From assembly GCA_027923505.1 (NCBI GenBank), contig BROI01000008.1, positions 1,054,001 to 1,118,000 of the forward strand: a stretch of DNA of 64,000 nucleotides, in the 5' to 3' direction. This DNA is from Mayamaea pseudoterrestris. Taxonomy: Eukaryota > Bacillariophyta > Bacillariophyceae > Sellaphorales > Sellaphoraceae. This document shows, piece by piece, positions 1 through 64,000 of this stretch. Both the position numbers and the translations under genes were made by a program. The notes beneath the pieces were generated by a model. The model worked only from the letters and a program-made list of their open reading frames with translations, had not been told where the DNA came from and did not search any database. Numbering within the stretch: position 1 is the first letter of the stretch; every line of letters begins with the position of its first letter.

Positions 1-310
1 CAGCGCAACCGGAAACAAAGTTGATCTCTCGACGTCCAAAAAAGTAATCATGAGTCTTATCTCTGCCACGCGAGAAGAACAAATGATGCTTTGCGATGCA
101 TTGGGCGGTGGGGAGTGAACGACATTTGATCGGACGAATCGCTCCTTGAATCAGAGTTAGGACTTGACGGCAGATGACTCGCAGGCCGTATTTGCCAGCA
201 GCAAGCTTGTTGAGTAAACAATTTTAATGTAACATATTTATAAATGCGATCTATAAAATAAAAGAACATATATACGATGTTGTTGCTTCATGCGACAACC
301 AAAATCGAGG

Positions 311-3300
311 TTAACCTCCGCCCCTGGCAGCGATGGCTGCCATCAAACCGCCACGACCGCCGGCGTCGCCTCCACCGCGACCTTTGATCGCATCCAAAAG
401 GCCTCCTCTTCCAGGCGGGCCACCGCCTCCACGACCACGCCCTTGTATTGCATCCATGAGTCCACCGCGGCCACCTCCTGCTTGCCCTCTTCCCTTTATA
501 CCATCCAGCAACCCGCCTCTTCCACCTTGTCCTCGACCCTTGATTCCATCCAACAATCCGCCCCTTCCTCCTCCACGCCCCTTGATGCCGTCCAATAGGC
601 CGCCGCGTCCAGGGGCGCCAGCTGGAATACCTGGCGGAGGTGGAGATGAAGGAGAGTCGTCAGCAGCCTCATCGGCGGCACTCTTTCGTTTCTCCTCGAC
701 CTCCTTCTCGATATCGGCAATAGTTCGAAGTTTGCGAGATCGATCCGACCGCTTAGCTTGCAAATTTACTAACACCTCAAGGTTCTTGTCGTGAAGTTCG
801 TTGAACATTCCTTCAAGCAGTTCAATTGTTTTCGCAATACGTGTGTCATAAATGGCAAGGTCTTTCATGCGCATTCGAATGAATGTAAAGAATTGCTGTG
901 TCAATTCAATAACCTCCTCTGACAGACTCGCCTCAACTGAACTACGGATGTCAGGCTTGTCGCCTCCGGCTTTCTTCTTTCCAGATGTCTGCATGCCCGA
1001 GCGCTGGGCGAAATCGAGTGTCATCAGCTTTATTTCGTTGATTGTCTCGGTAAAATTGGCGATTTCCTTAGTTTTGTCAGCGTCACTCTGGTTTGGTCCA
1101 CCATTATCAATCTTAAATTCAATCCAGCGAATCAGTGCGTGTTCCATCTTGTCCATGGCTTCATCCATCGACTCGCAGCTTCCATTCGCTTTCGACACCT
1201 GCAGAAGCTTGCCCTTATAGTGCTTCTTTAGCAAATCTGCACGCTCGTTGGCCTTCTTCTCGCGCGCAAGTTCACGGGCCTCGGCCATCGCCTTTGCTCC
1301 GGGATCATCAGCGTCGGACTTTGTCACGTTCGAAATCTCATACTCGGCAGCATCCGTCCATCCATAATCGCTTCTGTAGTCTGGCATAAGATCAGCCTTG
1401 CACGGGCATTGTTTTCCAATGAGAGGACATCCAACATCCGGATTCTCTCGAGTTGCGTAAGGATGATTGTCTGGTGGACCATACTGTGCAATGTGACGGT
1501 CAAACGGCGCAAGATTTTCTTTGAAGTTGTTCTTCATCATTTGGTACCAAGTCCATTTCCTTTCGCTCATTTTCTCAGCCTTGTTCTTCTCCCACCGGGG
1601 ACCGAGGACACGCAAATGCGAATACAATGCGCGACGTTCTGTCAATGTCAAACCGGTGACGCGCATATTTTCAAGCGTCGAAGGATGCATTCGCTCAATA
1701 TCGTCCGGGTTAAGGCGAAGTATCTGGAGCACATTTGTTCTTTTGAACTTCTTTGCAATAGCCGCAGGCAGAAATTTGCCATTTGGCGATGGATTGCCAG
1801 TCAATTCTGCTTCGCTCATGCTGCGGATGTTGACAGGCATATGGCGCCGAATCATCTTAAGTGCTTCAAGATTCTTGGGGGCGTTCTCTGCCTCCCACTC
1901 CTTCTCTTTTCGATCCTGTTCGGCTTGATATTCCTCGGAAATCATCAATGCAGTGTTGTAACGTTCCATTTCTTGCTCAAGTTTAAAGTATTCCTCTCGC
2001 AGTTTGTTTTGTTCCTCCTTGTCTTCTCGAACGACGTCGCTGCCGCCAATTTCGTTCATGCGCTTTGCAATAGTGCCAACTTTCGCTAAAGCTTCTGAAT
2101 AGTCAATATCTTCGGCAATTTGGATGCCAGCCCCAGCGAGCTGCTTTTCAAGTTTCTTTTGACGCTTCTCTGCTTCTTGAAGTTTCTGCATTAGTGCTCC
2201 CATCTCTCCCATTTGAAGCTTTTCCAGCAGTGCAGTGATGTCATCACCGAGGGGAGCAATAGCTCGAGCCGCCGTGGCCAGCGAAGTTGATACAACTTCT
2301 TGGTCTTCTCTGATTGAAGCTAGGTGCTCGCCAGGTTTAATGGTCGGTACCGAAACGCCATCTGGTACATTGACAGCTCGACTACCGGCTGGTGTAGGAC
2401 CGCTGCCACTGTTGGTCCCACCATCGCGTTTCATCATTGATACAGGATAAAGCACCTCGCCGGGTTGCATGTCCTGTGGTTGAAGGACAAACTTGGGTGG
2501 CTCTTCAGCGTTCTCACGCTTTTGTACCACCATCGCTTCGAGTTCAGTCTTGCTTTGGCCCGACAGTTTAGAGAGTTCATCAAGCGTCATGTACTTGGTT
2601 GTCGCCTCGGCATCCCCACTGGTTGGTTCGCCATTTGAAACCTTGACTTCAAATTTTTCTGTTGGCAGAACAGAAAACATGGATCTTTCGTCCGATGCAA
2701 CCCTCGTTTTCGGTCCTTTTGGTAAATTCGCAAGTGAGCCTTTTGGGGTAGCTGGGGTCTTGTCAAGTTTGAGATTTGGGTCATCCGAAACGACTACGAC
2801 GTATGCAACAGACGTGGGCGCTGGATCGGCGGACATGGGCTGCGACGGCGCAGGATTTTGTGGTGGCGATATCGGTGTTACTGGTTCTTGCTGCGTCTGT
2901 GTTGACACCGCAGACACACTAGCCTCATCACAAACGGCGGCAACCACATTGGCGGCAACTTCCTCTTGAAGCATTTTGTGGCGAACGGCGTCAATAGGCA
3001 TGCCCATCTTGATCTTTTTGCGGTAAAACTGAGCCAGCGCTTCCTCATCTTCTGTCAAAAGAGTGGACGAAGCTGGCAAGCGTTCAAGCGATGAATCATG
3101 TGCCGCAGCTGCCGCAACCACATGTTGTTCGCCGGTACCTCCACACACGGCTGCAATGACTTTATTGTCGACTCCATCTTGCATCATCTTGTGTCGAACA
3201 GCATCAGCCGGCATGCCCATCTTTATTTTCTTGCAATAAAATTGTGCTAGAGCTTCTTCGTCCTCCGTTAGATCTTGCAACGATGATGGCACAGGCAACG

Positions 3301-6300
3301 GCGCGGGAATTGGTGTAGGTGCTGGCACGGGCTCTTGCGTCGACACACGTGCACCACAAACGGCAGCAATAACATGCTCGTCGACTCCATCTTGTGCCAT
3401 TTTGTGTCTGACGGCATCTTGTGGCATACCCATTTTTATTTTCTTGCGGTAGAACTGTGCCAGCGCTTCATCATCTTCTGTCAAGCCGAGTTCGTCTCCC
3501 GACACCGTCGATGAAGGCGGTGGTACAGGTTCAGATGCCGTTGTGGACATCTGAGCAGGCGAGTCCACATTTCCGCAAACAGCGTTTATAACTTTATTCG
3601 CAATGTCATCCTGCATCATCTTGTGCCTAACAGCGTCCAGTGGCATGCCCATTTTTATCTTCTTCTGATAAAATTGGGCCAAAGCTTCTTCGTCTTCGTC
3701 TAAACCAGATTCAATGGTCGTTACAACAGGAATCGGCGCCCTTGCGGGGGTTAACGCAGCGGGTTCGACCACGCTAGAACCTCCGCAAACCGCAAAAATA
3801 ACATTCTCAGCAACTCCGTCCTGCAGCATTTTATGCCTCACAATCTCTTTTGACATGCCGAGTTTTAACTTTTTGCGGTAAAATTGCGCTAGCGCTTCAT
3901 CATCTTCAGACAATCCAGCATCATCTGTCAACTTTATTGGCTCCGCCTCAAAGGAAGGCTTGTCGGGCGTTGATTCAATTGTCGTATCCTTTGTTTCGTC
4001 TGGTTCTGATGGTGCCGACGACGAATCCAGCTTGGTTGTTGATGGCGGCCATCGTGATACTGGAGACGACGAATCAGTTTCGGCCGAGGTTGTTGCCTCC
4101 GGATTACAAGTCTCTTCTGTTGCAGGAGTCCTCTTCTTCATCCAAGACGGAGTAGCTGGGGCGCGCCCCGCACCTAGAGCAAACGGATTGGCTGTAGCAA
4201 CAACATTTGCAGCTGATTGCTGAATATCTGCTGGATGATCAACAGCCTGCGGTGCTGTTACGGACAATTTGGTATCAATCTCATCATAGGATGCACTAGC
4301 AGAATCAGCCTCGGGCTTGACTGCGTTTGACTCATTCACGACGCTGGGAATCGAATCGCTTACAGACAATCGACTTGGCGGTTGAATATTTCCACCAACA
4401 GTTGCAGCCTCTGTCAGTTTTGGTCGATTATCCGCATCCGCTCCAAGCTTTTGATCCAGTGCGCTCCCAGGATTTCCGTCGCCAGCACTCGTTACGACTC
4501 GCTTGACTCTCCGCACTAGTTTGCCATCGGCTCGCCGATACACCTCTGTCCCATCCTGCTCGGCAGCCACGGACGTCTTCTTCCGTCGCAGGACCTTTTT
4601 ACCATCGGCTCGTATAATGATTTCGCCATCTGAAATTTGACCTCCAGCAACTGTCGCAGCTCCAGATTTTTGCTTGGCTGGTTGTTCCAGCATTTGCGTC
4701 AGCTGCGCCTTGTCCGTCACGAGTCCGACCGCTGCCGCCGCCTTTGTCTTTTTGACTCGTCGCACCTTTTTACCGTCAGCTCGAATGTAAATTTCACCGT
4801 CTGCTGCATTATCGGCAGTCACTTTCTTTGACGGTTGGTCGCCCGCTACAGTTGCAGCAGCGCCAGCGCCAGCAGGTCTTGCGGCAGTCGCCAACATTCC
4901 CAAGTCGGTCGATCCAGCCTTTGCAACAGTTCCGGTGGCTCGCTTGACTCGTCGCACCTTTTTACCGTCGGAGTTGATGTAAATTTCCCCCGACGTTGGC
5001 ACTACGGCAATCGAAGCAGCACCCGTCTTTGGCGGTGGCTTGGACGCACTCGCTTCCAGCAAGGCATCTAGTTCAGCCTTTGTTGTCATGGCTGGTGGCG
5101 GCGGAGTAGGTGTTGGTGGCAACGACTCTTTGGCAGGCTCGTTTGGTACCACTGTAGCAGATGCATCCTTCTTCTTGACAATCACCTTTTTGACGCGTCG
5201 CACCTTTTTACCATCGGGTCGAATGTAAATTTCCACCTCCTCCCTAATCTCCTGGCCAGGACCAAGCACTCGCTCTCCTCCCACGGTGGCTGCTCCAGTC
5301 CTGCCTCCGCCAGAAGTGAGCATGTTATTGAGACTGGTGCCAGCTGGTTTCTTGAGACGTCGCACGAGCTTTCCATCCGCTCGTCGATAGACTTCATATT
5401 CTGGCGCAGCAGGAGTTGTTGTTGTCGCTGTTTCTGTCTCGGCAGCAGCGTTTGCATCATTCGTTTCATTGGCATTACTATTCGTCGCTGAAGCAGTATT
5501 ACTACCAACACCATGAGTATTGACTGCTTGCTGCATGGCCGCCAATCCACTCGTTGATTGCGACGTTTGGGGAGCCGGCGGCCGCTTGACCACCCTGCGC
5601 ACCTTTTTGCCTTGAGCGTTGACGTAAATCTCGCCCAAGCCGGCGCTGGACAGTGGCGCGCCCGATACAGTCGCGGCGCTCGTCTTTTTTGGTGTTGGTG
5701 CAGTTGAAGTTGTTGGTTGAGTAGTGTCAGCATTTTGGCTCGTTTGCAGAAACGAGTTTAAATCATTTTCTGGCGACTCGTTCGCCTCGGCATCCGCCAG
5801 CAAGTTCCGTCCGCTCCGACTCTTGACAATGGTACGCTTGACGCGCCGCACCTTTTTGCCATCGGGTCGTACGTAGATTTCGTACTCCTCGTGATGCTGA
5901 TTAATTGACGCTGCTGCACCTGGTTTGTTCGTCACGGGCCCGGCAACGAACGGCTTTGCAAAATCGCCAGCCACCGACTTGCTGGCGCCGCCTGCCTTGG
6001 GCTTTTTGCTTCCGCTTACCAAGTCTAAAAAGCCGCCAAGTGTTTTTGGTCGAGTAAATGTATTTGCCGTATTACTTTCAACTGCAGCTGCTGCTGCATG
6101 ATTGACTCGCTGCTCCGTCACTGTATTACTATTGACGCTGCTGCTGCTTGTTGCTGCCGTGGCCATGGTTGCGGCGCTATTATTGCTGTTATTGCCATTG
6201 CCTCCAGTCGCACTTGCGCCAACACTTTCGTTTCCCACCACGGACTTTGGTCGCATGACGCGCTTGACGACGCGCCGCACCTTTTTGCCGTCGGCGCGCA

Positions 6301-6406
6301 CGTAGATTTCGCCGCCGTCTCCGGAAACGGTCGAGGCGGCGGATTTGCGCAAGGAGCTCTTGGGTAGATTCAATGCTGCAGGTGATGAAGAAGTTGGAGT
6401 CGACAT
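311..6406 (-). CDS. Large repeat protein with WASHC3/CCDC53-like and WH2-like motifs, putative actin regulator
   Basis: Single uninterrupted frame of 2031 residues, ATG at 6406, TAA at 311-313. Three repeat blocks are visible. (1) Residues about 32-640 hold nine copies of a basic motif of the form EIYVRADGKKVRRVKR, separated by low-complexity Ala/Thr/Ser linkers. (2) Residues about 830-1157 hold five copies of a roughly 44-residue unit with core QFYRKKIKMGMPxDAVRHKM, which resembles the conserved motif of WASHC3/CCDC53, a WASH-complex subunit. (3) After a charged, partly coiled-coil region (about 1330-1920) the C-terminus is Gly/Arg-rich with six copies of GRGGLLDGIKGRG type, resembling the LLxxI core of actin-binding WH2 motifs but without a clear LKKV tail. 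From family knowledge, WH2 motifs bind G-actin and WASHC3 works in Arp2/3 activation on endosomes; an actin role here is inferred. No FH2 domain is visible. It is divergent from the kinase gene on its 5' side. Confidence 0.8.
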   Translation of the reverse strand: MSTPTSSSPAALNLPKSSLRKSAASTVSGDGGEIYVRADGKKVRRVVKRVMRPKSVVGNESVGASATGGNGNNSNNSAATMATAATSSSSVNSNTVTEQRVNHAAAAAVESNTANTFTRPKTLGGFLDLVSGSKKPKAGGASKSVAGDFAKPFVAGPVTNKPGAAASINQHHEEYEIYVRPDGKKVRRVKRTIVKSRSGRNLLADAEANESPENDLNSFLQTSQNADTTQPTTSTAPTPKKTSAATVSGAPLSSAGLGEIYVNAQGKKVRRVVKRPPAPQTSQSTSGLAAMQQAVNTHGVGSNTASATNSNANETNDANAAAETETATTTTPAAPEYEVYRRADGKLVRRLKKPAGTSLNNMLTSGGGRTGAATVGGERVLGPGQEIREEVEIYIRPDGKKVRRVKKVIVKKKDASATVVPNEPAKESLPPTPTPPPPAMTTKAELDALLEASASKPPPKTGAASIAVVPTSGEIYINSDGKKVRRVKRATGTVAKAGSTDLGMLATAARPAGAGAAATVAGDQPSKKVTADNAADGEIYIRADGKKVRRVKKTKAAAAVGLVTDKAQLTQMLEQPAKQKSGAATVAGGQISDGEIIIRADGKKVLRRKKTSVAAEQDGTEVYRRADGKLVRRVKRVVTSAGDGNPGSALDQKLGADADNRPKLTEAATVGGNIQPPSRLSVSDSIPSVVNESNAVKPEADSASASYDEIDTKLSVTAPQAVDHPADIQQSAANVVATANPFALGAGRAPATPSWMKKRTPATEETCNPEATTSAETDSSSPVSRWPPSTTKLDSSSAPSEPDETKDTTIESTPDKPSFEAEPIKLTDDAGLSEDDEALAQFYRKKLKLGMSKEIVRHKMLQDGVAENVIFAVCGGSSVVEPAALTPARAPIPVVTTIESGLDEDEEALAQFYQKKIKMGMPLDAVRHKMMQDDIANKVINAVCGNVDSPAQMSTTASEPVPPPSSTVSGDELGLTEDDEALAQFYRKKIKMGMPQDAVRHKMAQDGVDEHVIAAVCGARVSTQEPVPAPTPIPAPLPVPSSLQDLTEDEEALAQFYCKKIKMGMPADAVRHKMMQDGVDNKVIAAVCGGTGEQHVVAAAAAHDSSLERLPASSTLLTEDEEALAQFYRKKIKMGMPIDAVRHKMLQEEVAANVVAAVCDEASVSAVSTQTQQEPVTPISPPQNPAPSQPMSADPAPTSVAYVVVVSDDPNLKLDKTPATPKGSLANLPKGPKTRVASDERSMFSVLPTEKFEVKVSNGEPTSGDAEATTKYMTLDELSKLSGQSKTELEAMVVQKRENAEEPPKFVLQPQDMQPGEVLYPVSMMKRDGGTNSGSGPTPAGSRAVNVPDGVSVPTIKPGEHLASIREDQEVVSTSLATAARAIAPLGDDITALLEKLQMGEMGALMQKLQEAEKRQKKLEKQLAGAGIQIAEDIDYSEALAKVGTIAKRMNEIGGSDVVREDKEEQNKLREEYFKLEQEMERYNTALMISEEYQAEQDRKEKEWEAENAPKNLEALKMIRRHMPVNIRSMSEAELTGNPSPNGKFLPAAIAKKFKRTNVLQILRLNPDDIERMHPSTLENMRVTGLTLTERRALYSHLRVLGPRWEKNKAEKMSERKWTWYQMMKNNFKENLAPFDRHIAQYGPPDNHPYATRENPDVGCPLIGKQCPCKADLMPDYRSDYGWTDAAEYEISNVTKSDADDPGAKAMAEARELAREKKANERADLLKKHYKGKLLQVSKANGSCESMDEAMDKMEHALIRWIEFKIDNGGPNQSDADKTKEIANFTETINEIKLMTLDFAQRSGMQTSGKKKAGGDKPDIRSSVEASLSEEVIELTQQFFTFIRMRMKDLAIYDTRIAKTIELLEGMFNELHDKNLEVLVNLQAKRSDRSRKLRTIADIEKEVEEKRKSAADEAADDSPSSPPPPGIPAGAPGRGGLLDGIKGRGGGRGGLLDGIKGRGQGGRGGLLDGIKGRGQAGGGRGGLMDAIQGRGRGGGGPPGRGGLLDAIKGRGGGDAGGRGGLMAAIAARGGG

Positions 6407-7021
6407 GATAGCCAGATATTCTTCTTCTTCCTGTCGCTGCTGCTTTTAACAGTAATATTGTAAATTACCTAACAATCTCGTCGCTTCGTTTTTGCTTTTA
6501 TTGCTCGACGAGACGCCAATGGCCGAATCGAATGGAAGCAGTCGAAAAAGTGTCACTTCCGCGGCGGAATGCTAATTGAATCGAATGGAAGTCAGCTTGT
6601 TAGCAATCCAATTTTCCGCAACAAATTGTCGTATATTATATACTAGTATTAGTCACAAATAGTCAAGTCGACGGACCAAGACTGCAAGTGGATAAATGCA
6701 TGAAATGCACGTGAAATAATCTTGTCGCGCGCAGGTTGATGCACCTTCGTGCGGTCATTTTGGAAGGTTAAGTAATTAGGGATGAGACCGAGAAGTTTGT
6801 GCCATTGACGTTTTATTTTGTTACGCCTTTCATGAATACTTTTTGGCGTCCGTAACAGCTATTTTCGCGTGGCAGTAAATAATATTTTGGAACGCTCAAA
6901 TAGCACCACTGGAAACGGATCCTGCGACCAACCATGACGATCACACCGTACATACACAGCGCTTCCGGCGGCGATTACACCAATCTTGTACGGGTTATAC
7001 AAAATTCACACAGCAATCATC
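6407..7021. promoter_or_regulatory. Divergent intergenic region, presumed bidirectional promoter
   Basis: About 615 bp between the start codons of the minus-strand WASHC3/WH2-like gene and the plus-strand kinase. No gene is seen. It contains an E-box/G-box-like CACGTG at 6708-6713. Its promoter role is inferred only from position between divergent genes. Confidence 0.4.
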
Positions 7022-8851
7022 ATGGGTCAACAGCAATCCTCGTCATTTCCAGGAGCTCCGCCGCCAGAAAACCAGCAACAAGATTGTCAGCCTTGCTTTT
7101 TGCTCTTTCGCTCATGTGGCGGCGGCCGACAAACGACTCGCTCCAACAATAACAACGCTAATAGCAGCAGCAAGGCCGCCGCGAGCTTTGGGACTCCCGT
7201 TCCCGACACTCCCATTCATACGAGGCGAAAGAGAGAAATCATGACGGAGCAGTTACGAGAAAGTGGATTGCAAGGGAATACTGTTACGAGCAGTGACATT
7301 AACAACAGTGGTCAGAGCCATCACCTTTTGATTGCACCGGCAGGAGTCGATGCTGGACGAAACGGTGCCAATGGTTTCGTAAAGAATAACAGCAGCAATA
7401 GCAGCAAATTTCTTCCATCCAACTTACTGCCACCTACGGCTCATCCGCAGCAGCCGCAGCTACCCAAGAGCATTGTTCACGACGGACCAACGGCCGAGCA
7501 GGAACTGCATGACAAGTATCAGTTGATGGAGGTCTTGGGAGTCGGAAGCACCTCAACGGTACATCGATGCGCGCTCAAGCAAGCGAGTAGTAGTGGAACA
7601 GTTAACACTAACGACAAGACCGCCAACAACTCTAGCAGCAGTACTAACGAAACATTATATTTCGCCTGCAAAATCATTGACTGCCAGCTAATGGAGGAGC
7701 GCTTCCAGGGAATGATGTCACAATTTCAAACCGAGATTCAAGCACTGCAGGAACTCGTCCACCCAGGAATCATTCGACTCTACGACGTGTACGTTTGCGC
7801 CACGGAAAAGATTTACATCATTATGGAACTCATGGAGGGTGGTGAACTGTTTGACTACGTTGTGGAGAAGGGAACGCTGACCGAGGAGGAAGCGTCGCGG
7901 ATTGTGCGCAACGTCATTTCAGCCATTGCCTACATGCATTCGTGCAACTACATACATCGAGACTTGAAACCAGGTTTGTAATAAAAGTTGGTTGTTTTTA
8001 GTGTTATAGTGTGCTTCGGAGTCGAGATTTTGTTTGGTTGCTTGTGGTTATACTCACAATCCGTGTTTCTCTCACATCGACCTTTGTCACACACACAGAG
8101 AACCTTTTGCTGAAGCGACCACCCAAGTCACCAAACGAAAACATTGACGTGAAAATTATTGACTTTGGGTTAAGCAAGGTAGGTATTTGTGGGTTTGGGC
8201 AAGCGGTTTCGGCGCGCAAGTTGTTTTCTGACTCACGTGCTCGCACTCTTTGTCATAATCGCCACAGATGATGGAGCAAGACATTACTGGCACATTTCTT
8301 GGTACACGTGGCTATCTAAGTCCCGAGCAACTTTCGCGGCGAGACTACACCAAGGCGGTGGATAGCTGGGCCCTCGGCGTGATTGTCTTTGGTATGTTCC
8401 GTCCGCGTGATTAATCGCAAATCCACTTCGTTCCCTGCTCATTTAAGCCATTTTTCTCTACACAGTATTGCTGTGCGGCTGCCTGCCATTCGACGATGAC
8501 TCTTCCGCCATTGCCAACGATGAACTCGTCCGCGTGAAATTCACACTTCGCTACCCCCGCTGGGCCAAGAACCTTAGTCCATCGGCCAAGGACTTGCTGT
8601 CACACTTGCTTGACACGAACCCAGTCACTCGCTACACTGCAGATCAAGCGCTCGAACACCCTTGGGTCCGTGGAGTGACGGCACCAAAGGACAATGTGCT
8701 GGCGTCGCCGGGACGCATCAAGAAGAGTCCCATGTTAAATGGCAGTGGCCGCGTGGGTCGCTTCACACCAGGAGGCACCCGGCGGAAGGAGCAAGAGACG
8801 CCGCCGCAGACGCCACAGCAGACACAAATGGTCCGCAAGACGAGCATGTGA
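7022..8851 (+). CDS. CAMK-type Ser/Thr protein kinase, probably N-myristoylated, four exons
   Basis: Exons inferred at 7022-7973, 8099-8178, 8268-8391 and 8466-8851; introns of 125, 89 and 74 nt are GT-AG, and the joined length of 1542 nt gives 513 residues. The kinase domain starts near residue 164 (LGVGSTSTV glycine loop) and shows the ATP-binding Lys217 in ACKII, HRD with Asp314, LKPEN across the first splice, DFG with Asp339, SPE in place of APE at 362-364, and VLLCGCLPF across the third splice, typical of CAMK kinases. The 163-residue N-terminus is low complexity and begins MGQQQSSS, which fits the MGxxxS myristoylation pattern. A Ser/Asn/Thr-rich insert of about 25 residues separates the glycine loop from the ATP-binding lysine. 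No EF-hands follow the domain, so it is not a canonical CDPK. I chose ATG 7022 over an in-frame upstream start at 6986 because of the myristoylation motif. Substrates are unknown. Confidence 0.9.
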
Positions 8852-9292
8852 ATGTGTCTACATACCATTGTACAATGCGCACTTACGTAGCTAAGGATGG
8901 CGGCATTATCCATAACAGTGCCGCGTGGATAACAATAGGCCCGCATTACATAGTGAAATACACATATCATTGTATATATAAGAGCAAAATTACTAAATTG
9001 GTTAAATGCAACACGCTCAGCGGTAAGAAAAGAGAATGGACCCGATGCAATGGCCGCAAGTAGTGGCCTCTGGTTTTGCTTGTGCCTTAAAACATGAAAT
9101 TGACGTGTAGTATAAACTTTTACTGGCTCATGATAGTCATGATGGTGCGAATGAGTGAAGGGAGTGCATTGTAGGGATCTGAAAGCGGCGTACGGTTTGA
9201 AACTCGAAACATGAATGGTGCAGTGCTTGGGCTTGACTATTGTAGCACTATGACCTTATTTTAGAGCTGTAGATGCGAAATCATGGATATTT
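8852..9292. other. Convergent intergenic region
   Basis: About 440 bp between the 3' ends of the kinase (+) and the heat shock factor gene (-). It should hold both 3' UTRs. I see no gene, RNA or repeat in it. Confidence 0.5.
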
Positions 9293-11361
9293 CTAGCCGA
9301 TGATGCCATCTCCTGGCTTGCGAATAACTTTGTCAGCAGCCAGCAACAATGCCAAGCTTCGTGGACTATGGACCCTCTCGTTCGTACGAATGACATGTTG
9401 AGTTGCCTGTGCCATTTCCTTGTCATTGTGGGTCGCACCAGCGGCTGGCAAAGTGTCCGACCGTATCGCCAGCTCAGCCGAGCCCTTCTCCCGAAAGCGT
9501 TTAAGTGAAGCGAGGAAGGCTGACAAGCTCGGTGGAGGGCCTGACGCCTCAGTATCAGTTCGTGGCGGCGACGGAGCGGCAACATTGCAATCTTGGAGAC
9601 CATCGCCAGCGACAACCAATGTTTTCAAGCTATGTGACGAATTCATACCCTTCACTTCTCGATTTGAAAGTTGCTCTGCCATGACAGCGTCATTCTCCTG
9701 AAGGAGCGTATCCGCGGCAAGCAAGGCTGCAAGGCTTGCGGAGTAGTTGTTTTTGTCTGAACGACTCTTGTAACACGACGCCTGATGGTTCCCGCTGCCT
9801 TGTCCAACGTAGCCAGCGAAAAGCATGTCGCGCAAAGTGACAGGACAGACAACTTTCTCGTCGCGCTGATGAAACGACGGTGGCGGTGGCAACGCGAGGT
9901 TCAACGTGGCGCTGTCCACCTTGCCGATGAAAGGAAGCGAGTGACTAGGCTTTGCTGTAATGGTCTGATGGCTAGGCTTGGGAGAAGGCATCTTGGAGGG
10001 CGGCAACATGGACGCGCGCTCCATAAACTTGGCTCCCGTGTGCGCCTGGCGGTAGACTTCCAAATCAACTTGAGCTGCAGCAAGGAGCTTCGCGATTTGC
10101 CCTACTAAAAGGTGATCCGACGCAAGCATGCTGTTCTCCAAATTCATTCGAGACAAGATGGTTTTTCGGCTCTCGCCGATGAGCTGCTTCGGTGAGCCAC
10201 GCCGGACATTTGAGGCACCATCAGCCCAGTATGATTCACATGGTCGGTTAGTGAAAGGACGGCTAGTGAAGAAACTGTATCCGTGCAAGTCGGCACCAAA
10301 GATAGTCTCCTTGTTGGAGGTCTTCTTGCCTTCCGGTTGCCAGCCTTGTCCTCGGATCTTGACAGCGAGGTGCGCCTCGAAATCAATGCTCATGACTGAT
10401 TCGGGCAAGGCAAAATCGCTGCCAAAACTTGTGGATCTGGACTTTCGACTCTTGGTAGTCTTGGACGACTTTCGCGTCGGCGTCACAACGGCAACTCGCG
10501 GCTCAATCAATGTTTTGGGCGTTACTAATGCCGCGTCACTAGCGGGAAGCATGGGTAGAGCGTAAAAGTTTGGCTCCGTGTCTGGCGATGAAGGCTTTCT
10601 ACCGCCAGTACCCTTGATCTTGACTCGCTCGATGCGGCTCACCAAGAACTCCTTGCCTCGAAGAAACAGAGGGTGGTAGTACGATCCTTTATCGTTGCCT
10701 GTCGATAGCGTGACAGTGTGAGGTGTGAGTATCATAAATCTCGAAGCAAACGTAGAAACAATATCGTTACTCGAATAAGTAGTTGTTCTTACCTGCAGTG
10801 ATACGTTTGAAGCCGTACCTATAGAGTGAAGAACAGCAACAGGTACTTGTGAGTCGGTCATCGCTCAACGTCAAATACTCCGCGTCTCGAGCTCGTTGTT
10901 GTTTGGTCAAAGCAAGATTCGATTTGCAGCTCCATCGAAAAACCAACTTACATGTTGAGCTGCCTCTGGAAGCTCGAGTAATGGTTCATCTGAAACCAAA
11001 CTGTAGAGAGAGAAATGTTTGAGACTATTGGACAAGATTCGTTGCGTTCTCATTATGTAAAAGAACATTTTCACTCACACGGCAGAATCTCCTTGACGAA
11101 TCGTTGATGATCGCTGACCAGAAAGCTTCGACCATGCACCAGCCACGAGATGACACCATCCGATCCATCCTTTTCCACTTCTTGAATCATAAAGTGGAGC
11201 TTGGAGGGGAAGGCTTGGAGACTGTTGCACCTGTTGGACGTACGTGCCGGCAAGGTTCCTTCCATTTCATTGGCGTAGTCAACGTATTCTGCACCCAGCT
11301 TATGGATGTGAAGGCTTTGACCTCCATCAATGAAAGTATTTGTAGGAGTAAGAGTGTTCAT
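9293..11361 (-). CDS. Heat shock factor-type transcription factor, four exons including a 26-nt exon
   Basis: Inferred exons on the minus strand are 11361-11079, 11000-10952, 10818-10793 and 10698-9293, with GT-AG introns of 78, 133 and 94 nt; the joined 1764 nt encode 587 residues. The HSF DNA-binding domain lies at about residues 51-155: AFPSKLHFMI, then ISWLVHGRSFLV (the SW..G.SF core), then SSFQRQLNMYGFKRITAG, which is assembled only after splicing exons 2, 3 and 4, then YYHPLFLRGKEFL. These are diagnostic of HSF winged-helix domains, which bind inverted nGAAn repeats. The region after the domain (about 430 residues) is Ser/Lys-rich and low complexity, without an obvious heptad-repeat trimerisation region. 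ATG 11361 is the first ATG in exon 1; the frame stays open upstream without another ATG, and a 5' non-coding exon is possible because pyrimidine-rich acceptor-like sites lie just upstream. HSF genes are strongly expanded in diatoms. Confidence 0.9.
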
Positions 11362-11996
11362 GGCTTGGAGGAAAGTCTTGTGCCAAGTTAAGTCGTTCTT
11401 CTGCAAAAGTGAGGCTCCTGCAAAGGAAGAAACCAGATCTGGCTCTTGGATGGGGATGTTGAGAACGCAATGGACTCAGCGCAAATGTGTTTCAAAACAT
11501 AAGCCTTCCAAACTTCGAGGTGGTTTCAAGGACTTTTACGCGAGAAAATGGATCCCGGACGGGAAGCTTCCATATGAGCAATCGCGGAATCGGCGACTGC
11601 ATAACGGCTCATTGACATTTTGAATCACGTACGTATGCCAAACGACGAACGTGTCGACCTCTTGCTAGATTCACTAAGAGAAAAAGTGTACAAACCTTGG
11701 GCCGACGAGTTCCGGCTGTTTCACTTTCTCCTTTTGACAGGCGTCATCACGTTCGTTGGTGTTCCTCTGTTTCTACTTGAAAAGGGCTTAGTCCTTCTTT
11801 TACCTCCGTTTTCTGAAATGTGAAGCCCCTGGCGTCATTGTTTACTAAGTACTCCGAATCTGTTGAGTCAGAAAGCAACCAGTGAGAGATTTTAGCTACG
11901 GTATGGAAGTTTGCTACCATACGATCCAGGCCTGCCTGTTCAGTATTTCTGGGTGTACGTATGAATTATGATGAGATACGTTACATATAGGTTAAT
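11362..11996. other. Intergenic region upstream of the HSF gene
   Basis: About 635 bp between the HSF start and the 3' end of URB1, both on the minus strand. It should contain the HSF promoter and leader. Two acceptor-like TTTGCAG sites lie just upstream of the HSF coding start, suggesting a leader intron. A plus-strand frame with ATG at 11635 (to 11823) is open but resembles nothing I know, and I do not call it a gene. Confidence 0.4.
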
Positions 11997-14900
11997 CTAC
12001 GATAGCAGGGCTTGGTCAGCTATCGACCGCCAAGGACCCGAAAAGTCGCATTTTGCACGGATTGCTCGGACAACCCCAAGGTATGCTTCCTTAGTGTTGG
12101 TGTCGGTCGAGCACATCATGCGCAAGTTAAAAATAGCTGCAATGAGCGTCTCAGCCCTTTTACGTGATACATCTGCACCAGCAATGATTGCACGCAAGCG
12201 GTTCAGAACAACTTGCGTCAGGCCATGATCCAGGCGCGACCGCCCTTGCGCCAGATTTAAAATGCCAATTGAGCGGTCGCAAAAGTCAACACCAATCGCA
12301 TCGCTAGCCTCAAAGCACATCATTGGCAGCGTGCATATAGAATGGAGCACATCAAGGTCATCGGCGCCGATGGGGACAACTGCATCGAGGAGGTGGCAAG
12401 CTGACGAAAGGCTAATGCCTTGAACAGTTGAGCGAACAATGTTTCCGTGCGCGCCCTCACAAGCACTTCGTAATAAGCGAAATATCTCACAGCCTCGTAG
12501 TACTACTTCGTTCGTCTCCTGTAACTTAGTTTGATAATTGACGAGGCAGAATGGAACTAACGGCGGCGCCAAGCCAAGTGACGCGTCTGCCATGTCTTCA
12601 GCAGGCAATACCTTTGCAGCGCGCTGAACAGCGACATAAAGAAAATCCACGAAGGCCTTTCGAGACTGAACGCTCGGAAAAATTTGTATCCATGGCCGAG
12701 AAACAAGCATAGATTGAGCCCAGTACAAGAGTCCAAGTCGTTTAAAAACGTGAGCCTCGCACCGTTCACCACCAACACAAATAATCTTTCGCAACGCATG
12801 AAGCGCCAGAACCGATTCCTGATCACTGGAGGAGTAAATCCTAGAGCTCTCAATACTCGTTATGACTAATTCCAGTGCATAGCAAGAAACAACGGGCTTG
12901 TAGCAGTCTTCGTCCATAAAACCGTCGGCCACTAAACGGAGGGCCCACGACCTTTCAGCTGACGCCTGACCCGGCTCGTTGGCGGTCGAACAAAAAAGGG
13001 ATATGAAAGCAGGTAGTCTGTCAAGGTCTTGAAAAGCTCCATGCTCGTCATCAACGCGGAGAAAGAAGCGATTCATTGCTGCGAAGAGCTTATCGTTCGG
13101 TCTGGCAAGTATCATGCTTGCCTTGGCTAGGAAAATGGCTGATACTCCTGGTAATTTTATAATATCACCTGATTTCCAGTTGTCTTCAACTCGTTTAATC
13201 GCGAGCGACTGGTGGACTGACTTCAAAAGCATCGCTATCTGCGGACGATCTCTCCAGGATGCAAGTGCTCGAGCAGCCTCAGAGTACATTATTGTCAAGA
13301 ACTGACCGAGTATGGCAGCAGCTAACTGACGTACGCTTGAACAAGTGCTGCATAAACTCGCTAGAGCAAGCGCTAGACCACCTTTTTCACAAAGGTTATG
13401 CGCGAATACTGCGTCTCCTCCCGTCTTAATGAGCGACGCGAGGACCAGTGGCAAGACGAAAGCAGGACTATATCTGCGATCATCAAGTTCGCTCCCGCAC
13501 AATGATTGATCTCTGGTAATCGAGTCGTCGCTAAGGTACTTATCATGAGTTGGAAAGCTACGCAGCGTTGCGTACATTCGTTGTATGTCGATTGCATCAG
13601 GCAACCAATCCCAGCCTCGAGCCAACCCATCGTCAGCTGGTGCCTCGTTCCATCGAAGCTGATCCATGGAAACGGCTTCATCCTGCGGTGATCGCGTGAG
13701 TTATGGTATAAAAGTGTAATTTACTAGTGTACAGATGTGCTTACCATATCTGCCAGTCCATTGTATCTGTAAATTATGTTTCGCAAACATCGATCAGGCA
13801 CTGTAACGCCTGCACCGAAAGCTTGAAGAAAAATCCCCATCACCTCATAATCAAAGTCGACAGAATCGAGCGAAGATGTACAGACGCTTAGAATCTTGAG
13901 CATAGACGATTGAAGTGGCACACTTCCCGTATCTGTAAGAAGTTTACGGAAAATCGAGTGCCTTGACACCGACAAGAAGATGCGGCGCAGCTCAGGCCGG
14001 CAAACATTCAAAACATTTGGTATTTTTTGTGACAATCTTTGGTCGCGAAGGAACATCAATTCCTGTGCAACCTCCGACGCGTCGTGTAGAAGAGACATCG
14101 CTCCTACGCTAAAGGAAAGGCTAACTGTGACTTCAACGACACTAACCAGGCCAGAACACGCCGACTCTGCTAGCAGCCACTCCTCGAATCGACTAATCCG
14201 CACCATTTTCACAAACTCACTGATAGCAGAATGAATTTCTGACACTAAATCGGCATTAATGGTTTGCTTGACGAGGTGGGTGCCCAAAAACGTGACAAAT
14301 TGTTGGAACAAACTTCTCGACAAGTCGCTGGCTTTCACCGACTGCCAGCGATGCACGAGATTATGGACTTGAAATCCAAACAGAAGAACACTATTTAGCC
14401 GAGTCTGGTCCCGCCCAAGCATTTCCTCGGGTGACTGCATGCCTTCACTGAACCGGTAGATGAGCGCTCCTGCTATTGCGTCGTAATGCTCGGGACATAA
14501 CTCGCAATCTTTCGTCGTAGCAGCTAAGAGTATCGAGGTGAGTTCATTGAATTCACCTTCATCGATTCGGTGCGTCGAATTTATTAGCGATACTACTCGG
14601 CGCGCCATTGTCGTTCTAATTGTGTCCAAAGCAACACTGTGAGTACGTGCAAATGAGTGCTTGACAATCTCGCATAGGGGTCCATCGAGCAATCGAGAAT
14701 ATAAATCAAGGCAAATATCAGAATCAGAAGCAATAAGCTTTAACAGTGTCGCTCCATACAAAACAGCATCAGATTTGATAAGCGCCAAGATAAAGATGGC
14801 TTCATGTTTATCGTAACGTCGCACATTAGCAACACACCGTTTAAGAATCAACCGAGAATCCAACTTTGCTAGTCGACTGAGTAACGCGCATGAAACCGAC

Positions 14901-17900
14901 GAGGGCGTCGACGATAAAAGAGACATAAAAAACACATTTTCGATGCGATGCAAAACGTTCTTGTCGTTGCATGTGAGCCAGACGTTGACAGCAGCGTTTG
15001 CAAATAATTCTTGAGGAGCGTCGACCAATGCAGATTTCGCCGAAATGAGTTCCAACAACTCTATTACCAAGTGGAGCCACACCGCGTTGACAATTGGTGT
15101 TTTGGAAGTAGCTGAAAACTCTGTTAAACATTTAGCCGCCATACCCACAAGAGACGAGGGCGTCGCGTACCTGGCAACAGCATGCATGAATAGCGGGGTC
15201 ATCGTTATGTTTGCGGTATCAACTTCCGAGAAGAAACGAGACGCATGCCACGCTGGTACTGCACCGCCGTTGTCCATATTATAAATTCCGCCCGTTTGGA
15301 AAACTAAGTCTGCAGTGAGAGCATCAGGGTAGGCTGCCATAGCTAGCTTCAAAAATCCAACGCCGCCAACCTGGAACATGGTTAGGGCACGAAGTTGAGA
15401 ATGAGTTACGCCAATGAACCCATGGCGATGTGACATTTACAAGTTACCTTCAAATAAGCCGGATACAACAAGCGAAATGCAGCGCGAGGACTAGTTAATT
15501 CGTTCGGCATTTCGATGTTAGCAAGCACCTGGTGCCCCGATTGTCTCAGCATCACTTCAATATCAGAATTTATCGTACGGGACGTGAGAATGAACCCCCC
15601 GACTTCAACGTCACGGCCGGTAGATATTGACGCGGGCGACCACAAGTTGGCCATTAATCGAACAAAACACATATTCCGATGACTGGCGCTGGTGGTACTA
15701 AAGGAACTAAGGCATCTGGCATAGTCCTGGAGGCTGCCCCGCGACTTCAAGTTTGAATGTGAGCCTGCCATGACGAAAGCAGCCAGAGGTAGAGGCTTCA
15801 AGTGATGTAGAAGGCAGCGACTCGCGACTTGGCAACACAGCAATGAAAAGCTCTCGCTCACGTCTGGCAAGCTGAAGGAATTAAGAAGCAGCGACGACAC
15901 ATTGGGTTCCGCCGCTGAGCTACCGGTAACACTTTTCCAAGCTTTCGCGAATTGAATATTACCGAGTTGACTTTCCTGCAATGTGTATAGCAAAGAACAA
16001 AAATCGTCCAAACATCTAAGGCTCAACCCGTCGACCCAGCACGAGAGCTCGTATTTAATATCGGATTGACAGTCCGGACTCATCACCGTAGCAGGAGCGC
16101 CGATGCGGAGTAAGAGTTGCAAAGATAGTATTCTTGCCTTGCCAAAGACAGCCGAAGAGCGTGTTGCTATCATTGTTGTTAAAATGATTCGCAAAGTGGC
16201 GATTGACACGGAGGTAGAGATATTCTGCATTGATCGAATGAGTGAGTGATAAGAGAACTCTCTTACTATACAATTTTTCGTCGTTCGAAACGCACCCGTT
16301 CTCCATATAAATCAAGCAGCGTCGAAATAACTTTTAATTGCGCGAGTATAGCTTGCGTCGACAAGTCTCCAAGCTTGTCAGTCGACAAAACTTTCGCCCA
16401 GTCAAGAGTCAGAGATCGCAAATTTTGTGGATAGAGGGACGCGAAGAGCCGAATCACACTGCAAGCATGACTCACAACGACGGTGCTCGGCTCCCCATCT
16501 GCAATTGTGAAACGTTGTAATAGCGATAGGAGCGTGTGGAACTCAGGGAGGTGCGATGCAACTGCCTTTAATGCTGCGCTTTGGTCAACGATGTTCTTCG
16601 ATCCGACAAACGCTCTTAGCCTCTCAAGTACAACGACAAGAAACTTTAATGTTTCTGCAACAACGAGTGCATTCGATTGAAGGAGAGCTTTGGTGATTTG
16701 CGGTTTTCGCAACCCGGTCGGCAGCAATGAATCGACGACAAGTTCGGTGTTCCCTTGCGGTCCCTTGTCGACGCACTCAGCCGTCGATGGTCCATCTCGA
16801 ATCATGCGCGACACGAAGTTAATGCTTTTGATGTAGTCGAACACTCGCTTCGAGTCCGGAATCGAGAGCGCATGAAATAGTCCGACCAAGAGTTCTGGCG
16901 TTTTAGCGACAGCGTCAACAATAAACTTTTGTACCTCGAGTCCTTTTTGAGCCTGCATGAGCATCACCATGGCGCGAACTGATAATTGGACGTTGGCAGA
17001 CGATTTGTCTGATTGCAAATTATGCAGCAACGGCGACCTTTGCGTATCGGCGAGTAGGAGAAGCATGACCCGACGAGCTTCAACCCCAACGCGTTGAAGG
17101 TCGCTGAGAGAAGTGTAAACATCCGAATTTGATACAGTAGATTGAAAATTCAGCATTACAGGGGCATGGGCCGTCAGGCGACATATATTCTGAACAGCGT
17201 CGCGTGATAGCAGCTCTCCAAGCAGTCGCTTCGCAATGCGTCCACCAGACAGTAAGCGCTGTAAAACTCCAAGGAACTCAGCCACAGATTTGTATAAAAC
17301 CATATCCGATTTATTGTCGTCTGCATTCTTCGCGTCCAGCGTCAGTTCCTTCAGTGCCAAAAAGACCATTCCGGCCGGAATCTTTCGCTCGCGTGCGCCT
17401 GACAAAGCAACGCATGAAAAGATTGCAGGATCTTCCCACTCCAAACAGACACGGGCGAGATTTATTGCGCTGGCGAGTACTGACGGCTGCGACAAGGCCG
17501 CTTTTGTATCGTTCTTCTCGTTGGCTTTCTTGCCGCAAGTGGGCCTGAAAAGAATTCGAACGATACGCTCCGGAATTGTCGATTGCATTGACCGACAAAT
17601 CTGTCGACAAGTTTCAACTGTTATCATTGATAGTCTCGCCAATACATGCAGAATCAGAGGCGTCAGTGATTCTCGGCCACTAACACCATTTTTGCCGTCC
17701 GACTCGTCTCGCAACGAAGCTAGCAAACCTGGCAGTCGCTTTTTGATGAGTTCAGCGACTATGCGATCACGTGACGCAGCCTTTGATGGGTCGCCCTCCA
17801 CAGAATCGACAACCATTATTTGCGACTCACTATGTGATTCCCGAATGAGACTTTGCATTGGAATGGCAGCCGTCACTACTTCACCAAGAGCTTGAAGGTA

Positions 17901-18512
17901 TACCTTGTAAATGGCGCGAGAAAGCCGTCCCTTTTTATTCTTGGCCAAGGCTTTCTGAAGACGTCCGACTCCAGGAACCAATTCATCGCCCGTCAGTTCC
18001 ACTGCCAGCGGACTTTTTGCTAAATACGCCTTTAGTAGTCCCGTCGGCCACTCGCCCACGACGACGGTTCCAACGTCTCTGGCCGTCACGGACGTTCCGA
18101 CGAATGGAACATTGTAGTTTGCCGAATCATCCTTCCAAGTTTCATCATCTCCCTTCTTTAGTCGTTTCTGCGCAGCTACTTCCTCGTCTACATCATCATC
18201 TTCGCTGTTATTTGATGCTTCATCTTGGCTGCTGTCTAGATCTGTATCAGCCCTTAATGCTTGCATCCGCTCGCGACGAACGATGCGAACGAAACGTTTG
18301 AGGCAGCGATAAATGGCGTTTGGATCCTCTCCGTTTAGAGTTGCGGCAAACTCGGTAGCGCCCAATGGCTCAATCAGTGACTCTCTTGATCGCTTCATTG
18401 TAATGTTACAAGATAAATGAGCTACCAATAGACGTGCAGCGCAGGATGTAGTGAGTCGTCGAGCAACTTCAAAACAGATGAAGGATTTTGGCTGACGCTG
18501 CGACACAATCAT
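11997..18512 (-). CDS. URB1: URB1/NPA1-like nucleolar pre-ribosome-associated protein, four exons
   Basis: Inferred exons on the minus strand are 18512-16272, 16224-15448, 15370-13745 and 13682-11997, joined in phase 0 by short GT-AG introns (47, 77 and 62 nt) to give 2109 residues, close to metazoan URB1 and longer than yeast Urb1. Exon 4 (residues about 1549-2109) carries the NopRA1-type C-terminal region: YSPAFVLPLV near its start, LPGVSAIFLAKASMIL, and RSWALRLVADGF are all close to URB1 in order and spacing. Exon 1 fits the Npa1-type N-terminal region: an acidic stretch, then SPLAVEL and many helical HEAT-like repeats. URB1 acts in the nucleolus in early 60S pre-ribosome assembly (family knowledge). 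The second in-frame Met, at 18398 (MKRSRES), gives a more typical charged N-terminus and may be the real start. The first intron is the least certain: its donor is GTATAG, and an alternative GTAAGA donor two bases away leads to a stop. Confidence 0.88.
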
Positions 18513-18643
18513 CTTACCGCCTTACTAAACCATGGGCACCATGAAACGATGAAGGAACGAAACAGTTCAGACTCGAGCCTGCAGCTTCATCAGTTGTCTC
18601 TCTCCAATTTCTCTCTCTACTCTCTTCTTCAAAAACTTTAATA
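18513..18643. promoter_or_regulatory. Short divergent promoter between URB1 and RPL26
   Basis: Only 131 bp separate the URB1 and RPL26 start codons (245 bp if URB1 starts at its second Met). The RPL26 side, about 18596-18630, is a nearly pure CT tract (CTCTCTCTACTCTCTTCTTC), recalling the pyrimidine-rich promoter or leader elements of ribosomal-protein genes. Sharing of control is inferred. Confidence 0.5.
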
Positions 18644-19066
18644 ATGAAATACTCTTTAACAGTCTCAAGTAGCCGTCGCAAGTCCCGCAAGGCTCACTTT
18701 GGCGCTCACTCGGAGGCCCGCCGCAAGCTCATGAGCGCCAACCTCAGCAAGGAGCTTCGAGCCCGCCACAACGTACGAAGCATGGCCATTCGCAAGGATG
18801 ACGAAGTCATGGTCGTGCGTGGCTTGTACAAGGCCAGAGAAGGCAAGGTCGTGCAAGTGTGTCGCAAAAAGTTTGTCGTTCATATTGATCGATTGAACCG
18901 AGACAAGGTGAATGGCAATTCGGTTGCCGTTGGCATTCAAACTTCCAATTTGGTCATTACCAAACTCAAGCTTGACAAGGACAGAAAAGCAAAACTGGAA
19001 GCCAAGGCTAAAGGAAAGGAGAGTAAGAAGGAGAAGGAGGATGTCGCCATGAGTAATGTGGATTAA
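18644..19066 (+). CDS. RPL26: 60S ribosomal protein L26 (uL24)
   Basis: Intronless frame of 140 residues. The N-terminus [19 protein letters not shown] matches the eukaryotic L26 start, followed by [20 protein letters not shown], the KOW-type segment at about residues 50-85 ([18 protein letters not shown]), and a lysine-rich tail. Length and motif order are those of the family. The protein binds 25S/28S rRNA near the exit tunnel of the large subunit. It is divergent from URB1, a factor for the same subunit. A pyrimidine-rich tract precedes the ATG. Confidence 0.97.
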
Positions 19067-19287
19067 TTGCGTTGCAGGTAAATTACGTTTACGAACATAC
19101 TCTAGACGAAACAAAAACATATTTCTATTGTTATTACTTGTAGAAATTACTGCAAGCTTGTTTTTTGTATTGCTCTTGGTACTTGTCAGGATGGAGAAAA
19201 TGTCGTGAAGCGTCAAGCTACCTACATGAGCGAAGTAGACTCTCTCATTAATCATGCATCATTCCCATCTAGTGTATACTAATTATT

Positions 19288-20532
19288 CTACTTTCCGAAA
19301 CCCTTGGCAGGTTTCTTCCTTCTCTTGACAGCCTTGGCCGCCTGTCGTCGCTGCTCTCGGTTCATGGGCTGATCATCATGTTCGCCAACCAATTTTGGTG
19401 CCCCATCGTCGTCAAACTCGCCCTCCTCCTCGTCGTCGTAGTCACCGTCAAACTCAAAATCGTCGTCGTCATCATCATCATCAATGTCTAGTTCATACAA
19501 GTCTTCATTGTTTCCATCATATTCTATGTCCAAATCGTCTCGAAAGTCTTGGTCACGCACAGCAGTTGCCGGCACGGACAGCATGTTCGTCTGTACTCGC
19601 TGCTGCTCCTTTCTTTGCTCCTTTTGCAACTGCTTGAGCTTTACGCCGCGAGATGTTGACGACAATGAGTCGATTTGCAAATAGTCGGGCAGCAGGTCGG
19701 GGTCGAGCCGACGAAGCATGGACACTTGGTCGGGATCCAACACCATTAGTTCCTCCTCCTCGGCTTGCGCCAGTCCAGCCTGAATGGCAACCTCCTCATC
19801 GGTGAGTGGCTCTCGCTTGGTTTTACTCACATAGACTTCGTTTGGTTTGAGTTGTTTGACGCCCTGCTTGACCACCAGCTGGCGTCCATGCAGCTCCATG
19901 TTGTGGCATTTCAGTATACACACTGTCGCAAAGTGTGGTTCCGTAAAGTCACAAAAGGCGTAGCCTTTGCTTTTGGAGGTTTTCCAGTCGCGCACAATGT
20001 GCAGTCGATGCAGCCACAAGTAGTCGGGCAGGTGCGCACCCAGTGACTGCTGCAGCAAGTCCTGCAAGTCGGTTTCGGTGGTCTCGTAGGCCAAATTGCC
20101 AATGAATAGTTTGCAGGGATTGACGAAGCGCTTGGTGCCAATGCGACCGGCTGATTGGAGCCGCTCCTGGTGGAGACTCATCATAGTGGAATCTGATTGA
20201 AAGGGTTTCTTTGGTTTGTAAATGCGTGGAGATAACGCAGATGCTGTTTCCGTTGATTGGGCTCGTCCTGACGACTGTTGCGTATAGGCGGGCTGCGCAA
20301 AGAGTGACTTTTTTGGAGCAGGTGAATTCTTTGCATAGCCACTATCAGTATACGAGTTCTTGCTGTTCATGTGCAAGCAAACGTTTTGTTCACAATGCCT
20401 TGATTTTGATTGTAGACGCGATTGTCGAGAGACACTAACGTCTCGATTGTGGAACGTCCATGCTGCAGCGTCGGGTATTTGTAACGAGACTAGCAGTACC
20501 ACCAATGTAAGATATGCATGACAGAGTTGCAT
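19288..20532 (-). CDS. RRM RNA-binding protein with probable plastid-targeting presequence
   Basis: Intronless, 414 residues, ATG at 20532. Residues 1-24 form a hydrophobic signal peptide ending DAAA, followed by W25-T-F; an aromatic residue right after an Ala-type cleavage site is the pattern of bipartite plastid presequences in diatoms (ASAF-like), here with Trp. Residues 28-135 are low complexity and basic, as expected for a transit peptide plus linker. One RRM lies at about 140-225, with RNP2-like KLFIGNL and RNP1-like KSKGYAFCDF. The C-terminal half contains a long Asp/Glu run (about 345-380) and ends in a basic KAVKRRKKPAKGFGK tail. A role in plastid RNA processing or ribosome assembly is inferred; the RRM itself is clear, the location is not proven. 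Its 3' end converges on RPL26. Confidence 0.8.
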   Translation of the reverse strand: MQLCHAYLTLVVLLVSLQIPDAAAWTFHNRDVSVSRQSRLQSKSRHCEQNVCLHMNSKNSYTDSGYAKNSPAPKKSLFAQPAYTQQSSGRAQSTETASALSPRIYKPKKPFQSDSTMMSLHQERLQSAGRIGTKRFVNPCKLFIGNLAYETTETDLQDLLQQSLGAHLPDYLWLHRLHIVRDWKTSKSKGYAFCDFTEPHFATVCILKCHNMELHGRQLVVKQGVKQLKPNEVYVSKTKREPLTDEEVAIQAGLAQAEEEELMVLDPDQVSMLRRLDPDLLPDYLQIDSLSSTSRGVKLKQLQKEQRKEQQRVQTNMLSVPATAVRDQDFRDDLDIEYDGNNEDLYELDIDDDDDDDDFEFDGDYDDEEEGEFDDDGAPKLVGEHDDQPMNREQRRQAAKAVKRRKKPAKGFGK

Positions 20533-21474
20533 TGTGTGAACGAGTTGCGGTTATAACAGGAGCTGCGGGATCAGCGATAGATGATGTGATAGCGAAATTT
20601 CGTCTCGGAGTTTTTTGTTGGTTGCGAGGCAAGATTCATCGCTTCGGTACCAAGTCGTTCACGATGCGACATTGTTTGAAACTTTCGCATCGAGAAAGCG
20701 TCCGCGTGACCCAAGGAAATATCTTCGGGGCAATAGTTATGGCGTCATTGGGCCCAAGGAGTGAGCACTTTTATGTATCACGGAACACTGACGTACGCAG
20801 ACTTATTCCGATCTTGACATTTTCCTTCTGGTGACTTTTGCGGAAGCGCCTTCCTTGCCATTCACACTTTCCAATAATTCATTTTCTCGACCACCGTGAA
20901 GCCAACGCCATCGGATGATTCCAACGCGCTTCGAGGCAGCACTCTTTGCTTGCATTCGTCACCCACCTTGACTTCGAGTCCAGTGACGGCTTGTGCTGAG
21001 ACAGAGCACCGTCGCCAAGAGGACCGAGATTACCTATTCAACGCGCTCAGCACGGCCCTGGAGATTTCCTATTCTTCGAGCAACACTTTTCTTCAATCGC
21101 TGGACGCGGAGAAAGATGAGAGTAGCCTTCAGTTACCGACCAAGCGAAGCCAGTAGAAGAGAAGGTTTACGCGGCGCTATGCGACTTCTCTCACACTTAA
21201 TCCAAGCACTCAATTCAGCTCGCTATATGCTATCCAACTTTTGCTATTCGCTAACGTACTTCTGCTAATGCTACAATACTGCTCCCTGTACAAGTCAAGC
21301 TATCAAACATACCTTATCAGTCTTTCTCTAACAATAATCGTTCTTTTTTCCATGCTACTGCTCAACGCACCGGAATGCATATACACAGCTCGAGAGTCCA
21401 TTTACCATTACTAATCAACTAATAAGACAGCAGCAGCTAATTTCATTGAGTTTGTACAAATTATGTTCAACTTA
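20533..21474. other. Intergenic region with one weak open frame
   Basis: About 940 bp between the RRM gene and the 3' end of the TauE-like gene, both on the minus strand. A plus-strand frame at 20896-21156 (86 codons, opening at GTG with no ATG) has a gene-like composition but no recognisable family, and I could not find a consistent upstream exon. Nothing else is seen. Confidence 0.3.
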
Positions 21475-22503
21475 TTACGCCTTAATAATTGTCCTCAATC
21501 CAACAGTCGCCAATAGACCCGAAAATCCCCAACGCAACGTTGATTCATTCGTCTGCATCGCCAGCTTGCCTCCAATGTACGCTCCTACCAAGGCACCAAT
21601 CGACAGCGCCGGCGCCACTCGCATGGCCACACTCTTGGCTCGCGCATGTGTCATTGTTCCCACGGCGGCTGGAAGCACCATGGCAGCCAAGCTTGTGGCA
21701 AGGGCCTCTTGGTGCGTCATGGTGCTTCCACTGGCCAACGTCAGGGCGGGTACGACAATGACGCCGCCGCCAACGCCAAAGACACCAGCTAGAAAGCCGC
21801 TACATAATCCAATGCAGGATGGAATGAGTATTCTGCTTGGTTGTGATAGAATAGTGTCTTGGAATGATGTTTGCAGTCTTGGCGAGGCTCGTTCGTTGGT
21901 GTGAGGCGAATGCAGCGCATGTGGCGAATGAGAGGTTGCTTCAGCATTGTCCGCAATATATGTTTCTGCTCTACCTTCATTATGATGCATGATATAAGCT
22001 TTCAAGGGAACAATTGGTGCCATGGCAAGCATCAATACTCCAAGCGCTCGTTTCAGTGTTCGTTCCGAGAGTGAGCGCGTAAAATTGGCACCCCACCGAG
22101 CCGAAACCATTCCACAAACAGCAACAGCAGCTGCACTTTCCAAATGAACTGCATCAGGTCCATAGGCAACCGCACCGGCCAGACCTGTAGCCGTCACGGC
22201 AAACAGTGAAGTGGCGTGCGCCTGATGCTGCGAGAGCTTTAATATCGATGTCATGAGAGGAATCATGATGAAGCCGCCTCCCATACCGGCCAAGGAACCA
22301 GCCGTTCCAGCCAAGGATCCAATGCCAAAAGATAATGCATTTGTTGCGAATGGAGATGGCGATGAGGACTGAGAATTTGACTGTGATGCCGACGAAGTTG
22401 TTCCTCGCCGCCTGGCGATTTGTGTCTTGCAGACGCTGCGTCGCTTAGCAATGTGAGCGACGTTATCGTATCTAAACGAGCGAGTGACATGTCCGAGACT
22501 CAT
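21475..22503 (-). CDS. TauE/SafE-family membrane transporter
   Basis: 342 residues from ATG 22503. After a basic and Ser-rich N-terminus of about 55 residues there are two membrane-domain halves, each starting with the family's glycine signature: GMGGGFIMIP in the first and GVGGGVIVVP in the second. They are separated by a hydrophilic His/Ser-rich loop of about 55 residues. HATSLFAV and EALATSLAAM are the matching internal repeats. This duplicated architecture defines the TauE/SafE (sulfite/organosulfonate exporter, DUF81) family; about eight membrane segments are expected. The substrate cannot be read from sequence, and the N-terminus could be an organelle presequence. It is the last clearly intact host gene before the repeat domain. 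Confidence 0.9.
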   Translation of the reverse strand: MSLGHVTRSFRYDNVAHIAKRRSVCKTQIARRRGTTSSASQSNSQSSSPSPFATNALSFGIGSLAGTAGSLAGMGGGFIMIPLMTSILKLSQHQAHATSLFAVTATGLAGAVAYGPDAVHLESAAAVAVCGMVSARWGANFTRSLSERTLKRALGVLMLAMAPIVPLKAYIMHHNEGRAETYIADNAEATSHSPHALHSPHTNERASPRLQTSFQDTILSQPSRILIPSCIGLCSGFLAGVFGVGGGVIVVPALTLASGSTMTHQEALATSLAAMVLPAAVGTMTHARAKSVAMRVAPALSIGALVGAYIGGKLAMQTNESTLRWGFSGLLATVGLRTIIKA

Positions 22504-22652
22504 TCTGGACAATTAACCTACGGTAGTCGCGTTATGCAACATAAGATACATGGTGAGTGCCTCGTGTGGACGACGGAGCCGAGGATCAATTCATGTCGCA
22601 TTCACTACCGTTACGACGAGCGGTCGCTAACGCAAAAACCAAGTTAGGGACT

Positions 22653-22970
22653 CATACCACTAGGATGCCCCATGCCCTGGCCATTCAACGACCCAATCAG
22701 TCAGGCAAAACATGTCCAGGGTGTGCCATTGACATGAGCATGGTCTTAAATGGTGAGAAAAAGACTGCCTGGAAGCCTACACCATGGAATGGTCCGCAGG
22801 ATGGGTGTGGCTGACACCCCAACTTATGGTATCATACCACTAGGATGCCCTATGCCCTAACCACCCAACAACCCAATGAGTCAGGCAAAACCTGTCCAGG
22901 GTGAGCCATTGACATGAGCATGGCCTCAAATGGTGCGAAATGGACTGCCTGGAGGCTGACCATGGTACTG
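22653..22970 (+). repeat. Two-copy direct repeat, 180-bp period
   Basis: The segment starting CATACCACTAGGATGCCC occurs at 22653 and again at 22833. Both copies continue with CAGTCAGGCAAAAC- and CCATTGACATGAGCATGG-like blocks, diverging by scattered substitutions. The second copy ends near 22970. No relation to the neighbouring repeat families is obvious by eye. Confidence 0.75.
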
Positions 22971-23036
22971 TCGCTTGAGGCAGCTGCATAACTCCAGTCC
23001 GCAACTGGTAGCGTCTTTGCATTGTGTAAGTGAATG

Positions 23037-23372
23037 TCAATGTTCTTGCTCTTGTAGCGGCTTGTCCAACAATAATGTACTGGATGATAAACTGGAACTA
23101 GTTGTTGCGCTGCTGCTGCTGCTGCCATAATTCAACGTGGTACTCGTCGATTTGCTTGAAACGTGCCTGCGCATCTGCCAACAAAGCTCGCGCGCCTCGG
23201 TGCGAAAGACTTGCAAATCCTCCGCTTGGTACCATCTGGTAATTGGATTGTCGTTGTGGTCATCATGGAAGCTGCGGCAGGTATAATGTGCACCAGCTCG
23301 GAAACGTGGACCGATCGAATTTGACGATTTGAGAGAGCATCCAAAATAATGCCTGCTGAGGAAGTCATGCTG
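23037..23372 (-). pseudogene. Possible truncated diatom-type gene fragment
   Basis: An open frame of 111 codons without an ATG, ending at TGA 23037-23039. It contains ITRWYQAEDLQVFRTEARE, which recalls (from memory, not by search) the WYSKEDL-like motif of several diatom-restricted paralogous protein families, and a Ser/Thr-rich C-terminus. An acceptor-like CAG stands just before its first codons, but any upstream exon would lie in the adjacent tandem repeats and is not seen. It may be a 3' exon of a gene cut off by the repeat domain. A second frame overlapping it (23132-23464) lacks an ATG at its start and looks less protein-like. Confidence 0.35.
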
Positions 23373-23459
23373 CTACGGCTCCTCTCACTTTTGGATATTA
23401 CTAATGATAATGAGCAGGAAAGCTTTTGATCAGTCACGTCTATGTAGCACATTGTGGGT

Positions 23460-24032
23460 TTCAATATTGTTGCAGATGGAGTTGCCTATAACAAGCCCTA
23501 TATACACCAAAACCACATCAGAATGGTGCCAACATCATTATTCAGTCTGCGCTACAAGATGGCATGCCTGGCTGGTGACTCAGTAGACTGCAATGTGATT
23601 GGTGACAAGATGTCACCAGTCTCAGCCCACAGATGCCTTGACATTCAATTGCCCCTATAACATGCCCTGTGCATGCCCAAATCACACCAGAATGGTGCCG
23701 ACATCATTTTTTAGTCTGCGCTACAAGATGGCATGCCTGACTGGTGTCTCGGTAGACTGCAATGTGACTGGTGATAACTTCTCACCAGTCTCAGCCCTAT
23801 GCTGCCGTTGTGACATCCAATTGCCCATATAACAAGCCATGTCTCATCTGGTATGCATCCAAATTACACCAGAATATTGTCAACATCATTTTATAGGTTG
23901 CGGTACAAGATGTCATGACTGGCTGGTGTTTCATTTGACTGTTATGTGATTGTGACAAGCTGTCACCAGTCTCAGCCTGCAGATGCCGTGACATTCAATT
24001 GCCCATATAACATGCCACATATACACCCAATG
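23460..24032 (+). repeat. 169-181-bp tandem repeat, left copy, plus orientation
   Basis: About 3.4 units. The landmark CACCAGAATGGTGCC-like block recurs at 23516, 23685 and 23866, and the CCCATATAACATGCC-like block also recurs. The same family is present in reverse complement at 59220-60088, on the other side of the satellite. The last unit breaks off at about 24032, where 371-bp satellite sequence begins. Confidence 0.85.
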
Positions 24033-25290
24033 TTTTTGGACCTTATTATGCACCTATTGCGGATTGCAGTAGCAGGTTCAGATTCTTGCTGGCCAGGTTG
24101 CATCACTATACAAATCCCATCTGAAACTTTGATGTGGTGAAATCACTTGGAGGAACCTACTTGCTATATTCACGCATAATCACTGGCTGACTGGCTTCCA
24201 AATTGGAACATCTCAACCTTTGACTTTGTCAAACATCTTATCCCCATTGCCAAGGCATGCTCAGAATCATGCTAGCAAGGTTGGATCATCACATAAATCC
24301 CAACTGAAACTTTGCTGTGTTTGGCACACGGAACACCCTACTTGTTTCACTCTCAGTCACACCACAGCCGCTGCCAGAACTGCTGCTGTTTTCAAAGTTC
24401 CAAGCCTTGGACCTTGTCAAGCACCTTCTGTGGATTACAGTAGCAGGTTCAGATTCTCGCTGGCCAGGTTGCATCACTATTCAAATCCCATCTGAAACTT
24501 TGTTGTGGTGGAATCACTTGGAGGAACCTACTTGCTATATTCATGCATAACCACTGCCTGACTGGCTTCCAAATTGGAACATCTCAACCTTTGACTTTGT
24601 CAAACATCTTATTCTGATTGCCATGGCATGCTCAGAAACATGCTTGCAAGGTTGGATGATCACATAAATCCCAACTGAAACTTAGCTGTGTTTGGCACAC
24701 TCACACCACAGCCACTGCCAGAATTGTTGCTGGTTTCAAAGTTCCAAGCCTTGGACCTTGTCAAGCACCTTCTGCGGATTGCAGTAGCAGGTTCAGTTTC
24801 TTGGTGGCCAGGTTGCATCACTATACAAATCCCATCTGAAACTTTGATGTGGTGGAACCACTTGGAGGAACCTACTTGCTATATTCACGCACAACCACTG
24901 GCTGACTGGCTTCCAAATTGGAACATCTCAACCTTTGACTTTGTCAAACAACCTAACCTGATTGCTATGGCATGCTCAGAATCATGCTTACTAGGTTGGA
25001 TCATCACATAAATCCCAACTGAAACTTTGCTGTGTTTGGCCCATGGAACACCCTACTTGTTTCAGTCTCAGTCACACCACAGCCGCTGCCAGAACTGCTG
25101 CTGTTTTCAAAGTTCCAAGCCTTGGACCTTGTCAAGCACCTTCTGCGGATTGCAGTAGCAGGTTCAGATTCTTGGTGGCCAGGTTGCATCACTTTACAAA
25201 TCCCATCTGAAACTTTGATGTGGTGGAACCACTTGGAGAAATCTACTTGCTGTAATCACGCAAAACCACTGGCTGACTGGCTTCCAAATT

Positions 25291-25343
25291 GACCTAGTAA
25301 GCATGATTTTGAGCATGCTTGGCAATCAGGATAGGATGTTTGA
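25291..25343 (-). repeat. Inverted segment inside one satellite unit
   Basis: These 53 bp are the reverse complement of the normal satellite segment that runs from GTCAAACATCCTATCCTG to the CATGCTTACTAGG block. The flanks on both sides are in normal orientation. Confidence 0.85.
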
Positions 25344-28300
25344 CAAATCCCAACTGGAACTTTGCTGTGTTTGGCACACGGAACACCCTACTTGTTTCAG
25401 TCTCAGTCACACCACAGCCGCTGCCAGAACTGCAGCTGTTTTCAAAGTTCCAAGCCTTGGACCTTGTCAAGCACCTTCTGCGGATTGCAGTAGCAGGTTC
25501 AGATTCTTGTTGGCCAGGTTGCATCACTTTACAAATCCCATCTGAAACTTTGATGTGGTGGAACCACTTGGAGAAACCTACTTGCTATATTCACGCATAA
25601 TCACTGGCTGACTGGCTTCCAAATTGGAACATCTCAACCTTTGACTTTGTCAAACAACCTAACCTGATTGCCATGGCATGCTAAGAATCATGCTTGCAAG
25701 GTTGGATCATCACATAAATCCCAACTGAAACTTTGCTGTGTTTGGCACACAGAACACCCTACTTGTTTCAGTCTCAGTCACACCACAGCCGCTGCCAGAA
25801 CTGCTGCTGTTTTCAAAGTTTCAAGCCTTGGACCTTGTCAAGCACCTTCTGCGGATTGCAGTAGCAGGTTCAGTATCTTGGTGGCCAGGTTGCATCACTA
25901 CTTTACAAATCCCATCTGAAACTTTGATGTGGTGGAATCACTTGGAGGAACCTACTTGCTATATTCACGCATAATCACTGGCTGACTGGCTTCCAAATTG
26001 GAACATCTCAACCTTTGACTTTGTCAAACAACCTAACTTGATTGCCATGGCATGCTCAGAATCATGCTTGCAAGGTTGGATCATCACATAAATCCCAACT
26101 GAAACTTTGCTGTGTTTGGCACACGGAACACCCTACTTGTTTCAGTCTCAGTCACACCACAGTCGCTGCCAGAACTGCTGCTGTTTTCAAAGTTCCAAGC
26201 CTTGGACCTTGTCAAGCACCTTCTGCGGATTGCAGTAGCAGGTTCAGATTCTGGGTGGCCAGGTTGCATCACTTTACAAATCCCATCTGAAACTTCGATG
26301 TGGTGGAACCATTTGGAGGAACCTACTTGCTATATTCACACATAAGCACTGCCTGACTGGCTTCCAAATTGGAACATCTCAACCTTTGACTTTGTCAAAC
26401 AACCTATCCTGATTGCCATGGCATGCTTAGAATCATGCTTGCAAGGTTGGATCATCACATAAATCCCAACTGAAACTTTGCTGTGTTTGGCCCATGGAGC
26501 ACCCTACTTGTTTCAGTCTCAGTCACACCACAGCTGCTGCCAGAACTGCTGCTTGTTTTCAAAGTTCCAAGCCTTGGACCTTGTCAAGCACCTTCTGCGG
26601 ATTGCAGTAGCAGGTTCAGATTCTTGGTGGCCAGGTTGCATCACTTTACAACTCCAATCTGAAACTTTGATGTGGTGGAACCACTTGGAGAAACCTACTT
26701 GCTATATTCACGCATAACCACTGGCTGACTGGCTTCCAAATTGGAACATCTCAACCTTTGACTCTGTCAAACATCTTATCCCCATTGCCAAGGCATGCTC
26801 AGAATCATGCTTGCTAGGTTGGATCATCACATAAATCCCAACTGAAACTTTGCTGTGTTTGGCACATGGAACACCCAACTAGTTTCAGTCTCAGTCACAC
26901 CACAGCCACTGCCAGAATTGCTGGCGTATTCAAAGTTCCAAGCTTTGGACTTTGTCAAACACCTTCTGTGGATTGCAGTAGCAGGTTCAGATTCTTGGTG
27001 GCCAGGTTGCATCACTATACAAATCCCATCTGAAACTTTGATGTGGTGGAATCACTTAGAGGAACCTACTTGCTATATTCACGCATAATCACTGGCTGAC
27101 TGGCTTCCAAATTGGAACATCTCAACCTTTGACTTTGTCAAACAACCTAACCTGATTGCCATGGCATGCTCAGAATCATGCTTGCAAGGTTGGATCATCA
27201 CATAAATCCCAACTGAAACTTTGCTGTGTTTGGCACACGGAACACCCTACTTGTTTCAGTCTCAGTCACACCACAGCCGCTGCCAGAACTGCTGCTGTTT
27301 TCAAAGTTCCAAGCCTTGGACCTTGTCAAGCACCTTCTGCGGATTGCAGTAGCAGGTTCAGATTCTTGGTGGCCAGGTTGCATCACTTTACAAATCCCAT
27401 CTGAAACTTTGATGTGGTGGAACCACTTGGAGGAACCTACTTGCTATATTCACACATAAGCACTGCCTGACTGGCTTCCAAATTGGAACATCTCAACCTT
27501 TGGCTTTGTCAAACAACCTATCCTGATTGCCATGGCATGCTTAGAATCATGCTTGCAAGGTTCGATCATCACATAAATCCCAACTGAAATTTTGCTGTGT
27601 TTGGCCCATGGAGCACCCTACTTGTTTCAGTCTCAGTCACACCACAGCTGCTGCCAGAACTGCTGCTTGTTTTCAAAGTTCCAAGCCTTGGACCTTGTCA
27701 AGCACCTTCTGCGGATTGCAGTAGCAGGTTCAGATTCTTGGTGGCCAGGTTGCATCACTTTATAAATCCCATCTGAAACTTTGATGTGGTGGAACCACTT
27801 GGAGGAACCTACTTGCTATATTCACGCATAACCACTGGCTGACTGGCTTTCAAATTGGAACATCTCAACCTTTGACTCTGTCAAACATCTTATCCGCATT
27901 GCCAAGGCATGCTCAGAATCATGCTTGCTAGGTTGGATCATCACATAAATCCCAACTGAAACTTTGCTGTGTTTGGCACATGGAACACCCAACTAGTTTC
28001 AGTCTCAGTCACACCACAGCCACTGCCAGAATTGCTGGCGTATTCAAAGTTCCAAGCTTTGGACCTTGTCAAGCACCTTCTGTGGATTGCAGTAGCAGGT
28101 TCAGATTCTTGGTGGCCAGGTTGCATCACTATACAAATCCCATCTGAAACTTTGATGTGGTGGAACCACTTGGAGGAACCTACTTGCTATATTCATGCAT
28201 ATCCACTGGCTGACTGGCTTCCAAATTGGTACATCTCAACCTTTGACTTTGTCAAACAACCTATCCTGATTGCCATGGCATGCTCAGAATCATGCTTGCA

Positions 28301-29430
28301 AGGTTGGATCATCACATAAATCCCAACTGAAACTTTGCTGTGTTTGGCCCATGGAACACCCTACTTGTTTCAGTCTCAGTCACACCACAGCCACTGCCAG
28401 AATTGCTGCTGTATTTAAAATTCCAAGCCTTGGACCTTGTCAAGCACCTTCTGCGGATTACAGTAGCAGGCTCAGATTCTTGGTGGCTAGGTTGCATCAC
28501 TATTCAAATCCCATCTGAAACTTTGATGTGGTGGAACCAATTGGAGGAACCTACTTGCTATGTTCACGCATAACCACTACCTGACTGGCTTCCAAATTGG
28601 AACATCTCAGCCTTTGACTTTGTCAAACAACTTATTCTGATTGCCGTGGCATGCTCAGAAGCATGCTAGCAAGGTTGGATCATCACATAAATCCCAACTG
28701 AAATTTTGCTGTGTTTGGGACATGGAACACCCTACTTGTTTCAGTCTCAGTCACACCACAGCCCCTGCTAGAACTGATGCTGTTTTCAAAGTTCCAAGCT
28801 TTGGACCTCGTCAAGCACCTTCTGCGGATTGCAGTAGCAGGTTCAGATTCTTGGTGGCCAGGTTGCATCACTTTATAAATCCCATCTGAAAATGTGATAT
28901 GGTGGAACCACTTGGAGGAATCTACTTGCTATATTCACACATAAGCACTGCCTGACTGGCTTCCAAATTGGAACATTTCAACCTTTGGCTTTGTCAAACA
29001 ACCTATCCTGATTGCCATGGCATGCTTAGAATCATGCTTGCAAGGTTGGATCATCACATAAATCCCAACTGAAACTTTGCTGTGTTTGGCCCATGGAGCA
29101 CCCTACTTGTTTCAGTCTCAGTCACACCACAGCCACTGCCAGAATTGCTGCTGTATTCACAATTCCAAGCCTTGGACCTTGTCAAGCACCTTCTGCGGAT
29201 TGCAGTAGCAGGTTCAGATTCTTGGTGGCCAGGTTGCATCACTTTATAAATCCCATCTGAAACTTTGATGTGGTGGAACCACTTGGAGGAACCTACTTGC
29301 TATATTCACGCATAACCACTGGCTGACTGGCTTCCAAATTGGAACATCTCAACCTTTGACTTTGTCAAACATCTTATCCTGATTGCCAAGGCATGCTCAG
29401 AATCATGCTTGCAAGGTTGGATCATCACAT

Positions 29431-32106
29431 AAATCCCAACTGAAACTTTGCTGTGTTTGGCACATGGAACACCCAACTAGTTTCAGTCTCAGTCACACCA
29501 CAGCCGCTGCCTGAACTGCTGCTGTTTTCAAAGTTTCAAGCCTTGGACCTTGTCAAGCACCTTCTGCGGATTGCAGTAGCAGGTTCAGATTCTTGGTGGC
29601 CAGGTTGCATCACTATACAAATCCCATCTGAAACTTTGATGTGGTGGAACCACTTGGAGGAACCTACTTGCTATATTCACGCATAACCACTGGCTGACTG
29701 GCTTCCAAATTGGAACATCTCAACCTTTGACTTTGTCAAACAACCTATCCTGATTGCCATAGCATGCCCAGAATCATGCTTGCTAGGTTGGATCATCACA
29801 TAAATCCCAACTGAAACTTTGCTGTGTTTGGCCCATGGAACACCCTACTTGTTTCAGTCTCAGTCACACCACAGCCACTGCCAGAATTGCTGCTGTATTC
29901 AAAGTTCCAAGCCTTGGACCTTGTCAAGCACCTTCTGCGGATTGCAGTAGCAGGTTCAGATTCTTGGTGGCCAGGTTGCATCACTATACAAATCCCATCT
30001 GAAACTTTGATGTGGTGGAACCACTTGGAGGAACCTACTTGCTATATTCACGCATAACCACTGGCTGACTGGCTTCCAAATTGGAACATCTCAACCTTTG
30101 ACTTTGTCAAACAACCTATCCTGATTGCCATGGCATGCTCAGAATCATGCTTGCAAGGTTGGATCATCACATAAATCCCAACTGAAACTTTGCTGTGTTT
30201 GGCCCATGGAACACCCTACTTGTTTCAGTCTCAGTCACACCACAGCCACTGCCAGAACTGCTGCTGTATTCAAAGTTCCAAGCCTTGGACCTTGTCAAGC
30301 ACCTTCTGCGGATTGCAGTAGCAGGTTCAGATTCTTGGTGGCCAGGTTGCATCACTTTACAAATCCCATCTGAAACTTTGATGTGGTGGAACCACTTGGA
30401 GGAACCTACTTGCTATATTCACGCATAACCACTGGCTGACTGGCTTCCAAATTGGAACATCTCAACCTTTGACTTTGTCCACCAACCTATCCTGATTGCC
30501 ATGGCATGCTCAGAATCATGCTTGCAAGGTTGGATCATCACATAAATCCCAACTGAAACTTTGCTGTGTTTGGCACACGGAACACCCTACTTGTTTCAGT
30601 CTCAGTCACACCACAGCCGCTGCCAGAACTGCTGCTGTTTTCAAAGTTCCAAGCCTTGGACCTTGTCAAGCACCTTCTGCGGATTGCAGTAGCAGGTTCA
30701 GAATCTTGGTGGCCTGGTTGCATCACTATACAAATCCCATCTGAAACTTGGTTGTGGTGGAACCACTTAAATCCCAACTGAAACTTTGCTGTGTTTGGCA
30801 CATGGAACACCCAACTAGTTTCAGTCTCAGTCACACCACAGCCGCTGCCTGAACTGCTGCTGTTTTCAAAGTTTCAAGCCTTGGACCTTGTCAAGCACCT
30901 TCTGCGGATTGCAGTAGCAGGTTCAGATTCTTGGTGGCCAGGTTGCATCACTATACAAATCCCATCTGAAACTTTGATGTGGTGGAACCACTTGGAGGAA
31001 CCTACTTGCTATATTCACGCATAACCACTGGCTGACTGGCTTCCAAATTGGAACATCTCAACCTTTGACTTTGTCAAACAACCTATCCTGATTGCCATAG
31101 CATGCCCAGAATCATGCTTGCTAGGTTGGATCATCACATAAATCCCAACTGAAACTTTGCTGTGTTTGGCCCATGGAACACCCTACTTGTTTCAGTCTCA
31201 GTCACACCACAGCCACTGCCAGAATTGCTGCTGTATTCAAAGTTCCAAGCCTTGGACCTTGTCAAGCACCTTCTGCGGATTGCAGTAGCAGGTTCAGATT
31301 CTTGGTGGCCAGGTTGCATCACTATACAAATCCCATCTGAAACTTTGATGTGGTGGAACCACTTGGAGGAACCTACTTGCTATATTCACGCATAACCACT
31401 GGCTGACTGGCTTCCAAATTGGAACATCTCAACCTTTGACTTTGTCAAACAACCTATCCTGATTGCCATGGCATGCTCAGAATCATGCTTGCAAGGTTGG
31501 ATCATCACATAAATCCCAACTGAAACTTTGCTGTGTTTGGCCCATGGAACACCCTACTTGTTTCAGTCTCAGTCACACCACAGCCACTGCCAGAACTGCT
31601 GCTGTATTCAAAGTTCCAAGCCTTGGACCTTGTCAAGCACCTTCTGCGGATTGCAGTAGCAGGTTCAGATTCTTGGTGGCCAGGTTGCATCACTTTACAA
31701 ATCCCATCTGAAACTTTGATGTGGTGGAACCACTTGGAGGAACCTACTTGCTATATTCACGCATAACCACTGGCTGACTGGCTTCCAAATTGGAACATCT
31801 CAACCTTTGACTTTGTCCACCAACCTATCCTGATTGCCATGGCATGCTCAGAATCATGCTTGCAAGGTTGGATCATCACATAAATCCCAACTGAAACTTT
31901 GCTGTGTTTGGCACACGGAACACCCTACTTGTTTCAGTCTCAGTCACACCACAGCCGCTGCCAGAACTGCTGCTGTTTTCAAAGTTCCAAGCCTTGGACC
32001 TTGTCAAGCACCTTCTGCGGATTGCAGTAGCAGGTTCAGAATCTTGGTGGCCTGGTTGCATCACTATACAAATCCCATCTGAAACTTGGTTGTGGTGGAA
32101 CCACTT
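29431..32106 (+). repeat. Higher-order duplication of 1338 bp in the satellite
   Basis: 29431-30768 and 30769-32106 are two successive, apparently near-identical copies. Variant landmarks recur at exactly 1338 bp (29453/30791, 29796/31134, 30125/31463, 30496/31834). The junction joins a monomer B piece ending GGAACCACTT directly to a monomer A piece starting AAATCCCAAC. The unit is about 3.6 dimers, so the crossover was between non-equivalent monomer positions. Confidence 0.9.
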
Positions 32107-35085
32107 GCTGTATTTACGCACATGCCTGACTGGCTTCCAAATTGGAAAATTCAAAATTTTATTTGTCAAACATCTTATCCTGATTGCCATGGCATGCTCA
32201 GAATCATGCTTGCAAGGTTGGATCATCACATAAATCCCAACTGAAATTTCGCTTTGTTTGGCACATGGAACACCCTTCTTGTTTCAGTCTCAGTCACACC
32301 ACAGCAACTGCCAGAATTGCTGCTGTATTCAAAGTTCCAAGCCTTGGACCTTGTCAAGCACCTTCTGCGAATTGCAGTAGCAGGTTCAGATTCTTGCTGG
32401 CCAGGTTGCATCACTATTCAAATCCCATCTGAAACATTGTTGTGGTGGAATCACTTGGAGGAACCTACTTGCTATATTCACCCTAATCACTGGCTGACTG
32501 GCTTCCAAATTGGAACATCTCAACCTTTGACTTTGTCAAACAACCTATCCTGATTGCCATAGCATGCCCAGAATCATGCTTGCTAGGTTGGATCATCACA
32601 TAAATCCCAACTGAAACTTTGCTGTGTTTGGCCCATGGAACACCCTACTTGTTTCAGTCTCAGTCACACCACAGCCGCTGCCAGAATTGCTGCTGTTTTC
32701 AAAGTTCCAAGTTTTGACCTTGTCAAGCACCTTCTGTGGATTGCAGTAGCAGGTTCAGATTCTTGGTGGCCAGGTTGCATCACTGTAAAAATCCCATCTA
32801 AAACTTTGACGTGGTGGAACCACTTGGAGGAACCTACTTGCTGTATTCACGCATAGCCACTGGCTGACTGGCTTCCAAATTGGAACATATCAACCTTTGC
32901 CTTTGTCAAACATCATATCCTGATTGCCATGGCATGCTCAGAATCATGCTAGCAAGGTTGGATCATCACATAAATCCCAACTGAAACTTTGCTGTGTTTG
33001 GCACAGACACCGAACTTGTTTGTCTTCACACCACAGCCACTGCCAGAACTGCTGCTGTATTCAAAGTTCCAAGCCTTGACTTAGCCCAAAGTTCATTCGG
33101 TGGCCAGTTATACAACATCAACTTTGATGTGTGGAACCTACTTGCTATATCCACTTGCTAACCACTGGCTGACTGGCTTCCAAATTGGAACATCTCAACC
33201 AAGGACTTTGTCAAACAGCTTATCCTGATTGCCATGGCATGCTCAGAATCATGCTTGCAAGGTTGGATCATCACATAAATCCCAACTGAAACTTTGCTGT
33301 GTTTGGCACATGGAACACCCTCCTTGTTTCAGTCTCAGACACACCACAGCCACTGCCAGAATAGCTACTGTTTTCAAAGTTCCAAGCCTTGGACCTTGTC
33401 AAGCACCTTCTGCGGATTGCAGTAGCAGATTCAGATCCTTGGTGGCCAGGTTGCATCACTATACAAATCCCATCTGAAACTTTGACATGGTGGAACCACT
33501 TGGAGGAACCTACTTGCTATATTCACGCATAACCACTGGCTGACTGGCTTCCAAATTGGAACATCTCAACCTTTGACATTGTCAAACATCCTATCCTGAT
33601 TGCCAAGGCATGCTCAGAATCATGCTAGCAACGTTGGATCAAGACATAAATCCCAACTGTAACTTTACTGTATTTGGCACATGAAACACCCTACTTGTTT
33701 CAGTCTCAGTCACACCACAGCCCCTGCCAGAATTGCTGCTGTATTCAAAGTTCCAAGCCTTGGACCTTGTCAAGCACCTTCTGCGGATTGCAGTAGCAGG
33801 TTCAGATTCTTGCTGGCCAGGTTGCATCACTATACAAATCCCATCTGAAACTTTGATGTGGTGGAACCACTTGGAGGAACCTACTTGCTATATTCACGCA
33901 TAACCACTGGCTGACTGGCTTCCAAATTGAAACATCTCAACCTTTGACTTTGTCAAACATCTTATCCTGATTGCCATGGCATGCTCAGAATCATGCTAGC
34001 AAGGTTGGATCATCACATAAATCCCAACTGAAACTTTGCTGTGTTTGGCACATGGAGCACCCTCCTTGTTTCAGTCTCAGTCACACCACAGCCACTGCCA
34101 GAATAGCTGCTGTTTTCAAAGTTCCAAGCCTTCAACCTTGTCAAGCACCTTCTGCGGATTGCAGTAGCATGTTCAGATTCCTGCTGGCCAGGTTGCATCA
34201 CTATACAAATCCCATCTGAAACTTTGATGTGGTGGAACCACTTGTAGGAAACCTACTTGCTATATTCACGCTTGACCACTGGCTGACTGGCTTCCAAATT
34301 GAAACATCTCAACCTTTGACTTTGTCAAACATCTTATCCTGATTGCCATGGCATGCTCAGAATCATGCTAGCAAGGTTGGATCATCACATAAATCCCAAC
34401 TGAAACTTTGCTGTGTTTGGCACATGGAGCACCCTACTTGTTTCAGTCTCAGTCACACCACAGCCACTGCCAGAATAGCTGCTGTTTTCAAAGTTCCAAG
34501 CCTTGGACCTTGTCAATCACCTTCTGGGGAATGCAGTAGCAGGTTCAGAATCTTGCTGGCCAGGTTGCATCACTATACAAATCCCATCTGAAACTTTGAT
34601 GTGGTGGAACCACTTGGAGAAACCTACTTGCTATATTCACGCTTGACCACTGGCTGACTGGCTTCCAAATTGGAACATCTCAACCTTTGACTTTGTCAAA
34701 CATCTTATCCTGATTGCCATGGCATGCTCAGAATCATGCGAGCAAGGTTGGATCATCACATAAATCCCAACTGAAACTTTGCTGTGTTTGGCACATGGAG
34801 CACCCTCCTTGTTTCAGTCTCAGTCACACCACAGCCACTGCCAGAATAGCTGCTGTTTTCAAAGTTCCAAGCCTTGGACCTTGTCAAGCACCTTCTGTGG
34901 ATTGCAGTAGCAGGTTCAGATTATTGCTGGCCAGGTTGCATCACTATACAAATCCCATCTGAAACTTTGATGTGGTGGAACCACTTGGAGAACCCTACAT
35001 GCTATATTCACGCTTGACCACTGGCTGACTGGCTTCCAAATTGAAACATCTCAACCTTTGACTTTGTCAAACATCTTATCCTGAT

Positions 35086-38000
35086 TGCCATGGCATGCTC
35101 AGAATCATGCTAGCAAGGTTGGATCATCACATAAAACCCAACTGAAACTTTGCTGTGTTTGAAACATGAACCTACTTGTTTCAGTCTCAGTCACACCACA
35201 GCCACTGCCAGAATAGCTGCTGTTTTTAAAGTTCCAAGCCTTGGACCTTGTCAAGCACTTTCTGCGGATTGCAGTAGCAGGTTCAGATTCTTGCTGGCCA
35301 GCTTGCATCACTATACAAATCCCATCTGAAACTTTGATGTGGTGGAACCACTTGGAGAACCCTACATGCTATATTCACGCTTGACCACTGGCTGACTGGC
35401 TTCCAAATTGAAACATCTCAACCTTTGACTTTGTCAAACATCTTATCCTGATTGCCATGGCATGCTCAGAATCATGCTAGCAAGGTTGGATCATCACATA
35501 AATCCCAACTGAAACTTTGCTGTGTTTGGCACATGGAGCACCCTCCTTGTTTCAGTCTCAGTCACACCACAGCCACTGCCAGAATAGCTGCTGTTTTCAA
35601 AGTTCCAAGCCTTCAACCTTGTCAAGCACCTTCTGTGGATTGCAGTAGCAGGTTCAGATTCCTGCTGGCCAGGTTGCATCACTATACAAATCCCATCTGA
35701 AACTTTGATGTGGTGGAACCACTTGGAGGAACCTACTTGCTATATTCACCCTTGACCACTGCCTGACTGGTTTCCAAATTGAAACATCTCAACCTTGGAC
35801 TTTGTCAAACAGCTTATCCTGATTGCCATGGCATGCTCAGAATCATGCTAGCAAGGTTGGATCATCACATAAATCCCAACTGAAACTTTGCTGTGTTTGG
35901 CACATGGAGCACCCTCCTTGTTTCAGTCTCAGACACACCACAGCCACTGCCAGAATAGCTGCTGTTTTCAAAGTTCCAAGCCTTGGACCTTGTCAATCAC
36001 CTTCTGGGGAATGCAGTAGCAGGTTCAGAATCTTGCTGGCCAGGTTGCATCACTATACAAATCCCATCTGAAACTTTGATGTGGTGGAACCACTTGGAGA
36101 AACCTACTTGCTATATTCATGCTTGACCACTGGCTGACTGGCTTCCAAATTGGAACATCTCAACCTTTGACTTTGTCAAACATCTTATCCTGATTGCCAT
36201 GGCATGCTCAGAATCATGCGAGCAAGGTTGGATCATCACATAAATCCCAACTGAAACTTTGCTGTGTTTGGCACATGGAGCACCCTCCTTGTTTCAGTCT
36301 CAGTCACACCACAGCCACTGCCAGAATAGCTGCTGTTTTCAAAGTTCCAAGCCTTGGACCTTGTCAAGCACCTTCTGTGGATTGCAGTAGCAGGTTCAGA
36401 TTATTGCTGGCCAGGTTGCATCACTATACAAATCCCATCTGAAACTTTGATGTGGTGGAACCACTTGTAGGAACCTACTAGCTATATTAACGCTTGACCA
36501 CTGGCTGACTGGCTTCCAAATTGGAACATCTCAACCTTTGACTTTGTCAAACATCTTATCCTGATTGCCATGGCATGCTCAGAATCATGCTAGCAAGGTT
36601 GGATCATCACATAAACCCCATCTGAAACTTTGCTGTGTTTGGCACATGCAACACCCTACTTGATTCAGTCGAATTCACACCACAGCCACTGCCAGAATAG
36701 CTGCTGTTTTCAAAGTTCCAAGCCTTCAACCTTGTTAAGCACCTTCTGGGGATTGCAGTAGCAGGTTCAGAATCTTGCTGGCCAGGTTGCATCACTATAC
36801 AAATCCCATCTGAAACTTTGATGTGGTGGAACTACTTGTTGGAACCTACCTGCTATATTCACACATAACCACCACCTGACTGGCTTCCAAATTGAAACAT
36901 CTCAACCTTTGACTTTGTCAAACATCTTATCCTGATTGCGATTGCCATGGCATGCTCAGAATCATGCTAGCAAGGTTGGATCATCACATAAAACCCAACT
37001 GAAACTTTGCTGTGTTTGAAACATGAACCTACTTGTTTCAGTCTCAGTCACACCACAGCCACTGCCAGAATAGCTGCTGTTTTTAAAGTTCCAAGCCTTG
37101 GACCTTGTCAAGCACTTTCTGCGGATTGCAGTAGCAGGTTCAGATTCTTGCTGGCCAGCTTGCATCACTATACAAATCCCATCTGAAACTTTGATGTGGT
37201 GGAACCACTTGGAGAACCCTACATGCTATATTCACGCTTGACCACTGGCTGACTGGCTTCCAAATTGAAACATCTCAACCTTTGACTTTGTCAAACATCT
37301 TATCCTGATTGCCATGGCATGCTCAGAATCATGCTAGCAAGGTTGGATCATCACATAAATCCCAACTGAAACTTTGCTGTGTTTGGCACATGGAGCACCC
37401 TCCTTGTTTCAGTCTCAGTCACACCACAGCCACTGCCAGAATAGCTGCTGTTTTCAAAGTTCCAAGCCTTCAACCTTGTCAAGCACCTTCTGTGGATTGC
37501 AGTAGCAGGTTCAGATTCCTGCTGGCCAGGTTGCATCACTATACAAATCCCATCTGAAACTTTGATGTGGTGGAACCACTTGGAGGAACCTACTTGCTAT
37601 ATTCACCCTTGACCACTGCCTGACTGGTTTCCAAATTGAAACATCTCAACCTTGGACTTTGTCAAACAGCTTATCCTGATTGCCATGGCATGCTCAGAAT
37701 CATGCTAGCAAGGTTGGATCATCACATAAATCCCAACTGAAACTTTGCTGTGTTTGGCACATGGAGCACCCTCCTTGTTTCAGTCTCAGACACACCACAG
37801 CCACTGCCAGAATAGCTGCTGTTTTCAAAGTTCCAAGCCTTGGACCTTGTCAATCACCTTCTGGGGAATGCAGTAGCAGGTTCAGAATCTTGCTGGCCAG
37901 GTTGCATCACTATACAAATCCCATCTGAAACTTTGATGTGGTGGAACCACTTGGAGAAACCTACTTGCTATATTCATGCTTGACCACTGGCTGACTGGCT

Positions 38001-38798
38001 TCCAAATTGGAACATCTCAACCTTTGACTTTGTCAAACATCTTATCCTGATTGCCATGGCATGCTCAGAATCATGCGAGCAAGGTTGGATCATCACATAA
38101 ATCCCAACTGAAACTTTGCTGTGTTTGGCACATGGAGCACCCTCCTTGTTTCAGTCTCAGTCACACCACAGCCACTGCCAGAATAGCTGCTGTTTTCAAA
38201 GTTCCAAGCCTTGGACCTTGTCAAGCACCTTCTGTGGATTGCAGTAGCAGGTTCAGATTATTGCTGGCCAGGTTGCATCACTATACAAATCCCATCTGAA
38301 ACTTTGATGTGGTGGAACCACTTGTAGGAACCTACTAGCTATATTAACGCTTGACCACTGGCTGACTGGCTTCCAAATTGGAACATCTCAACCTTTGACT
38401 TTGTCAAACATCTTATCCTGATTGCCATGGCATGCTCAGAATCATGCTAGCAAGGTTGGATCATCACATAAACCCCATCTGAAACTTTGCTGTGTTTGGC
38501 ACATGCAACACCCTACTTGATTCAGTCGAATTCACACCACAGCCACTGCCAGAATAGCTGCTGTTTTCAAAGTTCCAAGCCTTCAACCTTGTTAAGCACC
38601 TTCTGGGGATTGCAGTAGCAGGTTCAGAATCTTGCTGGCCAGGTTGCATCACTATACAAATCCCATCTGAAACTTTGATGTGGTGGAACTACTTGTTGGA
38701 ACCTACCTGCTATATTCACACATAACCACCACCTGACTGGCTTCCAAATTGAAACATCTCAACCTTTGACTTTGTCAAACATCTTATCCTGATTGCCA
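35086..38798 (+). repeat. Higher-order duplication of about 1857 bp in the satellite
   Basis: Two successive copies of a five-dimer block, about 35086-36941 and 36942-38798. Rare variants recur at 1857 bp (35105/36962, 35452/37309, 36607/38464). The junction shows a 6-bp duplication (GATTGCGATTGCC near 36935). A looser four-dimer relation links the block starting at 33971 to the one at 35452, so this section has duplicated more than once. Confidence 0.9.
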
Positions 38799-39174
38799 TG
38801 GCATGCTCAGAATCATGCTAGCAAGGTTGGATCATCACATAAAACCCAACTGAAATTTCTGTGTTTTGGCCCATAGAACACCCTACTTGTTTCAGTCTCA
38901 GTCACACCACAGCCACTGCCAGAATTGCTGCTGTATTCAAAGTTCCAAGCCTTGGATCTTGTCAAGCACCCTCTGCAGATTGCAGTAGCAGGTTTAGATT
39001 CTTGGTGGCTAGGTTGCATCACTATTCAAATCCCATCTGAAACTTTGATGTGGTGGAACCAATTGGAGGAACCTTTGCTATTTGCCAGACCAAAGCCGCG
39101 GGACTCGGATGCAAACCTTTAGCTACAGTCTCGTAACCTAGTAATCTCAAAGTTGCAGAAGATTGTAACGTCTG

Positions 39175-39711
39175 CTAGTAGACAAGGTCGTGAGCAACCC
39201 TCAAATTAGGACGGCGCCCTGGATAGCCTTGAGCGTTGACTTCCTGGGAGCTTTCTCGAAGGTAATGCTGCACAGAAGGAGCAGACCATCTGAGACGGAA
39301 AGCAATCTCCTGTATATCAAGACCTGCGTTTTGCAAGGCAACAGCTGCTGTGACCCTGTTGGAATGGGCCACTATGCGGGTCACATTCTGGCGGAGGAAA
39401 TGTTTTGGGTTTGGGTATGCTCCAACCACTGCTGCCCGCATCACTTTAATAATGTCGCGAGACTGGAGATAGTCATAACTCCCCGTGGCTGATGTGTGGA
39501 AGACTCCCAATGGCTCTTTGAAAGGCTTGCGGTGTAGGCAACGCGCTCTGCCAATGATGGATATGCTTGCGGCGATGGGGCAAATGAATGGATGCCCCGA
39601 GCGCTTAAATTTTCGTATGGTGAAATTGGTTTGGCTCTTGTCATAGCGAAAGCGCAGGTGCAGTTCTGCTGCTGAACTCTGATGCTGGAGCAACTTGTCA
39701 GCACTGCGTTC
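39175..39711 (-). mobile_element. Tyrosine-recombinase part of the fossil element
   Basis: About 180 codons of recombinase C-terminal character. A box-II-like AHSNRVTAA (HxxR pattern), then ALQNAGLDIQEIAFRLRW, then a YLR motif have the spacing seen in tyrosine recombinases of YR retrotransposons. It abuts satellite sequence at its upstream edge. Treated as a fossil. Confidence 0.7.
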
Positions 39712-40411
39712 AAAGTTCCAAGCCTTGGACCTTGTCAAACACCTTCTGCGGATTGCAGTAGCAGGTTCAGATTCTGTGTTGTAGTGTTGCATCACTTTAC
39801 AAATCCACTGGCATTTTTGTGGGGCCCCCTGGACCGATATTCACACATAATCACTGCCTGACTGGCTTCCAAATTGGAACATCTCAACCTTTGACTTTGT
39901 CAAACAAACCTATCCCTGATTGCCATGGCATGCTCAGAATCATGCTTGCAAGGTTGGATCATCACATAAATCCCAACTGAAATTTTGCTGTGTTTGCAAC
40001 AACATGAACAGTCTCAGTACACCACACCACTGCCAGAATTGCTGCTGTATTCAAAGTTCCAAGCCTTGGACCTTGTCAAACACCTTCTGCGGATTGCAGT
40101 AGCAGGTTCAGATTCTTGGTGGCCAGGTTGCATCACTTTTACAAATCCCATCTGAAACTTTGATGTGGTGGAACCACTTGGAGGAACCTACTTGCTATAT
40201 TCACACATAAGCCACTGGCTGACTATGGTGGCTCCAACTGAACATCCAACCTTTCCTGATTCTGGCTCTCATCTTCAGGTTGGATCATCACATAAATCCC
40301 AACTGAAACTTTTGCTGTGTTTGGCACCATGAACACACGTTTCCAAGTCACACCACAGCCACTGCCAGAATTGCTGCTGTATTCAAAGTTCCAAGCCTTG
40401 GACTTTGTCAA
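39712..40411 (+). repeat. Two-unit satellite block inside the fossil element
   Basis: About 1.9 degenerate units of the 371-bp satellite, same orientation as the main arrays. It begins at TTCAAAGTTCCAAGCCTTGG and ends just after a second copy of the same block (near 40395-40411), so both edges lie at nearly the same position of the unit. It is more diverged than most units in the arrays. Confidence 0.85.
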
Positions 40412-42150
40412 ACACGCATATTGAACTTGCAGCTTGCCAGGTTGTCATTGTTAAGCCTCCACATGAAGAGCAAGGTGAGGTTCCAGCCTCCTATACCTTT
40501 GGTACTGGCGTCGCTTTTCATGATGTTGGTAGGTTCGCGAGCTACCATGAGGCCAATGGGTTTGTGCCAGACGTGCTGCCATTTTGGATTGTTGAGTGTA
40601 GGATACAACATGCGTAGATCATCCAGCACCTCCTTTGATAACAAAATCCTTCCTTTACGCCACCAAGCTCGAGTGCTTGGTTTCTTAGAGTCATTGACTC
40701 TGCGTTTCTTGCTGTCAAGTCTCTTTGCTTGCTCATCTGCCTGGCGCGCCGCATCAGAAAGCGATTGTTGCACTCGAATGGCGAGGAAATCGGCTAGGTC
40801 GGCGACGAAAGCACCATGCCGCATGAGGCCCACTAAAGAAGATTTGTCGGCTGCCGTGATAATTACCTGTTTGAATTGTTTGTTCTGTAGCCATTCGTCA
40901 TTCATTTGCTCGAGCATAATGGCGAGCTTGCGTTGCTTAGCATCCGGCCATCCAACTGTCATGCGGCGCGTATCCCAGTCGAGGCCAAGGTATGTTAGCT
41001 GATGGGAGACATCGCATTTCCATTTCCTGTCATTGATACACGGGGAGCGATGCCTGGGGTTTGGCTCGCCAAAAACCACTCGAGCGGCAATGACACTGCG
41101 GTGAATGGCTTCCTGGATAGTAGCTCGTGTTGCCACCACCCCTTGATCATCCACAAAGCTCGAGAAGCCGTACTTGTAATCTGGACCAAGCAGATTGTCG
41201 GTACCCGTGTTGTAACAATCCCGCACTGCTGTGACAATAGTGGGTTCTTGGCAGGACTAAGATGGTAAAGTCCGTGGACCCAATATAAGGGTCGCTTGTC
41301 CCGGGATTCCCCAGTCTCAGTCACGCCACCACCAAAGATCATTCCAACTGGGATCACCAACCAGTGGTCTAACACCGTAGCAAATGCGACCGCAATATCT
41401 GGATGGTAATGTAACCAACGGAACGCGGCTGAAATATCGTCTGCCGCAATGTACAACTCCTCTTGTGGATGGTCCAGGCGAAGATTGTAGATTAACTTGA
41501 CCAGTCGGTGGATAACAGAGCCATAGTAGACCTTTGGATTTTGTTGTTCGTCGTGGTCTGTAGTTCTGAGCTTTGCAATCTGACTATTGACATTGCCGCG
41601 ATCCCCAGGATAAAAGGGCGTTGATGGGTCGTTAATGAGGCGGCCCTCGTCGCCAACTCTGCCTGGCTTGGGCGGTATGTAGGAGATGAGTGCTAGGAAG
41701 AGTCCTGGAATATACTTCCAGAGAAAATGAGGAAACATGATGTGATATGACAGTTTCTCCTCCTTTCTGTATTTCTCCATGACGTCGTCCCAGCAATGCT
41801 CCAGGCCTCGATTGTTTTCTTTTTCCCGCTTTGCAACGTCCCTAATAGGGCAGCGGAACTTGCTGATACCAGGAACGCCCTCGTCGATGGCGTGCAGTGC
41901 CTTGTCGAAAGCAATGGGTGGGTAATCCCTTAGGATGACCTTGCGCCGGACCGCTGTGATAACGTCGCGACAAAGATGCCTTGTTGAAAGCAATGGGTGG
42001 GTAATCCCTTGGGATGACCTTGCGCCGGACCGCTGTGATAACGTCGCGACAAAGAGAGCGATCTTGATTTTGCTGTGTATATTCTCCTCCCAGCCACCGG
42101 AGCAGGTCACCATAATTAAAATCACACCGAAGCAGCGCGGCTCCCATGTC
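40412..42150 (-). mobile_element. Reverse transcriptase and RNase H part of the fossil element
   Basis: RT-like motifs visible in translation include ADDISAAFRWLHYHP (first catalytic Asp block), FVDD (the YxDD-box equivalent) and YLGLDWD followed by a thumb-like segment. Downstream, SDASTKGIGGW is typical of the RNase H of DIRS/Ty3-related elements. Family assignment is from motifs by eye. Treated as a fossil; it is not intact. Confidence 0.72.
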
Positions 42151-45100
42151 CAGAACTCGAGTGGGGCAAATAGGGGTTAAGTCTAGCGCTGGATAATGGC
42201 GTTCGACACGTAGGTGATGGACCGCTCTTGTCGATGTGCGGTAGCGTAAGCTTGCGTATTCATGCGTCTTGTCGCGGAGTGTGAAGGCCATGAGTCGCCG
42301 CAGCGACACACGTAGGTAATCCCACATGATATGTACGATGTGGAAAAAGGAAGGGCAGTCATGCTCCGTCTGGAGATTGTCTGTTTCCTTCCCCCAACCT
42401 TGTCGTCGGCGCGACCAGACCAAGTCGTCCAAATGTAGCATACTCGCCGAGCCGTAAAGCGGGTGATTATTCTGAGGGTTTGCGGCCTGGAGAGCCAGAG
42501 AGTCTTCTGTATCAAGGAAAGGCCAAACAGGCGCAATCACTGTAGCGAAATATTGATTATAGTCCACAAGCGCTGGCCACGCCACTTTTGAATGCGGCTG
42601 CTGTCGTCGTAGGTTTTGTTTTCGAGGCTGTGCAGTATCATTGAATGGCGGTAGCAGCGACCTGAGCGACGATGTTGCTGTCGATGTTTCTGTCTGCTCA
42701 TGTTGAATGGCCGGCGCTGTCGGAGCGATGACCCGAGGAGGTGCGGGAAGTGTCGGAGCGGTGTCACGAGTAGGTGCGCTTGCTGAAACTGTGATGGTGG
42801 TGGCTGCGAGGCGCTCCAAAGGATCGGCCATCGCCGGTGCCGGAACAATGGGCGTCCCGCTGCCTCGTGGGGCGACTGCTGGGCGCGAGTCGATGATGCT
42901 TGGCAATGGTAGTCAGGAGGAGGTAATGCGCGTGTATTCGGCGGTTGCTTGGAATTTTGCTCTGACGGGCCCTCGCTGAAGAAAATTAGTCAACTGCAAC
43001 AGGCTTTCTCGTGTCCATGGCTGTTGCGTTTGCCGGATGTCAATTTCACAGCGATTACAAGCGGCCGAATTGCACCCTTGCATGCCAGCAATGATGAACG
43101 GGAAGCAAACTTGTTTCCCTTGCAGGATTGGAGCCGATATCTGAGCTCTTGTCCATGTTCCCAAAATATCTTTCACATTTCGCACAGATGGTTCTGGATT
43201 GTCCACAAAACGAATTAATGGCACTGGCGCACGACGGTACGTACCAACGTTTGGCGGCAGCTGGCGTTGCTGTTGCTGTGGCGGATGTTGTTGCTGCTGG
43301 GGATTGTGTCGCGGATTACCCAGCGCGGCGACCCGATCTGGTCTCACCGCCGGGTTTGCCTGCTGTTGTAATGGCCTAGCCGGTTGTATGTCTGGCAAGA
43401 TAGCTTGACTATAGAAAGCATTGATTGGCAATGTGTGTGCGGTAAATACCGTTGCGTTGAATGAGCTGCTGCAATCCTGTCGCCAGTCGTGAAGGACTGT
43501 TTTAAGTGTGGCGTAGTCGCGGACTCTGATGCTTGTCTCAAAAACGCAAAGGTCAGAGCGTGCCGGTTCCTCCCAGAGAAGAATTGGTAAGCAGTGTTGT
43601 TCCATGGTATGCGTCACTGCCCAATCAAGAAATATTTGAATGAGGTTGCTGAGGCTGACGAGGACAGCGTTTGAGGCTGCGACTTGATGACGAGCCGGCA
43701 TACGATCCCAAGCTTGCTGTGTTTGACTCTTGGAAAGGTGTTCAACCAGCCAGTGTAGATGACCGGCGAAAGGAGACGAGACCATGAATGGAGAGAGCTC
43801 ATCGTTCAATTGCTGTAGATGACGGAAGCGACTCGGAAAATGGAAGACGACGTGTAGCCACCAACCAAGATTTTTAATCAACTGCACCATTTTATTGCAA
43901 GGAACTCCCTCCCCTGGTAGGCGAAAGGTATTGCCAAGAATGGTAGGGAGGAAGTGGTAGGGTGTAATGCTCGCGCTCAGTGCGGATGGAGAAACTTGGA
44001 AAGTTGTACCCGCGGACACCACTCCCGACTGTAATGCCCTGAGTATTTCAGTCTTGGTGTAGAAGGTATCACCCTCGAGCAGTGGCCGGAAGTATGTAGG
44101 AAAGGACGAGCGTAATGTTGCTTCATATTCTGTCTGTAGGAAATTGCGCATGAATACGCAACTGCTTGCTCACGATCCTGGCAGATGGAATCCAACAACT
44201 GGAATGCCATGGGCTCAACGCCTAATGGGCAGCTGACGGAGTTGAGCATGGCGCCCTTCACGAACAACTGTCGCCTTGTAGGATACTGTTCCGTAGATTA
44301 GGGTTCCCATGGCAGGCTCGGTCATGTAGCTTTGCATTTGAGTCGTCAATTGCTCAAACGGCAGGTACAGACCCGAGGCAACTGCCAGTTGTACCGTTGG
44401 CTGATGCCGCTGAGGGAGCTTCATTCTTGGAGGCGTTGAAGGAGGGTTCGGTGGACGTTTGGAGCCCACGTATTTGACTGAATCTCCGTCTTCACTAGTC
44501 TGGTGATGAGACACGAATAGTGTTTTAGCTGTGCCAGGAAGTCCGTCCGCTCGTTTGCGTCGTTCGTCGTCATACCAAGATGGCGGGTTTCTGTCTGGGT
44601 CGTTATGTTTCAACTGCAGCGGAGAGCCAACTCCAGCACTGAACCAGTCATTAAAAACCTGCGCTACCAAGTCTCCAATGGGTGGTCTTGACCTTGTCGT
44701 TGCCGCGGAGCTTGGAGTGTTGTTTTCCATGTGAGAAGTCTTTGTAACGATGCGCAGCTTTGCTAGATCCGCTGCCGAGGTGGAGGCCGAGATATCCACA
44801 CGAGCGAAGCGATCTAACCAACTCGGGAGTCCTTGGCGAAGGAAATTGATCTCAAATTGTTTGCACCAGTTGGATGTCTTTATGTTCAACAATCCTGCGA
44901 GATACCACATGTTTTCCATGCGGGTTTCGTGAAACTTTGCCATCTGTGGCGAGTTTTGAAAGATGGTCTGTGCGTTTTGTCCCAGCAAAATAAGCTTGTC
45001 GTGCCAGTTTGGTTCTAAAGTATGTACCAAGTGATCCCACAAGATTTTTGATCGAATGACTAGCTCAGGATGATGAAACGTTTGTTGTGCAAGCAACGAT

Positions 45101-46439
45101 GACTTTTCTTTCCAGGCCTCCCAAGTGGCTGTCACCTGCGACATGATCCATGTTTCAGTTTTCATGTCGTCGGCACTCTCTCTGCATCCCTTGAGCCAAA
45201 TAGTGAGAAGGCGATTGTCGTCCATCCAGTCGTATACTTCATTTGGCAGCCCCGTAAAGGCGATGCAGTGCGCTTTCAACTGCTCGGCTGTAGTGCAGAC
45301 GGCCGGATCCAATGGTAAACCGATCGGCATGCCGTGGTTTGGAGGGAGAAAGAAGCACCCCAAATCTTTGTTGTCGAATGCTGTAACTCTCTATCGGTGG
45401 CGTACGCTAAAACTGGCTTTTCTCCATATTGATATAAAGGCGGGCCCTCCCAGTGGCCAGTGCCTCCAATAAGCTCGTGCTCGAACGAGCCTGCGTCTGG
45501 CAGTTCTTCCTCGTGAATGCAGAGCATCACAGGTTGTAGCATCTTGTCACCGCGCGGAAATACAGCCATGTCCATCTTGATTTCCTCGAACCATTCTTCA
45601 CGTGTAGACTGCAATGGGGCTCGTGTTTGCCTTGATAGACTCGCGAGGATTGGAACCATTGCTTGAGGCGCGTCAAACCCGCTGGGTGATAGCAAGAGTG
45701 TCGGCTCGACCGGGTCGTCAGTATCCGACAGACCTTCATTATCCATCTCTGGTCCATTGGTAACTGAATGGCCGAGCTTTGTGTCATGGAGAGAATACTT
45801 TTCGCCAAGCGCCGTTCCTGACGGCATGGCTGAGCAAATGATAACCAGCTGCTCTTTTCCTGGGTGCGTTTCATCAGCGCCCGGGGCTCCTGCGCCCGAG
45901 TACTGCTTGCGTAAGGATGAGAGTGTCAAGATGCCTCCAATATTTTCCGTCGTTAAGAGCTTGAGGCGAGTAGGCGTTCCATGCCACATGTGTTTTCCAT
46001 CACCGTCGAGGCCTTCCTGCTTGGTCATCTCCTTGTTCAAAGCGTAAACTTCCTCCTTCGTCAGGACCACCTGCCCTTCAGTCCAACCATCAATCTGCAA
46101 CTCCATAGCTGCGGCTCTCTCCTCTCTCTTGGGCGTCTCCTCCCCCAGCCACGTAGTCGAGGCCTTGGTTTGGATCGGCAAACGGAAAGCAGGCGAAGCG
46201 CCCCCAAACTCTTTGAGAGCTCCAGGGAAACGGACGAGCGTCATGATCAAGAAAACGAGAGAATAGGGAGCAAAGAAAACGCGGTTCGAGCAACAAAGGC
46301 AAGAACAAACAACAGAGAGCTTGCTAGACAACAACAAGGTCGGCAAGCTAACCAAAGGAATGGGAGGCAACCCGATCAACATCGGCATGTGGTCTGCCCG
46401 TTGTCGGTAGCTGTTCCCATTCTTCTCTCCCCGCACCAC
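42151..46439 (-). mobile_element. Gag-like and leader part of the fossil element
   Basis: A long stretch, open over much of its length, upstream of the RT region. It holds a helical, Trp-rich segment of capsid-like character (about 44.2-45.3 kb) and a Gln/Pro-rich segment followed by a short Cys cluster of knuckle-like spacing (about 43.0-43.4 kb). No significant family is recognised by eye; the assignment rests on position and composition. Treated as a fossil. Confidence 0.5.
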
Positions 46440-46466
46440 TGATGATGTGACTATCGATCACAGTGT

Positions 46467-46489
46467 ACTCATAAGGGTATCTTATGAGT
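46467..46489. repeat. Perfect short palindrome at the edge of the fossil element
   Basis: ACTCATAAG at 46467-46475 and CTTATGAGT at 46481-46489 form a 9-bp stem with a 5-nt loop, about 40 bp from the satellite junction. It could be a terminal feature of the element or chance. Confidence 0.5.
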
Positions 46490-46530
46490 GTCCCCAAGGC
46501 AGTCTCCTCAAAGCATCCGCCCTGAGCCGG

Positions 46531-49500
46531 ACCATGGCATGCTCAGAATCATGCTAGCAAGGTTGGATCATCACATAAATCCCAACTGAAACTTTGCTGT
46601 GTTTGGCACATGGAGCACCCTCCTTGTTTCAGTCTCAGTCACACCACAGCCACTGCCAGAATAGCTGCTGTTTTCAAAGTTCCGAGCCTTGGACCTTGTC
46701 AAGCACCTTCTGTGGATTGCAGTAACAGGTTCAGATTATTGCTGGCCAGGTTGCATCACTATACAAATCCCATCTGAAACTTTGATGTGGTGGAACCACT
46801 TGGAGGAACCTACTAGCTATATTCATGCTTGACCACTGGCTGACTGGCTTCCAAATTGGAACATCTCAACCTTTGACTTTGTCAAACATCTTATCCTGAT
46901 TGCCATGGCATGCTCAGAATCATGCTAGCAAGGTTGGATCATCACATAAACCCCATCTGAAACTTTGCTGTGTTTGGCACATGGAACACCCTACTTGATT
47001 CAGTCGCATTCACACCACAGCCACTGCCAGAATAGCTGCTGTTTTCAAAGTTCCAAGCCTTCAACCTTGTGAAACACCTTCTGTGGATTGCAGTAGCAGG
47101 TTCAGAATCTTGCTGGCCAGGTTGCATCACTATACAAATTCCATCTGAAACTATGATGTGGTGGAACCACTTGGAGGAACCTACTTGCTATATTCACGCT
47201 TGACCACTGGCTGACTGGCTTCCAAATTGGAACATCTCAACCTTTGACTTTGTCAAACATCTTATCCTAATTGCCATGGCATGCTCAGAATCATGCTAGC
47301 AAGGTTGGATCATCACATAAATCCCAACTGAAACTTTGCTGTGTTTGGCACATGGAGCACCCTACTTGTTTCAGTCTCAGTCACACCACAGCCACTGCCA
47401 GAATAGCTGCTGTTTTCAAAGTTCCAAGTCTTGGACCTTGTCAAGCACCTTATGAGGATTGCAGTAGCAGGTTCAGATTCTTGCTGGCCAGGTTGCATCA
47501 CTATACAAATCCCATCTGAAACTTTGATGTGGTGGAACCACTTGGAGGAACCTACTTGCTATATTCACACTTGACCACTGGCTGACTGGCTTCCAAATTG
47601 GAACATCTCAACCTTTGACTTTGTCAAACATCTTATCCTGATTGCCATGCCATGCTCAGAATCATGCTAGCAAGGTTGGATCATCACAAAAATCCCAACT
47701 GAAACTTTGCTGTGTTTGGCACATGGAGCACCCTACTTGTTTCAGTCTCAGTCACACCCCAGCCACTGCCAGAATAGCTGCTGTTTTCAAAGTTTCAAGC
47801 CTTGGACCTTGTCAAGCACCTTCTGTGGAATGCAGTAGCAGGTTCAGAATCTTGCTGGCCAGGTTGCATCACTATACAAATCCCATCTGAAACTTTGATG
47901 TGGTGGAACCACTTGGAGAAACCTACTTGCTATATTCACGCATAACCACCAACTGACTGGCTTCCAAATTGGAACATCTCAACCTTTGACTTTGTCAAAC
48001 ATCTTATCCTGATTGCCATGGCATGCTCAGAATCATGCTAGCAAGGTTGGATCATCACATAAATCCCATCTGAAACTTTGCTGTGTTTGGCACATGGAAC
48101 ACCCTACTTGATTCAGTCGCATTCACACCACAGCCACTGCCAGAATAGCTGCTGTTTTCAAAGTTCCAAGCCTTCAACCTTGTGAAACACCTTCTGTGGA
48201 TTGCAGTAGCAGGTTCAGAATCTTGCTGGCCAGGTTGCATCACTATACAAATTCCATCTGAAACTATGATGTGGTGGAACCACTTGGAGGAACCTACTTG
48301 CTATATTCACGCTTGACCACTGGCTGACTGGCTTCCAAATTGGAACATCTCAACCTTTGACTTTGTCAAACATCTTATCCTAATTGCCATGGCATGCTCA
48401 GAATCATGCTAGCAAGGTTGGATCATCACATAAATCCCAACTGAAACTTTGCTGTGTTTGGCACATGGAGCACCCTACTTGTTTCAGTCTCAGTCACACC
48501 ACAGCCACTGCCAGAATAGCTGCTGTTTTCAAAGTTCCAAGCCTTGGACCTTGTCAAGCACCTTCTGCGGATTGCAGTAGCAGGTTCAGATTCTTGCTGG
48601 CCAGGTTGCATCACTATACAAATCCCATCTGAAACTTTGATGTGGTGGAACCACTTGGAGGAACCTACTTGCTATATTCACACTTGACCACTGGCTGACT
48701 GGCTTCCAAATTGGAACATCTCAACCTTTGACTTTGTCAGACATCTTATCCTGATTGCCATGCCATGCTCAGAATCATGCTAGCAAGGTTGGATCATCAC
48801 AAAAATCCCAACTGAAACTTTGCTGTGTTTGGCACATGGAGCACCCTACTTGTTTCAGTCTCAGTCACACCACAGCCACTGCCTGAATAGCTGCTGTTTT
48901 CAAAGTTCCAAGCCTTGGACCTTGTCAAGCACCTTCTGCAGATTGCAGTAGCAGGTTCAGATTCTTGCTGGCCAGGTTGCATCACTATACAAATCCCATC
49001 TGAAACTTTAAATGTGGTGGAACTACTTGTCGGAACCTACCTGCTATATTCATGCTTGACCACTGGCTGTCTGGCTTCCAAATTGGAACATCTCAACCTT
49101 TGACTTTGTCAAACATCTTATCCTGATTGCCATGGCATGGTCAGAATCATGCTAGCAAGGTTGGATCATCACATAAACCCCATCTGAAACTTTGCTGTGT
49201 TTGGCACATGGAACACCCTACTTGATTCAGTCGCATTCACACCACAGCCACTGCCAGAATAGCTGCTGTTTTCAAAGTTCCAAGCCTTGGACCTTGTCAA
49301 GCACCTTATGCGGATTGCAGTAGCAGGTTCAGAATCTTGCTGGCCAGGTTGCATCACTATACAAATATGAAACATAACACGAATCACACATAACCACCAC
49401 GTGACTGGCTTCCAAATTGGAACATCTCAACCTTTGACTTTGTCAAACATCTTATCCTGATTGCCATGGCATGCTCAGAATCATGCTAGCAAGGTTGGAT

Positions 49501-52500
49501 CATCACATAAATCCCAACTGAAACTTTGCTGTGTTTGGCACATGGAGCACCCTCCTTGTTTCAGTCTCAGTCACACCACAGCCACTGCCAGAATAGCTGC
49601 TGTTTTCAAAGTTCCGAGCCTTGGACCTTGTCAAGCACCTTCAGTGGATTGCAGTAACAGGTTCAGATTATTGCTGGCCAGGTTGCATCACTATACAAAT
49701 CCCATCTGAAACTTTGATGTGGTGGAACCACTTGGAGGAACCTACTAGCTATATTCACGCTTGACCACTGGCTGACTGGCCTCCAAATTGGAACATCTCA
49801 ACCTTTGACTTTGTCAAACATCTTATCCTGATTGCCATGGCATGCTCAGAATCATGCTAGCAAGGTTGGATCATCACATAAACCCCATCTGAAACTTTGC
49901 TGAGTTTGGCACATGGAGCACCCTCCTTGTTTCAGTCTCAGTCACACCACAGCCACTGCCAGAATAGCTGCTGTTTTCAAAGTTCCAAGCCTTGGACCTT
50001 GTCAAGCACCTTCTGCGGATTGCAGTAGCAGGTTCAGATTCTTGCTGGCCAGGTTGCATCACTATACAAATCCCATCTGAAACTTTAAATGTGGTGGAAC
50101 TACTTGTCGGAACCTACCTGCTATATTCATGCTTGACCACTGGCTGACTGGCTTCCAAATTGGAACATCTCAACCTTTGACTTTGTCAAACATCTTATCC
50201 TGATTGCCATGGCATGCTCAGAATCATGCTAGCAAAGTTGGATCATCACATAAATCCCAACTGAAACTTTGCTGTGTTTGGCACATGGAGCACCCTACTT
50301 GTTTCAGTCTCAGTCACACCACAGCCACTGCCAGAATAGCTGCTGTTTTCAAAGTTCCAAGCCTTGGACCTTGTCAAGCACCTTCTGCGGATTGCAGTAG
50401 CAGGTTCAGATTCTTGCTGGCCAGGTTGCATCACTATACAAAGTCCATCTGAAACTTTGATGTGGTGGAACCACTTGGAGGAACCTACTAGCTATATTCA
50501 CGCTTGACCACTGGCTGACTGGCTTCCAAATTGGAACATCTCAACCTTTGACTTTGTCAAACATCTTATCCTGATTGCCATGGCATGCTCGGAATCATGC
50601 TAGCAAGGTTGGATCATCACATAAATCCCAACTGAAACTTTGCTGTGTTTGGCACATGGAGCACCCTACTTGTTTCAGTCTCAGTCACACCACAGCCAAT
50701 GCCAGAATAGCTGCTGTTTTCAAAGTTCCAAGCCTTGGACCTTGTGAAGCACCTTCTGTGGATTGCAGTAGCAGGTTCAGGTTCTTGCTGGCTAGGTTGC
50801 ATCACTATACAAATCCCATCTGAAACTATGATGTGGTGGAACCACTTGTAGGAACCACTTGTAGGAACCTACTTGCTATATTCACGCATAACTACCGACT
50901 GACTGGCTTCAAAATTGGAACATCTCAACCTTTGACTTTGTCAAACATCTTATCCTGATTGCCATGGCATGCACAGAATCATGCTAGCAAGATTGGATCA
51001 TCACATAAATCCCAACTGAAACTTTGCTGTGTTTGGCACATGGAACACCCTACTTGTTTTAGTCTCAGTCACACCACAGCCACTGCCAGAATGGCTGCTG
51101 TTTTTAAAGTTCCAAGCCTTGGACCTTGTCAAGCACCCTCTGCAGATTGCAGTAGCAGGTTCAGAATCTTGCTGGCCAGGTTGCATCACTATACAAATCC
51201 CATCTGAAACTTTGATGTGGTGGAACCACTTGTAGGAACCTACTTGCTTTATTCACGCTTAACCACTGGCTGACTGGCTTCCAAACTGAAACATCTCAAC
51301 CTTTGACTTTGTCAAACATCTTATCCTGATTGCCATGGCATGCACAGAATCATGCTAGCAAGGTTGGATCATCACATAAATCCCAACTGAAACTTTGCTG
51401 AGTTTGGCACATGGAGCACCCTCCTTGTTTCAGTCTCAGTCACACCACAGCCACTGCCAGAATAGCTGCTGTTTTCAAAGTTCCAAGCCTTGGACCTTGT
51501 CAAGCACCTTCTGCGGATTGCAGTAGCAGGTTCAGAATCTTGCTGGCCAGGTTGCATCACTATACAAACCCCATCTGAAACTTTGATGTGGTGGAACCAC
51601 TTGTAGGAACCTACTTGCTATATTCACGCATAACCACCGACTGACTGGCTTAAAAATTGGAACATCTCAACCTTTGACTTTGTCAAACATCTTATCCTGA
51701 TTGCCATGCCATGCTCAGAATCATGCTAGCAAGGTTGGATCATCACATAAATCCCAACTGAAACTTTGCTGTGTTTGGCACATGGAGCACCCTACTTGTT
51801 TCAGTCTCAGTCACACCACAGCCACTGCCAGAATAGCTGCTGTTTTCAAAGTTCCAAGCCTTGGACCTTGTCAAGCACCTTCTGCGGATTGCAGTAGCAG
51901 GTTCAGAATCTTGCTGGCCAGGTTGCATCACTATACAAATTCCATCTGAAACTTTGATGTGGTGGAACCACTTGTAGGAACCTACTTGCTATATTCACGC
52001 ATAACCACCGACTGACTGGCTTCCAAATTGGAACATCTCAACCTTGGACTTTGTCAAACATCTTATCCTGATTGCCATGGCATGCTCAGAATCATGCTAG
52101 CAAGGTTGGATCATCACATAAATCCCAACTGAAACTTTGCTGTGTTTGGCACATGGAGCACCCTACTTGTTTCAGTCTCAGTCACATCACAGCCACTGCC
52201 AGAATAGCTGCTGTTTTCAAAGTTCCAAGCCTTGGACCTTGTCAAGCACCATCTGCGGACTGCAGTAGCAGGTTCAGATTCTTGCTGGCCAGGTTGCATC
52301 ACTATACAAATCCCATCTGAAACTTTGATGTGGTGGAACCACTTGTAGGAACCTACTTGCTTTATTCACGCATAACCACTGGCTGACTGGCTTCCAAATT
52401 GGAACATCTCAACGTTTGACTTTGTCAAACATCTTATCCTGATTGCCATGGCATGCTCAGAATCATCATGCTAGCAAGGTTGGATCATCACATAAATCCC

Positions 52501-55500
52501 AACTGAAACTTTGCTGTGTTTGGCACATGGAGCACCCTCCTTGTTTCAGTCTCAGTCACACCACAGCCACTGCCAGAATAGCTGCTGTTTTCAAAGTTCC
52601 AAGCCTTGGACCTTGTCAAGCACCTTCAGTGGATTGCAGTAGCAGGTTCAGATTCTTGCTGGCCAGGTTGCATCACTATACAAATCCCATCTGAAACTTT
52701 GATGTGGTGGAACCACTTGTAGGAACCTACTAGCTATATTAACGCTTGACCACCGACTGACTGGCTTCCAAATTGGAACATCTCACCCTTTGACTTTGTC
52801 AAACATCTTATGCTGATTGCCATGGCATGCTCAGAATCATCATGCTAGCAAGGTTGGATCATCACATAAATCCCAACTGAAACTTTGCTGTGTTTGGCAC
52901 ATGGAACACCCTACTTGTTTCAGTCTCAGTCACACCACAGCCACTGCCAGAATAGCTGCTGTTTTCAAAGTTCCAAGCCTTGGACCTTGTCAAGCACCTT
53001 CTGTGGACTGCAGTAGCAGGTTCAGAATCTTGCTGGCCAGGTTGCATCACTATACAAATCCCATCTGAAACTTTGATGTGGTGGAACCACTTGTAGGAAC
53101 CTACTTGCTATATTCACGCTTGACCACTGGCTGACTGGCTTCCAAATTGAAACATCTCAACATTTGACTTTGTCAAACATCTTATCCTAATTGCCATGGC
53201 ATGCTCAGAATCATGCTAGCAAGGTTGGATCATCAAATAAATCCCAACTGAAACTTTGCTGTGTTTGGCACATGGAGCACCCTACTTGTTTCAGTCTCAG
53301 TCACACCACAGCCACTGCCAGAATAGCTGCTGTTTTCAAAGTTCCAAGCCTTCAACCTTGTTAAGCACCTTCTGGGGAATGCAGTAGCAGGTTCAGAATC
53401 TTGCTGGCCAGGTTGCATCACTATACAAAGTCCATCTGAAACTTTGATGTGGTGGAACCACTTGTAGGAACCTACTTGCTATATTCACGCTTGACCACTG
53501 GCTGACTGGCTTCCAAATTGGAACATCTCAACATTTGACTTTGTCAAACATCTTATCCTGATTGCCATGGCATGCTCAGAATCATGCTAGCAAGGTTGGA
53601 TCATCACATAAATCCCAACTGAAACTTTGCTGTGTTTGGCACATGGAGCACCCTCCTAGTTTCAGTCTCAGTCACACCACAGCCACTGCCAGAATAGCTG
53701 CTGTTTTCAAAGTTCCAAGCCTTGGACCTTGTCAAGCACCATCTGTGGACTGCAGTAGCAGGTTCAGATTCCTGCTGGCCAGGTTGCATCACTATACAAA
53801 TCCCATCTGAAACTTTGATGTGGTGGAACCACTTGTAGGAACCTACTTGCTATATTCACGCTTAACCACTGGCTGACTGGCTTCCAAATTGGAACATCTC
53901 AACATTTGACTATGTCAAACATCTTATCCTGATTGCCATGGCATGCTCAGAATCATGCTAGCAAGGTTGGATCATCACATAAATCCCAACTGAAACTTTG
54001 CTGTGTTTGGCACATGGAACACCCTACTTGATTCAGTCGCATTCACACCACAGCCACTGCCAGAATAGCTGCTGTTTTCAAAGTTCCAAGCCTTCAACCT
54101 TGTCAAGCACCCTCTGCGGATTCCAGTAGCAGGTTCAGATTATTGCTGGCCAGGTTGCATCACTATACAAATCCAATCTGAATTTTTTATGTGGTGGAAC
54201 CACTTGTAGGAACCTACTAGCTATATTCACGCTTGACCACTGGCTGACTGGCTTCAAAATTGGAACATCTCAACCTTTGACTTTGTCAAACATCTTATCC
54301 TGATTGCCATGGCATGCTCAGAATCATGCTAGCAAGGTTGGATCATCACATAAACCCCATCTGAAACTTTGCTGTGTTTGGCACATGCAACACCCTACTT
54401 GATTCAGTCGCATTCACACCACAGCCACTGCCAGAATAGCTGCTGTTTTCAAAGTTCCAAGCCTTCAACCTTGTGAAACACCTTCTGTGGATTGCAGTAG
54501 CAGGTTCAGAATCTTGCTGGCCAGGTTGCATCACTATACAAATTCCATCTGAAACTTTGATGTGGTGGAACCACTTGGAGGAACCTACTTGCTATATTCA
54601 CACTTGACCACTGGCTGACTGGCTTCCAAATTGGAACATCTCAACCTTTGACTTTGTCAAACATCTTATCCTGATTGCCATGGCATGCTCAGAATCATGC
54701 TAGCAAGGTTGGATCATCACATAAATCCCAACTGAAACTTTGCTGTGTTTGGCACATGGAGCACCCTACTTGTTTCAGTCTCAGTCACACCACAGCCACT
54801 GCCAGAATAGCTGCTGTTTTCAAAGTTCCAAGCCTTGGACCTTGTCAAGCACCTTCTGCGAATTGCAGTAGCAGGTTCAGATTCTTGCTGGCCAGGTTGC
54901 ATCACTATACAAATTCCATCTGAAACATTGATGTGGTGGAACCACTTGGAGGAACCTACTTGCTATATTCACGCTTGACCACTGGCTGACTGGCTTCCAA
55001 ATTGGAACATCTCAACCTTTGACTTTGTCAAACATCTTATCCTAATTGCCATGGCATGCTCAGAATCATGCTAGCAAGGTTGGATCATCACATAAACCCC
55101 ATCTGAAACTTTGCTGTGTTTGGCACATGCAACACCCTACTTGATTCAGTCGCATTCACACCACAGCCACTGCCAGAATAGCTGCTGTTTTCAAAGTTCC
55201 AAGCCTTCAACCTTGTGAAACACCTTCTGTGGATTGCAGTAGCAGGTTCAGAATCTTGCTGGCCAGGTTGCATCACTATACAAATTCCATCTGAAACTTT
55301 GATGTGGTGGAACCACTTGGAGGAACCTACTTGCTATATTCACACTTGACCACTGGCTGACTGGCTTCCAAATTGGAACATCTCAACCTTGGACTTTGTC
55401 AAACATCTTATCCTGATTGCCATGGCATGCTCAGAATCATGCTAGCAAGGTTGGATCATCACATAAATCCCAACTGAAACTTTGCTGTGTTTGGCACATG

Positions 55501-58500
55501 GAGCACCCTACTTGTTTCAGTCTCAGTCACACCACAGCCACTGCCAGAATAGCTGCTGTTTTCAAAGTTCCTAGCCTTGGACCTTGTCAAGCACCTTCTG
55601 CGAATTGCAGTAGCAGGTTCAGAGTCTTGCTGGCCAGGTTGCATCACTATACAAAGTCCATCTGAAACATTGATGTGGTGGAACCACTTGGAGGAACCTA
55701 CATGCTATATTAACGCTTGACCACTGGCTGACTGGCTTCCAAATTGGAACATCTCAACCTTTGACTTTGTCAAACATCTTATCCTGATTGCCATGGCATG
55801 CTCGGAATCATGCTAGCAAGGTTGGATCATCACATAAATCCCAACTGAAACTTTGCTGTGTTTGGCACATGGAGCACCCTACTTGTTTCAGTCTCAGTCA
55901 CACCACAGCCACTGCCAGAATAGCTGCTGTTTTCAAAGTTCCAAGCCTTGGACCTTGTCAAGCACCTTCTGTGGACTTGCAGTAGCAGGTTCAGAATCTT
56001 GCTGGCCAGGTTGCATCACTATACAAATCCCATCTGAAACTTTGATGTGGTGGAACCACTTGTCGGAACCTACTTGCTATATTCACAAATAACCACCAAC
56101 TGACTGGCTTCAAAATTGGAACATCTCAACCTTGGACTTTGACAAACATCTTATCCTGATTGTCATGGCATGCTCAGAATCATGCTAGCAAGGTTGGATC
56201 ATCACATAAATCCCAACTGAAACTTTGCTGTGTTTGGCACATGGAACACCCTACTTGTTTCAGTCTCAGTCACACCACAGCCACTGCCAGAATAGCTGCT
56301 GTTTTCAAAGTTCCTAGCCTTGGACCTTGTGAAGCACCTTCTGTGGATTGCAGTAGCAGGTTCAGAGTCTTGCTGGCCAGGTCGCATCACTATACAAATC
56401 CCATCTGAAACTTTGATGTGGTGGAACCACTTGGAGAAACCTACTTGCTATATTCACGCATGACCACTGGCTGACTGGCTTCCAAATTGGAACATCTCAA
56501 CATTTGACTTTGTCAAACATCTTATCCTGATTGCCATGGCATGCACAGAATCATGCTAGCAAGGTTGGATCATCACATAAATCCCAACTGAAACTTTGCT
56601 GAGTTTGGCACATGGAACACCCTACTTGTTTCAGTCTCAGTCACACCACAGCCACTGCCAGAATAGCTGCTGTTTTCAAAGTTCCAAGCCTTGGACCTTG
56701 TCAAGCACCTTCTGCGGATTGCAGTAGCAGGTTCAGATTATTGCTGGCCAGGTTGCATCACTATACAAATCCCATCTGAAACACTTTGATGTGGTGGAAC
56801 CACTTGGAGAAACCTACTTGCTATATTCACGCATAACCACCGACTGACTGGCTTCAAAATTGGAACATCTCAACCTTTGACTTTGTCAAACATCTTATCC
56901 TGATTGCCATGGCATGCACAGAATCATCATGCTAGCAAGATTGGATCATCACATAAATCCCAACTGAAACTTTGCTGAGTTTGGCACATGGAGCACCCTC
57001 CTTGTTTCAGTCTCAGTCACACCACAGCCACTGCCAGAATAGCTGCTGTTTTCAAAGTTCCAAGCCTTGGACCTTGTCAAGCACCTTCTGCGGATTGCAG
57101 TAGCAGGTTCAGATTCTTGCTGGCCAGGTTGCATCACTATACAAATCCCATCTGAAACTTTGATGTGGTGGAACCACTTGGAGAAACCTACTTGCTATAT
57201 TCACGCTTGACCACCGACTGACTGGTTTCCAAATTGGAACATCTCAACCTTGGGCTTTGACAAACATCTTATCCTGATTGCCATGGCATGCTCAGAATCA
57301 TGCTAGCAAGGTTGGATCATCACATAAATCCCAACTGAAACTTTGCTGTGTTTGGCACATGGAGCACCCTACTTGATTCAGTCTCAGTCACACCACAGCC
57401 ACTGCCAGAATAGCTGCTGTTTTCAAAGTTCCTAGCCTTGGACCTTGTGAAGCACCTTCTGTGGATTGCAGTAGCAGGTTCAGAGTCTTGCTGGCCAGGT
57501 CGCATCACTATACAAATCCCATCTGAAACTTTGATGTGGTGGAACCACTTGGAGAAACCTACTTGCTATATTCACGCATGACCACTGGCTGACTGGCTTC
57601 CAAATTGGAACATCTCAACATTTGACTTTGTCAAACATCTTATCCTGATTGCCATGGCATGCTCAGAATCATCATGCTAGCAAGGTTGGATCATCACATA
57701 AATCCCAACTGAAACTTTGCTGAGTTTGGCACATGGAGCACCCTCCTTGTTTCAGTCTCAGTCACACCACAGCCACTGCCAGAATAGCTGCTGTTTTCAA
57801 AGTTCCAAGCCTTGGACCTTGTCAAGCACCTTCTGCGGATTGCAGTAGCAGGTTCAGATTCTTGCTGGCCAGGTTGCATCACTATACAAATCCCATCTGA
57901 AACTTTGATGTGGTGGAACCACTTGGAGGAACCTACATGCTATATTCACGCTTGACCACTGGCTGACTGGCTTCCAAATTGGAACATCTCAACCTTGGAC
58001 TTTGTCAAACATCTTATCCTGATTGCCATGGCATGCTCAGAATCATGCTAGCAAGGTTGGATCATCACATAAATCCCAACTGAAACTTTGCTGTGTTTGG
58101 CACATGGAGCACCTTCCTTGTTTCAGTCTCAGTCACACCACAGCCACTGCCAGAATAGCTGCTGTTTTCAAAGTTCCAAGCCTTGGACCTTGTCAAGCAC
58201 CTTCTGCAGATTGCAGTAGCAGGTTCAGAATCTTGCTGGCCAGGTTGCATCACTATACAAATCCCATCTGAAACTTTGATGTGGTGGAACCACTTGTCGG
58301 AACCTACTTGCTATATTCACGAATAACCACCAACTGACTGGCTTCAAAATTGGAACATCTCAACCTTGGACTTTGACAAACATCTTATCCTGATTGCCAT
58401 GGCATGCTCAGAATCATCATGCTAGCAAGGTTGGATCATCACATAAATCCCAACTGAAACTTTGCTGTGTTTGGCACATGCAACACCCTACTTGTTTCAG

Positions 58501-58826
58501 TCTCAGTCACACCACAGCCACTGCCAGAATAGCTGCTGTTTTCAAAGTTCCAAGCCTTGGACCTTGTCAAGCACCTTCTGTGGACTTGCAGTAACAGGTT
58601 CAGATTATTGCTGGCCAGGTTGCATCACTATACAAATCCCATCTGAAACTTTGATGTGGTGGAACCACTTGGAGGAACCTACTTGCTATATTCACAAATA
58701 ACCACCAACTGACTGGCTTCCAAATTGGAACATCTCAACCTTTGACTTTGTCAAACATCTTATCCTGATTGCCATGGCATGCTCAGAATCATGCTAGCAA
58801 GGTTGGATCATCACATAAATCCCATT
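46531..58826 (+). repeat. 371-bp satellite array, right block (about 33 units)
   Basis: Same unit and orientation as the left block. Two monomer A variants alternate: one with GTTTCAGTCTCAGTCACACC and one with GATTCAGTCGCATTCACACC. The second recurs at 46942, 48055 and 49169, a three-dimer (1113-1114 bp) higher-order period, and at 54346 and 55088, a two-dimer (742 bp) period. Several units carry a 3-bp ATC insertion in AGAATCATCATGC (near 52463, 52837, 56925, 57670 and 58414), marking related units. The array stops at about 58826 within monomer A. Confidence 0.97.
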
Positions 58827-59219
58827 CCTCTTATGTTTGTTGATATTTTGAGCCAATGCTGTGGTGACTATCACCCCGATATCCACCAGCCTGTCTGCCA
58901 TGGTGGGACTGGGCAGATCCAATAACTCGTTGGATCTGCCAGCGGTGCACCTCAAGTGGCACTTCAGACTGCCAGAATGGCCTGCCAACTCTGGAATACT
59001 AAAGACATTATGTTTTATAATGGATAAGGATGATGCAAAGGCTTGTCACTAGGGGTGTGTAACCCATTCCTTTGCCATGAGACTCTGCACATTCCACAAA
59101 TGATTGAATGTGCCAGCGGTGCACCCTTTTTGGCTCAGGAATCATCTGTGTTGCCCGCGGAGCCCACCAATCCATTTCATTTCATGTTTGATGTCATGAT
59201 GGGCAAATGCGTTGGTCAG
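58827..59219. other. Low-copy spacer between satellite and inverted flanking repeat
   Basis: About 390 bp with no recognised gene. The 14-mer GCCAGCGGTGCACC appears near 58938 and 59112 (174 bp apart), with weak similarity around it. Short frames here look non-coding. Confidence 0.4.
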
Positions 59220-60088
59220 TTGCACCCAGAATGTCACGGCATCTGTGGGCTAAGACTGGTAAGAAGTTCTAACCAGTCACATCACAGTCTACTGGTTCAC
59301 CAGCCAGGCACACCATCTTGTAGCGCAACCTAAATAAAGATGTTGGCACCATTCTGGTGTGATTCGGGTGTATACATGGCATGTTGTATGGGCAAGTAAA
59401 TGTCACATCAGCAGCATGCTGAGACTGGTGACAACTTGTCACCAATCACATTGCAGTCTACTGAGACACCAGCCAGTCATACCATCTTGTAGCGCAGCCT
59501 GAAAAATGATGCTGTCATCATTCTGGTGTGATTTGGGTGTATGCATGGCATGTTATATGGGCAGTTGAATGTCACGGCATCTTTGGTTTGAGACTGGTAA
59601 GAAGTTCTCACCAGTCACATTGACGTCTACTGAGACACCAGCCAGGCATACCATCTTGTAGTGATCACTGAATAATGATGTTGGCACCATTCTGGTCTGA
59701 TTTGGGTGTATACATGGCACGTTATATGGGCAATTGAATGCCACGGCATCTATGAGCTGAGACTGGTGAGAGGTTCTCACCAGTCACATTGCAGCCTACT
59801 GAGACACCAGCCAGTCATACCATTTTGTAGCGCACACTGAATTAATGATGTTGGCACCATTATGGTGTGGTGGGGGTGTATACATGGCATGGTATATGAG
59901 CATTTGAATGTCCAGGCATCTGTGGGCTGAGACTGGTGACAAGTTGTCACCAATCACATTGCAGTCTGCTGAGACACCAGCCAGGCATACCAACTTATAG
60001 TGCAGCCTAAATGATGATGTTGGCACCATTCATGTGTAATTTGGGTGTATACATGGCATGTTATAGGGGCAATTGAATGTGCTGGCTG
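59220..60088 (-). repeat. 169-bp tandem repeat, right copy, inverted orientation
   Basis: Five units. The landmark GGCACCATTCTGGTGTGATT recurs, with variation, near 59343, 59512, 59682, 59851 and 60020 (169-170 bp steps). It is the reverse complement of the family at 23460-24032; for example, the CATCTTGTAGCGCA block matches the TGCGCTACAAGATG block there. Confidence 0.88.
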
Positions 60089-61345
60089 GAGTGTCTGCCT
60101 ACCCATCCAACTGATGCTACAAGTCTGCAGGAAATGAGATGTATGCACCAATTGCACCACATTCTAGTCAGAAGGCATATCCATTTATGAATTGATGGAT
60201 AAGGACTATGAGGGGAAGTGCCTGGAGGTTGCACTTTAGCACCATGGAGCTTATTACTCTTTGAATGTCTGCCCTCCCAAACAACTGATGCTACATGTGA
60301 GCATTGAATGATTGTTATGCACCAATCTCACCGAATATGTGTCCCCAAGCATAGCAAGAACAGAATTCATGGAACAAGACTATTGGGGGTAGTCGTTGAA
60401 GGCCACACACTGTAGCACCATGGAGCTGGTTACTGTGCGGATATTTGCCCTCCCAAACAACTAATGCTACATGTGAGCTGGGAATGATTGTTATACACCA
60501 ATTCCACCGCATACAAGTCCCAAAGGATAGCCTAAACAGAATTCATGGAACAAGACTATTGGGGGCAGTCTTTATAGGCTACACACTGTAGCACCGTGGA
60601 GCTGGTCACTGTGTGGAGGTTTGCCCTCCCAAACAACTGATGCTATATGTGATCTGGGAATGCTTTTTCTGCACCAATCTCATTGCAAACCTGGTCCCAA
60701 AGCATAGCCAGAACAGAATTTATGGAACAAGACTATTGGTGGTAGTCTTTATAGGCCACACACTGTAGCACCATGGAGCTGGTCATTGTGTGGAGGTTTG
60801 CCCTCCCAAACAGCTAATGCTACATGTGAGCTGGGAATGATTGTTATGCACCAATCTCACCAAATACGTGTCACCAAGCATAGCCAGAACAGAATTCATG
60901 GAACAAGACTATTGGGGGTAGTATTTATAGGTCACACTGTAGCACCATGGAGCTGGTTACTGTGTGGAGGTTTGCCCTCCCAAACAGCTGATGCTACACG
61001 TGAGCTGGGAATGATTGATATGCAACAATCTCACCGCATATGTGTCCTTGAGCATAGCCAGAACAGAATTCATGGAACAAGACTATCGGGGGTAGTCTTT
61101 ATAGGCCACACACTGTAGCACCGTGGAGCTGGTTACTGTGTGGAGGTTCGCCCTCCCATACAACAATTGCTGCAAGTGAGCTTGAAATGGTTTTTATGCA
61201 CCAATCTCACCGCATATTAGTCTTAAAGAATAGCCAGACAGAATTGATGGGAAAACGCTAACAATGGCAAGATTTGAAGGCCACACACTTAGCACAATGA
61301 TGCTACCGATAGTCACTGCTTGGGCATCTGCCCTACCATTCATGC
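60089..61345 (+). repeat. Eight-copy tandem repeat, about 176-bp period
   Basis: The landmark GCCCTCCCAAAC (or a variant) occurs at 60097, 60271, 60447, 60623, 60800, 60974, 61150 and 61330 (steps 174-180). Each unit also carries AATTCATGGAACAAGACTAT and GTAGCACCATGGAGCTGG. The first and last units are clearly more diverged than the central ones. Not evidently related to the other repeat families. Confidence 0.9.
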
Positions 61346-61855
61346 ATAAGGATCTACATATAGTAGCATCAACAACGCCAAAATCAACTATAAAAGAATT
61401 ACAAGCTGCTTTATGCAACTGGGTTTATGAGTTTTTTTTAAATTCTGCACCGTCGAACCTTGATCCACTTTACATTGGCGTCTCAAGTTTCTTAGAGCCG
61501 GCAATTTTGTTTGCCCATGAAGCCAAGCTTTGAAGTACTCCATCGTCTTCCTTTCAATCAAGACGTTCCTCTTGAGCCTGCAAGAATGACAATACGAATG
61601 ACGCGGTGTGAGCAAATCTGTCAAAACGGATGAACCAATACTAACATCGATAGTCAAGAAGCGCATCAGTGTTAAAAAGCTCGATTTCATATAATCACCA
61701 TTGCAGAGAGCTCAGACCCTCAGGATAGAATGAAACATTGTCATCATCAGCGTCGTTTATCATTTAATCCCCCGCCACATTTACTTACTTCTCTACCTTG
61801 GTTTTACCTGTCAATTGACATCTATTTCGACACGAACAACCCTTTGTAGAGAGGT
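61346..61855. other. Intergenic stretch, nothing recognised
   Basis: About 510 AT-richer bases after the 176-bp repeat. A minus-strand frame at 61388-61690 is open but has no recognisable features. Confidence 0.3.
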
Positions 61856-62176
61856 TCAAGCCTGAGATACGCTGAATCCAAACATGCGTCGGCCAAGGAT
61901 GACCATTGCGATAGTTTGATGGCTCGTCGCCTCGTCGTCTTCGTCATGCCAGGTGTGTACATGAGTGCGTAGATGCATGTAATGGCGGCGGGCCGACGTA
62001 AGGCGTCGCTCGGTCAACAACGGTCGAACGATATGCATCAAACCGATCACATCGTCCTCATCCTCGAATAATGTCTGATGCTTTTCTCCACTGCAAGTGA
62101 CCGTCAAACATTTATCGTTGGAGATATGATGTTGCTCAAGGAAGCTGAAGGGAAAACGAATGGTTCCGCGACACAT
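61856..62176 (-). CDS. Hypothetical small reading frame
   Basis: 106 codons from ATG 62176. The translation is polar with His- and Asp-rich stretches (FEDEDDVIGLMHIV, TWHDEDDEA) and shows no membrane segment, signal peptide or known motif. I do not recognise it. It could be one exon of a gene also using the frame at 62248-62574, but no convincing donor/acceptor pair joins them. Confidence 0.2.
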   Translation of the reverse strand: MCRGTIRFPFSFLEQHHISNDKCLTVTCSGEKHQTLFEDEDDVIGLMHIVRPLLTERRLTSARRHYMHLRTHVHTWHDEDDEATSHQTIAMVILGRRMFGFSVSQA

Positions 62177-62247
62177 CGTCGCGCGTCGGACCTCAACCAA
62201 TCAATGCGTGACAGGGGACCAATTCGAAACCTTTTGTGACCTCACTG

Positions 62248-62574
62248 TCAAATTGACACTTTCCTGGTTCTCTGCCTTATTCTCGCCAAGGTAAAAAAGA
62301 GATTGCGACAGTAGAAAATGGAAGACTGCAATAGTCTTGCATGGTCTCGAGCCAAGGGAGATATGTCCCTTGTCTCGAGCGTTGTGAAGCGTTGGTGGTT
62401 GTCATCACCATCCAGCGACAGTGAAAAGACGTGATGACGTTTTGGTGTTCTCGCTTCGTCGCATCTCGCTCCATGCAATCTGCAATCATCAATCGACCAC
62501 ACCCAATCCTTTAATGCTACAACATAATGCGCCTCGCACTGGCTCAACCCCGCAATAAATCCTACTGCGGACAT
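62248..62574 (-). CDS. Hypothetical small reading frame
   Basis: 108 codons from ATG 62574. No family recognised. Composition is unremarkable, and the same DNA is open in another minus-strand frame (62277-62492). Listed only because it lies outside the repeat domain and next to another open frame on the same strand. Confidence 0.18.
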   Translation of the reverse strand: MSAVGFIAGLSQCEAHYVVALKDWVWSIDDCRLHGARCDEARTPKRHHVFSLSLDGDDNHQRFTTLETRDISPLARDHARLLQSSIFYCRNLFFTLARIRQRTRKVSI

Positions 62575-62918
62575 TGGCAATTACGGCCTCATAACTGTCA
62601 TTCTGCTGTTTTTCCTTTAGCGGCGGGCCTCGTCAAACATGCCCAAACGCACCCTTTCTTCGTCAGCTGCGTCTTCCAAGTGTTGAGCATGGATGAGAAC
62701 CCAAACCGAAGCGGCAGCGGTGACGTCACGAAGACGGTCACATTTAAGTAAGCGCGGTAAGCGGCAACCGAAGGAGTGGATCGAGGACGATCACTTCTTG
62801 GAGAAAATAAGTAAAGTGGTTTTATTGACTCTGTTCTGCTTAATCATTAGTGTCGCTTCAAGGGCGCGCAAGATATATTCTAGATCCAACATTTTCTCCA
62901 AGAAGCGAGTGAAAAGAC
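62575..62918. other. Leader region of the copia-type element
   Basis: About 340 bp before the Gag start. It may include part of a long terminal repeat and leader, but no LTR boundary could be fixed because the partner LTR is outside the window. A perfect 15-bp inverted repeat (CTTCTTGGAGAAAAT at 62794-62808, its reverse complement at 62891-62905) encloses about 80 bp. Confidence 0.4.
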
Positions 62919-64000
62919 ATGTCTTCGACGAGCAATACTCCGACGACAGGAGCGGCGTCGAGCGGTGGAGGTGCACCTCCCGCTCCGCCAGCAAGCGAAG
63001 GAAACCGACGCAACCGTCATTATCGTCGTGGGAATCGTGCTGGGAATCGTTCCGGGAATCAAGGCAATGGTAACAGACTCAACGGACCGAGTCGTGCGCC
63101 GAGTGGAAATTTCCAAGGAAGCGAGCCGACGCTCGCTGGATTCATCTACGACTATAACGGTTCGCGCGATCCCGATGGATTCATCCGTACGACGAACGAG
63201 ATCATCACTTTCGTCGGGCGCTCCTACAAGAAATATACCAAGGAGCTGCTCAAGGGCATGCGCAACGTGGAACTGGAGATTCCTGACGAGCCTGCACGTC
63301 CAACGAAGGATGCCGACACGACGGACTCGGACTGGTCCATAATGCTCGAGGAATACAAGGCCGACAAGAAAGAGCATGTCGAGCGCGTGCGTGTATACTC
63401 CGACTTCCTCGCTGGTCTCTACGCCGTGTTGCATGGACAATGCACGGAGCGTATGAAGGATCGTGTCAAGTCGCACGCCAAGTTCCGAGACGCCGAGGAG
63501 GACACGGACGGAATTAAGTTGCTGGCGATTATCAAGGAGATCTCGCATACGTACGAAGGGCGCTGCAAACTTGTGGATCAAGTCGTGGACATTCAAGCTG
63601 AGTTGTTCGACGTACTCAAGGAGCGCGCGAAAGCCTGCAGAAATATTACGAAAGCATGGTCACGCTGGCAGACGTGGCGAAGGCGGTTGGCGTCACGATG
63701 CACAACGAGATTGTGGCGTTGAACATTGCCAAGGATGACAATCGTAACAAGGCGAACAAGGAGGATATCAAGGCCGCCGAAGAGCTCGAGCTTGCGATGC
63801 TTTTCGTGCGTGGCGCAACGGGCGAATACGCTGGGTATTGCAAGCACTTGCGCAACTGCTACCTCGACGGGCACGACAACTTCCCGTTGACGATCCACGA
63901 TGCATACAACATCATGCAGCGTCGTGAGCATGCGGATGGAGAAGCCACGTTGCCAACGAACGAGGGCGTGGCGTTTCACACGACTGGTACAGCGCGTGAC
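62919..64000 (+). mobile_element. Ty1/copia-type retroelement (CoDi-like), Gag region, running off the window
   Basis: Gag-like coding region opening with a Ser/Thr/Gly-rich and Arg/Asn-rich N-terminus, then GFIYDYNG, TTNEIITFVGRSYKKYTKEL and, near the window end, CYLDGHDNFPLTIHDAYNI, a combination characteristic (from memory) of Gag in diatom CoDi copia elements. The element continues beyond 64000. It appears broken at least once in the visible part. Treated as a fossil; the good preservation of Gag suggests it is young. Confidence 0.75.

What the first reader, a model, noticed from the sequence alone, without database searches (positions are those of the whole stretch)
22653..61345. Four separate tandem-repeat families with near-nucleosomal periods form one 39-kb domain with inverted flanks
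Seen directly: periods of 180 bp (22.65-22.97 kb), 169-181 bp (23.46-24.03 kb and, inverted, 59.22-60.09 kb), about 185 bp per monomer (371-bp dimer, 24.03-58.83 kb) and 174-180 bp (60.09-61.35 kb). By eye the families are not related in sequence, yet all repeat close to one nucleosome length, and one family brackets the satellite as an inverted pair. Known: centromeric and pericentromeric satellites often have nucleosome-scale monomers, higher-order repeats and embedded retroelements. Inference: this may be a (peri)centromeric or other phased heterochromatic domain. Diatom centromeres studied so far were described as short, AT-rich and not satellite-based, so a satellite domain like this would be of interest.
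Basis: partly seen in the sequence, partly recalled or inferred. Interest (0 to 1): 0.78.

Follow-up and report, generated by a model that had tools for sequence, protein, structure and literature searches.

The report
Five-family satellite island losing its CpGs
A 39-kb stretch of a eukaryotic chromosome is built mostly of unrelated repeats that all recur at about the length of DNA held by one nucleosome and have nearly all lost their CpG sites, which points to a long-silenced block of chromosome; whether it is a centromere could not be tested.

Summary
The repeats are real. A 371-bp unit (two diverged halves of about 183 and 188 bp) fills 24,037-39,081 and 46,532-58,824. A 169-bp family lies on both sides in opposite orientations, a 174-177-bp family to the right and a 180-bp pair (about 1.8 copies) to the left. 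I add a possible fifth, decayed pair 174 bp apart at 58.83-59.23 kb. The families are unrelated by alignment. The gap at 39.08-46.53 kb is a broken, probably tyrosine-recombinase, retroelement with a scrambled satellite patch inside.

New here: 8 of 8 repeat stretches are CpG-depleted (observed/expected 0.10-0.30). Flanking DNA is 1.03-1.27; non-repeat DNA inside the domain 0.71-0.90. Differences among copies fit CpG decay to TpG/CpA. Best reading: a long-methylated, silenced satellite island, grown partly by out-of-register tandem duplication.

Not supported: the inverted flanks as a structural pair; a 10-bp nucleosome signal in the main satellite; copies older towards both edges. The repeats start 136 bp from a TauE/SafE ORF's first Met. 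Centromere identity and genome-wide copy number are untestable here (no genome held); the diatom assignment is unproven.

The parts
22639..22976 (+). 180-bp repeat, about 1.8 copies, CpG o/e 0.17
22977..23480 (.). unique spacer, CpG o/e 0.86
23481..24036 (+). 169-bp family, 3 full copies, CpG o/e 0.25
24037..39081 (+). 371-bp dimeric satellite, left part, 42 segments, CpG o/e 0.12
25292..25347 (-). micro-inversion of satellite
29430..32106 (+). exact tandem duplication, 1,339 bp at offset 1,338, out of register
35083..38796 (+). exact tandem duplication, 1,857 bp at offset 1,857, joint with 6 bp repeated
39082..39708 (-). retroelement fragment with weak tyrosine-recombinase match, CpG o/e 0.71
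39709..40430 (+). scrambled satellite patch inside the retroelement, CpG o/e 0.14
40431..46531 (-). body of the broken retroelement (reverse transcriptase and RNase H motifs recalled by eye), CpG o/e 0.90
46532..58824 (+). 371-bp dimeric satellite, right part, 34 segments, CpG o/e 0.10
58825..59225 (.). possible fifth family: 56-bp match 174 bp apart, CpG o/e 0.30
59226..60086 (-). 169-bp family in the opposite orientation, 5 full copies, CpG o/e 0.20
60087..61300 (+). 174-177-bp family, 6 full copies and partial ones, CpG o/e 0.21

Best explanation
This is an island of satellite heterochromatin set between non-repetitive DNA. Shown: five tandem sequence families (one of them weak), unrelated to one another, with monomers of 166-188 bp, all strongly depleted in CpG while the non-repeat DNA around and between them is not or only mildly so. 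Inferred: the repeats have long been CpG-methylated, and deamination turned most CpGs into TpG or CpA. Shown: the main array carries two exact tandem duplications with out-of-register joints, a micro-inversion, truncated units and a satellite patch inside a broken retroelement. Inferred: the array turns over partly by break repair with end joining or template switching, besides in-register exchange, and the retroelement arrived after most of the CpG loss. Its likely effect is a silenced, structural or selfish chromosome block. The shared spacing near one nucleosome fits repeats being kept or targeted as nucleosome-sized units; that step is not shown.
For: CpG o/e 0.10-0.30 in 8 of 8 repeat stretches against 1.03-1.27 in 4 of 4 flanking stretches. 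TpG and CpA o/e are 1.34-2.11 in the 8 repeat stretches, 1.09-1.33 in the 4 flanks. Fisher tests of CpG against TpG+CpA give p of 7.1e-8 or less for each of the 8 (copies are not independent, so the long arrays' values are overstated). The lowest of 490 overlapping 338-bp flank windows is 0.48. At the two consensus CpG sites of the 371-bp unit, C to T is 31 of 148 and G to A 15 of 145, against 84 of 6,980 and 97 of 5,150 at other C and G (left and right parts, patch left out). Exact duplications and joints. Precedent: passages of PMC5124317 report highly methylated repeat regions up to 30 kb and gene-rich hypomethylated regions in the diatom Cyclotella cryptica.
Against: Methylation was not measured, and the CpG loss may predate arrival here. 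In columns holding a CpG the two short families show TG/CA in 37 of 64 (169-bp) and 28 of 52 listed (176-bp) cells; control columns holding a GC show the matching changes in 63 of 178 and 29 of 101, so the excess there is modest. The 371-bp rate rests on two sites. The spacer (0.86) and retroelement (0.71, 0.90) are only mildly depleted. The perfect duplications may be assembly errors. The repeats start 136 bp from a TauE/SafE ORF's first Met, close for a silenced block.
Confidence: 0.66

Rival explanations
1. It is a centromere or pericentromere: the 371-bp array carries the centromeric histone, or borders the array that does, and the other families are older satellites beside it.
For: Long homogeneous array of a two-nucleosome-length unit, other diverged tandem families on both sides, nested retroelement. 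A review passage says centromeric satellites are most often 100-400 bp (PMC12321929).
Against: No gradient of age towards both edges (rho 0.13, p 0.28, n 74), only a left-to-right trend (rho 0.38, p 0.0009). No 10-bp signal in the main unit. A gene ORF lies 136 bp away. Passages describe Phaeodactylum centromeres as short and AT-rich.
Confidence: 0.15
2. The CpG loss is inherited: each family decayed elsewhere, in mobile elements or larger arrays, and arrived here already CpG-poor; the block itself need not be methylated now.
For: The unique spacer between two repeat stretches is only mildly depleted (0.86), and even a pair of 1.8 copies is depleted (0.17); the patch within the retroelement keeps the deficit (0.14) while the element around it does not.
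Against: Copies of the 371-bp unit still differ at CpG sites about ten times as often by C to T or G to A as elsewhere (46 of 293 against 181 of 12,130), so decay went on after amplification.
Confidence: 0.2
3. The short arrays are tandem repeats carried inside mobile elements, as in some Helitrons or foldback elements (recalled), and the inverted pair is two insertions of one element.
For: Two separate arrays of one family in opposite orientation; palindromic stretch in the 169-bp unit.
Against: No sequence beyond the arrays is shared between the two sites in the self-search; no transposase found in the ORFs scanned.
Confidence: 0.12
4. The inverted flanks are a functional inverted repeat, as around fission-yeast centromere cores (recalled).
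For: Opposite orientation on the two sides.
Against: Identity across sides is no higher than within sides, copy numbers are 3 and 5, and two arrays have an even chance of opposite orientation (the last is reasoning).
Confidence: 0.03

Closest known systems
Heterochromatic satellite DNA with nucleosome-scale monomers (plants, animals; in oomycetes PpSat1 and PpSat2)
   Same: Head-to-tail noncoding array, unit of 100-400 bp, nested mobile element (passages of PMC7290008 and PMC12321929)
   Different: Several unrelated families of nearly equal period lie together within 39 kb; abundance elsewhere is unknown
Methylated repeat blocks of the diatom Cyclotella cryptica (PMC5124317, passages only)
   Same: Repeat block of tens of kb in a genome with gene-rich low-methylation regions; CpG context
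   Different: Methylation was measured there and is inferred here; 'satellite' and 'tandem repeat' do not occur in that paper's main text
Centromeres of the diatom Phaeodactylum tricornutum (second-hand, PMC7082073 passages)
   Same: No shared feature was tested
   Different: Described as short, simple and AT-rich, non-repetitive; this is 28 kb of satellite at about 45% G+C
DIRS-like tyrosine-recombinase retroelements (for the insert)
   Same: Weak Phage_integrase match; reverse transcriptase and RNase H motifs recalled by eye
   Different: No Pfam reverse-transcriptase hit; no repeat found joining the ends; broken and split by satellite

Membership tests
Satellite DNA | long head-to-tail array of a 100-400 bp unit | tested here: met
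   79 segments of a 371-bp unit, 28,060 bp
Satellite DNA | noncoding | tested here: met
   no stop-to-stop ORF of 150 aa or more listed within 24,037-39,081 or 46,532-58,824
Satellite DNA | abundant elsewhere in the genome | not testable with these tools
   no own genome held
Methylated heterochromatin | DNA methylation or repressive histone marks | tested here: inconclusive
   indirect only: CpG o/e 0.10-0.30 in 8 of 8 repeat stretches
Satellite-based centromere | centromeric histone enrichment | not testable with these tools
   needs ChIP
Satellite-based centromere | one main array per chromosome | not testable with these tools
   no genome held
Satellite-based centromere | copies older towards both edges (often seen, not required) | tested here: not met
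   rho with distance to edge 0.13, p 0.28, n 74
Satellite-based centromere | 10-bp WW periodicity in the monomer (often seen, not required) | tested here: not met
   371-bp unit p 0.93, 0.83 and 0.94 in 3 of 3 tests
Inverted-repeat centromere of fission-yeast type | near-identical inverted flanks | tested here: not met
   0.76-0.87 across sides, 0.77-0.86 within, 3 against 5 copies
DIRS-like retroelement (the insert) | tyrosine recombinase domain | tested here: inconclusive
   PF00589 E 0.0066, 16.7 bits against a cut-off of 27.1
DIRS-like retroelement (the insert) | reverse transcriptase | tested here: inconclusive
   no Pfam hit at E 10; motifs by eye only
DIRS-like retroelement (the insert) | inverted or split direct terminal repeats | tested here: inconclusive
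   short-word self-search lists 10 matches, none joining the two ends; the true ends are not known

The most novel reading that the evidence does not exclude
In this organism, probably a diatom, unrelated tandem repeats are all held near one nucleosome length because chromatin-bound CpG methylation recognises or maintains them as nucleosome-sized units, and such methylated islands serve as centromeres or pericentromeres, unlike the short AT-rich centromeres described for Phaeodactylum.
Probability: 0.12. Interest if true: 0.82.

Novelty: new member of a known kind. Interest (0 to 1): 0.5.

Why it matters
Five unrelated families sharing both a period near one nucleosome and the same CpG decay make a clean test of whether silencing machinery selects repeat length. 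If the organism is a diatom, satellite heterochromatin of this kind is something that the listings did not announce for diatoms. The repeat-specific CpG scar gives a sequence-only way to look for such blocks in unannotated protist genomes, and the exact out-of-register duplications, if real, record how arrays grow.

Tried and rejected
Own-genome search and files: not held. The satellite elsewhere: no match in phage records; a 30-base core, exact, 0 in viral contigs; a 20-base pattern in bacterial and archaeal genomes, 1 hit in a Yanofskybacteria MAG, taken as chance (about one expected, my own estimate). One retroelement ORF in viral contigs: 2 pattern matches, 0 confirmed. TauE ORF and two retroelement pieces against solved structures: no match at E 0.001, and only weak ones (E 0.24-2.4) at E 10. 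Two AlphaFold models: mean pLDDT 34 and 39, unusable, so no fold search was made. Rfam at gathering scores and tRNA scan: 0.

Common origin of the families: rejected. Single recent inverted duplication: rejected. Copies older at both edges: not supported; a left-to-right trend exists (rho 0.38, p 0.0009). Ten-bp periodicity: not supported for 3 of 4 units; 2 of 12 tests reach p 0.010-0.013, both in the 180-bp unit, uncorrected. Residual CpGs clustering in one part of the monomer: seen, but few sites and related halves, so not used.
Full report
WHAT WAS CHECKED. Tandem Repeats Finder, a self-BLAST, k-mer spacing and a wrap-around alignment agree on the repeats. From left to right: a 180-bp pair at 22,639-22,976; a unique spacer; a 169-bp family with three full copies on the plus strand at 23,481-24,036; a 371-bp satellite at 24,037-39,081; an insert; the satellite again at 46,532-58,824; a decayed stretch with a 56-bp match 174 bp apart at 58,825-59,225; the 169-bp family in the other orientation, five full copies, at 59,226-60,086; and a 174-177-bp family at 60,087-61,300. 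The 371-bp unit consists of two related halves: TRF also reports periods 183 and 188 at 66-67% match, and the consensus aligns to itself at a shift of 188. No two of the five families align better than shuffled sequence: 10 of 10 pairs, highest z 1.6.

THE INTERRUPTION. The satellite is broken at 39,082-46,531. The insert lies on the minus strand and has several overlapping ORFs in shifted frames. The piece at its left end has a weak Phage_integrase match, E 0.0066, below Pfam's cut-off. By eye, from recalled motifs, two middle ORFs look like a reverse transcriptase and the start of an RNase H, but Pfam gives no hit at E 10 and single-sequence AlphaFold models of one of them and of the recombinase piece are unusable. 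I call it a probable tyrosine-recombinase retroelement. Within it lies a 722-bp satellite patch (39,709-40,430), scrambled by small gaps (78 gap bases in three segments), in the same orientation as the array.

THE MAIN RESULT. CpG is nearly gone from the repeats, and strongly only from the repeats. Observed over expected: 180-bp family 0.17, 169 left 0.25, 371 left 0.12, patch 0.14, 371 right 0.10, fifth stretch 0.30, 169 right 0.20, 174-177-bp family 0.21. Flanks: 1.08, 1.03 and 1.12 on the left, 1.27 on the right. Non-repeat DNA inside the domain: spacer 0.86, recombinase fragment 0.71, retroelement body 0.90; these three are mildly lower than the flanks (p 0.018-0.022). TpG and CpA are raised in the repeats (1.34-2.11 against 1.09-1.33 in the flanks). 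The lowest of 490 overlapping 338-bp windows in the flanks is 0.48. Variation among copies agrees for the main satellite: at its two consensus CpG sites C to T occurs in 31 of 148 and G to A in 15 of 145, against 84 of 6,980 and 97 of 5,150 at other C and G positions (the patch was left out). For the short families the excess is modest: where any copy has a CpG, TG or CA stands in 37 of 64 cells of the 169-bp family and 28 of 52 listed cells of the 176-bp family, while control columns with a GC show the matching changes in 63 of 178 and 29 of 101 listed cells (8 and 6 copies, partial copies left out). Together this is the usual trace of CpG methylation followed by deamination; methylation itself was not measured. 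Fisher p-values for the long arrays are overstated because copies are related.

HOW THE ARRAY CHANGES. Mean pairwise identity without gaps is 0.939 within the left part, 0.954 within the right part and 0.938 between them. Two exact tandem duplications stand out: 1,857 bp at offset 1,857 and 1,339 bp at offset 1,338. Their joints are out of register with the 371-bp unit: the first repeats 6 bp at the joint, the second joins different parts of the unit with at most 1 bp in common. Exchange between aligned copies would be in register, so I infer end joining or template switching, or an assembly error. A micro-inversion of 56 bases sits at 25,292-25,347. A review's abstract argues for break-induced replication as the likely main mode of satellite growth at centromeres (PMC12321929, passages).

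The inverted 169-bp arrays are not a recent inverted duplication: identity is 0.76-0.87 across sides and 0.77-0.86 within sides, copy numbers are 3 and 5, and no flanking DNA is shared in the self-search. The 371-bp unit has no 10-bp signal (p 0.93, 0.83, 0.94), nor do the 169- and 176-bp units (lowest p 0.086); the 180-bp unit gives p 0.010 and 0.013 in 2 of 12 uncorrected tests. Copies are not older towards both edges (rho 0.13, p 0.28, n 74 of the 76 left and right segments), but identity rises from left to right (rho 0.38, p 0.0009), the leftmost third of the left part being most diverged (0.954 against 0.965-0.970 elsewhere). The first repeat lies 136 bp from the first Met of an ORF with a strong TauE/SafE match. 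The right flank is not shown to be a host gene: the ORF at 62,913 has no Pfam hit and, from recall only, resembles the gag of diatom copia-type retroelements.

ORGANISM. The Pfam matches on the left (kinase, NopRA1, RNA-recognition motif, TauE/SafE, a CCDC53-like stretch) fit a nuclear eukaryotic genome. I could not prove a diatom. Local G+C of 0.47-0.54 in the left and right flanks is compatible with the 46.9-48.8% quoted for three diatoms in PMC12803021 (passages), which is weak evidence.

LITERATURE. Only listings and passages were seen, no whole paper. No listed title or abstract start announced satellite-based diatom centromeres or diatom satellite DNA (25 of 33 listed; 20 of 26; 7 of 7; 9 of 10; 3 of 3; 5 of 5; 20 of 32). 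In six diatom genome papers searched by word, 'satellite' occurs 0 times in the main text of 6 of 6 (PMC8147415, PMC12803021, PMC8329260, PMC11032307, PMC11960938, PMC5124317); one reports tandem repeats as 7.72% of the Skeletonema tropicum genome. PMC7082073 passages describe Phaeodactylum centromeres as short and AT-rich. PMC5124317 passages report methylated repeat regions up to 30 kb in Cyclotella cryptica. PMC12344493 passages note DNMT5 with TE-limited methylation in Phaeodactylum, and mention an internucleosomal pattern in some other species with DNMT5. The original Phaeodactylum centromere paper was not held.

VERDICT. A real satellite island, best read as long-methylated heterochromatin. 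The new element is the shared CpG scar on five unrelated families of near-equal period. Centromere function stays open. On checking, confidence in the best reading was lowered from 0.68 to 0.66 because the short families' control columns make their copy-level signal modest.

Noticed in passing
23,481-24,036 and 59,226-60,086: Each 169-bp unit holds a near-palindrome of about 25 bp. One pair of it is G-C in 3 copies, C-G in 4 and unpaired in 1 of the 8 full copies (by eye), giving two unit types that partly alternate.
   Followed up: partly
58,912-58,940 and about 59,087-59,113: Both members of the possible fifth family can form a hairpin, and the stem differences between them look compensating (by eye).
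   Followed up: partly
41,898-42,055: A 79-bp tandem duplication (97.5%) inside the retroelement's coding region.
   Followed up: no
62,913-64,000: A frameshifted ORF that, from recall only, resembles the gag of diatom copia-type retroelements; no Pfam hit.
   Followed up: partly
2,926-3,916: Diverged direct repeats (67-75% identity, spacings such as 213 bp) inside the long ORF 311-6,445; perhaps protein repeats.
   Followed up: no
24,037-39,081 and 46,532-58,824: Steady negative GC skew (about -0.13 to -0.16 in windows wholly inside the satellite), absent in the retroelement.
   Followed up: no
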